Shown piece after piece: positions 1 to 64,000 of a DNA stretch of 64,000 nucleotides (positions are counted from its first letter, which is position 1; every line of letters starts with the position of its first letter). A model generated the notes under the pieces. That model had not been told where the DNA came from, did not search any database, and saw only the letters and a program-made list of their open reading frames with translations. Origin of the DNA: Chloranthus sessilifolius (taxonomy: Eukaryota > Streptophyta > Magnoliopsida > Chloranthales > Chloranthaceae); assembly GCA_021018995.1 (NCBI GenBank), contig CM037598.1:73302671-73366670 (forward strand), written 5' to 3'. Position numbers and translations under genes: made by a program.

Positions 1-228
1 AATTTGTGTCATTTGATACTTGACTGAACTTAATCATCAAAACTTTATGCATTTAAATCTAACGAAACTCACCTCAAATCAATCTCTTAAAGAATGGATT
101 GGTTGGTTTAATAGCTAGGGTTTCAGCTCTTGCTTCAACGGTCCTTCACGCGTCGAATCCGACATTCAATGCTCAAACCCTTCCTCAAATCCGAACCACA
201 ATAACTCTCATTGCCATTAACTCCCCTT

Positions 229-268
<40 letters not shown>

Positions 269-513
269 AACTTCTCTCACCAACCCAAACAAGAGAATAG
301 CTTCTTTAAGGTATTAAAACCCTTATAACTCTCTTGCTTTGGTGTTGAGCACATACACCAGAGATAGGTGTATGTGACCCTTAACTAATCTCTAACTCCA
401 TGCTTAGGTCATATTTACATCATAAAATACTTTTCTTCTCAAATCTACTATTTGACCATCACTTGGTCAACCTACGACCAATCGGGCACAGATCCCGAGG
501 TCACTATTCATCA
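1..513. other. Non-coding flank left of truncated copia element
   Basis: No gene is supported here. The stretch holds a (TC)n microsatellite at about 231-263. Recognisable integrase coding begins only near 514, so the 5' part of the copia element (5' LTR, gag, protease) is missing. The short frames in this stretch have no family resemblance. Confidence 0.6.
231..263. repeat. (TC)n microsatellite
   Basis: About 16 uninterrupted TC dinucleotides in a pyrimidine-rich stretch. Confidence 0.95.
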
Positions 514-2852
514 CTCAATTTTAAGAGATATTACAGTACCAATCAAGGTGGTGAATATGTTTCTCATGATTTTGAGAATTTCTTAAAAGATAATGGCATT
601 CGGCATCAATTAGCCACTCGGTACACACCTCAGCAAAATGGTATTGTCGAAGGAAAAAATAGAACACTTATGAAATTGGCTAGAAGTATGTTAAAAGCCA
701 AAGGGATTCCAAATATATTTTGGGCCGAAGTCGTTGCATGTACCAATTATCCTTTTAATCGTGCCTTATCCAAAAGTGTTAAAGGCATGACACCACAAGA
801 AGCATGGAATGGACACAAACCATGTGTTGCGCATTTGAGGATATTTGGCAGCATTAGAAATTCTTATGTGTCGGATGAAAGAAAAAAAATATTGGATGAT
901 AAATCTGAAAATTGCATTCTTATTGGTTATAGTGAAACTTCAAAGGCATACAATTTGTTTAATCCCATCACCAAAAAAACTATCACAAGTAGAGGTGTAA
1001 AATTTAATGAAGAAGAAGCTTGGGATTGGGATTTCCAAGAAGAGACACAAAAGTCTATTTGTGTCAACGAAGAAGAATTGAAAGATGCTCAAAATTGTAA
1101 GCATGAAGAGGATAGATCTTCCTCTCCATCTTCATCTTCACCATCTTCACCATCTTCAGTATCATTATCATCATCATCATTATCATCATCATCATTATTA
1201 TCATCATCATCATCAACAAGTTCAAATTCTCCTCCAAAGAAGACTAAAAGCATCAATGAAATTTATGAAGCATCAAGAAGACTTTTTGATGAAGATGAGA
1301 TTAACTTTGCACTATATGCCGATGCCGATCTAATTTCTTTTGAAGAAGCATCTAAAGATGAAAAGTGGAACTATGTAATGAATTAATAAATTGATTTTAT
1401 CAAAAGAAATGAGACTTGAGAGTTAACGGAACTTCCAAATGGGCATAAATCCATTGGTGTAAAATGGATATATAAAACTAAGTTAAATGCAAAAGGTGAA
1501 GTTGAAAAGCACAAAGCTCGGTTAGTGGTGAAAGGCTACAAGCAAAGACATGGCATAGACTTCAATGAAGTTTTTGCTCCCGTTGCTCAGCTTGAGACTG
1601 TTAGATTGGCCTTAGCATTGGCGGCTCAAGGAAATTGGAAGGTTTATCAAATGGATGTCAAATCAGCATTCTTAAAAGATATTCTTGAAGATGTTTATGT
1701 TGATCAACCTCCTGGATTTTAGAAAAGGGTAAAGAGCATAAAGTTTGTAGATTGAAGAAAGCACTTTACGGTTTAAAGCAAGCACCAAGGGCATGATATA
1801 GTCGTATTGATAGGTACTTTATAAAGAATGGATTCAAAAGGTGTCTTTTTGAACACGCTCTCTACATCAAAGATAACACTCAAAGTGAGTTCTTAGTTGT
1901 TTGTTTATATGTTGATGATTTAATCTTCACCGGTAATAGTTTAAGCATATGTGATGAATTTAAAAAATCCATGATGCTTGAATTTGAGGTGACTAATATG
2001 GGTCTCCTACATTTCTTTCTTGGCATTGAAGTAAAGCAAAATGAAGATGAGATTTTTATATCTCAAAAGAAGTATGCAAAAGATTTATTGAAAAAGTTTA
2101 GAATGAAAGATGCAAATCCTATTTGCACTCTAATGAAGGTTGGTTTGAAACTTAGCAAAAATGCTAATGAAAAAAGAAATAATGAAACTCTTTACCAGAG
2201 TCTTATTGATAACCTCATGTACTTGACCGCCACAAGATCGGATATTATGTTTGCGGTTAGCATGATTAGCCATTTCATGGAATCACCTAGAAGAAGTCAT
2301 TGGAATACCGAAAAGAAAATTTTGCGATATGTATGTGGTATCATTAATAATGGTATACATTATAAAAGGGTTCAAAATTCATGTTTGGTTGGATATTGTG
2401 ATACTGATTGGGGTGGAAGTGCAGATGATGGCAAAAGTACTTCTAGTTACAATTTTAATATTGGTTTGAGTTTAATTTCATGGACTTCAAAGAAACAACA
2501 AGTAGTTGCTCTCTCTACAACCGAAACGGAGTACATTTTATTAGCATTAGCGGGTTGTCAAGCACTTTGGTTAAGATGGGTCTTAGAGGAACTTAGGCAT
2601 TCATCAATTGAAGCTACAAATTTATTTTGTGATAATCGTTTAGTCATTGTACTAACCACGAATCCCGTTTTTTACTACAAAAGTAAGCACATTCTAATTA
2701 AGTATCATTTCATCCGTGACTTGATCAATGATGGTGAAATTGATGTGAAACCTTACAAATCACAAGATCTAATAGTGGATATTTTTGTAAAGGTATTGAA
2801 CAAAGAAACTTTTATCAAGATCAAAGAAAAGCTCGGCGTTCAATCGGTCTAG
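514..2852 (+). pseudogene. Ty1/copia pol remnant: integrase - reverse transcriptase - RNase H
   Basis: The frame at 400-1386 carries the second half of a copia integrase core, with QQNGIVEGKNRT holding the catalytic Glu, then the typical W-A-E-V and CILIGYS segments and a serine-rich linker. Reverse transcriptase follows at 1525-1722 (FAPVAQLETVR, MDVKSAFL). After a stop at the end of PPGF and a frame change it continues to LYVDDLIFTG near 1908-1937, where the catalytic YVDD is intact. RNase H ends the frame at 1971-2852 (ALSTTETEY, FCDN). The 5' half of the integrase, gag and protease are absent. An in-frame TGA replaces the Trp expected after GLKQAPRA. The order IN-RT-RH defines copia rather than gypsy. 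Not functional. Confidence 0.93.
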
Positions 2853-2854
2853 CT

Positions 2855-2864
2855 CAAGGGAGGC
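2855..2864 (+). other. Polypurine tract of the copia element
   Basis: Purine-rich CAAGGGAGGC lies just after the RNase H stop codon and directly before a TGTTAGAA LTR start. This is the primer site for plus-strand DNA synthesis in LTR elements. Confidence 0.75.
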
Positions 2865-3190
2865 TGTTAGAATTATAAGTTAGACCGGCCCCTGGCCCAT
2901 TTTATCTTTTGGGTCATTGGCCCATTTGCAATTATATTAGTCAATCTTGGAATTCTTTTTTGTCATAAGAAATTGGTGTAATTAATGTGGTGTCTTGAGA
3001 ATATTCAATATACTTTGAGAATATAATTTTCTATCTTTTTCTATGCTAAGTTGTTGCTTTGGGAGTGTATGCTTATTTATTTCTGGATTTGTATTTTTGA
3101 CTATATTTATCACTCATGTATTTTTATTTTACATGTCATATGAATGAAATTTGAAAGGTTCTAAATAGTATATTACTTTAGTCTTTATTT
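2865..3190 (+). mobile_element. Copia 3' LTR (start clear, end uncertain)
   Basis: The LTR begins TGTTAGAATT immediately downstream of the polypurine tract. No second LTR is in the window, so the right border cannot be set. The sequence is AT-rich and runs toward a LINE-like scrap after about 3250. A plausible end lies between 3100 and 3200. Confidence 0.55.
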
Positions 3191-3479
3191 TTTATATTTT
3201 TCTACATAAGAGAACAACCTTCTTCTCTTTAGAGTGCCATCTTCTTCCAATCCTAGTTGGTGTAATCCAACAAGAGCAATCCTCGAAAGGCCCTAAGCCG
3301 TTTAAGATATTTAGTGTCCGGTTTCATCAGAAGGGCTTCGAAGACATTGTTAGAGAAACGTGGAAGTTGCAAATATGAGGAACTCTCATCTATGCAATTC
3401 AAGAGAATCATAGGATTTTGAAAAAGGAAATTAGTAATTAGAATAGACAATATTTGGGTTCCATTCATGGGCGAAGAGA

Positions 3480-3745
3480 TCGAGCTAGAGAAGAGCTCCA
3501 ATCCTTGTAGGCTAATCTTCGTAGTGACCCCCTCAACATAGCCATTGTTGCTGAAGAAAAAGTTGCTTCCATTAAATTTAGAGAGGACCTACAAATATGG
3601 TGATAGCAATACCCAATATTTCTATGCATCAGTCACCTCTAGGATATCTACTGACAACATTCATGAATTGGAATTGCCTTCTGGTGACCGGATTAGAAAC
3701 TTGGGTTAGATTGTTGAAGCTATCAATCCACTTTATTGAAGGATA
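3480..3745 (+). pseudogene. LINE fragment (region between endonuclease and reverse transcriptase)
   Basis: In plus frames I read LRSDPLNIAIVAEEKVAS followed, after a stop and frame slip, by GDSNTQYFYASV and HELELPSGDR. This matches the conserved linker of plant L1-type LINEs (K-W-L-x-x-GDSNT-x-FFH, then the glutamate-rich turn). Only about 90 codons remain; no catalytic domain is present. The preceding 3250-3480 is probably part of the same copy but is too decayed to align by eye. Confidence 0.6.
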
Positions 3746-5058
3746 TTCACTCCATCAAGCAAGCATCTAATTCCTCCTATTCCTTTTAAGAGGAAACTAA
3801 ACAAAGAGATGGCGAGTTTGTTGTCAGGGAAAGTTTTGGACGAAGAAATAAATAAGGGTCTGTTTGGATAGGGGGAAAGAAAAGGAATTGGGAGGAAAGG
3901 AAAGGAAATGAGGCCGAATCCTTCGTTTGGCAACAAAATTAAGGCGTCGAAAATGGGCGGAAAATAAACATCTTTTCCACCGCTTCGGAAACTACGAAAT
4001 CCGTTTAAAATCGAAGGATTTCTTCTTTTCCTACGACTCAGAAAAGAACGTTGGGCTCCTATATGTTGGTTGAGAGAATCGAGCGCCTTGCAAGATTCCT
4101 CATTTTATAGCTTCGGTAAGCTTTCTCTTCCTGCAAAATCTCATTCTCTCTCTCACATTTCTCCTCTATTAAGGTATTGCAATGATCGATAATGGTCGAA
4201 CTAGGGTTTTTATGGCTGATCTAGGGTTTTTCAATGATCAATTATGGTGTTCTGATGATCGATTCTGGTTTTCAATGATCTATTAGGGATTTTTGATGAG
4301 TGATTAGGGTCTTTAAAGATCGTTTCTAGGTTTTCAATGATTCATTTGAGTTATTTTTCATTGATTCTAGAGTGTTTGATGTTCGATTTTAGGTCTCTTT
4401 AATGATTGATTAGGATTTATTTTTCTCGATTCTAGGGTTTTTAATGATCGATTGGGCTTTTTTATGAACAATTAGGATAGTTTTTTATGACTGACGGGGT
4501 TTTTGTGATTGAATAAGGTTTTAGAACACTGGTAATTCGGGGACTAGTTTTTTATCCAAATGGACTCCACATTGTCCAGAATCGCTCCCAATTTAGATAG
4601 ATATACGTGGTTCTGTGCATATATCTTTCTAAAATATATGCATTATATTTTCTTTTCGTCTATAGTTTTATCTGATTGATTTTATATTGATTATATTACT
4701 TCTGTGGATTTCATTTGATCTGATATTACGAGAAATCTTTTTATTTTTTTTTTTTTGAATTTCGTTTTGGATTTTGCATGGTTGCACTTTTTTACACATT
4801 ATTGACTATTAGCAGTGCTTTCAGAGCAGAGCCCTTTCCCATATAATAATAGTATTGCTGTCCACTTCATATGTATGTGTGATATATTGATATATAATCT
4901 AGTGGTTCCATCAAGTTTGACGAACAAACTCAATATAATATTCTATTGAGTTTGAATCTACCGAAATTTATTTTTTAATTCATTCGATATTTGCCGCCAG
5001 AAAATAAAAATTTAAGTTGATGGCAGAGAAACAGAATCTCTATGTCCTTTACTGCTGG
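3746..5058. other. Non-coding: MITE-like start and repetitive leader-like DNA
   Basis: At 3855 the motif GGGTCTGTTTGGAT starts a purine-rich stretch, resembling the common end of plant hAT/PIF-type miniature elements. I could not find its matching inverted end. From about 4110 the DNA looks like a plant 5' UTR or intron (a possible splice donor TTCGGTAAGC, many CTAGGGTTT motifs, then T-rich tracts). No long frame is present. Confidence 0.35.
4180..4470 (+). repeat. Degenerate tandem motif, about 30-40 bp
   Basis: A loose unit combining CTAGGGTTTT with AATGATCGATT recurs roughly eight times with substitutions and length changes. It is not coding in any frame. Confidence 0.6.
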
Positions 5059-5275
5059 GGTTGTGATTGTAAAAGGCAAGCTCATGTGACCTTAAAGTGG
5101 GAACATGAACCACTTAAATTCAAGGGACATTACCGATATTGTTTCTCAGTAATCTCAACTTTCTTTTGAATTTCGAGTTCAAGAATTTAGGGGATATAAT
5201 GATTGTAAAAGGTGGGCTCATGTGACCTTAAAGTGGGACCATGAACCACTTCAATTCCAGGGACATTACCGAGAT
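5020..5275 (+). repeat. Tandem duplication of ~144 bp with small ORF, later split by solo LTR
   Basis: The block 5059-5202 recurs from 5204 to 5275 and resumes at 7629-7682 after the solo LTR. Copy 1 lies in a 49-codon ATG frame at 5020-5169 with a W-G-C-D-C-K-R segment; copy 2 keeps much of the same peptide (HVTLKW, EPL, GHYR). Whether this was ever protein coding is unknown; it may be a duplicated exon fragment. Confidence 0.55.
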
Positions 5276-5972
5276 TGTGACGATCCGACTTTTCCAATCC
5301 CTCAGGTATAGGAAAGGCCGGTTCGCCAACCTATCGAATAAACGATAAGCCGGACAAACAGGGCACATATCAGAGTAAAGCGCAATAAATATCCATAGCT
5401 AAAATAAATGCTGAAGCAATTAAAAGTAAAGAACCACCGATGATGGCCGACCATCATCGAAACATGGCTCATAACAAAAATCAACGTCAAGTACAAAACT
5501 ATAATATCCAACTAAAATGGGCCCACAAATTCAAGTCTAACTCTCACCACAAGTAAGAAAATCAATAAGTTCCATACTGGGAAAAACTCCTCAGGAGGAA
5601 CCTCAAGCTCTTCCTCAGTGCGTAGTCGGGGATCGATCTCACGACCACGAGCAATGCGTCGATTACACGGACTGTCAACAAAGCTCAGTAGAAGAAAGAC
5701 ATCTACGACATTTTACTTTAACTAACATGATTTCAAAACAAATACCAGAATATAGCTTGTCAAACATATAAGCAGATAATAAACTGAATTTAGGTGCGGT
5801 AATCATATGTAAGATTTATTTCTAAATGTGTGAAAATAGTTTCAAGAACAGATGCAATGTTTCAGTGTCTTAGTTTCTCTAACTTCTATATGAAAAGTTC
5901 AGCAATTCATGACTTAATCCTCAACTTAAAATACCTCCCGAGTAAACTATATCTCGAGAGCAGGAATATAGC

Positions 5973-6055
5973 CGATGGGAACCCCTACCTACCATCGTCG
6001 TTTATGAACCCTTTCTCAGGATGCAACAAGCCCCTGCGTAATGAGGGAAACTTGT
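5973..6055 (-). repeat. Hairpin pair in LTR A
   Basis: CGATGG (5973-5978) pairs with CCATCG (5992-5997). ACAAG (6026-6030) and CCCT (6032-6035) pair with AGGG (6044-6047) and CTTGT (6051-6055) as a nested stem. The position, about 0.65 kb downstream of the palindrome array in LTR orientation, parallels hairpin clusters in LTRs B and C. Confidence 0.5.
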
Positions 6056-6708
6056 GCTAGAAAGTTATCCAGGAATTTTTTTGAGGGGTCGTTCAGGTCA
6101 ATCATAAAACAAATGCAGATACTAATATAAATCAGATGCAAGTCTCTTATATATAGTTCAGGTTCTTGATTTCAGATTTTCAGAGCTTAAGCAGATTCAC
6201 ATTTTAGGATTCAGGTAGATTTAGATTTTCAGTCATTCATATCAATTTCAGTTTACAGATGTAATTTCAATGGCATATGTAAGTTCAAAGATTTTAATTC
6301 AAAATATCCATGCGAATTAAAATAAAATACTGTAAAGATGAGATTCTCCTACCAAAACTCGGAGTTACGCGAAGTCAAGCAAAGTCCTATTGATGGTCTC
6401 TCACCCTCAATCTACATCACAATATACATTCATGCATTAAGATTAACTCTAATCACTAATAATATAGACCTATTTAAGTGTTTTCTCAAAAACAAGTCAA
6501 AACAGGCAAGTTGTGCCAATCCTAGAATTTGACGTAACCTTCTCATACATTTTTGACCATCAAGACGATTGATTCACGAGTTGGTCAAAACAGGAAAGTT
6601 GTAGAGTTTTCTGTTAGCTTTCAAACGCAAAATGAATCATTGCAATTGGAGTTCGGGATAAAAATTTATGACTACAATACTAAGATAGTATCGGAGTTCA
6701 ACGATACC

Positions 6709-6858
6709 TCGCTCGAGCGATGATAATAGCTCGCTCGAGCGATGACTTAAGCTCGCTCGAGAGAGGGCAGGGAACACCTTTTCGAGTATAAGACTTTTAA
6801 AGTCAAACTTTTGGTGTATCCTCGCTCGAGCGATGATAATAGCTCGCTCGAGCGAGCT
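6709..6858. repeat. Palindrome array A (core TCGCTCGAGCGA)
   Basis: Perfect 12-bp palindromes TCGCTCGAGCGA lie at 6709-6720, 6731-6742 and 6822-6833, a one-mismatch copy at 6753-6764, and an 18-bp perfect form AGCTCGCTCGAGCGAGCT at 6841-6858. Spacers include a shared TGATAATAGC. The surrounding LTR is AT-rich, so these GC-rich palindromes stand out. Confidence 0.95.
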
Positions 6859-7628
6859 ACAGCGATGCGATTTCGCTCGTTTTCACCCGAATCGAAACCC
6901 ATACATCCCAAAGCAAAACCCATGGCTAATCTAATGATTTTAATCAATAAATTGAATTAAAACATACCTTTAGTCTAAGGATTCCTTGATTAGAAACAAG
7001 TCACGCGAACGGAGCTTCGGAACGAAACCGGCGGGTTTCCTTGACGATTCGCGCCGCGATCAATCCCACGAGTTCACAGTGACAACTCCAACATGTCCCC
7101 AATGATCTCAACCTCTCCCAAATGCCAACTATGAATCCAAGGTTGATTCAAGTTCTTTCTAAGGTTCAAGGGTTTTCAACAAAGAGGGTTCTAGAGAAAG
7201 AGGTTTCCTAAACCGATCTCCTACGATGATTGAAGAAAAGAGAATACGGAGTTTCGCATGGTTGGGTAACTATCAAACGGCTACAGTTCTTCACGGCACT
7301 CACGTCTCTTCCTCTCTTAACAAAACCTACTATAATATGGGAATGCAATTCCTTCTTATAATAGGATTGCTCACAAAGTTAAGCACACACACACCTCTTG
7401 TGTGTTATATATACTTCTAATTTTAAAACTCAAGCCCGGTGTTGAGCGGCCACACCAAGGTCGGTGCAAGACTTTCACACGAGGGTCCAAATGGGCTCTA
7501 AATCAGAATCTGTTCACACAATCACATCTAGATAAAAATCTAAAACAAATGGTGACGTCGGTCGCCGAGCCGAATACACACATGGGGTCAGTCTAACTCG
7601 GGTTCAAAATACGAGTCTTTACAGAGAT

Positions 7629-8161
7629 TGTTTCTCGGTATTCTCAACTTTCTTTTGAATTTCGAGTTCAAGAATTTAGGGGCTCTCGGTTTTAAAGTTG
7701 GTATGTCTTTGATAATTTTAATGGTATCGAATCCTACACAATAGGGAGTAATGTTAGATACGTTATTTCTATTTTAGTCCAAGTAAGATTAGGAGTCTAG
7801 TTAGGGTAAACAAGAAATGTTTCTTCTTATATTTTTTTGTTAATTTCTATTTATTGTAAACTGCATGAAAATTCTAGTAGCCGAGAGTTGTGGTTTTTTT
7901 TAATAAAATATAAGAAATGAGATTTGAGAAGAAAAAGGGTGACAACAAGATATCTATTTCTATGATACCTCGAGACTTTTCAGTGTCAGTTTAATGCTGG
8001 TTGTTGTTGTTTTAGACTTCTATTTGTACTGATTGTAGTCATTTTTTACTCTTTTACTGGTATTAGCTGAGTTTTGGGGAATGATCCTGAGGCTTTTGAG
8101 CCTTAGTTTGCTGCTGCTGTGTGTATATTTTGACTGTTGCTTACTATTCTGTAAATTATCT
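7629..8161. other. Non-coding flank between solo LTR and Reina-like element
   Basis: It begins with the tail of the ~144-bp duplicate (to about 7682). After that it is AT-rich DNA with no long frame, RNA gene or recognisable element end. Confidence 0.6.
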
Positions 8162-8745
8162 TACGCGTATTTTAGATCTGTCTGTTTGAATCATGATCGG
8201 ACAAAGAAGACACGTTAAAAGAGAAAGTAGACCCACGAATGGGTTTTTAAAAAAAGGCCCATTAAAGACCCATTTGATCAAAAAGAAGAAAATCCAAAAT
8301 TTATTAGGGTCTTTAACTTTTAATCCCGTCACTTTTATATTTGGCGTATTTTAAAGTGTCAAACTAAGTCGGATTGATACAAAATTGGTCATATTTGAAA
8401 GCTTATCGAAGTAGCTTTCCAACGAGCCAAAATTTGAACAATTCCGACAAGTATTGAAGAAGTTATGGTTAGTTTTTGGAAGCTGGACATAAAGTGACAA
8501 ATTTCAAGAATCCTAATTGAATTAGGATTAGTCTCTTTTATTTTTTTATTTTAGAAAGTAAGAGTTGTTTCTTTTATTAGAAATAGGATTAGTTTCTTTA
8601 TTGTTTTAGGACTTTATTGTTTTATAAGAATTAAGATATTTCTTTTATTTGAATTAGGAATTAGAGTCATAATAGGATTTCTAATTTTATGCATTGGCTA
8701 GCCTATTTAAAGGCTTCTAAACACTTTTATTATTACTTTTGAAAA
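8162..8745 (+). mobile_element. Reina-like LTR fragment (5' part)
   Basis: The sequence starting GCGTATTTTAG, with ACCCACGAATGGG and the TATA-like CTATTTAAAGGC, matches 19418-19990 on the same strand. It joins at about 8745 to a minus-strand pol end, so LTR and gene point in opposite directions here, unlike the copy at 19.4 kb. This indicates an inversion or fold-back recombination. Confidence 0.75.
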
Positions 8746-9490
8746 AGTTCGACCTCGAACTTTGGTTGGCATGAATTTTCAAGGTCGCGATCACAGACTA
8801 TATATAGGGAACCTCAATCGGAAATGGCTTGAATCGGACGTCCCCATCAACTCTCCCCGGGTTAGACAGATTCATCCCCAATGAATGATGGTTGTGATAA
8901 CGGTCGAAAAGATCCGGATTAAGCTGTTGAAATTCCTCCTGTGTAATCCAAGTATTTTCTGTGTTGGCCTTGTTCTTCCACTTGACCAAGTACTTCTGAA
9001 GTCCCCCGTTTGGTGGACACAATCTGATCTTCCAACACATCTTCGATGATCTCACGGATTTACCGAGTAGGTGGGGGTAACGGTATAGGAAGGGAAATAA
9101 TTGGATCACCGGATGTAGAAGGCTCAAAGGGGTTGGCAGGGATGGTTGAAGGGCCATGGAATGGAACAAGGTCCTCCACATTAAAAGTCGTGCTAATCCC
9201 CAATTCCGGCGGAAGATCTAAGCATTAGAACTGGCACACTTCAAGTCTGATAAGGTCCAGCACTACGAGCTCGTAACTTCTTTGCAACTCTTTGTAGGAA
9301 TCGCTCGGGTCTATTTCGAACCATCATAAAATTACCCTCTTGAAATTCTTTGAACCGTCTATGAGAATTTGCAGAGAACTTATATTTTTCATTCTTTAAA
9401 TTAATTTTTGTCTTAATCTCAACATGCAACTCATGAATGTGATATGCAAAAGTGGATGCAGACTTTGATGACCTTTGATGAATGGACATT
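8746..9490 (-). pseudogene. Reina-like chromovirus integrase C-terminus and chromodomain
   Basis: On the minus strand 9489-9241 encodes the integrase tail (HRRFKEFQEGNFMMVRNRPERF, here shortened: RRFKEFQEG, then AKKLRARSAGPYQ). 9181-8798 carries the chromodomain core LQKYLVKWKNK, then NTWITQEEFQQLNPDLFD. Chromodomains at the end of integrase direct chromovirus insertion to chromatin. The tail is broken by frameshifts near 9000-9240. The closest relative in the window is the plus-strand copy at 18.8-19.5 kb. Confidence 0.85.
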
Positions 9491-9494
9491 GGGA

Positions 9495-9648
9495 GAAAAT
9501 CTATGTGCGTTCTAGTATTCGGCTTACCCTTCCACTGGATGAGGTATGCTTGATGTTTCTCAAATTATGTTCTCATTGCAGTCCAAGTGTTATCAATTTT
9601 TGATTTACCTTTCCACTTAAGAAGATACTCTCAATATGCTTGGTGTGT
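9495..9648 (-). pseudogene. Two extra chromodomain-like segments
   Basis: On the minus strand I read EYLLKWKGKSKIDNTW and, about 20 codons on, QAYLIQWKGKP. Both fit the Y-L-x-K-W-K-G core of chromodomains. They lie between the gag tail and the integrase tail, where protease, reverse transcriptase and integrase core should be. In-frame stops interrupt both. They may be duplicated fragments left by internal recombination. Confidence 0.55.
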
Positions 9649-10619
9649 CTATACTGTAGTAACAAAATATGAATCTCCTAAAACTTTTCCATCTAACCTC
9701 TTAACATATTGTTCAGGCGGATATTTGGAAAGCAATGAGTAGATAGAATTGAGCTCAGGTGGATGGGCCTCAAGGAATGGGTCTAAAGGTTTTGTTGTTG
9801 GGCCTAAAAAAAGTATACGTGCATCTACACTTGACTCAATTAACTCATGTGTACTCACTTCAACCAAAACCAAAGACTCTGGGGTACTTGATTCAATAGA
9901 CCCTAATGGTTCTTGTGTACCTAGTTCAATAGACTCACGTGTACTCAATTCAAGGGGCACCAACAAGTCATGTGCACCCAACTCTACGGATACCAATGAC
10001 TTATAGATAAGTGACTTGATTGGTTCATGTGTGGGTGACTCAACATCACTACTCACAAGGGAAATAGAAGTCTCTTTAACACAAACTAGAGTTTCTTTAG
10101 CTTCTTCTATCTCCTCTTCACTCAACACGGTACTAGGGTCGTACACTTCTTTCACTTCCCTATTCTCCGGCTCCTTAGGACTCACTCTTTTAGTTAATAA
10201 ATTCGGACTGAGAAATTTCGTGGGGCATTGGTATGCAAAATGTCCAAACCCTTGACACTTAAGGCAATCAGGACATTTATTCGTCTTAGTTTTCAAACCC
10301 CGAAGAATGATGGTGTGTTAAAGGAACATACTTTTCAATAAGTCTCACCTTCATGTCCTCCCATGTGGAGATCTATTTATTTTGAAGAGATTCAGTACGA
10401 CGTTCTACGCGAGTCCAAAAAATTTTGGCGTTACCCTCCAACTTTGTTTTTGTTAGCCTAATTTTATACTCCTTTGGTACGCCATACCAATCAAAATATT
10501 CTTCTACACTAGACAACCACTCCACGAAGGTTTTGGGATTCAACCATCCCTCAAAATTTGGAACCTCATCTAGAATAGATTTGAGAAACTTCTCGGCTGG
10601 GTCATACTCAGATTCATGA
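9649..10619 (-). pseudogene. Reina-like gag: capsid part and zinc knuckle, truncated by element B
   Basis: The frame at 10619-10373 encodes a gag capsid piece (FEGWLNPKTFVEWLSSVEEY, then KLEGNAKIFWTRVERR). The frame at 10296-9649 starts with the zinc knuckle CLKCQGFGHFAYQC (CCHC type, RNA binding) and continues into an acidic tail with imperfect E-L-S-T-x-E-S repeats. The gag N-terminus is cut off at 10619 by insertion of LTR element B; upstream flank resumes at 17705. About 75 bases between the two frames hold a frameshift. Confidence 0.8.
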
Positions 10620-11412
10620 TGTAACGTCCCAGAAATTTCATATTTAAATGGTTTACCTTGGGATGCGGACCAACTGGTCACGTGTTTGACCAGGTCACCT
10701 TTGACAAGGTCGACTTGTCAATCGTAGGTATACGAGGTGTATAATATAAACTCACTCCTTAGATGGATTGAGTATCCTTATGTATGCACACATACACATG
10801 TACCTTAGATGTTGGTGTTTAACACCAAGACAAATGGATATGTTATAAGAAAGAAAAAGGGAAATAAATTGTTTGAATGGAGTAGTTGAGAGGAGAGTTA
10901 AGAGAAAGAGAGAGAGAGTGAGAGAGTAAATGTGAGCAATCATACGAAGGCATTGAATACAGTTCTTTGATCTTGGCTCGCTAAGTCTAACGAATCGAGC
11001 TTGGGATCGAGGAGAGGTTTTAGTTGTGGGTTTGAGAAACCCTAGTAAGATCAGACTTGGGATCAAAGGATCCAACCGATTGAAGGTGAGCAAAATCTTT
11101 ATAATTATTTTCTTATGTTAATGTAAATTAGAAAGCTAAGATATGGGAAATCAATGACGAATCTACATGAAGGAGATAAGATGATTGCATGGGATAATGA
11201 ATTCGATCCATAGCTGAAGAAGGACAAATTCGTTCAATCGAAATGAGAATCCGATCAAACGAATTTGGCCTAAGAAGAAGATATGAAAAGAGAGAAAAGT
11301 TTCTGAGTAAATTGATCGAACGATATGAAATTCGTTCGTTCGATTTTGGAAACCGTTCAATTGAAAACCGTTCAATGGAAACCGCTCAAAAGAAGAAAAA
11401 GGTAAAAGACAA

Positions 11413-11509
11413 TTTCGTTCGAACGAAATAAAAATCGTTCGAACGATTTAGAAACCGTTCGAACGATTTTGTGAATCGTTCGAACGATTTGGAAATCGTT
11501 CGATCGATT
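11413..11509. repeat. Palindrome array B in LTR1 (core TCGTTCGAACGA)
   Basis: Perfect palindromes ATTTCGTTCGAACGAAAT (11412-11429), AAATCGTTCGAACGATTT (11432-11449) and AATCGTTCGAACGATT (11474-11489) occur in head-to-tail order with two near-perfect copies (around 11452-11469 and 11492-11509). Upstream, 11315-11390 carries decayed half-sites (TTCGTTCGTTCGA, CCGTTCAATTGAA). Confidence 0.95.
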
Positions 11510-11874
11510 TGGTTAAATTTAGGCTTTGATGCCTAATTTAGTTTGTAAATGAATTGTAAGAGAACTTAAGCTTCTTGAACCACTGTTTAGACATAGTAGT
11601 AATATTTATCATGCATTGATCATGCCTAGGTTAAGCTGAACCGTTGAGTTACTCATAGTAGGATAGGGTTTGAGGATTCAAAGGTTCGAGACGCCTGTAA
11701 GGTAGGGGAATATCTAACTAGTATACTATATTTCGAACCCATATGTAGTGATAGTGTAAGATGCATGTTTCGTTAAATTTTGTTGAGTTATAGTTAATGC
11801 AAAGCATAAAGTAAATGGCAATATTGCATGTGTTTACGCAAGTAAAAGAGAAATTTGTTAAGTAAGAGAAAGAT

Positions 11875-12210
11875 CATCCCAGGGATGTAAGAACACACGG
11901 GCATCGCAGAGATGCAATAGACAGTGTGACATCCCAGGGATGTGAGGTGGATGAAAGATCCATGTTAAAGAGATAAACAATAAATATGAATGCACGGGCT
12001 GAGTGTTATTATCCATTAGCACAAATTCACGGTGAATAACTATATTTATTGCACAATTCAATTTAAGGTTTAGAGAATACCCAACCGACACGGCGGGATA
12101 ACCGTGACTGACGCGGCAAGATATCCGTGACCAGTACGGCGGCTAATCCGTACACCAGCAGACATCCCAGGGATGCATAGTAGTATTAAGCCCGTCGCCT
12201 AAGAGACGGG
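11875..12210 (+). repeat. Hairpin cluster in LTR1 of element B
   Basis: CATCCCAGGGATG, a palindrome around one A, occurs at 11875-11887, 11930-11942 and 12163-12175. Other stems are CACGG/CCGTG (12089-12093, 12102-12106), GTACGG/CCGTAC (12134-12139, 12148-12153) and CCCGTC/GACGGG (12191-12196, 12205-12210). Six stems of different sequence within 340 bp are well above chance. Confidence 0.85.
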
Positions 12211-13269
12211 GACGAGGACAATTCCATGAAAAATAGTCTGATTAGACGACGATGGAGGGTATTCCATTGGGGCTCGATGCTATATTGCTCGGGGATTATT
12301 TAAGTTAAGATTTAAGTCATGATCTCAGCCAAATTGCAACTAAGGAAACTAGTAGTCATTGAAAGAAATGCATGATCAGAATGATAAAAGTAGTCAAATT
12401 GTCTTATCACATCTTAAAGTTATTTTTCAAGAAATGATATAACTATGAATGCATGTCTACTCTTGTCATGAAATATATGTTTGTAAAATGGATATATTTG
12501 CTGTGATATTGCCCTATTGAGCTAGGATGTAGCTCACCCTTTGACTATATGTCACAGGTGACGGTTTAGAATTTGATGAGAATGTAGGAATTGCTACTGA
12601 CGAGGGTGATCCCGGTGATTCGGATTACTTTCCAAGGGAGGAGACTGAGCCTCCTCCGGAGAGATTCTTCTAGAAGATTTTTCGCTGCATATTTTGATAG
12701 TATTTTGTAAAGAAAAAGAGAATTTCGGCTTGGTACGTCCAGCCTTATTTTGAGGGTAAACGAATATGTAATATTCTTTTGCCGAACCATTGAGAGTGAC
12801 CGTAGCTACAGCACTGATGGTTCGGGTTGGTTCTTTTGTTCATGCGAAGTCATGAAGTTAGAACTATCTTTTGGGCACGTGTTTTTTTTTTATAAACGTA
12901 CTGAAGAAATGGAGATCTATTTTGCATTATTTTCTTTTTTTTAATATTATGAATAGGATGTACCAAGTGTTCTGCATTTACATTATAGGGCACGGCCTCG
13001 AAATTCACGATGGCAGAGGTTTCCTTTTCTTTAGAATTTCTGACAAAGTCTTGGATTTTGTTGGAGTGAAGGGATCTTCTGCTAACAAAACTTTGGTTTC
13101 ATATGCAGAGCACGATGTCTTTTGGAAGACGGGGTCGACCGAAAGGTACTCAGAATAGAATCCAGAGCGGTGACGAGAGATTTCAGGCAGGGTCTAGTAG
13201 TAGAGACCAGAGGAGTGAAACGACTGACCGGATCGATTTGACAATCTATATATTGCTGCATTCGAATTT

Positions 13270-13285
13270 TTTTCATTCGTTCGAA
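13270..13285. promoter_or_regulatory. Degenerate B palindrome upstream of element B gene
   Basis: TTCGTTCGAA (13276-13285) matches 10 bases of the array B core and lies about 230 bp upstream of the gene's ATG, outside the LTR. TTCGAA also occurs at 13261-13266. A single degenerate copy could be chance; its value comes from matching positions in elements C and D. Confidence 0.35.
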
Positions 13286-13414
13286 AAATCAGCAAGCTTA
13301 TATTTTTTTTTCTTTTGGGAAGAACCTTAGGGTTTGTGAGGGTCTCCGATCTTCATCGATTATGGCTATCTTCACGCTTGAAACATTGCCATCATCCGTT
13401 TGGGTCATCTTGAG

Positions 13415-13509
13415 GTAATCATTAACCTCAATTTTAGTCTTAACAAATCCATTTCTCTTCGTATTTGGTAGATTTAGGGCTAAGTACATAAACTCTACAT
13501 TGTGCTTAG
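13415..13509 (+). other. Putative 5' UTR intron of element B gene
   Basis: Donor TTGAG|GTAATC and acceptor GTGCTTAG bracket 95 bases that end six bases before the ATG. A similar donor-acceptor pair directly before the ATG is seen in the homologous gene of element C and in antisense gene 1 of element D. Confidence 0.45.
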
Positions 13510-13514
13510 TTAAA

Positions 13515-14855
13515 ATGCCACCCAAGACTCGCCAATCCACGGCGAGTACGACACCAAAGAAACCCACTTCGGGTTCTTCCTCGCAACCACCACCGAAGAA
13601 ACCACCTACGGGTTCTTCATTGGCACCGCCCGTACAAGCACCGCCTCCACCACCTAACCGTGAACGACCAAATGAATGGTGGTCGGATAAGGATTTTGAA
13701 CCCGAGTGGATAATCGATCCTAAGACTTTTGCCAAGCATGATGAAACACATTGGGCATTCGATTACATTTCCACTGCTGGTTTAACGGGTATTCTAAAAC
13801 CATGCAACGATAGCTATTACCCTCGAATCGTTCAACTCTTTTACCAGAATATGGAGATCATTAAGGATCCTACCATTTTAAAAACAAAAATTGATAATAG
13901 ACCGTATACCTTTACATTTGATGACGTGGCGGATGCGTTGGAATGTTTCCCCGCGTATAACAATGAAGATATAGCATTAGCTGAGCCGTTTCCAAAGGGC
14001 TTAGACTATCAGTATGTAGCCGATCACATGACCCAGGGCCAAATAGGTTCGGGTCATTCTATCAAACGAGTTGATTTGCCCCGTGACCTCTGGATGCTTG
14101 ATTCCATCATCCACTGTAATTTGTACCCCTTACGCCATCGGACCGAGAGAGTTGGTGAGGTTCAAATGGCACTCTTTTCAGCTTTCAATGGGCGATGGTT
14201 CAATGCCCCCAAAATGGTTTTGGAGGGAATGAAATATTCCCGGAAGAAGATGTTGCCCAATGTGAAGAAATCGATTGATGACATGCCTTATGCAAGGCTC
14301 ATTTCACTAATGGTAGAGGACTATGCGGGGGATGATACCTACACCCTCTCCCCAAATGAGTTCAAGCTGATCGGCAATATTCAACCTTTTGCCATGGTTG
14401 ATTGGAACCGGACGTACGTTAAATTAGTTAAAAAGCTGATAGCCGAGGTACCACCCCAACCGGAACCCCAACCGGAAACCAACCCTCAAGACCAACCACC
14501 ACATGCTACCCCGGTTTATGATGAAGTTGCTGCTCATGTTCCTCCGCAACAGCCTTTTGATCAGCACACTCAGGAGCAAGCACCACCGCCACATGAGGAT
14601 CTTCCAACTCCGACGGTTGCCGATCTATATGCCTTGTTGGAAGCCAACACCCGTCAAATGGCGGAGAACAATCGCCTCCTCAACCACAGGTTGGATTATT
14701 ATGACGCTCTACATGCTGAGACGATGCGTTTCATGTACCCCGATGACTATCTTCAACGCATGGCCGCAGCGCAAGCATGGGTCTCTGGAGCGTCGACTTC
14801 TGGTGCAAGAACGTGTGATGATGACGGCATTCCGCCTGGTGACGGGGAGTCTTGA
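13515..14855 (+). CDS. Extra LTR-element protein, putative plant transposon protein family
   Basis: Intact 446-codon frame. I choose the ATG at 13515 (MPPKTRQ) because the homologue in element C starts MPPRKTR; an in-frame ATG lies five codons earlier. The N-terminus (about 1-50) is Pro/Ser/Lys-rich. The conserved middle (about 55-310) has PEWIIDPKTF, YYPRIVQLFYQNM, the Y-x-F-x-F-D-D-V-A turn, and LWMLDSIIHCNLYPLRHRTE. A proline/glutamine stretch (about 320-365) precedes a predicted helical C-terminus. It resembles proteins annotated as putative plant transposon protein, found as accessory genes in LTR elements; their biochemical role is not known. No gag, protease or polymerase motif is present. 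It is the only long intact gene with a family match here, so it may be under selection or simply young. Confidence 0.8.
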   Translation: MPPKTRQSTASTTPKKPTSGSSSQPPPKKPPTGSSLAPPVQAPPPPPNRERPNEWWSDKDFEPEWIIDPKTFAKHDETHWAFDYISTAGLTGILKPCNDSYYPRIVQLFYQNMEIIKDPTILKTKIDNRPYTFTFDDVADALECFPAYNNEDIALAEPFPKGLDYQYVADHMTQGQIGSGHSIKRVDLPRDLWMLDSIIHCNLYPLRHRTERVGEVQMALFSAFNGRWFNAPKMVLEGMKYSRKKMLPNVKKSIDDMPYARLISLMVEDYAGDDTYTLSPNEFKLIGNIQPFAMVDWNRTYVKLVKKLIAEVPPQPEPQPETNPQDQPPHATPVYDEVAAHVPPQQPFDQHTQEQAPPPHEDLPTPTVADLYALLEANTRQMAENNRLLNHRLDYYDALHAETMRFMYPDDYLQRMAAAQAWVSGASTSGARTCDDDGIPPGDGES

Positions 14856-15015
14856 GTGTCCTATATTTGGTGTCATGTTTTGGGGTTGCAAAATTTTGGA
14901 CTATTTTATTTTGCCTGTAAATTTTGTTGGATAACTTGTAAATTTAGCACAGGTAACCGGGGACATGTTTCCTCTTGAACAATCGTGGCATGGCTGCCAC
15001 TCGACTCTTTGTGAC

Positions 15016-15017
<2 letters not shown>

Positions 15018-15058
<41 letters not shown>
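15018..15058. repeat. (AT)n microsatellite in element B
   Basis: About 20 AT dinucleotides in the 3' untranslated part of element B. Confidence 0.95.
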
Positions 15059-15061
<3 letters not shown>

Positions 15062-15281
15062 CTTGTCTATATAATGGTGTTTATATTTACTTTTATTTGG
15101 TGGATGTGATTCCAATTTAGCTATCTATTCTGGGTGTGTGGTTGTTTTCTTTGTGACTACATGTAGTTCATGCAGGATGGGTATTTGAACTAGTCCCACG
15201 TGTACATATTGCGTGTGGGGGCCCATGCTGGGGTGTGGGGGAGGACCCTCTTGCGTATCATTTTCGCGGACGAAAATCCCC

Positions 15282-15294
15282 AAGGAGGGGTGAA
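15282..15294 (+). other. Polypurine tract of element B
   Basis: AAGGAGGGGTGAA abuts the first base of LTR2. It is the expected plus-strand primer and confirms that the element is on the plus strand. Confidence 0.8.
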
Positions 15295-16090
15295 TATAAC
15301 GTCCCAGAAATTTCGTATTTAAATGGTTCACCTCGGGATGCGGACCAACTGGTCACGTGTTTGACCGGGTCACCTTTGACAGGGTCGACTTGTCAATCAT
15401 AGGTATACGAGGTGTATAATATAAACTCACTCCTTAGATGGACTGAGTATCCTTATGTATGCACACACACACATGTACCTTAGATGTTGGTGTTTAACAC
15501 CAAGACAAATGGATAAGTTATAAGAAAGAAAAAGGGAAATAAATTGTTTGAATGGAGTAGTTGAGAGGAGAGTTAAGAGAAAGAGAGAGAGAGTGAGAGA
15601 GTAAATGTGAGCAATCATACGAAGGCATTGAATACAGTTCTTTGATCTTTGCTCGCTAAGTCTAACGGATCGAGCTCGGGATCGAGGAGAGGTTTTAGTT
15701 GTGGGTTTGAGAAACCCTAGTAAGATCAGACTTGGGATCAAAGGATCCAACCGATTGAAGGTGAGCAAAATCTTTATAATTAATTTCTTATGTTAATGTA
15801 AATTAGAAAGCTAAGATATGGGAAATCAATGACGAATCTACATGAAGGAGATAAGATGATTGCATGGGATAATGAATTCGATCAATAGCTGAAGAAGGAC
15901 AAATTTGTTCAATCGAAATGAGAATCCGATCGAACGAATTTGGCCTGAGAAGAAGATATCAATAGAGAGAAAAGTTTCTGAGTAAATCGATCGAACGATA
16001 TGAAATTCGTTCGTTCGATTTTGGAAACCATTCAATCGAAATAAAAATCGATTGAACGGTTTGCTCAGAAGAAGAAAAAAGTAAAAGACA

Positions 16091-16170
16091 ATTTCGTTCG
16101 AATGAAATAAAAATCGTTCGAACGATATGAAATTCGTTCGAACGATTTTGTGAATCGTTCGATCGATTTG
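16091..16170. repeat. Palindrome array B in LTR2
   Basis: ATCGTTCGAACGAT is perfect at 16113-16126; three flanking copies have one or two mismatches. Compared with LTR1 this array lacks a ~20-bp unit and some copies differ by compensating or single changes, so the array is changing faster than the surrounding LTR. Confidence 0.9.
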
Positions 16171-16534
16171 GTTAAATTTAGGCTTTGATGCCTAATTTAG
16201 TTTGTAAATGAATTGTAAGAGAACTTAAGCTTCTTGAACCACTGTTTAGACATACTAGTAATATTTATCATGCATTGATCATGCCTAGGTTAAGCCGAAC
16301 TGTTGAGTTACTCATAGTAAGATCGGGTTTGAGGATTCAAAGGTTCGAGACGCCTGTAAGGTAGGAGAATATCTAACTAGTATACTATATTACGAACCCA
16401 TATGTACTGATAGTGTAAGATGCAAGTTTCGTTAAATTTTGTTGAGTTATAGTTAATGCAAAGCATAAAGTAAATGGCAATAGTGCATGTGTTTACGCAA
16501 GTAAAAGAGAAATTTGTTAAGTAAGAGAAAGATC

Positions 16535-16870
16535 ATCCCAGGGATGTAAGAACACACAGGCATCGCAGAGATGCAATAGACAGCGTGACATCCCAGGGAT
16601 GTGAGGTGGATGAAAGATCCATGTTAAAGAGATAAACAAGAACATGAATGCAAAGTGTTATTATCTATTAGCACAAATTCACGGTGAATAACTATATTTA
16701 TTGCACAATTCGATTTAAGGTTCAGAGAATACCCAACCGACGCAGCGGGATAACCGTGACTGACGCGATAGGATATCCGTGACCGGTACGGCGGCTAATT
16801 CGTACACCAGCAGACATCCCAGGGATGTATAGTAGTATTAAGCCTGTCGCCTAAGAGACAGGGACGAGGA
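16535..16870 (+). repeat. Hairpin cluster in LTR2 of element B
   Basis: The same set as in LTR1: three CATCCCAGGGATG copies and the last stem, here CCTGTC/GACAGG instead of CCCGTC/GACGGG. Both arms changed, so pairing is kept. Confidence 0.8.
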
Positions 16871-17704
16871 CAATTCCATAAAAAATAGTCTGATTAGATG
16901 ACGATGGAGGGTATTCCATCGGGGCTTGATGCTATATTGCTCGGGGATTATTTAAGTTAAGATTTAAGTCATGATCTCAGCCTGGTTGCAACTAAGGAAA
17001 CTAGTAGTCATTGAAAGAAATGCATGATCAGAATGATAAAAGTAGTCAAATTGTCTTGTCACATCTTAAAGTTATTTTTCAAGAAATGATATAACTATGA
17101 ATGCATGTCTATTCTTGTCATGAAATATATGTTTGTAAAATGGATATATTTGCTGTGATATTGCCCTATTGAGCTAAGATGTAGCTCACCCTTTGACTAT
17201 ATGTCACAGGTGACGATTTAAAATTTGATGAGAATGTAGGAATTGCTACTGACGAGGGTGATCCCGGTGATTCGGATTACTTTCCAAGGGAGGAGACTGA
17301 GCCTCCTCCGGAGAGATTCTTCTAGAAGATTTTTTGCTGCATATTTTGATAGTATTTTGTAAAGAAAAAGAGAATTTCAGCTTGGTACGTCCAGCCTTAT
17401 TTTGAGGGTAAACGAATATGTAATATTCGTTTGCCGAACCATTGAGAGTGACCGTAGCTACGGCACTGATGGTTCGGGTTGGTTCTTTTGTTCATGCGAA
17501 GTCATGAAGTCAGAACTATCTTTTGGGCACGTGTTTTTTTTTTATAAACGTACTGAAGAAATGGAGATCTATTTTAGATTATTTTCTTTTATTTAATATT
17601 ATGAATAGGATGTACCAAGTGTTCCGCATTTACATTATGGGGCACGGCCTTGAGGGCTGCACCAATGGCACGAGTTTCGGAGTGCCAAAATTCAGGCCGT
17701 CACA

Positions 17705-18325
17705 CACGATGATGAGGGTATCCCCTAACTCTAGTCTCATCACAATTTTTGAGACTTTGCCAAGAATTTGGAGTGTAGCGATTTTCTTGTTTGGCTAGTA
17801 CCCTTTCATGACGGGTAAGGAGGTTACGTTGACATCTAAGTGACTCATACATGATGCTTGACACAAACACAACTCAAACACAATTGATGAGGACTTTTGT
17901 CAAAAACTAGACGTGCACACTAATAAAATAAAATGCAATAAGATTGAAATGACATGCAATTATGAAACTAACTGATGTAAGACAAAAGTTAGACAAAAAA
18001 AAAAGAACTTAGACAAAAGCTTTTTAAAAAAAAAAATACAAAAAATGAAGACAAAAAGCTAGAAGAACAATTTCAGACAAAAGCTAGACAAAAAATTTTA
18101 GACAAAAGGCAGACAAAATTGTAGACAAAAGTCAGACAAACTTTTTAGACAAAATGCAGACAAAAATTTTCAGACGAAAGCCACGCAGAAATTACAGACA
18201 AAAAGGTAGATGAAAATTTTCAGACAAAAGCAAGATGTTTTCTGATTTTATTTTTTTTTAACAAAAAAAAATAAAATAAAAATAAACGCTAAAACTTATA
18301 TGAGCACCCCTAAAACTAAATTAAC
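17705..18325 (-). other. Reina-like leader or gag 5' flank, right side of element B
   Basis: This continues the interrupted Reina-like element on the minus strand. No convincing gag frame is left. From about 17985 to 18235 the plus strand is built of A-rich repeats. Confidence 0.5.
17985..18235. repeat. Degenerate AGACAAAA tandem repeat
   Basis: AGACAAAA occurs about 13 times, mostly as 10-25-bp units with A- or T-rich spacers. On the minus strand it reads as TTTTGTCT, in the leader of the Reina-like element. Not coding. Confidence 0.85.
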
Positions 18326-18335
18326 GCTCTGATAC
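18326..18335 (-). other. Primer-binding-site-like motif (initiator tRNA-Met type)
   Basis: GCTCTGATAC is the complement of GTATCAGAGC, most of the usual plant initiator-Met primer site (TGGTATCAGAGC). On the minus strand it directly follows an LTR-like end CTCTCAATTT. The leading TGG is replaced by TTT, so it is imperfect. Confidence 0.45.
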
Positions 18336-18818
18336 AAATTGAGAGTTCTAAACTTTCGTGAGGGTGTGATTCTCTCAAAACGGAGAGCGATTCTTCGATT
18401 CCCACTTGCGGTTTGGTGCGAGGCCAACTCTTCTTTCATCTCTATCTTCTTTAGATCTACGGTCTACATAAGTAGCGTAATCCTAATTATTTTATTGATC
18501 TCATAAAAGTCTTAAATTAATATTTTATTCATCATTAATTTTACTAGCCTTTTATTTTCGTTTGGTATCCAGAGAACCCGCTTGCGAGTTCGTTTGACGC
18601 CCTAAAAGTTTCGAAGATCTAGCCGTTCATAAGAGCCCTAGTCTTCTAGATCCGCGATAGGGAACGTACATGAAAGTAACGCTATTTTGGATCGAAATTA
18701 AATCACCTAATTAAATTTCTAGAATTTTTCGTAGTAATTTGTTATGAGAAATTATTATTTTTAATTGAGTAAATTAATTTTAATCCTAATCTCAGCCCTA
18801 GCATTGCATTTAGTAAGT
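18336..18818 (+). mobile_element. Reina-like LTR 3' part and leader fragment
   Basis: It matches 20023-20505 on the same strand, from TTGAGAGTTCTAAAC to TTTAGTAAGTT. TTTGGTATCCAGAGA at about 18563 resembles a primer binding site on the plus strand. At 18818 it joins directly to the pol end, deleting most of gag-pol. An inverted repeat TTGAGAG...CTCTCAA (18338-18378) is present. Confidence 0.65.
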
Positions 18819-19482
18819 TCCCGAGCGATTCCCGTAAGGAGTTGCAAAGAAGTTACAAGCTCGTGGTGCTAGACCCTATCAGATCTTGAAGCGTGCCGGT
18901 TCTAATGCTTACATCTTAGATCTTTCGCCGGAATTGGGGATTAGCACGACTTTTAATGTGGAGGACCTTGTTCCATTTCATGACCCTTCAACCATCCTTG
19001 CCAATCCCTTTGAGCCTTCTACATCTGATGATCTAATTATTCCCCTTCCTACACTGTTACCCTCACCTACTCGACAAATTCATGAGATCATCGAAGATGT
19101 GTTGGAAGATCAGATTGTGTCCACCAACCACGGGGGACTTCAGAAGTATTTGGTCAAGTGGAAGAATAAGGGCGACGAAGAGAATACTTGGATTACATAG
19201 GAGGAATTTCAGCAGCTTGATCCAAATCTTTTAGATCTTTATCACAACGAGTATTCATCGACAATGCATCCTTCTATCCCAGGGAGAGTTGATGGGGACA
19301 TCCGATTCAAGCCGCTTCCGATCGAGATTCCCTATATATTATCTGTGATCGCGACCGTAAAAATTCATGCCAACCAAAGTTTGAGGTCGAACTTTTTCAA
19401 AGTAGAGGGGATTGATGCGTATTTTAGATTCGCTTGTTTGAATCGTGATCGAATAAAGAAGAGACGTCAAAAGAGAAAGTAG
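18819..19482 (+). pseudogene. Reina-like integrase tail and chromodomain (plus-strand copy)
   Basis: The frame reads AKKLQARGARPYQILKRAGS, then STTFNVEDLVPFHDPS and the chromodomain GLQKYLVKWKNKGDEENTWI. It stops at TAG (19198-19200) where the other copy has Q. A second frame (19264-19482) covers the tail to the LTR. Everything upstream of the integrase C-terminus is missing. Confidence 0.82.
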
Positions 19483-20505
19483 ACCCACGAATGGGTTTTT
19501 ACAAAAAGGCCCGTTAAAGACCCGTTTGATCAGAAAGAAGAAAATCTAAAATTTATTAGGATCTTTAACTTTTAATCCCATCACTTTTATATTTAGCATA
19601 TTTTGAAGTGTCAAATGAAGTCAGATTGATACAAAATTGGTCATATTTGAAAGCTTATCGAAGTAGCTTTCCAACGAGCCAAAATTTGAGCAATTTCGAC
19701 ATGCATTGAAGAAGTTATGGTTAGTTTTTGGAAGCTGGACATAAAGTGACGAATTTCAAGAATTCTAATTGAATTTGGATTAATCTCTTTTATTATTTTA
19801 TTTTAGAAAGTAAGAGTTGTTTCTTTTATTAGAAATAGGATTAGTTTCTTTATTGTTTTAGGACTTTATTGTTTTATAAGAATTAGGATATTTCTTTCAT
19901 TTGAATTAGGAATTAGAGTTATAATAGGATTTCTAATTTTATGCATTGGCTAGCCTATTTAAAGGCTTGTAAACACTTTTATTATTACTTTTTGGTTAAT
20001 GAAAATTGCTTATGCAAAAATTGAGAGTTCTAAACTTTCATAAGGGTGTGATTCTCTCAAAACGGAGTGCGATTATTCGATTCCTGCTTGCAGTTTGGTG
20101 TGAGGCCAACTCTTCTTCCATCTCTATCTTCTTTAGATTTACGGTTTGCGTAAGTAGCGTAATCCTAATTATTTTATTGATCTTATAAAAGCCCTAAATC
20201 AATATTTTGTTCATCATTAACTTTATTAGCCTTTTATTTTCGTTTGGTATCGAGAGAACTCGCTTGCGAGTTCGTTCGACGCGCTAAAACTATCGGAGAT
20301 CTAGCCGTTCATAAGAACCCTAGTCTTCTAGATCCACGATAGGGAACGTACACGAATGTAACGCTATTTTGGGCCGAAATTAAATCGCCTAATTGAATTT
20401 CTAGAATTTTTCGTGACAATTTATTATGAAAAATTATTATTTTAATTGATTAAATTAATTTTAATCTTAAACTCAGCTCCAAAATTGCAATTTAGTAAGT
20501 TTCCG
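19412..20505 (+). mobile_element. Reina-like LTR (plus) running into leader
   Basis: The LTR starts near TGATGCGTATTTTAG after a purine-rich AAAGTAGAGGGGA tract. A TATA-like CTATTTAAAGGC lies at about 19957. A degenerate primer-site-like TTTGGTATCGAGAGA lies near 20240, after which leader sequence continues to 20505. LTR plus leader on both sides of the pol end suggests a tandem or recombined element, not a simple LTR pair. Confidence 0.6.
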
Positions 20506-20990
20506 CATCATTATCCTTTTAGACATCTATTTCTGGTGATCTAATGTTCTTTTCAGATTCTTTTGGACTGCTACTAATCTGAACCAATGTTCTGTGATTT
20601 GGAGTTTATAGAACTGCTATCATGTGATGTTTTCTTCTAATCTGCTACAGAATTCTTTCAGTGTTGCTGCAGCTTCTTGTTAGAGTATGGCAGAGTGTAT
20701 GTACTCTATTCTTACACAGTAGGGCTGATATTAAGTAGGTTTTCATCTACTAACATCTGACATCTGCTTCTCTTTATAGTTTCCTGCAGTTATACTTATT
20801 TCTACAAAGTTTGCAGTTTGCATTAATTGGTACCAATCTATGTCAAGAGGTATCAGTGTTCCATTAATTATTATCCTTCTACCTTAAATCGAGTCTCGGT
20901 TCTTCATAATTTGGTGACATAATTGCGCTAATCAGGGTCTATAAACGTCAATTGTTATCCGGTTTTCATTACTATTAACTCTAGAGAAAG
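20506..20990. other. Non-coding AT-rich spacer
   Basis: No frame, repeat or element border can be supported between the Reina-like leader and the LINE scrap. Confidence 0.5.
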
Positions 20991-21690
20991 CTTCTACAAT
21001 AATATTAAATAGGAAAGGGGAGAGGGAGTCCCTTGCCGAACCCGTCATCTGCTTTTAAACAATCCCTTTTGGGCCCCATTAATCAACTTTGAGAAACGAA
21101 CTACAGAATCCAATTTATCCATTTTTGTTTACATCCCATCCTCCATAACATGTGATTTAGAAATATCCAATTGACCTCCATCATATACCTTCTCTATATC
21201 CACCCTTCATATTACCTGGCATTCTCGGTTTCTCTCTCCATTTTGTACATTCATAAGCCACTACTGCACAATTCAAGATCTGCCTCCCATTAAAAAAGAC
21301 ACTCTAGTTTGGGGATATAATTTTGTTCACGAGTGGTGGTAATCTACTTGCCAACATCTTTGTTATAATCTTATACACACGCTCCCAAGCAAACTAAACA
21401 ATTTTTTATCTTCTCTCTTTACTACACCCAAATTTTGGAATAATTGTCAAGGTGTTGTTTACACATTTTCCCACTTCACAATTTTCATACCATTCCCCAA
21501 ATATCTCCATAATCTCCCCCTTAATCATTTCACATAAGTGCTCTTTGAACACTAGGGTTAACCCATTCGGTCCCATGCCCTTTTCCCACTGGCCTCAAAG
21601 ATACCCCCGTGAACTTCCTTCTCAAAGACCCTCTCAATCTTCTCATTTATCTTCAATGGGCGGGTTTGTTCTTAGTAAATTCAGTTGGAT
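20990..21690 (-). pseudogene. LINE reverse transcriptase fragment
   Basis: On the minus strand, in shifting frames, I read LGSVYKIITKMLASRLPPLV, then KIISPNQSVFFNGRQILN and VDIEKVYDGGQLDISKS. These match reverse transcriptase blocks of plant L1 elements (YKIITKxLAxRL, QSAFVxGRQIL, D-x-x-KAYD). Several stops and frameshifts are present and the catalytic F/Y-x-DD block is not visible. Likely a 5'-truncated, inactive copy. Confidence 0.75.
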
Positions 21691-23395
21691 AGATTATGGA
21701 AATGGTAGGTGTATCCATATTCCATAGTTAGAAAAATCGCAGAAGTTTGAAAAAGTTGCAAATAATTCTTGAATTTAAGGTTCTGTGAATTAATCTTGAA
21801 TTACTCTCTGAATTTTTTTTAAATTCCTGTATTTTTAAAATTTGCGTATTTTTTAATAAATCATGATTTTTAATATTTTAAAAAAAATTATACTTTTAAG
21901 TTTTAAGTCTTATTTTTTTATTATTATTTATATTTCTCTCCAATTTTTCTTCCAAATATTTCACTGAACTTGCTGAAATTTGGTGGGTTTTTTTATTTAT
22001 TTTAACATCGCCCAATTATTTTTGAAACCTCGACTTGGTGACTATGTATCGGCCTGTACACCACCTGTGGTGAATGGGTCATCCATTTTGCCAGATTTGA
22101 ATGTAAGACTTCAGTCTTCCTAACCAATCTCTCTCTCTCTCTCTGGAATTCGTAAGGGTCCTTTTATTCTATTAGTCTTAGGTACCGGGCCCGAGTGTCA
22201 GGGGACTTCATATTTGGGTCAATTTTTTGGATATGAGCCAAACGCAATTAGGTGTGTCATGATCTAAATCTTTAGTGCAAAATACTAGGAGAAAAAATGA
22301 GCCAAATGACTTCTAAAATTAAAACGCTAACCTATGTAAAAATGGTTACACTTAATGCACATACAAACTATTACACGTAATAGCGAAAAAACACAGATTG
22401 AGGCTACCCGCAATCAGTGGAAGTTCATTTTGGGCATTTTACTGATTTTGTGTTAAAAAATATCAAGGGTGGATTACCCAGTCGGGTCCCAACTCTTTGT
22501 AATCAACCCACCGGTGTCCCAACTTCATGAAATGACCCATCAGGGTCTTGACCCTAAACTTTCTTTATTATTTACCTGCAAGGGTCTGAAAATTCTGCAC
22601 ATGTATTTTTTTCAGTTTAAGTTAAACTATAGAGGACCAAAATAACCTAACATGAATTACTAAAACACCCATCCTTCCATAACTAGAAGGTTGGTATTTT
22701 CTCTGCTATCCATCTTCTTCCTGTTGACGATTTTGGGTTTCCTCTTCTCTTCATCTTCTTCTTGTAAAGATAGCATATTCCTTTTATTTTGCAGTACGAA
22801 AAAACTCGACGCTGCTTGCTACTCCATTATTTGAATCAGGTATGTCTGGGTAGCTCTTATTTTGAATATATGAATCTTCATTAAAGCAATGAGCAGAGAT
22901 CTGAAAACCCACCTCTCTTACCGCTATTTTCATGAACATTAAAAGCATTAAGATCCCATATAGCCCCAACCCCCTCTTCCCTTCATCTTCTTCTTTGCTG
23001 ACGAAGCAAGAGGGAGAAGTGTGTTGCTGTCGTCTCTGCAAACTTTCAACATTGGTCGATGTTGCATCTTCTTTCGATCACGTACGTCTAAGATTTTCTG
23101 TGTGCACATCTCCAGCCGTCTTGTAAACTCATAAGAGCAACTCATAAAATACTGTGATAGTAATGTTACCCTAAATGTCCAACCTTTCTTTTAATGAATG
23201 GCTTGTTTGAGCTATATACAAATGTAGTAATGTTGTCCTAAATGTTGAATCTTTGTTTTAATGAATGACTTATTTGATGTAGATAGAAATGTAATAATAC
23301 TGTCCTAAATACTTAACCTTTATATTGAATGCTTGTTTGAGGTAGATAGAAATGTAGTAATGTTGCCCTAAACTCATAAATGCTTGTTTTTAGAG
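21691..23395. other. Non-coding spacer upstream of the 134-bp array
   Basis: AT-rich DNA with a (CT)n run near 22130 and CT-rich leader-like DNA around 22690-23050. Three related ~60-bp stretches around AATGTAGTAATGTT occur at 23160-23390. This could hold the 5' exons or promoter of the Ulp1/GRF gene, but no exon is convincing. Confidence 0.4.
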
Positions 23396-24745
23396 ATAAT
23401 TACTGATCGGGGTAATTATCTCACATCAGTACATTATTATTTGATATCAATCATTTGATATTCTGACATCAGTACTTGACAGTATTTTGTAACTCATGCA
23501 GGTCAGAATATAGTTTAATTCTGAGAATGAGCCTGATATCAGTCCTGCAATGTCTCACATTAGTACATTATTGTCTGATATCAGTTCATTAATGTCCTCA
23601 CATCAGTCCATTATTGTCTGATATTAGTCCTTTGATGTTCTCACATTAGTACTTGACAGTATTTTATAACCCATGCAGATCAGAATGTTGTTTAATGTTG
23701 ACAATGAGTTTAATATCAGTCTTGCACTATCTCACATTAATATATTATTGTCTGATATCAGTCCCTTAATATTCTCACATCAATACTTGACAGTATTTTA
23801 TAACTCATGCAGGTCAGAATATTGTTTAATGCTGACAATGAGTTTAATACCAGTCCTGCACTGTCACACATCAATACATTATTGTCTGATACCAGTCCCT
23901 TAATGTTCTCACATCAGTACTTGACAGTATTTTGTAACCCATGCAGGTCAGAATATTATTTAATGCTGACAATGAGTCTGATATTAGTCTTGTACTGTCT
24001 CATATCAATACATTATTGTCTGATATCAGTCCCTTAATGTTCTCACATCAATACTTGACAGTATTTTGTAACCCATGCAGGTCAGAATATTGTTTAATGC
24101 TGACAATAAGTCTAATGTCAGTCATGCACTGTCGCACATCAATATATTATTGTCTGATATCAATTCCTTAATGTTCTCACATCAGTACTTGACAGTATTT
24201 TGTAACCCATGCATGTCTGAATATTATTTAATGTTGACAATGAGTCTAATATCAGTATTGCACTGTCTCACATCAATACATTATGGTTTGATATCAGTCC
24301 CTTAATATTCTCACATAAGTACTTGACAATATTTTATAACCCATGCAGGTCAAAATGTTGTTTAATGCTGACAATGAGTCTAATATCAGTCTTGCACTGT
24401 CTCACATCAATACATTATTGTTTGATACCAGTCCCTTAATATTCTTACATCAGTACTTGATAGAATTTTATAACCCATGCAGGTCAGAATGTTGTTTAAT
24501 GCTGACAATGAGTCTAATATTAGTCTTACACTATCTCACATCAATACATTATTGTCTGATATCAGTCCCTTAATGTTCTCACATCAGTACTTGATAGTAA
24601 TTTGTAACTCATGCAAGTCTGAATGTTGTTTAATGCTGACAATGAGTCTAATATCAGTCCTGCACTGTCTTACATGAATACATTATTGTCTGATACCAAT
24701 CCCCTAATATTCTCACATCAGTACTTGATAGTATTGAATAACTTG
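23396..24745 (+). repeat. 134-bp tandem array (8 regular units plus a longer first unit)
   Basis: The anchor ATGCAGGTCAGAATNTT recurs at 23673, 23807, 23941, 24075, 24209, 24343, 24477 and 24611, always 134 bp apart. An earlier unit starts at 23496 and is 177 bp long, 43 bp more, which suggests an internal sub-period of about 44 bp (ATCAGT / CACATCA motifs). Overlapping ~76-codon frames in each unit are a by-product: 134 is not divisible by three and no frame crosses units. Confidence 0.95.
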
Positions 24746-26454
24746 GTCTCATATGAGTCACTCACGACAAACTGTTAATGTCATTAATTTTTGAAAAATG
24801 ACAGTTAATATTAGGGAAATTTGTTTATTGTTGTAAGTATATTTATTGATTTTTTGTATGAATTATGTTAGGTCTGTTATGAGACTGTCGTAGTCTTCAA
24901 AGAGGCCGTATTGTCTAAGATCGGTCTTGTAGCTGAATTTGCTCATGGTAAACTGTAAATGCATTTATTTTTTTGAAAACTTTCTGGCACATGTTCATAA
25001 ATGAATTATAATATAATATTATAAATTATACACAGGAGGATAAAATTTCATGTTTTATCCTTAGGGTCTCTACTCTGATAGCTGCTTTATCACCTGTGGA
25101 GCTTGATGCTCTTAGTTTAACTGCAGTGAATCCTCTTTTTCGTCTAATAGATATTCCTATAATCAACGAGCTGATATATATATTAATAGAAAATTTTGAT
25201 TATGAGTCTGAGAGGTTCTCCATTGGCGGCCGTACTGTTGGTTTTCCCTTGCTAGAAATATCCGCTTTACTTGGTCTTAAGCATGTTGGAATTATCCCTG
25301 GAACTCTGGGGGAAGGTTCGAATGTCTAAAATGAAGACATCAATTTCTTTTATATGAAATATTTTAGTCGAGTAGGTAGTATTAGTGTCGGTGAAATAGA
25401 AAAGGCAGTGACTGTTGCTAGTATAGAGAAAGAGAGAGTTGATTTTACTCGTCTCACCTTATTACATATTCTTGCGACATTCATGATAGCGAATAGCTTT
25501 AAGACAATTGAAAAAACATATGTGAGATTAGTCTATAATATCGAGTACTTCAACAGAATTGTATGGGGACGGGTTACTCATACATGTTTGTTAAAATCCC
25601 TTCGATCTGTCGCTTTAAATTTTAAGATGAGCGGTGTGCATACCAATCTTGATGAATGTACCTTTGCATTACAGGTTAGCTATTGTCTTTGTAAATGTTA
25701 TCCATTTGCATACCGTTTACCGCATAATAGACATATTTCCTAATAAATCTTTAGTTTGTGATTTGTTTTAGATTTAGGCATACGAGCACTTCCCGACCAT
25801 AGCACCGACTTCAATTATCGATGATTTTTCAAGATATAAGAAGTATATCTCAGTAAAAAGTCATCATTGGAAGTATTACATTACGAGGCTTAATAATCCT
25901 AAGGTATTATTGGTGTAAACCTCAACCAATTCCATTTTATAGCTTTGAATAAATGAAGAAGTCACTTCTTCTGATAACTTGGTCTCACCCTCCTGATAAC
26001 ATAGCCACAGATAATTTCAAATTTTGAATTCACTGATCTTGAATTACTAGAAGAAATGATCCAGGATGGGATTAATGATTATGTTGGTTGCGAATTCAAT
26101 CGTCTTCAACTCCTAGAAATGTCTTCCAAAGAATAAGGTAGTCGAATCACAGCATTGGAGAAGTTTAACAACAAACTTGTTCAACAAGTTCGAAGACAGA
26201 AGAAGTTAAACAGTGATCTAAGGAAGGGCCTAAAATTGTTAGAGTTGGAGTTTACAATTTTAAAGGTAAGCTACTTACTATAAGTTATTATTATTTATTA
26301 TAATATTTTTAAAATCTAACTGATAGATTAATATTGTAAAATAGGGCCAACGTAAAGAGTACGATTTCAAATCCTCTCCCAATCGCAATAAAGATGTGGA
26401 AAGGAGTAGTTTTACTGAAAAGAATGACGTCCAAAATATAAGTTATTCCACTAA

Positions 26455-26640
26455 CTCACCAAGGGATAGTGAAGTGAAAGGCAAAGAAAAAGTGCAAATC
26501 CCTCGGGAGAGTGACGTGAAGGTCAAGGAAAAAGTGCAAGTCCCTTGGGATAGTGACGTCAAGGGCAAGGAAAAAGTGCAAGTCCTTTGGGATAGTGACA
26601 CGAAAGGCAAGGAAAAAGTACAAGTCCCTCGGGATACTTG
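26455..26640 (+). repeat. Four 42-bp coding repeats (14 residues)
   Basis: The unit SDVKGKEKVQVPWD and variants is repeated four times in frame. It is lysine-rich and likely unstructured, in the linker before the protease domain. Confidence 0.9.
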
Positions 26641-27559
26641 TAACCGAAATAAGGTTAGTTAAAATATATGTATGCCCATGAAATTAGAGTCGATCACTAT
26701 TGACCCTCATACTGATGGAATGGGTCATACTTCTAAGATAATAGATGATGGAAAGAGGAATTGTGAAGAAACATTTATAGAAGATAAGTGTGAATTGCCT
26801 CATGTATCATTCAAAGGTAATAAGGATGATCATCCGATACATGCATCCTTGAAAGAAGATGAGGGGGGAATTGCTAATGTAGAAAATGAAGAGCATATGT
26901 CTTTCGTTGTTCTTACTGATGAAATGATGTGGATTTCAGAGATGCTAGCCGATCAAACATCCATGATAGAAGACGATGATAGAGAATTTGTCGGAGAGAT
27001 GAGAGAAGAATCTATAAAGGAAACCAGAGTTACATCAACACCCAATAACAATAAAAAGGAACCACTTGGCATTAGTGAAACCAAGTCAGCGGGTGTAATG
27101 GATACTTACAAGCTATTGTGGGCTAGTTTAAGAGGCCGAGTTACTCCACAAATGACATCGGTAAATAATTTTGAGGGATCTTCGTAAACCCCATTACCAC
27201 CGGCCACTTCATCTTACCGATCAACCCCACAAGGTTAATCTTTCGAATGTCCACTCCCAAATACACGTACCTCTACAGTGGGTAATAAACGAACCCTCAA
27301 AAGCAACTTCGGAGAAAATGGAAAGGTGATCTCTGTAAATACTGAAATTAAAATTTTTTATGATTTTAAGAGTATAAGTTTCCAATGTATTTAATCATAG
27401 GGTATACATGTAGGAAAGGTCGAAGAGAAGAAGGTCTGATACTAAATCTACAACCAAGAGACCACCTCCAAAGGGTGCGCTGAAGGTGAATGATCAATTA
27501 GCTAATGTAAATGTTCAAACATATATGTTAAATTTAATTGAACGTTTATTAATTTGTAT

Positions 27560-28819
27560 ATGTGTCCTATCCACAGAAGGACTACGACGGTTTTCACTGG
27601 CCTATGAAACCACTAACACAGAATGATAAATATGAGATAGATAATGCTCTCAATGATGGCCCCGTGGAGTAAGGTTTCACCCCTTTGAAAGTTATTGAGT
27701 TATAGTTAATGTAATTCAATTCTTCTTTTGACAACCTATGTGGCTTTACAGACGTGAGATTCACGTGACTGATAGACTGTCCATCACGGCGAAGAACTTA
27801 TTCTCAATTTATGGTACTAATTAGCTTGACAGTGAAGTAAGGCTAATATTCTAAAAGGCACACATGCTTATATTCATAGAGTCGTCCGTCTGATATACAT
27901 AGGTCGTCTGACGTCAGTCAATCCGATGATCCTATTCTTTTATAAAGTACATATCTTTATTAGTATTCATTAGGGTGATATGTAACTTTATTTTATAGGC
28001 AATTGACGCCTACTTTATCTTAATGAAGAAACGAGAGAATGATCATAACAAGAAATTTATAAAGAGTCATTTCTTCTCAACATATTTTATCGTAAGAGTC
28101 CAATTATTTATTTTCACTTCTTATAATTTGTAATTATCTCATAAACCCATTTCATATTTTATTTAGATGAGATTGAAAGAATCGTTGGCCAAAGACGAAG
28201 CCGATATGAACAAAAACCTTATCGCTTGGACTTCACCTTAGGCACTAGGATATAAAATAAGTGAATGTGAGAAGGTAATTAGATAAATTTTAGAGGTTTC
28301 CTTCGTACTTGTACTATTGCTAGCATCTGTCACTCGTCTTAACTAAAATATGGCGTCACTTAACAGGTTTATCTTCCCGTCAATAGAGACTATCACTAGT
28401 CTTTGTTCATATTATACATGAAGGAGAGGAAAGTTGAGTATTTAGACTCGTCTAGTGGACAAAGTGATAGTGTCCATTGTCCGAACATTGTAAACATATT
28501 GGTACGTATATGTTTCAACTCTAGATCTTTATTTTTACATGTCAAATTAATAAGATTTCAGTATTCTTAAATGCAGAAAAATGTTCTTTTTAAGATCCTA
28601 GCTCAACAAGGTGACGATAATATCGATGTCAGAGATTGGCTGTTTACTAGACCGATTGCTATTCTGCATCAAACAAATTACTTTGATTGTGGAGTCTTTA
28701 TGATAAAGTACATTGACTACGTATCCAGTGGGCTTAGTTTCGATTTTGATCAATGTCATATGCCTTACTTTAGAGATAGGATTATGCTAGAGTTACTTAG
28801 AGGAGAAGCCAAACCTTGA
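27560..28819 (+). pseudogene. Ulp1/C48 protease domain with nonsense codons at conserved Trp positions
   Basis: Conserved blocks can be read across exons: DGFHWPMKPL, DRLSITAKNLFSIYGTN then stop then LDSE (27822-27824), AIDAYFILMKKR, VYLPVNRDYH then stop then SLF (28397-28399), KERKVEYLDS, and HQTNYFDCGVFMIKYID. The catalytic His (28394-28396), the Asp in YLDS and the Cys in DCG (28688-28690) are all present. Both stops are TAG where family members have Trp (TGG), one of them directly after the catalytic His. The protease cleaves SUMO-like conjugates in this family; this copy cannot be made full length. Confidence 0.75.
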
Positions 28820-29207
28820 CAAATTTTGATATAAAATGATCCGGTCTTTTGTATCATATGATACTTTTTTCTGACCACATCAAACACGTACTAGTTTATC
28901 AATATGTTCATCAATAATGAAATATATTTTTTGAAACTGAACTATGAGTTCTTAAGACTTTATTTGACTTGCACTGTCATGTAGCAATTCTAAGTTTATT
29001 CTTTTCTGTAAAGTATTCTTCAATTAAATTATATTTGTACTGTCATTTACGATTATCGCATTTATTCTCTATTGTATGGTCAATTTAGTTACAATTGTAT
29101 CTCAAATCTTTATACACAGAAGCTGAAATAGACGTGTATTTTGGTTGTGAAATGTATGGACATTAGATAAAAGATTATTCGCAAAAGAAGATCGTTGATG
29201 AAAAGAG

Positions 29208-29495
29208 TGCACCCCTATGTTACTGTAAAAAACCAGCAGTGCTTCTGGTTTTAAACTCTAACAGGAATCCCAATCGTAAATATTATAAGTGTTACCATTG
29301 TGGGTTCTTCAGATGGGAGGACGAATGTTTGAGATTTGTAAATCGGACCATCGGGTACGATAAAACGATTCACTTGGACGTGCACGTCCTCTTTGCTACT
29401 GCCAGAAGCAATCAACGCTGCGAGCTACAAACTCCCTCAAGAATCTCGGGCGTAAGTACTTTACATGTTATCAATGTGAGTACTTTAGTTGGTTG
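29208..29495 (+). pseudogene. Tandem GRF-type zinc fingers
   Basis: Two copies of the same fold: LCYCKKPAV, NRKYYKCYHCGFFRWEDE (about 29215-29325) and LCYCQKQST, GRKYFTCYQCEYFSWLDE (about 29381-29491). Each has C-x-C, an Arg, then C-x2-C and W-x-D-E. GRF fingers bind single-stranded nucleic acid in known proteins. The second copy lies in another frame from the first, so an intron or frameshift separates them. Confidence 0.8.
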
Positions 29496-29616
29496 GACGA
29501 AATTTTCTGACCCTCGGTGCCGGCGTAAAGGTTGGAGAACATTGAACGAAGAGCTCTCCAAAAAATTTGAGGTGACTACGTCAATAAACAGTAAAGAAAA
29601 AGGAAGTTTTCCTTGA

Positions 29617-29985
29617 TTTAGGGTTATCTACATATTTTGGTTAGCTTTATTTGTGATTATTTAATAATTTTGTGACGAGGGCGTATATAATTTCTTGAAA
29701 GTCATTTGTAGAAGTAAATGTAGTCTACTACCATATTATTGTAAAGGTGCGTACTACTATAAACTTTTTCAAATTTTATTTGACTGATTTGGATATACAT
29801 GCAACTAATGTGCCAGATGAGATGACTAAAATTATCTAAAATTATTGGTGGGTCTTAATAGTTTTAAGAAAAAATAGAAGCATATTTCAGGTCTCTAATA
29901 GAAGCCGAGGTATATTATCATGCATATATATATGTCTGTGTGTGAACTAGGGTGTCTTCTTTCAATTCGATGATATTCAATCAAT
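29617..29985. other. Non-coding 3' flank of the Ulp1/GRF gene
   Basis: AT-rich, without frames or visible repeats; the 259-bp array begins near its end. Confidence 0.5.
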
Positions 29986-32092
29986 TCCTCAACGGCCTAG
30001 TGGACTCACATGAGTCTCTGTGGGACTTATAAGTGTCCGTTAAAGACTCATGTGAGACCCAACACAGTTAAATTGCTTATTGGTACGTCACTGTATCAGA
30101 CTATAACGTGACTATTGGTATGCCACTATTATCGCACTATATCATGACTGATCTCATTGTCTATCATATTTGGATCCTACATGTCTCACGTCAGTCTAAC
30201 CTGGACTTATAAGGGTTAGTAAATGACTCATAACAGACCCACTCATGAAAATTGGTAATTGGTACATTACTGCTATCAGACTATACCCAATTTGATGTCA
30301 TTGACTATCAGATTGGGAGCCTACATTTCTCACATGAGTCCTGCTTGGACTTATAAGAGTCAATAAATTACTCATATGTGGCCCAGTAATGTCAAATCTC
30401 CATTTGTACATCACTGACAGACGACTAACTTGACTGGTCGAAATTCATATCATATTTAGATTACAGGTCTCACATTAGACTAACTTGGACTACAGGTCTC
30501 AGTAAATGACTCATACCAGACCCACTCATGAAAAATGTTTATTGGTACATTACCGCTATCAGACTATAACTATTGATGTCATTGACTCTCAGATTGTGAG
30601 AGGATATGTCTCACATTAGTCTCTGTTGGACTTATATGAGTGAGTAAATGACTCATATGTGACCAAGTCATGTAGAATCATAAGCCAGTACCTCAAAGTT
30701 GACTATTAGATTTGAAGCCTACAGATCTAACATGAGACTCACCTGGACTTATATGAGTCAGTAAATGACTCATACCAGACCAAGTCATGCAATATCCCTA
30801 TTGGTACTTCAATGCTCGCAGTGTTCAATATGACTATATCATCGTCTATCATATTTGGATCATGTCAGTCTAACCTGGACTTATAAGAGTCAGTAAATGA
30901 CACCAAGCACAGACCCACTCATGGCAAATCTCCATTGGTACATCACCGTTATCATATTAAAACTTGAATGATGTCATTGACAATCAGATTTAAAGTATAC
31001 AGGTCTAACATGAGACTTACTTGGACTTATATGAGTCAGTAAATGACTCATACCAGTGTCACTCATAAAAATTGGTTATTGGTACATTACCGCTATCAGA
31101 CTATAACTATTGATGTCATTGACTATCAGATTGGGAGTGGATATGTCTCACATGAGTCTCTCTTAGACTTATATGAGTGAGTAAATGATTCATATGTGAC
31201 TAAGTCATATAAAATCATAAGCCAGTACCTCAAAGTTGACTATCAGATTTGAAACATATAGGTATAACATGAGACTTACTTTGACTTATATGAGTCAGTA
31301 AATGACTCATACCAGTGTCACTCATGAAAAATGGTTATTGGTACATTACCGCTATCAGACTATAGGTATTGATGTCATTGACTATCAGATTGGGAACTGA
31401 CATGTCTCACATGAGTCTCTCTTAGGCTTATATGAGTGAATAAATGACTCATATGTGACCAAGTCATGCAAAATCATAAGCCAGTACCTCAAAGTTGACT
31501 ATCAAATTTGAAGCATACATGTCTAACATGAGACTTGGACTTATATGAGTCAGTAAATGACTCATACCAGTGCCACTCATAAAAAATGGTTATTGGTACA
31601 TTATCGCTATCAGATTATAACTATTGATGTCATTCGCTATCAAATTGGGAGTGGACATGTCTCACATAAGTCTCTCTTGGACTTATATGAGTGAGTAAAT
31701 GACTCATATGTGATCAAGGCATGCAAAATCATAAGCCAATATCTCCAAGTTGACTATCAGATTTGAAGCCTACATGTCTAACATGAGACTCACCTGGACT
31801 TATATAAGCTAGTAAATGACTCATATCAATCCCACTCATGAAAAATGGTTATTGGTACATTACCACTATCAGACTATAACTATTGATATTATTGACTATC
31901 AGATTGGGAGCGGCCATGTCTCACATGAGTCTCTCTTAGACTTATACGAGTGAGTAAATGACTCATATGTGACCAAGTCATACAAAATCATAAGCCAATA
32001 CCTCAAAGTTGACCATCAGATTTGAAGCTTACAGGTCTAACATGAGACTCACCTGGACTTATATAAGCCAATAAATGACTCATATCAGTCCC
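29986..32092. repeat. 259-bp tandem array, degenerate at its left end
   Basis: The segment TACCAGTGTCACTCAT recurs at 31051, 31310, 31565, 31824 and 32083 (spacing 259, 255, 259, 259) with degraded copies back to about 29990, roughly eight units. Sub-motifs GAGTCAGTAAATGACTCAT and ACATGAGTCTC occur in each. The array is cut at 32092 by LTR C. Not coding. Confidence 0.92.
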
Positions 32093-32852
32093 TGTGACAA
32101 CCCGACGTTTCCCTTCTTTCAATATTGGAAACGTCGCGTCATCGAATCACCTAACATGATCCTTTCATCTAAGGGGTCATTTCGTGTACAAAGTTATTGC
32201 AAATGCGGAAGCAATGAATTTACTCCGATAGTTGATAATATGACAAAATAACTGATTTTCTACTTATCTAAACAGAACTAGCATGAGTATAAACAAAACA
32301 AAAGATCTGATGTATAGCTTTCCACTGATGACGGTCACCCGTCATCTAAACAATGGAAAGAAAACCTATACATCCTAACACATAATATCTAAAACTACCA
32401 TATATAAGTTTTACAAGTCTTTAAAGTTTATCTATCTCTACCTCTCTCTCTATCTCTCTCAAATCCCAAAGCTACAAACCTATTTTGGGAAGAACTCTTC
32501 GGCGAAATCGTCTTCGTCGTCTTCATCGTCGTCGTCTTCTCCCTCTTCCTCGTTGGGCATGTACGTAAAATCTGCAGCGTGCTCCGGATCAGGCTCTGCA
32601 GCTAAGACATTTAAGTCGTGGAATGAGCTATTATCAAAGCTCAGTAGAGAATATTACATTGCTAGCATATATGAAAAGTTTATCATATTCTCATTGGGAA
32701 GCATAAGGAATATGACTTTTAGTATGATATGACTAATAAAATATGCTAATAATATAGTATGCTGATATACTAGATGAACACATGATGCAATAAGTATGAG
32801 GAATAAACTAAAACAAGATATACATGTAGGCGAAAACAGGAGAACAATAAAG

Positions 32853-33019
32853 TCAAGCTCCCGAGTTAACGAGATCTCTTGTCAAGCTCCCGAGTTAGCG
32901 GGATCACTTGAACTAAGGAAATCAAGCTCTCGAGTTAGCGGGATCACTTGTTAAGCTCCCGAGTTAGCGGAATCACTTGGACTACAGAATTCAAGCTCCC
33001 GAGTTAGCGGGGTCACTTG
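32853..33019. repeat. Tandem hairpin repeats in LTR C
   Basis: Five units of about 27-30 bp around CAAGCTCCCGAGTTAGCGGG and ATCACTTG. Each can fold: CAAG pairs with CTTG and CCCG with CGGG around AGTTAG. This is the counterpart of the hairpin clusters in LTRs A and B. Confidence 0.85.
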
Positions 33020-33759
33020 TCTCAAGATGAGGTTAGATTATTTGAACGATACCATAGATAGCAAAAATCTAGAAGATGCAATATGACTGATGCATTGGTA
33101 TGAACAAACTTGCATGTTTAAGTTTGAACTATATTTAGCATATCTGAAGTCTATTTCATCTTCTAAACTACCTCTGCATGTAAAGCTATCAAGATTTTTC
33201 GATAGAGATATACTTACTATAGTCTATCTTGATAGAACGAATACTAATAACATTGATATACCCACATTAGCACTTTAGTACTAATATTTATTTCGAGAAA
33301 TAGCACTAATCTTTATATACAGACATTAGCAAACTTCTCTAGGTTCATGTGGTGATAAGAGTACACGCATGTGATTTATACATTAGTTTAAGTAGTTTTA
33401 CAATTTCTATATATATTATGCGAACTACGTGGCAATCCTTGATGAGAATACGACAAAACAAATGATACGGGAACAAGTAAATTCCCTACCTGTCTGTAGA
33501 TTCTTACATGTATTGTAGTCGATGTACGTTCAGGCATCCGAGAACATCACTCTACAATATGTTCTTACAACTACCTAAGTGCACCATGTGGCACCAATCT
33601 ATGATAAATAGAATAGATTTATATTAAAAGTCAGTATTCAACAGATGGGCTCATGGTGTACCTGAGACCTTGAGACCCAAAGATATAATCATCTGGACCC
33701 TTAATGGACCCAAGGTCCAATATGCAAGAAGCACAGCCCAAAACCTCATCTGTTGGAGG

Positions 33760-33884
33760 TTGCCGCGGCAAGCTTCCAGGGTTGCCGCAACAACCCTATG
33801 AGGTTGTTGCGGCAAGCCACTCAGCAGAGTATCTTGCCACGGCAACCCTTTGAGGTTGCCGCGGTAAGCAAGGCTTGCCGTGGT
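33760..33884. repeat. Palindrome array C (core TTGCCGCGGCAA)
   Basis: A perfect copy lies at 33760-33771. Variants follow: GTTGCCGCAACAAC (33781), GTTGTTGCGGCAAG (33803), TTGCCACGGCAA (33834), TTGCCGCGGTAA (33856), CTTGCCGTGG (33874). They stand out in AT-rich DNA. Confidence 0.92.
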
Positions 33885-33938
33885 TTTAGCCTGGCTTCTC
33901 TGGTTTTGGTGTCTTTGTAGCCTTTGTAGCATTGTTTT

Positions 33939-33940
<2 letters not shown>

Positions 33941-33975
<35 letters not shown>

Positions 33976-34004
33976 AACTATGTCTGTTCTGATCTGTTTT
34001 GATA

Positions 34005-34045
<41 letters not shown>
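33941..34045. repeat. (AT)n microsatellites in LTR C
   Basis: Two AT runs (about 33942-33972 and 34007-34044) upstream, in LTR orientation, of palindrome array C. A third run lies at 34804-34831. Confidence 0.95.
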
Positions 34046-34047
<2 letters not shown>

Positions 34048-34796
34048 ATGCCAAACTTTCCATATTTGCAAGAGATATGTTCTCTACATAGAGATATAGG
34101 CATATATATATATAGGTCTATCGATGCAGTTTGTATGGTTATCAGCAAAGATCCGGAGTGCACAATGCAATGATTCTAGCATTATACATCCCGTATACTT
34201 CATTCATACCTACCCTTGTCTGTGTGTTGTTGATTCATGTAAACAAAATCAACATCACAGAGCTAGAATTTAAGTTTTAGCATTTAAGGTTTAAGAAAAT
34301 TTGAAATCAGTGTACCTTTTTATCGTTTTGTTGCAAGATCATGTGAGTTGCACTCGTAAGAACGAATACCGAACTAAGTTCTCCATCTCCACGTAATCTT
34401 CTTATACATATATACCCATGTGAACGATGAATCTTATTTCTCTGAATGTGAATTCATAGACAGGTAAAGGAGGTGTGTGTAAACCTATACCAGCTGAGTT
34501 TTCTCTTTGTTAATTTTGTTTGCAAGAAGATGCAGGCTCCTTCGTAGAGGTTTTATAGTGGTTACACCACATTGCGTGCATGCGATTATATGATGACTCA
34601 TGAGGTCATGGAGTCACAATATGCTACAAGCAGCTTATAAGCGTATGCAGTTAGGCTGCCATGTAAGTCCTCACATGCTCTATGGATGTATCCCCCAATA
34701 AGTCAAATTGGAGTCTCGCCTTTTTTTTTTTAAAGCAATGCATGGAATAAATTACCATGATAGGTTTGGCTGTAGTGTAGGGCAAATATACCATAT

Positions 34797-34830
<34 letters not shown>

Positions 34831-35127
34831 GGCTGGCTTTACTTTCTTCTGGATATTGTCTCTAGCTGGTTTTCGTGTAAAATCTGCTCTAATTCTAATC
34901 TTTATATATGGAATTCAGCTTATGTGTAGGTCCATTACACAAGTGTCCAGTGTATGTCGATTAAGGTGAAATGTCCAATATAGTCCTTAGATACCTTAAT
35001 TAATGTATGGGCTGGCTTTGCTTGTGTGTAAGGTTGTTCTACGTTTGGAGCACATGTTTTAAGCACGTGATTTACCTGGTCCATGTCCAGCCAAAATAGT
35101 GTGGTTTAAACTAGGGCATCTGTTACA

Positions 35128-35143
35128 TTCTCCCCTATTTAAG
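35128..35143 (-). other. Polypurine tract of element C
   Basis: On the minus strand AAATAGGGGAGAA directly precedes the LTR start TGTAACAG. It fixes the orientation of the element and its 3' LTR border. Confidence 0.8.
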
Positions 35144-35480
35144 GAATTTTCTTCCTCAAAAATAAATTGAACAATGATAGAAATCAGGTCATGAGGTACG
35201 ATGTAAATTCAATGGTGTAAGACGGCTAGGTATACTGATTTAGGGAACAACATCATAGATGAGCTATACTGCTTGTGGTATATTTCAACAAGGAGTATAG
35301 CAAGTATACAAAACGAGATAGAAACAAAACAGATATAGTTTCAATTATAATAACAACAAGAAACATCAATCATCAAATATACAATTTTATTAAACACAAA
35401 TATACAATCTTGTTATAGATGTTCTCAACTTAATCCGAGGCAAAATTAAAATGTCATATATAAACTACTAGCTTGTGAGG

Positions 35481-36835
35481 TTATAATTTACTAGGCTTGG
35501 GACTCGGTTGTTGTTGACCAGTGAAGGAAGGACCCTCATCTTGCTGCTGAAAGTCTTGCTGGAATTCTGGCACCAGTAATGCTGCATTGCAGGTGTATTG
35601 GGAGACGAAATTGCGCGCCCGCCCAATGTAAGGGTTTGCAACGGTTTGGAATGTATGCTCCATCATGATGTTTGTTGCTTCTTCAATATAATCAATGCGT
35701 TGATGGAGCATATAATGATTTCGATATAAATTATCGAATTGGAGAAGGGTCTGCTCATGGTTTTCATGCATGAGCTGTGCCAAAGCAGCATTGGTGTATG
35801 TCTCAGGTGCCAAGGGAACCAATTCGGTTTGTGCTTGAGTGTGAGATTAAGGGGGAATGGGGATGTCTTGGGTTGGTATTGAGGGTGGTGCTTGTGGAGA
35901 TGGTGGGGGAGAACGGATCTGGCAAGCTTGGCGGTTTCGAACCGCTTGGGATGACCTTTGACATACATTTCACCAGATAGCTGGGCTAAAGACCCACATA
36001 TTATCCGTGCAGACTTCTTCACCCTGGGGAATCTGATAGGGAACTTGATTCACACTATCCGAATATCTTTCTAAAAGAGGGAAATTAAACGAGGATAGGG
36101 ACATAATGGCATGGGATTAGAGACATTGCTTTGCAAATGGAAGTTGGCATATTTAATGCCTTCCCATACCACCCTAAGGGCTTTTAACCATCGGTTTTCA
36201 TGCATAGTGAATAGAGCTTGTAAGAGAGCATCTCGGCGCTCTCTCTCATGCTGCATTAGGTATAAATTACAATGGAATACACAGTCAAGAAACCATATTT
36301 TCTGTGGTAATTGGCTGCGACGGACTGCAAGGCCGTGAGCAGAAAAGGTTTGTCCATCAGTCAACTTTGTAGTGATGTGATGAAATTTCACATCCCTTTG
36401 TCGAGGCATTTGCAGTCCGAGACTGACATCGAAATTTGGACTACAATCCATAGCATGTGCTATGTCTTGAAAATTGAAATAAAACTTCCGATTATCGATT
36501 TCAGTCTCCAATTGGCCAACTGTTGGTGATACTTTTAGATTTTGGTAAAATAAACGGACGAGACGCGGATAAAACTGGGTATGGAATGGTTGATATAAGG
36601 CATCTAACCGCGCCTATTCCATGTACCTAATGGACCATGTAGTATAGTCGTTCGGTGTCAGTAGTCGATCGTCAACGATCCATTCGGGTTTCGTAGCCTT
36701 CGCAGCCTACCATGGGACAGGCTGTTCTTGCTCAACGAGTGGATCGATTGGGTCATGGAAAGGAGCAGGGGCCTTGCCCTTTGCTTGAGCTGAGGCTTTT
36801 GGGGGTTTTGATACCCTGGTCTTCCTAGGAGGCAT
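35481..36835 (-). pseudogene. Extra gene of element C, homologue of element B gene
   Basis: Read from the ATG at 36835 (MPPRKTRVSK), it parallels the element B protein along its length: KPEWIVDDR, FYPRLVRLFYQNL, KFYFNFQDIAHAMDC, KIWFLDCVFHCNLYLMQHER, NRWLKALRVVWEGIKYANF and CPYPRLISLF, then a helical tail (RNHYMLHQRIDY). TAG codons interrupt the N-terminal part, a stop follows PRLISLF's extension near PAIW, and a frameshift lies near 35820. It sits between pol and the 3' LTR on the same strand as pol, so it is a sense-strand accessory gene. Confidence 0.8.
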
Positions 36836-36890
36836 CTTAATGAAGTTAAAAGATAATGAAGGAAAACTAGAGCTAAGATTATAGTTTTAC
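36836..36890 (-). other. Possible 5' UTR intron of element C gene
   Basis: On the minus strand GTGAG|GTAAAAC (donor at 36890) and CATTAAG (acceptor ending just before the ATG). At 55 bases it is short for a plant intron, so this is tentative; its value is the match to the placement in elements B and D. Confidence 0.3.
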
Positions 36891-37104
36891 CTCACAGAGA
36901 CACCAAAAATGTGGCTGAACTGATGGAAGAGTAGCAAATGGAGAGCTGCTAAGAAGAAATCAGTAGCATGAAACTGTTTTGGCTCGATCTTGTGGAGTGC
37001 ATGCAGGTAAAATGGCTTGGAAGGTAGGAGAAACAAGAAACCGTTCAGCAAATATAACAGAAAACATACTTGAAGTGGGTTTCGGACCCACATATCCTGC
37101 ATAG

Positions 37105-37158
37105 GGTTGCTGCGGCAACTATATAGGCTTGCCGTAGCAAGTGGCTTGCCGCGGCAAG
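37105..37158. promoter_or_regulatory. Palindrome C copies upstream of element C gene
   Basis: GTTGCTGCGGCAAC (about 37106-37119), CTTGCCGTAGCAAG (37128-37141) and CTTGCCGCGGCAAG (37145-37158; perfect). They lie 270-325 bp upstream of the accessory gene's ATG and outside the mapped LTR. The flanks do not match those of the LTR array, so this is not simply a second LTR copy, though a decayed LTR piece is not excluded. Confidence 0.6.
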
Positions 37159-37745
37159 GAGGTCAAAACTTTGCTAGCCCAGATTTTGAAGCCCCTTGAC
37201 TTTGGTGTAAAATGTGTTGGTACCTGGGTATGCTTATCAGATACAAGGTCTGTAGAAAAATATATTTTGACCTTTTTGACATGTGTTGCTATATGAAATT
37301 ATTTTAGTTTGATGAAATAGTAAGTGGAAAATACTGTGGCAGCCCATATATGGCCTTGTAGTGTTTAACTGGGACTTGTGGTGGTATGCTGGGATGTGTC
37401 ACCATGCTTAGGTGTCATCCTCAACAATTTGCAACTTTATTGTTTCTTCAAAAAAATTATTTTTAATCATTTTTGTTATTTTGTTTCGAAAATTAGATAC
37501 TTGTATTTTAGTTCTAAATTATAATGATGTAATTGTATTTTATTTATCTATCTCTAAGGCTTAGTGGGTGTACTATATTTGATGTGGTTCCTTATATATG
37601 GGTATAGGGTGCATCAAATAGAATATTAGAATAATAAAATTATAAATGTAGCATTCATTATTTTTGTCATTTATTTCTCATTAGGTGAAACTTAGAAATA
37701 TTCATGAAGCATAATCATATTGTAAGTGTACTTTAAGTATGTACC
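37159..37745. other. Spacer between element C pol end and accessory gene
   Basis: AT-rich, non-coding. A TGTGGCAGCCC near 37335 resembles an LTR terminus (compare TGTGACAACCC at 32093), but no matching end was found. Confidence 0.4.
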
Positions 37746-39262
37746 TTATGTAAATAGTAGAGGGTACTGAGCATGAATATCAGCTTCGCGTTCCCAAGTA
37801 GTCTCATGCGATCCATGATTCTTCCATTGGATCAAGACGAGTGGAATTCATTTTGTTCGTCAAATTTGATCTCTGCGGTCCAAAATCTGGTCTGGTTCTT
37901 TAGTCACCGTTAAATCTTCCTAGATATCTAACAGTTGTTAATCCAACACATGCATTGGATCGCTAACGTACTTCCTCAGCATAGACACGTGGAATACGTC
38001 ATGAATGCTAGATAGATGCGGAGGTAAAGTGTCGATACGCGACCTCCCCTATTCTGCCTAAAACAGGGAATGGTCCAACATAACGAGGACTCAACTTGCC
38101 TCATTTCCCAAACCACATCACGCCTTTTGTCAGAGATATTTTGATAAAGACGTGCCCGCCAATCTGTATACTATTTATCAGAATGATAATATAGTTTAGT
38201 GAAGTCACAAAAGACTTATCAGTGTTGGGTATTACCTGAAAATCAACACTTGTTCTTTTGAGATCGGCGTAACTCTTTTGTCGACTTTGAGCACTCTTCA
38301 ATCGTTCCCAAATAACGTGAACAATTGCATTGGTGCTTTCGATCAAATCAGGGCCTAAAACAAACGCTCTCCAGCTTCTTCCCAGTTAATCGGAGATTTA
38401 TATCGGCGTCCATATAGTGCCTCGAATGGTGCCATACCAATACTTGACTGGAAGCTGTTATTGTATGCAAATTCGATCAGGGGTAAGTGCTTATCCCACG
38501 ATCCTTGAAAATCTAGTATACAGGCCTTTAACATATCTTCTATCACCTGATTTACCCTCTCTGTCTGCCTTTCGGTCTGAGGATGAAATGCAGTGCTGAA
38601 GTCTAACTTAGAACCCATACCTTCTTGGAAACTCTGCCAAAATCGCGAAGTATATAAAGGGTCGCGATCTGACACAATGCTGACGGGTATCCCATGTAAT
38701 CGTACAATCTCCCTCAAATAAATTTCAGCTAGCTTTGATTATGTATATCGTGTACTATCGGGTAAGAAATGCGCTGATTTGGTGAGACAATCAACAATCA
38801 CCCAAATCGCATTGTAACCTTTCTGAGTACGGGGCAAACCGAGAATAAAATCCATGGAAATATTTTCCCATTTCCACTCTAGAATGGGTCGTGGCTGTAA
38901 TAGACCAGCAGGGTGGGGTGCTTGTGCTCAACCTTTACTTGCTGACAGGTTAAACACTTTGCAACATATTCTGCTATGTCACGTTTTAAACCGTTCCACC
39001 AGAACGTCTTCTTTAGATCCTGGTACATCTTCATGCTACAAAGATGAATAACATAGGCTAACTTATGCACTTCTTCAAGAATTTCCTGACGTAAGACATG
39101 ATCATCAGGTATGCATACTCGACCTCGAAATAATAAGGACCCATCATCCTTAATCGAGAATTCTGGTTGTAGCCCACTTTGTACTCCTTGTCGGATGGAA
39201 ATAAGCTCTGCATCTTGCATCTGGAGCTCTCGGATTCTATCGAAAAGTGGAGCCCGAATCAT
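37746..39262 (-). pseudogene. Tekay-like integrase and C-terminal tail
   Basis: Minus strand: the zinc-binding N-domain (FWWNGLKRDIAEYVAKCLTC), core with [12 protein letters not shown] (first Asp), VSDRDP (second Asp) and HPQTERQTERVNQ (Glu), then ALYGRRYKSPINW. After a stop at 38355 a shifted frame continues to a tail ending WKNHGSHETTWEREADI and YPLLF. All three catalytic acids are still readable, but the reading frame is broken several times. Confidence 0.85.
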
Positions 39263-39337
39263 TACTGTAGCAAGTAAACCTCTAGTTGTTGTTGCTCGCA
39301 GAGTGGCACTCGATGATACAATGTCATTGAGTAATTT

Positions 39338-40798
39338 TCACCTTTGTAATCGTGTCACAAGATGAGATAACTGAGCAGATGATTTGCGACTAAGCGCATC
39401 AGCTACAACATTGGTTTTGCCGGGATGGTACTGAATAGAACAGTCGTAGTCTTTCAAGAATTTCATCCACCTTCTCTGCCTCAAATTCAACTCTTTCTGG
39501 GTAAAGAGATATTTAAGGCTCTTGTGATCGGTGAAAATTTCGAATGTTTCACCATACAGATAGTGTCTCCAAATTTTTAATGTGAAAATGACCGCTGCTA
39601 ATTCCAGGTCGTGAGTGGGATAGTTCTTCTCGTGGTCTTTCAACTGATGGGAACCATAGGCAATTACTCGTTCCCATTGATTCAAAACACAACCTAACCC
39701 ACTGTATGACGCATCACTAAAGACAACAAAACCACCACTGCCTGATGGTAATGCTAAAATAGGTGCAGATGTGAGTCTCCGTTTTGACTCTTGGAAACCC
39801 TATTCGCATGCCTCACTCCACTCGAATTTAACATTCTTTCGAGTGAGCTGCGTGAGTGGTCCAGCGAGCCATAAAAATCCTTCTACAAAACGTCGGTAAT
39901 AACCTATAAGACCTAGAAAACTTTGGATCTCGGTTACTGTCTGTGGCTGCTTCCACTGTACTACAGCTTCGATCTTTGCAGGATCAACAGTAATACCTGC
40001 TTCTGAGATAATATGGCCCAGAAAACTGACTTGATTCAACCCGAAGTCGCATTTACTAAATTTCACATACAACTGTGAATCTCTCAATGTTTGTAATGCC
40101 AGATGTAGATGATCTTCATGCTCTGTCTTTGTTTTTGAATAAATGAGTATATCGTCGATGAATACCACGATACACTAATCAAGATAAGGTTTGAAGACTC
40201 GATTCATCAAGTCCATAAATGCAGTAGGTGAGTTGGTCAACCCGAAGGGCATGACTAGAAACTCGTAGTGACCATAGCGTGTTTGGAAAGCTGTCTTCGA
40301 AATATCTTCAGCTTTCACCTTCATCTGGTGATATCCTGATCGTAGATCAATTTTTGAAAAGAAACGTGCTCCTTGTAACTGATCAAAGAGATCGTTGATT
40401 CGAGGGAGCAGATATCTATTCTTGATCATCAGTCTATTGAGTTGACAATAATCAATGCAGAGGCGCATCGAATCGTCTTTCTTTTTCACGAACAACACCG
40501 GTGCGCCCCATGGAGACACACTCGCTTTAATAAAGCCTTTATCAAGAAGCTCTTGCAATTGCTCCTTGAGCTCTTTCAACTCTGCCGGTGCCATTCTATA
40601 CGGTTCTTTCGATATTGGATCGGTACCCGGAGCTAACTCAATAGTGAACTCCACTTCCCTGTCAGGAGGTAAGCCTGACAACTCATCAGGAAACACATCA
40701 GGGAATTCACAGACAATTGGTACATCTGAAAGTGAAACTGTCTTCACTTCTCGATCTTTACTTTGCACGAAAGCAATACCCCTAAGCACCATCATCAA
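39338..40798 (-). pseudogene. Tekay-like reverse transcriptase - RNase H
   Basis: RT blocks in order: [46 protein letters not shown], then after a TAG (40172-40174) [10 protein letters not shown] with the catalytic DD, and [11 protein letters not shown]. RNase H follows ([38 protein letters not shown]). Gypsy order, RT before integrase. One stop between the fingers/palm blocks and the IDD block, another near 39799. Confidence 0.9.
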
Positions 40799-40877
40799 GT
40801 AATCGTCATGCTCGAATTGCGGATATCAAAGAAACATTTGTTGACGGTACCCCATAGAATTTAGCTGATTTCTTCTT

Positions 40878-41205
40878 TTATGGCTGAAAAGTGACAATCT
40901 TTCTTCGACAATCAACATTCGCATGGTGATTGAACAACCAATCCATGCCAAGGATAACGTCATATCCTTGCATCGGCAGTAAGATCAAGTCGGCTACTGC
41001 TTCATATCCCCAGTAGTCCTTGATCCAAACGATGACCGATCGATATAACATATCAATTGTGAGAAACTGTCCAGTTGAAAGTGTTACATCGAGAATAAAG
41101 TCAAGAGGTTCTGGGATACCTCCCAACTTCTTCAATTTTTCAGTAAACTGGGGTGTAACAAACGAGTGTGTAGATTTGGGATCTATCAAGACTCATGCGT
41201 CATAA
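40878..41205 (-). pseudogene. Tekay-like aspartic protease with altered active site
   Basis: The frame holds LIDPKSTHSFV and ends ILGMDWL. The usual active site in this lineage is D-S/P-G-A/S-T-H; here the Gly is Lys, so the catalytic loop is lost. Confidence 0.8.
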
Positions 41206-41399
41206 CACAAATAAGCATCTTTTAGATATAATTACAGGATACCTAAAGCATACCATCTAGTGTTAGCTGGATTACTTTTACTTATTAAAAAATAACAATA
41301 TGTAAATCTAACAATTAATAATATAGTATTTATAGTTTACTAGATGCACTTCCTCTATCTAAAAAGATAATATATAGCAAATATTAACGTAGATATTTA

Positions 41400-42764
41400 A
41401 TGGACCAACATACCTTGAATGATGTCATTACTAGTGCGTGCATCCTTTGTAGTGACAGCATAAGCTCGGCCTTGTACCGTAGGCTGTGCCGATCGTAACA
41501 CTGGTCCCACCTTTGCTGCTAGTCCGACTATTTCCAGGCATTCTTTAATCTGGTGTCCCATCTTGCCACATCGAAAACATGCACCAGAAGCTTTACGGCA
41601 CTCATCTGTTTTGTGTGTCTTTCCACATTTCCCACAAATTTATTTTAAAGCTACCGATGAAGCCGTGTAAGATTCCATGCGAGAACCTGTCGGTCGTGCT
41701 TGTGAAAATCCAGATGTACTTTTTGCCGCCAATGGAAAAGATTGGTTCTGAACTCGTGGAATCCTTGGTGGTAATGGGAATGTCGATGAACCATATGGCC
41801 GTGCATAAGTTCCTGCACCTGGTTGAAATGCGGCTTGTCCTTGAAATCGTGATCGTTTACTAATTTGACCAGTATTATAGGACTGAGATGGAGCTTTTCT
41901 GGCCTTTTATTTTTCTTCTCTCCTTTTGAACATGGTATCCACATCGGTTTCCGCTGTCAAGGCCAATTTCATCACATTGGCATAGGTCATGGCCTGAAAC
42001 AACGAAATGCATTCCTTGATCAAGGGTTTCAAACCTCGCTCAAACTTTTGTGTTTTCATCAACTCGGTGGCAACAAGTAAAGGTGCAAAGTGAGAGAGAC
42101 GAGTGAACTCTACCTCATATTCTCGTACAGTCATCTGGCCTTGAACTAAGGTTATAAACTGTACCTCTAGCTTATATCTCTCAAGTACTGGGAAATATTT
42201 TTCATTGAATGCATCAGTGAACTCTGCCCATGTCCATGGTACTCCGGGCATTCTTGTTCTTTCGACAGACTGCCACCATTGCTCTGCCTCACTCTCTAAT
42301 TTATACGCTGCCCGGCTCACTTTTTCTTCCTCGGTGCACGTGACTCTTTATAGCACTTTCTCAATCTGCGTTAACCACTTCTCAGCCTCCATTGGATCAT
42401 GCTAACCATTGAAACTTGGTGGTCGAAGTCGAATAAATTCTGTAAAACCCTCGGGATGTCGAACAGCAAGCATGGCCATAGTGTTGACCATGGTTTCTAT
42501 CAACTGCGGATTGTGTCCCGCATTTTGCTCAACGCCAAGAGCACTTCCCATCGGAGGAGTATTGACAACCGGCGGAGTCTGCACTGGCACTTGCAGAGTA
42601 TGTTCTACAACATTCTCCATCGTCGTTCGACTTTCAGCTATGTTTACATTCTCACAACTTCTCGATACAGTGTCATGCTCATAGCCTGCTACGGGAATGA
42701 CGTTCAGCCCAATGCGATGGGGCAACGGTGGTCTACCCGTACCTCTTCGACGACGCGAAGGCAT
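41400..42764 (-). pseudogene. Tekay-like gag with zinc knuckle
   Basis: Starts MPSRRRRGTGRPP at 42764. Capsid blocks include RPPSFNG, KLESEAEQWWQSV, WAEFTDAFNEKYFP, KLEVQFITLVQGQMTVREY and MKTQKFERGLKPLIK. The CCHC knuckle CFRCGKMGHQIKEC reads near 41530-41575. Stops at 42399-42401, about 42347 and about 41911 break it. It packages element RNA in intact relatives. Confidence 0.88.
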
Positions 42765-42855
42765 CTCAACCTATTTTGATCAAATAACAACTTAATCAGA
42801 CAACAGAATTACTCTAAGTCCTAATCACGATCACTATCAGACATTTTGCCATATC
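42765..42855 (-). other. Truncated leader of element C
   Basis: About 90 bases remain upstream of gag before the LTR of element D begins; the 5' LTR and primer site of C are not present. Confidence 0.5.
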
Positions 42856-43563
42856 TGTAATGTGCGACCGTGGATCCTCTCGAACCCGTCCCGGCGATGC
42901 GCTCGCCTTGGATAAAATGTAGAGTCGCCACCCGGAGCTTTTGGTGATCGGGGAAACCTTCAAATCGATATTTTGAGCACCGAAGTGCTAAATATGACTC
43001 TGATTTACCGGTCTTTGCCAAAGGCTCTATGGTAGGGGCTTCGGTTATCGATCGGGAAGGGTTTAGGCACCCGATCAACCCGCACGTAGAGGTCTCTATC
43101 TATGGCCAAAAATAAAAATAAAAAGGGCGGAGTTTCCCCTTGCCCGAAGGCGATACGGTCCTATCAAGCTTTGAGCCAAACCAAAATTTCGACGGCGTAA
43201 CGGCTTGAATCCTTGGACGGAGGAGACACCAACAAGGTAGAGGAAGAGAGGGGTGAGCCGGAGCTCACGGGCCGTTGTTGCACCGTGGAAGATCTTCGCT
43301 TTGGCGTGCTTCTGATGGCTTAAATGGTGTGAAAATGGGTTCTAATGCTAGGATTCACTAAAGTAAGGGGTGTAGAGTGAGGCTAGAGGCTAGACTTTAG
43401 CAAAAGGGAGTGATCTAATGGTGGAAATGGGTCGAAAGGGATGAATAAAGCATGCTAGAATTCTGGAAAAATGTGTGCATTTTCTCTCACTAGGGTTCTC
43501 TCTTGGGCTCCAAATCCTTAACCTCCAATTTCTTCCAACCCTCAAGGAAGAGGGAGGCCTCTC

Positions 43564-43571
43564 TATTTATA
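43564..43571 (-). promoter_or_regulatory. TATA box of LTR D
   Basis: Minus strand TCTCTATAAATAGAGAGG, the best TATA element in the window; transcription would run leftwards through R/U5. Confidence 0.65.
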
Positions 43572-43844
43572 GAGAAGGGATGGGTTAGGGGCTTACTTAA
43601 GAGCTAATTGGTTTAGCAATTAGGTAATCCCTCATCTAAGGTTTTTTGGGTTTTCAAGGTCCTAGGGTTTTGGGAAACTAGTTTCAATGGCGGATGATGG
43701 GGTGAGACCATGGGTGACTTAAGGGTTGCCAATAAGCTCAAAGGGGGTGCAACCAATCTCAAGACACCCACCTCAACCCAGGGGATGGTCAAAGGGTCAA
43801 ACTAGATGGAGGAAATTGAGCATCGATGACAATTATAGCTAAGT

Positions 43845-44050
43845 GGCGATATATTATATACGCCGGTTTAAAACGATAATTTTCACCAAAATCGGGAGTT
43901 TTGAGAAGATGAAACCCGTGGTGGGTCCCACCTATCTGGGCGATATATATATATACGGCCAAATTTTCCCCAAAATAGGCAGGCGTATATAATATATGCG
44001 CCTGAGTAATCTGGGGTAAAAATGGCTGGGCGTATGTAATATCTACGCCT
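43845..44050. promoter_or_regulatory. Palindrome array D in LTR, upstream of TATA
   Basis: Arms GGCG-(A/T-rich)-CGCC at 43845-43864, 43938-43960, 43981-44003 and 44028-44050, each with one to three mismatches from the arms GGCGTATATA and TATATACGCC around one base. They lie 270-490 bp upstream of the LTR TATA box in minus orientation. Confidence 0.88.
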
Positions 44051-44439
44051 GAGTAAAATTCATGATTTTATGTGAAACTTAAAACGGCCATAACTTTTGA
44101 ACCGTAGCTCCAAATTGGGTGATCTTTAGCTCGTTGAAAAGCTGGAGAAGTCCTCTTTCCAATGATATATGGTGCATCCATGGTAATTGTCTGTGTGAAA
44201 TTTTGTGTCTCTCATCCCATCAACTGCTCAGAAGGGTTCAAGTTGGGTCTGGGAAGGGATTCTAGGGTTTAGAGGTGATCTCTAAGGTTTGGGGAATGGT
44301 TCTAACAGGTTTAGGGTGATTCCTAAAGGTTTGGGTAGGTTCCTAAGGGTTCAGGGGGGGAGTGCCATCGGAAGCACAGGGGTACATCTCTCCCGAAGTA
44401 CAGATTGATCGGGCCTTGGGCCGAATTTGGGTGTCTATA

Positions 44440-44455
44440 GATGCCCCTCTTTGGT
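44440..44455 (-). other. Polypurine tract of element D
   Basis: Minus strand CCAAAGAGGGGCATC abuts the LTR start. Typical of the Tat/Ogre group. Confidence 0.7.
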
Positions 44456-46432
44456 ATTCGATCACTAATGATCGGATGCCAAAGATAAGAGACATCCGAA
44501 GAGGTCCAAGGCACGTTTGATGGGTCCGCCTAGTTCAACTCAATTCTCAAACATTCATGGTGATGGTGAGTGTACGTAAGCCCTCTCATTTCGGGATATC
44601 GTCCGTACCTCAAAGGTAACAGTCCCCAAGCGCATTGCGACATTACTGGGCATAACTGTGATGATCACAAAAAGTGTAAGCCCGCTAGCCGGGATATCAT
44701 CCACTTCTTGAGGGAAATTATAGATTTGTGATGTGGAGTATTAACCTAAACCAGACAGCTTCATGAAACGGGATGATCGATCTATGCTTCGGAATTGATG
44801 CGAAGCACACAAAGCGAAGGCCTTCAAACTGTGTCCAACCCTATGGGATAATGACAGCTCCATTGGGTTGGCCACAAGTGCCCTTACCTAGGTAAGGCTC
44901 AGAGTTTCTGGGTGAACCCATCAACCTCGAGGTTGCTTTAGCATGATTTACCCGAGTGGAGCGAATATTGATGTCGCAACACCTCTTGGGAATGCATGCC
45001 CATTTTCTGAGTAATTTTTTTTGTGTCATTTTCTAAATTTTCTTTTGTTTCGAGGCCTCTAAGCAGAGCTCGACGACCTCTGACAACTTTATTTTTGCAC
45101 AACTCTTTAAGTGGATCAAATGCCAGTTGATACGCTTTTAAGAGTGCGTGCGCCATGCTGGGGATAGGTGCACCTTGGGGATGTGTACGTTCCAGTGGTG
45201 AGGTGCTCCTGATTCACATGGACTAGAGTGCTTTGAGTCGAGACAAAGCTAAAGATCGGGCTAGAACCAAACATCCCTCGAAAGAGATGGCTAATTTCTA
45301 GCCTCCGTCCCTAATGAAATCACATCTTACTAACTATGCACAAACAGACACCCATCAGGGGCGGTAAGCAGCAAATTAGCTCGAATAGAAGCCTCGACCC
45401 TAAGGTACAATTTACGAGGACAACGACCATCCTGCGGATACCCAGACGCAAGTGCGTACATTCAACAGGGACACCATGCCTATACAGGTTTTAAGCCTGT
45501 GTAAAAGAAAATAAAAGGGAAAAGGGCCCTTTGGTCTGTATGTTTGCACATAGTTTGGTTGGTTGTAATTTCATTTTTCATTTTGATCGACAATAGACTC
45601 TTCGAATGGTCTGAAGTTGGGGGCACTCTTGGTCAATATCAATCCGAAGGCGGATGACCAGAGTGAATGCGTGGAAGGTGGGGTCAACCCACTCAGGGCT
45701 TTTACTAAGCAACAACAAATTTGTTATTTCTTCTCTTTTTCTTTTTTCTTTTCTTTTTCTTTTTTCTTTTTTTTCTTTCATGCCAGATGGAGACCCTGGG
45801 CATGCTCAAACTGCCTTTGTTTTTGCACGTATCCTTAGACGAATCAACTTGCCATGTTGATATACCTTAGGGACGTGTGCATTCCGGTGATGGGTTCTTG
45901 GTTCGCCTGCCGGATCAGGCCTTGACTTCTGCTGGGGGGGATCTGGGGCTAAGTGTATGCTCCCGGTGATGAATGAAATTCATTTTCCTGCCGGATCAGG
46001 TACAAAGTGTCCCTGCATGAAACAGGGTTCGAGGACTTTCGGGTGAACCCGATCATTCCAAATTGATTTAACACGGCTCTCGTGGTGGGGCAAACAGACG
46101 TTGCGATGCCCTTGTGAGAACCAGCATTGTACTTTTGTTTTTATTATTTTTTGTTTATTATATATATATATATATTTTTTTATTCTCTCCTTTTTTTTTG
46201 ATTTTGTGGGCGCAATAGGTGGGCACCTACGGACCTAGATCCGTTTATTGTAGCACGGTCCCTTTGGGCCGATCGAAGTGAACTCGAAGGGTCATTTGGA
46301 GATCCGTGCACCATGGTCGACGACACGTGGGCCTCGAAGGGGGTCCGGATCGAGGTCCATAGCATACAAGGGGGCCGCTAGGCCTTAAAATCGGAAAAGG
46401 GAGGTCGGGCAGTTTAAAAACTGTCATTTTTT
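44456..46432. other. Non-coding 3' region of element D
   Basis: No gene is supported. Two related segments, about 44870-45010 and 46000-46120, share GGGTGAACCC, a TGCTTTAGCATG/GATTTAACACGG stretch and ATGTCGCAACACCTCTTG/ACGTTGCGATGCCCTTG, suggesting an old internal duplication. A T-rich run lies at 45725-45780 and (AT)n at 46158-46176. Confidence 0.45.
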
Positions 46433-46498
46433 GGTCGGGCATATATAATATATACGCCTGACCAAAATCAAGGAAATGGTCTCGATATATTATATACT
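46433..46498. promoter_or_regulatory. Palindrome D copies upstream of antisense gene 1
   Basis: A 31-bp near-palindrome at 46433-46463 extends the D core outward (arms GGTCGGGC and GCCTGACC; two mismatched pairs). A half-decayed copy lies at 46481-46498. They are just upstream of a presumed 5' UTR exon of antisense gene 1. Confidence 0.8.
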
Positions 46499-46499
46499 G

Positions 46500-47812
46500 T
46501 TTAAAAATCCATTAAATTCTCTCTTCCTCCTTCCTTTCTTCTTAAGTCCGGGACAACCCCTTAGGTTTTTTTTTTGGTTTGGCTTGAATTCCATTACCGG
46601 CGGTCACGGGTGTTGATCAAAAGGCGCTTATCCTCCGCCGCTCTTCGTTTTTCTCCCCCATTGAAGGTAACCATTACCTTCCCTTACTTTCTCTTTGTAT
46701 TTTGATAACATTATTGTTTTTCTCTCTCTCTCTTTTTTTTCTTTTGTAGTGAAATGCTTTTTCTTTTTTCATTTCCATTTAAACATATGTGATGCCTATG
46801 TTCCTTTTCTCTCGGTTTTGTTGTGTTTTTTTTTTTTTCCTTAGGCCTATATATATTTATTTTTATTTATTATTATTTTTATTATTATTTATTCATCTCA
46901 TCCTATTTTCTCTTTCTCTTTTTTTTGTTTTCGATGGATTAGCGCATCTTATCTTTTTTTTGGACTTGCACATGGTTTTGCCTTTTTGTTGTTTTTTTTT
47001 TTTTATACACACATATCTCTTTTTTTTGGATTAGTACCCACACACGCATGATTTTTTTTGTTTTTCTTTCTTTTAGTACACACACATCTTTTCTTTCGGA
47101 TTAGTATATACACATGAGTTTTTTCTGTTTTTTTTTTTTTTTTTTAGTACACACCCCCATCCTTTCTTTCGGATTAGTATATGCATATGAGTTTTTTTTA
47201 TTTTTTTTTATTTTTTATTTTTTTTATTTTTTATTTTAGCACACACACACATCTTTTTTTTGTTTTGAATTAGTATACATACACACATGTTGTTATTTTT
47301 TATTTTTTTTTGTTATTATTCTTCACACACGTACACATCTCTCTCTTTTTTGGTTTTGGATTAGTATACATACACATTTTTTCCTTTAGTTAGCACACAC
47401 ACACACACATCTCTCTTTTTTTTTTGTTTTGGATTAGTATACATACACACATGGTTGTTTTTTTTTTTTGTTAGCACACACACACACACACATCTCTCTT
47501 TTTTTGGTTTTGGATTAGTATACATATACATTTTTTTCCTTTAGTTAGCACACACACACACACACATCTCTCTTTTTTTTTTGGTTTTGGATTAGTATAC
47601 ATACACACATGGTTGTTTTTTTTTTTGTTAGCACACACACACACACATCTCTCTTTTTTTTTGTTTTGGATTAGTATACATACACACATGGTTGTTTTTT
47701 TTTTTGTTTTTTTTTTGTTATTATTCTTTGGATTAATGCATATACATATTTTCCTCTTTCTTCTTTTTTTTGTTGGCAACCCCTCATATGCCGATGCGTC
47801 TCATGTTTTCAG
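46500..47812 (+). other. Presumed 5' UTR exon and 1.1-kb intron of antisense gene 1
   Basis: A donor CATTGAAG|GTAACC lies at 46667 and an acceptor GTTTTCAG ends at 47812, two bases before the ATG. The intron is very T-rich. Exon limits upstream are not seen directly. Confidence 0.45.
46985..47740 (+). repeat. ~80-bp T/CA-rich tandem repeat
   Basis: The unit T(n)-GGATTAGTATACATACACACATGG-like block (GGATTAGTATACATACAC) followed by TTAGCACACACACACACATC and CTCTC recurs about nine times. Length varies through the T and CA runs. It lies wholly within the presumed intron. Confidence 0.9.
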
Positions 47813-47813
47813 G

Positions 47814-50118
47814 ATGTCTGGTGACGAGGGGCATGATCAGCAAGAAGGGCCGGAAATGGCCTACGGTCCCCGTGGGGAACTCATTGTGTCTCAGCGCTCC
47901 TCCCAGCCTTGGTATGAGATGCAAGGCGAGGCCGCCCACACCGGCCTCCTCTACTGCCAGCACACCCATATGTCCAACTTCGGGATCGTTGGTCGTAAAA
48001 TGATGGACCCCTCCTCCTTTCCGCTTTTGCTTTCCTTTGATGCCCTCATTATATCTCCACGCCTATCTGATTGATTCCTTTTGCTTGCAGCCCCTGCCAC
48101 ACATTATGTTCCGAGGCGGTTGGTTTGACCTCCAGCTTGTGCTTACCTTCCCCGATGGTGAAGGACCTACTTCTGCGCGGTTTTGGGGACTTCATTTTGT
48201 GCCTCATTGTAAGAGCCGACGGCCTATTTAAAAGCAGAGCGCCAAGACGATGACATTCCACATGGCCGTGGCAGATGGCCTTCACTCCGTGGACTGGTCT
48301 ATGATCACGGGTCCGTGTAGACGGGTGTGCTCAGTGGTACCCACCCGCACATAGAGAGGAGGTGATTCAATGCTAGGGGCCTACCGTCCTCGAGGAACGT
48401 TCGGCTCGGAGGTCAAGCTATCCTGGTTGGTTGATCAGTGTGGGCCTAATGAGTTGGTGGACCGAGGCAGGACATGGACATTTATATCGAGCTTGTACGC
48501 GCACTTATGCTGGCCCGCATCTCCTTACTGTTCCTCCTAGGCAAGACTCTCCTCTCCAACACCAGTGGAGGGCGAGTCTCCTTGTCCCTGGTCAGCCTGA
48601 TAGTGAACTGGGAGACTGTTCATCGATTCGATTAGGGCGGCACTGGCTATGCCGTACTCATGTCCAGCCTAAAGCGGGCCGTGCTTGGGGAGTCTAGCTC
48701 CATTGTGGGTTTCTGGCCTGCCATAGAGGTATTTTATCTTTTGTTTTTAGTTTATTCAATTTTCTTTTATAGCATACCTGTCCTCATCTCTGCCGCTTCT
48801 CGTGCTGAGATACCTTCACTTTCAGTGGTGCCCTCTTCAATCGAGACATTGCTCGTTCCCCTTATGAGTAATCGCACGGGCATTGATGTAGGTATGAAGC
48901 ATTTGGAGTTAGGATCACCTCGCCTCAATTTGATCCCAGGGCAGGTGAAACAATTCCCTTTTTGTAAATTCGTAGCTCAGCTTCTGTGTGCTAGGGGTTC
49001 TGATCAAATGTGCATCCTCTCCGATTTTTCTTCTTTGCGTGTCATCCTCGACCCTTACATAGGATCCCCTTTGAATTTGGCCTCTGGGCCCCTCTCGCTT
49101 TTTGGACCGGACTGTCAGATCATCTTTCTCTCGGATCCCGGACTAGGGCTTATTATTTAGGGGAGAGAGCGGTTCATCAGTATCGCACTCTCATTGCTGT
49201 GCCCCAAGCTCCCCCCGCCGACATGTTGGCCCCAGAGGGCTCCATTGATGAGCTCACCGCTTCATTTTCTTCATCATGGGGTGCCTATCGATGACCTTTC
49301 TCGCCCGGGGTATCAATCTTGGCACGACTCCCGCCCTATCATTTCTTCGCCCACTTCGTGCTAACTTTTTAGCTTTTGGGCGCGATCTCAGGTAATGCCC
49401 CTTTTCTTCTTTCATTCAGCAGCTTTCATGTGGTTACCTTGATTGACCTGTAGCCCTTAATGATAAAATATTTCTCTCTACAGTTTGAGCAGGGCGGCGA
49501 CTCAAATGAGGGGGAAGAGGAGGCCGTTCCCTATGATGCGACAGGTGTTGAACCTTCCAATCCTTCCGGGGCTGGCGTGGCTTCAGGTGCTGGTGCTTCT
49601 GGTAGCTCGCCCGTCGAGGTCCAGGGGACCTTCAAGCGCCTGGATGATGCCTTTTTGTCACGCGTGTGTGCCGACGTGGCCGAAAAGGCACAATTTCTGC
49701 CGAAGCTATCCAGGTCCCACCTCCCGAGCTGATTCCTGGGGTAATCTCTACCTTGTTGCTCCGTTCTCTTTCCCTTTGAATTATGCTGATGGCCTGTGTG
49801 ACTAACACCTCCTTTTTCTTACTGGCCAGGATTATGAGTCGGCAGTGAGTCAGGCCGAATACTACCGTAACCTTGTTAGGCTTAGGGAGACCAAAGTGGT
49901 GAGTGAATGCTGGCCCAAACTAGTCATTTTCCTAGTTTACTCTCTGCCTGTTTCTCTATTTGATGGCTTTTGGTGTGCCTCTGCAGCGTGCTCGTGAGAA
50001 GGAGTCGCGCTCCTTGCTTAGCCGTATCTCTCAGGCATGGACTCGGGTGGGGGAGACCCGTACCTTTCAAAGTGCGAGCCGGCGTCGGAAGAAGTCGAAG
50101 GGGGCTGCCCAGGACTAG
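47814..50118 (+). pseudogene. Antisense gene 1 of element D: plant mobile domain (PMD) protein
   Basis: Opposite in direction to pol. The first exon codes for MSGDEGHDQQEG and a basic/hydrophobic segment. Further exons, in frames interrupted by stops, give SWLVDQCGPNELVDRGRTW, AHLCWPASLLFLLGKTLLS, GTGYAVLMSSLKRAVLGESS and GFWPAIE, matching plant mobile domain proteins. Canonical introns are visible: acceptor at 48090, donor GAG|GTATTT at 48729, intron 49391-49482, donor at 49741, acceptor at 49829, donor GTG|GTGAGT at 49900, acceptor at 49986. The C-terminus is a charged coil ending SKGAAQD. Antisense genes between pol and 3' LTR are known in Tat-lineage elements. Stops in the PMD part suggest decay. 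Confidence 0.7.
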
Positions 50119-50526
50119 TTTATTTTCTGCAAAAGTGGACATAATGAGACAATTTAGACTTTTGATTTATATGGGATATGTAATAACTTTAGACAACAAC
50201 AGTCTCTTTTTTTTTATGGTTTTGTAATTTTCATGGTTTATGCAACTGTTTTATTTGGTTATCTCTTTGCTTTGGTGGTTTCCTCTCTCTTTTTCTTGCT
50301 TGGAACGAACTGGCACCTCTCCAATGATGAGGTTGATCATGCAGGTGACTCTCCGTATGCGACCTATGGGCGGCACGCCACCCGGGTGATTCTCATGGGT
50401 GTGTGGCATGCCCGCCCATGTGCGCTCTCGCGACAAAAAGGTGGGCCAAAATGAACTACGTTCCCCCTTGGGAAAAGAAAATAGACCAGTGTGAGGGGGG
50501 GGGCTTGCCAGCCCCGGCTTAAACTA
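50119..50526. other. Non-coding spacer after antisense gene 1
   Basis: T-rich DNA with no frame of note; presumably the 3' untranslated part of antisense gene 1. Confidence 0.45.
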
Positions 50527-50691
50527 GGCGTATATATTATATACGCCAAGCCAACATTTAGCAATCAATAGTCGGGCGTATATATTATATACGCCTGACC
50601 AATCCTCAGTAAAAAATGGTCGGGCGTATATATTATATACGCCGGGCAAAAATGATTCAAAATTTGCCTTGGCGTATACAATATATACGCC
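50527..50691. promoter_or_regulatory. Palindrome array D upstream of antisense gene 2
   Basis: Three perfect copies (arms GGCGTATATA and TATATACGCC around a T) at 50527-50547, 50575-50595 and 50623-50643, and one with a single mismatch at 50671-50691; the spacing is a regular 48 bp. Copies 2 and 3 extend outward with GTCG / TGAC-type arms. The array ends 170 bp upstream of the ATG of antisense gene 2. Confidence 0.95.
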
Positions 50692-50862
50692 TGCTATAGA
50701 TTGAGCTCAGCGGGCTCCCTATAACCCGTGCCTGATCCCCCCTTGTCTCCTCTTTTACTTTGGTTTGGCTGTTTTGCCCCTCCTTTTATTTCCTTTCTCT
50801 CCCCTCTTTTCTAGCGGGCCCATCGCCATATATTGACCGATAAAGAACCTCTTTGCACGCCG

Positions 50863-52338
50863 ATGGACCTGCCTTCAAAAGGGGGCCCAAGCTTTTATAC
50901 GAGGACCGGTATACTTCCCTGTTTGGACCCAGGGCCCAGCTTTTTGCAAAAATGGCATGATAGTCTGGCCGAGAGCGAGCTTGCTATTCTGAATGGCCTC
51001 GGGTTGTCCCGTCTTTCTTCTCTCCTCGTTGTTCCTCTGTTGCCCAACCTACTACAGGCGGCTTTGGCATCATGGGACCATAGGGCCCATGTTTTTAAAT
51101 TCGGGTCTAGGGAGCTGACCCCAACTTTGGAAGAGTTAGCCTCCCTCACTGGCTTGAAGATGCATCGAGGCCTTGCCAAAGTAGTGCCCAAACCGGGGTA
51201 TGCAAAGGCGGTCCACACGGTCCTTGGCCTGAAGAAGGGTGGATATGAGAAATGTTTCGCTGGAGGGCCCACCAGGTGCTCGGTGAAATTCCTGAGAGAA
51301 CTTTTCGGTGACTCGAGCCTTCGAAAGTTGCCTATTCGAGATCCCTTCAATGTGAAGGCCTTTGCTCTTTATTTGCTGTCGGAGGTTCTCTTCTTCACTG
51401 GGGGGAGAGCTTTTCCCTCGGGCTATGTGATGTTTTGACTGAACTGGAGGGAGGTCGGTCATTGGTACACGTGGTCCTGGCGGAGATGTATCGAGGCTTG
51501 GATGCTGTGGCCTCGGGTCGGGTTGGTATTTTTAGCGGGAGCCCGCTTCTTGTTCATATCTGGTTAGGAGAGCATTTAGCTATCATGGGGCCTGTGCCGA
51601 GATCCTGCTTGATTAGAGGGGATGTGGCTCAGGGTTTTCTGATCTGAAGAGTTCGAGACTACCTGATGGGAGCGTCGAGGAACTGAGCCTGTGGCTATCT
51701 GACGCAGAGCTGACCTGGCAACTTCCCTGGACGGACGGCACCTTTCTGATTGTCCGCTCTCGGGATTGTGAGGGCATCACACTCTTGGGGCTGACCGGTA
51801 GCACATATTACTTCCCATCTCGGGTGCTCCGCCAATTCGGGTACACTCAGCATGTGTCGTGCACCGTGAGGCCACCCCTGTGCTCTCTGATATTCTCTTG
51901 TGGTTCTCTTAGTGATCTTGATCGCACAGCTGCCCTCTGGGAAACCCATCAATTGGCTCATATGTGTAGCTTGGTTCAGGGGGGCATTATCTCTCCGGGT
52001 TACGAGGGTTGGCTAGTATCCGAGGAATTACCTACTCCTAGCCCAGCTTTGGTAGATGTGGTAGAGACAGGGCCCTGGCCATGTAAGGAAGCGATGCTTC
52101 GGACCTGGATCGAGTCCCTTTCCGTAGAGAGGCTGGCTTTGATCGAGACTTTGGAGAAAGAAAGGGTCAGAGCTGATATTGCGGAGGTGAGAGCCGCTAT
52201 AGCCGAAAGCGAGGTTCTTCGGTTGACTGGTCTTTTGACTGAGTCCCAGCTCATGGTAGGTGGATGTCTGATCGAAATGCCCGCGAGGACTCCCTGCTTG
52301 TAGAGATTAGCGCTTTGAAGCATGCTCCCAGCCCTTGA
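50863..52338 (+). pseudogene. Antisense gene 2 of element D: DUF7745/plant-mobile-like protein
   Basis: The frame from 50863 (MDLPSKGGPSF) to 51438 reads FLQKWHDSLAESELAILNGL, then SWDHRAHVFKFGSRELTPTL, EELASLTGLKM and DPFNVKAFALYLLSEVLFFT, the usual start of the DUF7745 family, a relative of the plant mobile domain. Frames then change at least twice. 51680-52303 gives AELTWQLPWTDGTFLIV, GITLLGLTGSTYYFPSRVLR and QFGY, then a coiled coil (ERLALIETLEKERVRADIAE). One base shift near 52260 leads to the probable natural end at 52338. Function of the family is unknown; PMD proteins of the host act in silencing and genome stability. Confidence 0.72.
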
Positions 52339-52339
52339 C

Positions 52340-52689
52340 CTGCTCCTGCACATATCATAGATCATATATACGGGGGGAAAGCCCCCTATCAAAGATCTCT
52401 TTTTGGGTTATCTTTTTCTGTTCTTTTCTTCTTCTCGTTTTTTTTTTTTTTATATACACAGCTATATACATTTTGGGTTTTGCTTCTTGTTGTAAAGAAA
52501 TCAGCAAAAATAGAAAGTGTGTCATGTCGTTATCTTTTTAGGACGTGACACTCAGCAGGCAACACTTGTAAAGGAAGGGAATGAAATCTATACATGCGCT
52601 CTTATTTTGCTTTTTGTAATCCTACAATGTAAGACTTTTTATGGGATTTTTCCCTCTCTTTTTTTCTTCACCTGGTGGGGTTTCTCTCT
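52340..52689. other. T-rich non-coding spacer
   Basis: Contains T(n) runs near 52440 and no long frame; leads into the 61-bp array. Confidence 0.5.
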
Positions 52690-53222
52690 TTTTTTTGGAA
52701 TTTTCTCCTCCACAGTGTGAGGCTTTTTATGGGAAAGGGAAATCTATTATCTTTTTTGGAATTTTCTTCCTCATAGGGTGAGGTTTTTTATGAGAAAGGG
52801 AAATCTATTATCTTTTTTGAAATTTTCTTCCTCACAGGGTGAGGCTTTTTTATGAGAAAGGGAAACCTATTATCTTTTTTGGAATTTTCTTCCTCACAGG
52901 GTGAGGTTTTTTATGGGAAAGGGAAATCTATTATCTTTTTTGGAATTTTCTTCCTCACAGGGTGAGGCTTTTTTATGGGAAAGGGAAATCTATTATCTTT
53001 TTTGGAATTTTCTTCCTCACAGGGTGAGATTTTTTATGGGAAAGGGAAATCTATTATCTTTTTTGGAATTTTCTTCCTCACAGGGTGAGGTTTTTTATGG
53101 GAAAGGGAAATCTATTATCTTTTTTGGAATTTTCTTCCTCACAGGGTGCGATTTTTTATGGGAAAGGGAAATCTATTATCTTTTTTGGAATTTTCTTCCT
53201 CATAGGGTGAGGGTTTTTATGG
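52690..53222 (+). repeat. 60/61-bp tandem array with a hairpin in each unit
   Basis: About nine units of TTTTTGGAATTTTCTTCCTC, ACAGGGTGAGG, TTTTTTATGGGAAAGGG and AAATCTATTATC. In most units CCTCAC pairs with GTGAGG around AGG. Units differ by few substitutions and one T, so the array is recent. Confidence 0.95.
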
Positions 53223-54356
53223 GGCCAAACCAGTGGGTCCTATTTTGAGCATGGTCGAACCCTGTGGGTGAGGCACAGGTTTTTTCCTTTAAACATGGGA
53301 AGGTTAGCTGCCCTGGGATTGGTTCAGCCCTCTGTCTTTCCTTTTGGTCATGCGTCAGACGCTGCGGTAGAGACGACATACTTGACTGGGATCCGATCCA
53401 ATTTCCAACATGAGTGGCCCATCAAAGGGGAGAAGAGGCTTAAGGGGTCCAACCTGAAATAGGCGGGCAAGGACAGATCTTCTCCTAATCAATCTTTTCT
53501 TGACATTTTTGCTCATAGCGCCCAAGACGGGTTTTCGTCATGCCTGTCATCCCTGTTTTTACCCGTAGCGCCCTTTCGGGTTTTCACCACGTCCATGGGT
53601 TCGCTCTCTTACCCCAGGTGCCCTTTCAGGTTTCCACCTGGTCCGCGTGAGTTCGCTGTTTTTACCCGTGATGCCCTTTCGGGTTTTCACCACGTCCGTC
53701 TTGCTTTGAACTCAAATTAATTTTTTCTTTTCTTTTTTTTTTCTTTTCTTATTTTTCTTTTCTTTTTCTTTTCTTCTTTTTTTCAAGAGCCAGAAAGCCA
53801 CGACATGGGCGTCGATTCCGTCATAGCCAGCTGAATGAAGTTTTGTGTGGTTTGTTAACTCGGCTTGTTCTGATGCGGTAGATGTTATAACCGCTTGTGG
53901 ACCTTAAAGAGGTCTTTCTTCCGAGTTGTAATGTGGTTGGGGTTCAAACAGGTTGGGTTTTTCTGGGGATTTGGATCTAAGTTTGGGGTGATTTCTAGGT
54001 TCGGGGACTCCTTTTTCTTTTCGGGGGCCTTTTATGCCCCAGTCATCATTCATTTTTTTCTCTTTTTTTTTGGTTTTTTGATTTTTTTGGTTTTTTTTTT
54101 TTGGGGTACCCCTCCTTTTCCTTGTTGTTCTTTCTTTTTTTTTTTGGGGGGGCCTTCTCCTTCTTTTTGGGTTTGGATTTTTCATCCCTTCTCTTCTTTT
54201 TTGGGATTTTGGGTGGGGCATATGAAAGAAATGGTTGTTGGCCCGAAGTGTGTAGCAAAAAAAGGGTGAAGGTTTTCAGGGAATATTCTTTTGGGCCACT
54301 TGACTTTGAAATGATGGCCTCTTTTATGGAGCCCTTAAGCGGTCACGCATCTACTT
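53223..54356. other. Non-coding 3' region between array and pol end of element D
   Basis: Includes T-rich tracts at 53720-53785 and 54050-54200, and the three ~70-bp repeats listed separately. No gene is supported. Confidence 0.5.
53518..53700 (+). repeat. Three ~70-bp repeats (GCCCTTTCGGGTTTTCACCA type)
   Basis: The segment TTTTTACCCGTAGCGCCCTT, TCGGGTTTTCACCACGTCC recurs three or four times with CCCTTTCGGG or CCCTTTCAGG. A CCGAAAGGG-type short inverted repeat is part of each. Confidence 0.75.
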
Positions 54357-55431
54357 TTATCGAAACTTACCTTGCCCCAAGACGTATGAGTAGAACTTAC
54401 GGAGGTATCCAGCGTTGATGGGCTCAGGAAAGTGGTCTCCGTCCATGGTGGCGAGGTGAACAGCGTACCCTGGCAGAACCTCTCGGATGATGTAGGGTCC
54501 TTCTCAATTTGGCCTAAACTTCCCTCTCAGATCGGCGTGGAGAGACGGAAAAATTTTCTTCAGTACAGTGTCTCCTATTTTCAGGTCTCGACTACGGACG
54601 CGCTTATTGTAAGCACGTGCAATTCTCCTCTGATAGACTTGAGTGTGGCACAAGGCAAGGAGCCTTTTCTCGTCAATTAAATCCAACTGCTCAAAACGGG
54701 CTCTTTCCTCTCACCTGTAGATGGGATTCCAAAAGGATCTAGTACCTCGACTTCAACGTACGGCCTCGTCCCATACACAAGGGAGAATGGTATTGCCCTG
54801 CTATGCGTGCGGATAGATAGACGTTCTATAGGCCCAAAGTGCGAAGGTAATCGCCACTCCAATCTCGTAAGTAACTACCATCTTTTCTAGGATGCGGATC
54901 GAGTTTTGTTGGTCGCCTCATCGCTCCATTTGTTTGAGGCCTGTATGGGGAAGAACGATGATGCTTGATCTTGAACTGCTCACACAAGGCCCGAATGCGC
55001 CTATTAGCAAAATTAGTGCCATTATCAGTTATGATATCTTTGGGTACGCCGAATCTGCAAATGATGTTGTTCTTGATGAACTTCTCAACATGGCTAGCTT
55101 TAATGCTTGTATAGGAGGCCGCCTCTACCCATTTTGTAAAGTATTCCACAGCGACGAGGATGAATTGATGTCCATTGGAAGCCTTAGGATTGATCTTGCC
55201 GACGACATCGAGACCCCAGGTGGCGAACGGCCAAGGGATGGCCATGCTGTGCAAGTCAATGGTCGGAGCGTGTATTAGGCTGGAGTGCTCTTGGCATTTG
55301 TAGCACTTCTGTACGTGCTGGCAACAATCAGTCTCCAAAGTAGTCCAAAAGTATCCTTGCCTTAGAATTTTCTTAGCAAGCATGTGACCGCTGACGTGGG
55401 CTCCGCAGACCCCTTCATGAATCTCCTTCAT
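54357..55431 (-). pseudogene. Tat/Ogre-like integrase
   Basis: N-domain GHMLAKKILRQGYFW with QHVQKCYKCQ, core WGLDVVGKINP (first Asp) and ITDNGTNFAN (second Asp). The block YRPQTNGA, normally followed by the catalytic Glu, is frameshifted at 54913-54918, so the Glu falls in another frame. The tail (RPYVEVEVLDPFG, then HFPEPINAGYLRKFY) ends at 54357. Also interrupted at 54677. Confidence 0.85.
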
Positions 55432-55461
55432 GATCTCAACCGCTTCTTTCTGGGTTAGGCA

Positions 55462-56607
55462 TCAGAGCAGGATATTGTCGTGAGATCGTCTATACAGGAG
55501 ATCACCGCAGATGACGTAGTTTGTTTCCAATCGCTGGATGGTGCGTTTGTCTACCCTTGATGTTCCTTCCGGGATAGTTCGGGTCTCGAGGAAATTCTTG
55601 ATGTCTGAGAACCAGGGTGGTTCATCATCTATCTCTGTAGGACCTTGGATCAGGTGACAGAAAGCTGGTTCATTCCTCTGCTCTATCATGATCGGCTTCA
55701 TAACCACCCCATATGGAATCTCAACCATAGAGGCCAGGGTGGCCAGGGCGTCAGCAAACCGATTTCTTGCTCGTGGCACATAAGAGAAGGTGACTTCCTC
55801 AAAGCAAGTTATCAGATCCTCCAGATGTTCATGGTATGGGATCAGTTTTTCATCCTTGGTCTTCCAATCCTCGTTGGTTTGGCATATAATTAACTGTGAA
55901 TCTCCAAAGACCCTAAGGTGAATTATATTTAGATCAAGAGCCGCCTGTAGACCAGTTATACAGGCCTCATACTCGGTCATATTGTTGGTGCATGGGAAGT
56001 TCAATTTGATGGAGATGGGTATATGGGATCCTTTTGGTGAGATAAGAATGGCGCCAACTCCTTGGCCCTCAACATGCGATGCCCCATCGAAGTGCATTAC
56101 CCAGGGCTCCTCCGTTTCCTCTGTATCTTCATCGGTCACGAACAAAATGTCTTCATCGGGGAATTCGGTCCTTAGAGGCTCATAGTTTGGCAGAGGGTTC
56201 TCAGCAAGATGATCGGCGAGCGCCTGCCCCTTAATCGACTTCTGGGTGACATAAGTAATGTCAAACTCGGATAGGAGTAGTTGCCAACGTGCGGTTCGAC
56301 CAGTGAGAGCAGGTTTCTCGAATAGGTACTTCAACGGATCCATCCGTGCTAGAAGTAGAACGACCTAGGATAACAGGTAGTGTCGAAGTCTCTGAGTAGC
56401 CCAAACGAGCGCTAGGCATGCTTTCTCCAGATGAGAATAGCGCATCTCGTAATCAGTGAATTTCTTGCTTAGGTAATAGATGGCCTGCTCTCTTCTTCCC
56501 ACCTCATCATGCTGTCCTAACACACAGCCCATGGAAAACTCAGTCGTGGACAAGTACATTATCAGGGGTCTATCAGGTACGGGTGGTACCAATACCAGAG
56601 GTTTCAA
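55462..56607 (-). pseudogene. Tat/Ogre-like RNase H plus archaeal-type RNase H
   Basis: 56607-56365 holds the gypsy RNase H start (YYLSKKFTDYEMRYSHLEKA). After a stop, 56343-55462 continues with DPLKYLFEKPALTGRTARWQ, QALADHLAENPLP and a second RNase H: MHFDGASHVEGQGVGAILIS, NNMTEYEACITGL, VFGDSQLIICQ, NRFADALATLASM. The acids of this second domain (D, E, D, D) are all present. The second RNase H is the mark of the Tat lineage. Confidence 0.9.
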
Positions 56608-56656
56608 GAGGTAACCTTTAATCTTGTCGAATGCAGCCTGGCAGTCATCATTCCAC

Positions 56657-57850
56657 TCAATCAGTGAGTCCTTTCTCAGCAGCTTGAAGATTGGTGCGCA
56701 TATCGGAGTTAACTGTGCGATGAATCGGCGATGTCGATCCGCCTAAGAAACCTCTGACTTCCTTCTCTGTAGATGGTGGTGGCATCTCAGTGATGGCCTT
56801 GATCTTGGTCGGATCGACCTCGATCCCTCTCCTACTGACAATAAAGCCCAGTAGCTTTCCGGACATAGCACCAAATGCGCATTTCTAGGGATTCAACCGC
56901 AATCTGTATTTTCTCAGCCTCTCAAATAGCTTCTGCAAGTTTATCAAGTGGTCCTCCCTTTCTGGCGATTTGGCAATCATGTTGTCGACGTACACTTCGA
57001 TCTCTCAGTGCATCATGTCGTGGAACAGGGCCGTCATTACTCTTTGATAGGTCGCCCCAACATTCTTCAGCCCAAATGGCATCACTTTGTAGCAGAAGGT
57101 TCCCCAGGGGGTAATGAACGATGTCTTCTCGCGATCAACCTCTGCCATCTTTATCTGATTGTATCCTGAGAATCCATCCATAAACGAGAGCATCCCGTGC
57201 TTTGCAGTATTATCGACCAAGATGTCGATGTGTGGCAATGGGAAATCATCCTTAGGGCTCGCCTTGTTGAGATTTTGGAAGTTGATACACATTCGGACCT
57301 TTCCATCTTTCTTTGGTACGGGGACAATATTGGCTAGCCACTGTGGGTACTTTGATACCATGAGGAAACCTGCGTCATACTGCTTAATGACCTCATCCTT
57401 CACCTTGAACATCCATTCGGGTCGGAGTCGTCTCAGCTTCTGTTTCACTGGCTTAACGTCGGGGTAGAGTGGCAACTCATGCTCAACCAGATCGGTATCC
57501 AAACCAGGCATGTCCTCATACGACCATGCGAAGACGTCTTGGTATGACCGAAGGAAGTCTATCATACCTTCCCTCTCTGCAGGGGACAGCGACGCTCCAA
57601 TTTTGGTGATTCTGGGGGCCTCTGTGGTGCCCAAATTGATGTCCTCTGTCTCTTCGACGATCGGGGTAGGGCCATGCTCAAAGTCGGCAAATTGTTTGAG
57701 GAGCTCATTGGGGAGCTCGTCGGTTTGGCCTTCCTCGTCCAGACTCGTGACTCCTACCTCTTCTTGTATTTCTACAGGGAAGGGATTGGCTTCACGTGGG
57801 ACGGGTATCACGACATTGATTTTAACTTTATTGGGAATTTTAAAGGACAA
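56657..57850 (-). pseudogene. Tat/Ogre-like reverse transcriptase with YVDN active site
   Basis: RT blocks in order: YPQWLANIVPVPKKDGKVRM, NKASPKDDFPLPHID, MLSFMDGFSGYNQIKM, TPWGTFCYKVMPFGLKN. A TGA at about 57008 precedes VYVDNMIAKSPEREDH, where the catalytic DD has become DN. A stop at NP/KCAFG (about 56887) and a frame break near 56750 follow. Confidence 0.88.
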
Positions 57851-57899
57851 TATTTTTGGAATTGGTATTTTTTCTATTTTTATGATCTTTTATATTTTT

Positions 57900-58063
57900 T
57901 CGAAGGTCAGCCCCTGGTGAGGTGGATCTCTATATATACAAGGTAGAGTGGTCCAGAGGCTAACCTCACTTTTTACAGGTTGTTTTTTTTTGGGGAGTCG
58001 GTGCCATTTTCATGGCATTTGGCGGCTCTCATGAGTTGGGGCAAGGATGCCCAGTTACTCACC
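57900..58063 (-). other. Putative intron between protease and RT parts (Ogre-type)
   Basis: The minus strand shows a strong donor CTCGCAG|GTGAGT at 58063. A possible acceptor is CTCACCAG near 57915. A spliced intron at this place is known in Ogre elements; the acceptor here is only a guess. Confidence 0.4.
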
Positions 58064-58069
58064 TGCGAG

Positions 58070-58920
58070 GCTTGGTCTTTACCTCTTTGATCAGGAGCAG
58101 CATCGATAGGCTCTTGCATTTCCTCCCCCAACATATTTACAGAGGGATCCTCCGGGACCTTATCCTCTACGGTTAGGAGGGGCCCAGAGTGGTTGGTGCT
58201 GAAGTGAGGGGTGGATCGGGGCACTTCTTCCTCAAACAAGGAAAGGGTCATAAGTCCATTTCAAGTCCTGGGGATGATGTAGGGATTGGTGGGGTGGATT
58301 GCAACAGGCTTATGTGGGGTTACCCTCGTCTCCCCATTCAGATCAATTTTTACTACCCCGGCGCTCACAAAGGTTTCACGGATGTGGGGGCGAGCGTGAG
58401 ATTCCTCTTCCAAGATGATTCCTCTGGCCTTGGCGGCTGCTGCGGCTCTCATCTTCTCCTTGGCTTCTCTGACTTCCTCTTCTCTGGGCCTGTAGCCTAA
58501 GCCAAATTTAGTTTGTTGCCCCTTGGCCTTGACGGGGTCTCTTCTTCCTTGAAGGTGTGGGCCCAGTCCTTTCCCTTTTTGATGGCCCCATCTGAGGAGC
58601 ATGAACACAGCTGCATCCATTCCTTCTCTAGTTTTATCCGGGGTCTTTTCAGTTGGCTCGAGGGTAACATTCGAGAAGTCGTATTCAAATTGATGGAGAT
58701 CGGCGTCCTCAGCTATGTGTGGTATATTTAGCACTTTCGGATTCTCAATGTGCAGAGCGCTCTTCCCCATGTCTTCTCTACTCTCACCTAAGATGGTGAC
58801 AATTTTTCCTTCTGAGATGAATCGGAGCTTTTGGTGTAGAGTAGATGGTATCGCTCCGAGCTTATGTATCCATGGTCGGCCCAATAGCAGATTGAAGGTA
58901 GACTTGATGTCCATCACTTG
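58070..58920 (-). pseudogene. Tat/Ogre-like protease tail and G-patch-like segment
   Basis: The frame has NLLLGRPWIHKLGAIPSTLH, the protease end block of Tat elements, followed by MLLRWGHQKGKGLGPHLQGR and KFGLGY, resembling a G-patch. G-patch-like segments after the protease occur in this lineage. Confidence 0.75.
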
Positions 58921-59052
58921 AAAGGGGGTGGTAAAGGTTTGCGGTCCGAGGATCAGGTCAAGGTCTACTTCTCCTATGATTTCCCTTCTAGTGTTGTCGA
59001 ATCCCCGTGCGCTTGGTAAGGATGGCCGAAAGGTGTCGGGGTTCGCCCCAAT

Positions 59053-59560
59053 TTAGATTACCGTCCTTAGAGGGCATACATTCAGCGCCGACCCGTTGTC
59101 GATCAGGACCAACGGTACCACCAAGTTCCCTACCTCCACTGTTATATTCAGGGGTTTAGAATGGTCATTCCCCTCAATTGGTAGGTCCGCATCGGTAAAA
59201 GAGATGGCGCTTGGGGCCAACACTTGCCCTATTATTTCCCCTACTTCATCTGGAGTTACATGGGTGGAGACATGCGCGTCCTTGAGCGCTCCCATTAAGG
59301 CTTGAAAGTGGAGTGGAGACGTGATCAATAAATCCCACACGGTAATATGTGCGGGCGTTCTCTTGAGTCAGGTCTCCGATATGTTCCCCGCCATTTTTTC
59401 AAAGGGATTTCGTGGCCGTTTCTTTCTTCTTCTTTCTTCTCCGATCGCCTTCGATGTTTCGTCAAGGTAATCTGGCCCGATCGAGTAACATATTCAACAG
59501 CCTCTTCTTGGTTGCACCCGGCATTCATGTCCGTCTGTTCATAGCTCAACGGTACCTGAT
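59053..59560 (-). pseudogene. Tat/Ogre-like protease (active site VLIDNGSALN)
   Basis: 59549-59325 has EAVEYVTRSGQI, the usual run-up to the protease. 59340-59053 holds TVWDLL-type sequence (WDLLITSPLHFQALMGAL) and VLIDNGSALNVCPL, where D-N-G-S is the active-site form of this lineage. The stop after LRTVI (59053) separates it from the next frame. Confidence 0.82.
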
Positions 59561-60640
59561 GCGGGTCATAAGCAGGTTTTGGGATGAGAAATGGGGTGCA
59601 TGAGGATTCCGGGGAGGATTAGGCCGGACATACTGGTTTCTCGGGTCCGACCAGGTTAACTCCAATGGGGGGTGGAATGGTAGTGGGGGGAATTGACAGA
59701 ATTGGAGTTATGGGCACGGAGGGGGCTTGTACTAGTGTTACCTGGGCATGGTAGGACTAGTGGTGATTGGGTGATGAGGGGATTGGGTGAGGGGTTGCTT
59801 GTTCGGGTGGTGGTGGAGTTGGATTAGGGCTAAAATAGCGAAGGGATTGCAGGAGTGTGACTGGGCTGGAGGGATGGGGAGACGTTTGAGGTGTGGTGGT
59901 TACAGGATGATGGGGGTATGAAGGATTTGTATATGGGGAGGTATGATGGGATGGTGACGGGTTTGTGGGTGGAGTGAGGTAAATTGGGGGCGATGGAGTT
60001 ATGCATTGAGCGGGATGACCGGACATGGCGGGGTAGTGGGTGGAATGGGGGATATAAAGGGTTTGTGGCATGGTGGGATGATGATGGGTTGGTAGATGAA
60101 ATGGGATAGATTGGGGTGACGGAGTTGTGCATGGAGCAGGTAATCTGGGGTGATGGAGGGTGTATGGGGTAAATTGGGTATGGACCCGAGGGCGTGTATG
60201 GGCATGGGGTAACTTGAGGATGGCGGAGCATTATATTGGGTGGAGGGACTTGAGGGCGGTAAGGGGTAGGATAATATGGGGATGGTGGGATTATGTAAGG
60301 AATAGGATGATTTATGTGACTGAGGGTGTATGGGATGAATTGGGCATGGGGTGGATATGCATATGATTACACGGGCCGTGCCCTGCTTGGATTTGATAGG
60401 CGGGAGCGGGGGTGGAAAAATACTGCCCTAAATCTAAGGGCTCCTCTTGGCAAGCTGGTGTGGGAAAATAATCGGCAAGATACAGTGGCTCGATCACCCC
60501 GACAAATAGTTCATCTTCGTTTGGCCTGGGGAGCGAAAATTCCTCCTAATTGCTAATATAATCTGAAGGGTCAAACTCTTCTTCTTCTTCCTCTATCCAA
60601 TGTATGTTAGGTCTGGGGCCTCCTGAGTGCGGTGGTAGAG
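59561..60640 (-). pseudogene. Proline-rich gag-protease linker
   Basis: Low-complexity minus-strand frames rich in Pro, His, Ser and Tyr with loose repeats such as HSTHYPAMSGHPAQ and TNPSPSHHTSPY. Probably the C-terminal gag extension; it has no fold I recognise. Confidence 0.5.
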
Positions 60641-60644
60641 GGGC

Positions 60645-61707
60645 TTAATGGATATTCTGGTTCTGCCCTTGGGGAAGTGGCGGGGGTATGATCTTTCCTG
60701 CCTCTATCAGATCTTGGACCGCGTGCTTTAACGGGAAGCACCGGTCCGTAGGGTGACCCGATCCCTGGTGGAAATTACAATACAGATTCGGATCATAATT
60801 CCTTGGTATTGGGTAGGGTGGGGGGCGAGGTTGGAGTAAATTGACCAGGCCTTTCTGTACTAACACCGGTAGTAAGACACTCAAGGATTGCCCCAACGAG
60901 GTGAATACTCGTTCGAAGCGTGCTTTCATCTGTTCCGGGGTAAACGGGGCTCTTGGTCCGTTGCTTGGCCTTGGTACTTGCTCGAAACGGGTCTGGGGTG
61001 GTTGTGTAACCTGGAGTTGTATCGGGGGGGCGTTGGTATTGGCCTGGGGGTAAACAATGTTCTGTACCTCTGTCCCTGGTCTTCTTTCAATTCTTGGCTC
61101 GGCGGCTTTTCGAACCCCAATGGCCCCATTGGCCGCATTCCTTCCTAACCTGCCCTCTCTAATGGCATCTTCGCAACGGTTGGCATTTTCGCACTGATCA
61201 AGAAAACTTGACTTCCTTCGATATACTAAAAATCTCATGATGACCGGAGGGCTCCAATTCAATCTGCTCATCATCGGGAATTCGATGAATTACCTGAGCG
61301 GCTAAGGCCCTCCACCTCCCTAAGTAAGTACTGAATGTTTCATCATGTCTTTGCTTTAACCGGGCCAAGTCCGACTTCCTTGGTTCTATGTCCATGTTAT
61401 AGACATATTATTCTTGAAATAAGCGTGTTAGATCTTTCTAATTTTTTATCATGGATGGTTCCAGGGATGTGAACCATCTCAATGTCGGGCCCGTCAAACT
61501 CTTCTGGAACACTTTGATGAGGAGTCGTTCATCTCCGCCATACTGGCACATATCCCCGCAGTAAGATTTCAAGTGGGAGATGGGGTTACCAGTGCCATTA
61601 TACTTATCAAATGATGGCATCTTGAATTTCAGTGGCAGGGGGACGTCAGAGAACAGACATAAGTCTGAAAAGTCCGTCGAGTGTAGTTCCATTCCTCCCA
61701 TCTTCAT
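60645..61707 (-). pseudogene. Tat/Ogre-like gag capsid and zinc knuckle
   Basis: 61707-61438 holds LCLFSDVPLPLKFKMPSFDK and SLTGPTLRWFTSLEPS. 61395-61198 continues DLARLKQRHDETFSTYLGRW and RALAAQV. 61274-60645 ends with CNFHQGSGHPTDRCFPLKHA, the C-x-H/GH-x-C knuckle typical of Tat gag, and IEAGKI. Frame breaks at about 61440 and 61200. Confidence 0.85.
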
Positions 61708-61739
61708 CAGCTGCTTCTGTATTCTGTCTATCTGTTCTT

Positions 61740-63358
61740 TCAGCTGCTCTGGTTCCTTCGAGGCTGTGGCGGGGACCGCTTCCCCTTGATTTGGTTCGAC
61801 CCTAGGTGTGATGATGGTGGGCCCTGGAGGGTTAAAACTGGCAGTTCCTCCACTGTTGCGGATCTCATCCTCCTCGTACTAGTCGTGTGATATTGGTGAG
61901 GGGCGAGCTCTGCTATTTGGACTTGGGGGTGATGGGTTGGATGACTTGGTGGGGCCACATGGTTTGTAGGGGATGAGAAGGGATAAATGGGTGAGCGTTT
62001 TGTGGGTAAGTGATGTGCTGAGTTGGTGGCACATTCTGGGGGTGATGGGGGTGTGATTGAGATGGTGGGATGTTGTGATTTTGAGGAATGGGATGGATTG
62101 GATTTCCCGTTGGAGGTGGGATGGGGGCGAAAGGGGTAAAGGGGAAGGAAGGGTATTGGGGGGGGGGTATGGGGTTAGTGAATGGGTTTTGATGAGCGTG
62201 GGCGGATGGGCCTTGGGTTTGAGGGATTTGGGTTTGATGGTTTTGGAAGGCTTGGACTGACGGGCTTTGGGCCTGGGGGTGGGGCTTAATATGACTTTGG
62301 GCCGATGGGCCTTGTTGAGTTTGGGCTACTGGGCCATGAGGGGGCTGGGTTTGTGTCCATGGGCCCTGGGTCTGAGTTTGGTAGGTTTGGGTCCATGGGC
62401 CCTGGGGGGCTCGGACTTGGGTCTGGGTCTGGTGGGCTTGGGCCCATGGGTTTTGAGGGTCTTAGGTCTGGACCTGGGTTTAGTGGGCTTGGGGTTGGGC
62501 CCATGGGTTTTGAGGGTCTTGGGTCTGGGCCTGAGTTTGGTGGGCTTGAGCCCATGAGTTTGGAGGTGTTTGGGCTGGGGCCTGGGATTGATAAGCTTGG
62601 GCTTGAGCCCATGGGTTTGGAGGTGTTTGGGCTGGGGCCTGGGCTTGATAAGCTTGGGCTTGGGCCCATGGGTTTTGAGGGTTTTGGGCCTGGGCCCATG
62701 TCTCTAGGGGGGTTTGGGCTGGGGCCCATGGATTTGTGTGGGTTTGGGTCTGGAGTTGAGGTGGGGGATTTTGGGAGGTATGGACGATGGGTGGTTGGGC
62801 ATGGTTAGGAGGGAATGGGGTATGGAGGTTTTGGAAATTTGGATGCGAGGTTTGAGAGGTAGGGTTGTGAGACGCGGCCCACAGGGCATACATCGTTCTC
62901 ATGTCCTCCATCGAGGGCATGGACTCAGGTGTGAGATTGGGGGGTGATGGATCACTTAAGGATGGAGGTGGTTGGGAGAAATTGGGCATGACCCGGGTAA
63001 ATGGGGTGGATGAGATGTAGGATGTTGGGGGCATGGGTGATGAGAGGGATGGAGTGTGGGAAGTAGGCGGGGGATGGGACTCCCTGGGGGGTCTTTGGAA
63101 GTATGGGGATGCGGTAATGGTGTTTGGATGGGAGATGGGGATGTAAGGATCGGTTGGGAAATGGGGGGTTTCAGTAGGGGATGACAAAGGGGTATGTTGG
63201 GGGAACGTAAGGGAAGGGGATGAGGTGGAGGTGAACACGGGCGCCCCGAATGGGCTCGTGATATCGAACCTGGCTTGGGTGAAGGTGTCGGAGACCGGGT
63301 CTTCTCCTATACGGGAATGGGAAGGGAATGACGGTGGGGATGTATCGGCTCTTGACAT
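61740..63358 (-). pseudogene. Proline/glutamine-rich gag N-terminal region
   Basis: Starts MSRADTSPPSFPSHSRIGED at 63358. To 62480 the frame is open (292 codons) and rich in Pro, Ser and Thr, with a short conserved-looking island (SMEDMRTMYALWAASHNPTS). It ends in repeats of NPWAQAQAYQAQAPAQTPP. The stop at 62480 leads into further repeats and a decayed stretch to 61740. Confidence 0.65.
62210..62760 (-). repeat. Coding tandem repeats in gag N-terminal region
   Basis: Units of about 51-57 bp encode NPWAQAQ(A/T)(Y/H)Q-type peptides; about nine units, three of them nearly identical. Confidence 0.85.
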
Positions 63359-64000
63359 GATCCGCCGACGAGTGTTGTATTGATGTCACGGATAGGGGCC
63401 GAATACCTTCCTGGTTCTTCTCCTACGGGCCGGGTTTGAGGTCGCCGTAGTGCCGGTCACACCAAGGTATATTTTTTATTGTTTTTCTTTATGTGTTTTT
63501 TTTTTGGGTTTTGAAAATGATTTTTTTTTTGTTTTGAAAAGTGAATTTTGTAATTTTTGATTTTTGATTTTGATTGATTTTTCCCTTTTTTGAAGGTGGA
63601 TTTGAAGATGAGGATTTTCTTTCTCTTTTCTTTTTTTTTTTAATCAACTCCCCTCTACTTAGATGACTAATGACCTGGTGCCCAGGGTCAACTCCCGTTT
63701 CGGGCGATATATGTACCTTTAGTAGGTCCTATGGCGGGATCCGACACACTTCGAAAGAAGCGAAAGGGAACCCTTTCGTTCTATTGAAAGCAAGGGAATC
63801 CATGCAAATGACCCGATCCCCCGGAGCAAATCAATAAGAAGTCGCCTTCTTTTGACTGGGCGGGGGCATATTGGGTGTTAGAGAATGTGGGAGGCTACCG
63901 CGGACACTAATACCGCTATTCGGGGAATTGGGGTGGTGGATTGGGCCTCAGGTCGGGTTGTGTTAATATATATCAAGGCGATATATATGCACGCACCACC
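63359..64000 (-). other. Leader of element D, cut by window end
   Basis: Non-coding T-rich then GC-richer DNA upstream of gag. A GGCGATATATATGC-like D half-palindrome occurs at 63978-63992 and GGGCGATATATG at 63702-63713. The 5' LTR and primer site are expected beyond 64000. Confidence 0.5.

Follow-up and report, generated by a model that had tools for sequence, protein, structure and literature searches.

Arrays of short palindromes in four LTR elements (A to D) of Chloranthus sessilifolius probably act as family-specific cis-regulatory promoter modules that couple transcription of the LTR with that of an accessory gene. The window analysed here, a stretch of 64,000 nucleotides from contig CM037598.1, holds all four elements (Table 1). 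The palindromes are clustered and dyad-symmetric, and in C and D the same motif stands at two places, one in or near the LTR and one upstream of an accessory gene, with no other detectable similarity between them.

Table 1. Features of elements A to D, with positions counted from the first letter of the window
Feature	Positions	Strand	Details
A, complete solo LTR	5276..7623	.	2348 bp; TG..CA, TSD GAGAT
A array	6709..6859	.	5 copies of TCGCTCGAGCGA, 4 perfect
B, complete small LTR element	10620..17704	+	flanks CATGA / CACGA, 4/5 alike
B 5' LTR array	11412..11507	+	5 copies of TCGTTCGAACGA, 3 perfect
B claimed upstream copy	13277..13288	+	2 mismatches, 4/6 dyad pairs kept
B accessory gene	13515..14855	+	446 aa, no internal stop; weak Transposase_32 (PF20167) match
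B 3' LTR array	16093..16166	+	4 copies (2 perfect), against 5 in the 5' LTR
C array near or in 3' LTR	33758..33884	-	5 copies of TTGCCGCGGCAA, 1 perfect, plus half copy
C accessory gene	35481..36835	-	Transposase_32-like, sense, following pol; interrupted by stops and changes of frame
C upstream array	37105..37159	-	3 copies, 1 perfect; ~270-325 bp before ATG at 36835
C gag-pol remains	37740..42763	-	gag, RT, RNase H, integrase, chromodomain (chromovirus); ends read by eye
D 3' LTR	42918..44439	-	~1.5 kb; TATA-like box CTATAAATA at 43571; ends inferred by eye
D LTR array	43844..44050	-	scan copies 43844, 43982, 44029; more degenerate one near 43939
D motif upstream of antisense gene 1	46432..46500	+	one clear, one partial copy; E = 1.6e-4
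D antisense gene 1	47814..50119	+	degenerate; ATG after splice-acceptor-like CAG; limits by eye
D array upstream of antisense gene 2	50524..50694	+	4 copies, 3 perfect 21-mers, spacing 48 bp; E = 1e-14
D antisense gene 2	50863..52303	+	plant-mobile-domain-like (PF10536, under cut-off), two open pieces
D pol region	54826..59052	-	RT, RNase H, second RNase H (RVT_3), integrase, G-patch; Ogre/Tat-like

Palindrome arrays in four LTR elements

As a preliminary description of this DNA had claimed, palindrome arrays are present in A, B, C and D at about the places it gave, well above the expectation from shuffled sequence (the mean of 30 windows, dinucleotide-shuffled in 4-kb blocks). With up to 2 mismatches allowed, the 64-kb window contains 13 matches to the A motif vs a shuffled mean of 0.9 (5 in A and 8 in B's LTRs, 7 of these 8 within the B arrays), 21 to the B motif vs 1.3 (15 in B's LTRs, 4 that are A's copies, 1 that is the claimed upstream copy and 1 at 34354 in C's region) and 9 to the C motif vs 1.1 (8 in C, 1 outside). 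The D motif, GGCGTATATAWTATATACGCC, was scanned with up to 5 mismatches and gave 16 strand-wise matches, representing 8 places, vs a shuffled mean of 0.07. Spacing within the arrays is tandem, at 17-22 and 48 bp. The four palindromes had been called unrelated, a description that fails for A and B because both read TCG-N-TCGA-N-CGA and differ at one symmetric base pair. Among the 8 copies in C, all 9 changes are C>T or G>A, the pattern that decay of one perfect palindrome would give.

The target site duplication of A lies at 5271-5275 and 7624-7628, and an empty-site-like paralogue of the insertion is seen in the match of 5130-5193 to 7619-7682. No accessory gene for A was found within the window, so two families rather than four back the proposed rule of an LTR plus accessory gene. 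The LTRs of B are 95% alike across 2387 aligned columns, and its accessory gene is the sole open frame of at least 200 aa. A Ty3-type gag match and a chromodomain after the integrase (PF00385, 28.3 bits with a cut-off of 25.1, in a piece with X at stops) place C outside the Sireviruses (Ty1/copia), as do RVT_1, RVT_3 and rve in gypsy order for D, where the second RNase H matches RVT_3 at E = 4e-21 (75.7 bits, cut-off 21.6). The D LTR ends, TATAGA and TCTACA, are inverted repeats except for one base, and a PPT-like tract precedes the LTR. With tRNA 3' ends as queries, no primer site was found where one would be expected in B, C or D, and Rfam gave 0 matches at the gathering threshold.

Palindromes shared between LTRs and accessory genes

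The LTR and interior of each element were compared without supplying the motif, using 100 shuffles each. In both C and D, the best LTR-interior match consists of the palindromes, lies upstream of the accessory genes and was reached by 0 of 100 shuffles; it scored 40.5 bits (E = 8e-6) vs 31.2 for the best shuffle in C, and 71.4 bits vs 35.9 in D. Once the palindromes were masked, the best leftover matches were not notable (E = 1.0 in C and 2.4 in D). A few flanking letters agree in the two alignments. The odds of upstream placement, 0.066 for C and 0.026 and 0.077 for D, are post hoc length ratios and not p-values.

Combined, these results bear unequally on the earlier claim that each family's palindrome is common to the LTR and the accessory gene, with shared regulation as the consequence: D supports it well, C supports it subject to the position of its LTR end, and B does not. 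In D, the array before antisense gene 2 is beyond chance, and the motif also recurs before antisense gene 1 as claimed; this cluster, however, is 1.3 kb from the ATG at 47814, and it would be promoter-proximal only with the inferred 5'-leader intron actually present. The D LTR array lies ~270 bp upstream of the TATA-like box. In C, the motif before the accessory gene exceeds chance at the claimed distance. The array assigned to the C LTR is likewise present, whereas its placement within the LTR depends on the candidate 3' end: the LTR begins at 35127, its 3' end was sought and not found, and of the candidate ends 33179 puts the array inside while 34238, 34478 and 34662 put it outside. The best TATA-like box for this LTR is at 34557, before the array.

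For B, the palindrome claimed before the accessory gene is a single half-preserved copy that is not above chance; the best LTR-interior match in B lies elsewhere and was equalled by 10 of 100 shuffles. A strict TATA pattern had no match in B's LTR and none between the C upstream array and the accessory ATG, and upstream of D gene 2 it matched only within the palindromes themselves.

Accessory proteins

The accessory proteins of B, C and D gene 2 match PF20167 or PF10536, all under Pfam's cut-offs, including the two plant-mobile-domain (PMD) pieces of D gene 2 (E = 0.0016 and 0.00023); D antisense gene 1 had no Pfam match in the three pieces scanned. Homology is seen between the B and C proteins (38% across 185 aa) while their palindromes differ, and each has a basic MPP(R)KTR stretch at its start. 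A PDB search with the accessory proteins gave no significant match and no DNA-binding fold, and an AlphaFold2 model built from a two-row alignment was unusable (mean pLDDT 34.5). A C-terminal dimer helix was considered and rejected: the test was equalled by 125 of 300 shuffles for B, where it is not convincing, and by 6 of 300 for C, and the two proteins do not align there. DUF1985, the VANC domain, was not matched by the B, C or D gene 2 proteins; a DUF1985 match sits in another element at 25330-25743.

Searches for relatives at E <= 0.001 returned 0 of 3333 candidates for the B protein and 0 of 396 for the first piece of D gene 2, in collections that may hold no plant DNA. Scans of viral contigs, which may also lack plant DNA, likewise gave no relatives, with 39 pattern-matching stretches in one scan and 0 confirmed.

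Interpretation of the arrays

Under the favoured promoter-module reading, a sequence-specific, probably dimeric DNA-binding factor would read the palindromes in the LTR promoter and would read the same module again at the accessory-gene promoter, so that genomic RNA and accessory protein would be switched together. The putative reader may come from the host or be the accessory protein. We infer the protein binding, the co-regulation and the reader's identity. In favour of the module are the motif excess over shuffles, the LTR-interior matches of C and D upstream of accessory genes, the TATA-like box near D's LTR array, the decay pattern of C's copies, the better-kept CpGs in the core array of B (given below) and the published Sirevirus layout. 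Against the module, both places are seen in only two elements, one copy each and both decayed, and the C array is perhaps downstream of the TATA-like box or beyond the LTR. The scarcity of strict TATA matches and the small size of the CpG difference in B also weigh against it. The intact accessory gene of B, without a convincing upstream site, counts against the module and also against a reader encoded by the element.

That the accessory protein binds its own family's palindrome at the LTR and at its own promoter, as an auto-regulator or a VANC-like anti-silencer, is possible, if doubtful; it is a special case of the promoter module, and the odds of the two are not exclusive. This variant is drawn by analogy with VANC and MAIN/MAIL1. 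The homologous B and C proteins with different motifs recall VANC6 and VANC21, related proteins whose differing motifs stand in tandem repeats (in the available part of PMC5735166), a likeness that here involves two proteins only; their shared basic start points the same way. Additionally, a DOWN promoter motif is reported in 25 of 26 genes dependent on the domesticated PMD proteins MAIN/MAIL1 (PMC7156037, in its available portion). The absence of a recognised DNA-binding fold, the unusable model and the outcome of the dimer-helix test argue against it, and how MAIN/MAIL1 contact chromatin is itself unknown according to the accessible text of PMC9899485. Rather unlikely is the extended form, in which Ty3/gypsy elements would carry private operator-reader pairs, a Transposase_32-like or PMD-like protein recognising its own palindrome at the LTR and its own promoter, with both diverging together between families. 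If so, the one-symmetric-pair difference between A and B would be a step of that divergence, LTR retrotransposons would possess a VANC-like, self-limited activation or anti-silencing system, and the purpose of PMD and Transposase_32 accessory genes would be explained.

Alternatively, the palindromes may fold as RNA (or single-stranded DNA) into hairpins that supply or direct small-RNA silencing, in which case their occurrence at two places would be a by-product or a means of spreading silencing; we regard this as unlikely. All 8 folded array stretches, which left out one copy from D's LTR array and one from its gene 2 array, beat all 200 shuffles (z -3.6 to -9.6, vs -1.40 to +0.64 for 6 controls), but this test does not discriminate because any palindrome folds well. 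The C copies at 33782 and 33804 are complementary to each other and not to themselves, and palindromes of maize Sireviruses attract small RNAs (Bousios 2016, as reported in PMC10760457, seen in excerpt). However, hairpins need no fixed sequence, yet one and the same motif is found at separate places, and according to the available text of PMC10760457 the Ty3 elements of maize show no obvious peak of these structures. The CpGs of the B core array look less, not more, decayed: between B's two LTRs, 1 of 12 comparable array sites had changed to TG/CA vs 30 of 85 outside (one-sided Fisher p = 0.054, with 3 sites with other changes set aside), and 1 of 86 twelve-site runs was as intact. The difference is gone once the degenerate array at 11225-11510 is included (8/27 vs 23/70, p = 0.48). 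A functionless origin by local duplication, with the internal arrays as chance transfers of LTR sequence, would account for the tandem spacing, the 5 vs 4 copies in B's LTRs and the like flanking letters in C and D, but it is improbable given spacers without similarity after masking and internal arrays that land upstream of accessory genes, at two such places in D.

Comparison with known systems

The closest precedent, which the preliminary description did not cite, is the RM of Ty1/copia Sireviruses, element-specific multi-copy palindromes that occur in LTR clusters and upstream of an extra, ENV-like gene, and the layout described here is less new as a result. Among the 13 RM-bearing elements, 9 have ENV and linker copies, with 77 of 79 copies upstream of ENV (PMC2829016); a CGG-CCG core is present in 12 of 13, and the clusters form CpG islands (PMC2829016; Bousios et al. 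2010). Here the palindrome is likewise repeated in the LTR in A and B, which have duplicated flanks, in D, whose LTR was delimited by eye, and perhaps in C; extra copies upstream of the extra gene occur in C and D and not in B. Unlike the Sireviruses, the hosts are Ty3/gypsy elements (C a chromovirus, D Ogre-like; A and B are without pol to classify), the extra genes of D are antisense and PMD-like, and the CGG-CCG core is absent, C's CCGCGG being nearest and the D motif being AT-rich inside.

VANDAL elements and their VANC proteins, as covered in parts of PMC5735166 and PMC10398659, similarly combine family-specific arrays of short motifs in noncoding DNA with accessory proteins that are related between families while the motifs differ. 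In contrast, VANDALs are DNA transposons with DUF1985 proteins and a non-palindromic motif, YAGTATTAY, and binding and demethylation were measured there. The VANC21 motif, which occurs at 3 places in the window, has no connection with B, C or D, and VANC6 motifs occur at 0. Antisense genes between pol and the 3' LTR, as in D, are found in Grande, Retand and Ogre elements; the Grande genes have their own promoter and PMD occurs in 57% of Ogre elements, and the available portions of these sources (PMC7264820, PMC11963269, PMC6317226) do not mention a palindrome shared between the LTR and the accessory gene. MAIN/MAIL1, to be compared with the PMD-like protein of D, are PMD proteins whose dependent genes have a promoter motif in common, though their targets are host genes and direct recognition by PMD is not shown in the accessible parts of PMC7156037 and PMC9899485.

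What accessory genes do in plant LTR retrotransposons is described as open in the available text of PMC7264820 and PMC11963269, and a palindrome common to the LTR and the accessory promoter provides a concrete, testable cis-target for them. It also carries the Sirevirus layout into another superfamily, and this would suggest that LTRs and accessory genes come under convergent or common control.

Palindrome arrays and their motifs

The palindrome arrays previously described for A (a solo LTR), B (a small LTR element), C (chromovirus remains) and D (an Ogre-like element) were borne out against 30 shuffled windows with dinucleotides preserved in 4-kb blocks. Over the whole window, at up to two mismatches, the A, B and C motifs matched 13, 21 and 9 times (shuffled means 0.9, 1.3 and 1.1), the A and B counts overlapping because their motifs, TCGCTCGAGCGA and TCGTTCGAACGA, cross-match at two mismatches; at up to five mismatches in 21, the D motif gave 16 strand-wise matches, equal to 8 places (mean 0.07). 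In total, 35 perfect palindromes of at least 12 bases, not purely A/T, were found (mean 16.4, range 10-26, in 20 shuffles), including 4 in A, 5 in B and 2 in C. The preliminary description had called the motifs unrelated, which fails for A and B since these differ at a single symmetric pair; outside the motif their LTRs are without clear similarity (top match 39 bases, E = 0.002). Immediately past the C array, tandem units carry another quasi-palindrome (CCCGAGTTAGCGGG type) and may be a further array of this sort within or beside the C LTR.

Motif sharing between LTRs and interiors

A sensitive blastn search, with no motif specified beforehand and the best 14 matches considered per comparison, set each LTR against the interior of its element (LTR ranges: B, 10620-13001; C, assumed 33500-35130; D, assumed 42930-44440). 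For D, the five best matches all pair the LTR array with 50524-50694 (top E = 1e-14) and the sixth pairs it with 46432 (E = 1.6e-4); for C, the five best all pair 33758-33883 with 37100-37154 (top E = 8e-6). The best matches of D (71.4 bits) and C (40.5 bits) exceeded the maxima of 100 shuffled interiors (35.9 and 31.2), whereas that of B (28.1 bits, E = 0.018) is unrelated to the motif and was equalled or beaten by 10 of 100. With palindromes masked, the best remaining match had E = 1.0 in C and 2.4 in D; therefore, LTR and interior share the palindromes proper and not a larger duplicated block.

The proposal that each motif recurs upstream of the accessory gene (the extra gene beyond gag-pol) thus holds for D, finds no support in B, and holds for C subject to the extent of its LTR. 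That LTR starts at 35127, behind a purine tract, and its end could not be identified among four TTACA candidates within 34800-32300, three of which leave the array outside and one (33179) inside, so that the C array is a putative LTR array and a real gap remains in the claim for this family. All nine changes from the perfect palindrome in the eight C copies are C>T or G>A (elsewhere, 2/6 in B and 0/1 in A); the copies at both places were therefore probably once identical. The rule rests on two families: a single window was analysed, each element is represented once, both C and D are decayed, and the protein and viral-contig searches turned up no relatives.

Position of the arrays and a possible promoter module

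A TATA-like CTATAAATA box lies downstream of the D LTR array, at 43571. Within the interiors, three C copies lie about 270-325 bp ahead of the ATG at 36835, and four copies precede D gene 2, the last about 170 bp ahead of its ATG. One clear and one partial copy precede D gene 1 by 1.3 kb, where a donor-like AAGGTAACC at about 46670 and an acceptor-like TTTTCAG directly ahead of the ATG at 47814, both read by eye, suggest a leader intron. The half-preserved single copy in B, 230 bp ahead of the ATG, does not exceed chance. By the pattern used, no TATA-like box was found in the B LTR or between array and ATG in C, and those ahead of D gene 2 lie within the palindromes themselves.

The palindromes would form a promoter module common to LTR and accessory gene, read at both promoters by a single sequence-specific factor, a reading that we moderately favour. 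Analogy with VANC proteins and with genes dependent on plant-mobile-domain (PMD, PF10536) proteins makes the accessory protein a possible, if rather unlikely, candidate for that reader. VANC proteins are related to each other with different motifs (PMC5735166), PMD-dependent genes carry a common promoter motif with binding by the complex left open (PMC7156037), and how the PMD proteins MAIN and MAIL1 interact with chromatin is described as unknown (PMC9899485).

Between the two B LTRs, CpG decay affected 1/12 comparable array sites versus 30/85 elsewhere (p = 0.054; 1/12 versus 31/86 under another alignment), which weakly points to a protected or lowly methylated core array, contrary to a silencing hot spot, in counts too small to carry weight; the wider degenerate array showed no difference (8/27 versus 23/70, p = 0.48). 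The eight array stretches folded in silico formed strong RNA structures (z between -3.6 and -9.6), as any palindrome would, and six control stretches were ordinary.

Elements carrying the arrays and their neighbours

Features of the window
Feature	Position (strand)	Details
Relative of 2.2-kb unit	8165-9309	rearranged, partly inverted; chromodomain
2.2-kb unit	18336-20505	488-bp direct repeats (90%); SH3_Tf2-1 and chromodomain remains inside
Decayed element	23158-32092	three domains below
134-bp tandem array	23597-24742	one side of its domains
DUF1985 (a VANC domain)	25330-25743	E = 4e-6, below cut-off
Ulp1 peptidase	28571-28816
GRF zinc finger	29167-29613
259-bp tandem array	30977-32089	other side of its domains
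Quasi-palindromic units	32852-33021	past C array
Chromovirus C	35481-42763 (-)	sense Transposase_32-like gene after pol
D 61-bp tandem array	52691-53223	8.7 copies; between antisense gene 2 and pol

A is flanked by a five-base duplication, and its apparent empty site was seen in a local paralogue. Element B is complete and spans about 7.1 kb, and its two 2.4-kb LTRs are 95% alike. Its sole frame of at least 200 aa is an accessory gene, with a weak Transposase_32 (PF20167) match (E = 0.00056; 20.3 bits, cut-off 45); no gag-pol was seen among such frames, so that B presumably borrows it from another source. The accessory frame is still intact despite the 5% LTR divergence.

C encodes gag, RT, RNase H, integrase and chromodomain, then a broken Transposase_32-like gene (38% identity to the B protein across 185 aa). 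By the account of PMC11728184, chromovirus accessory genes typically lie 5' of gag-pol and a position after pol is published for Athila, not chromoviruses; the C arrangement would thus be unusual. On its minus strand, D encodes RT, two RNase H domains, integrase and G-patch; its plus strand bears two genes, of which the second has two weak PMD pieces. As PMD is reported in 57% of Ogre elements (Neumann et al., PMC6317226), D is best called Ogre-like by domain content. Its 61-bp array resembles those that PMC11963269 describes in Retand elements, placed between pol and the 3' LTR.

The decayed element looks like a Mutator/VANDAL type, its arrays sitting where VANC targets would. They share a few 8-mers, such as ATGTGAGA (14 and 7 times) and GTCTGATA (9 and 6), by estimate not clearly beyond chance.

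Comparison with known systems

No description of this palindrome layout in Ty3/gypsy elements was recognised among the papers listed by searches on LTR palindromes, accessory genes, VANC and PMD, in a literature collection that covers few subscription journals. Its precedent is the Sireviruses, for which Bousios et al. 2010 (PMC2829016) describe element-specific palindromic motifs that cluster in the LTR, recur upstream of the ENV-like gene where one is present, and do not occur in the remaining Ty1/copia elements tested. The layout is alike, but Sireviruses are Ty1/copia elements, whereas C and D, which show it here, are Ty3/gypsy elements.
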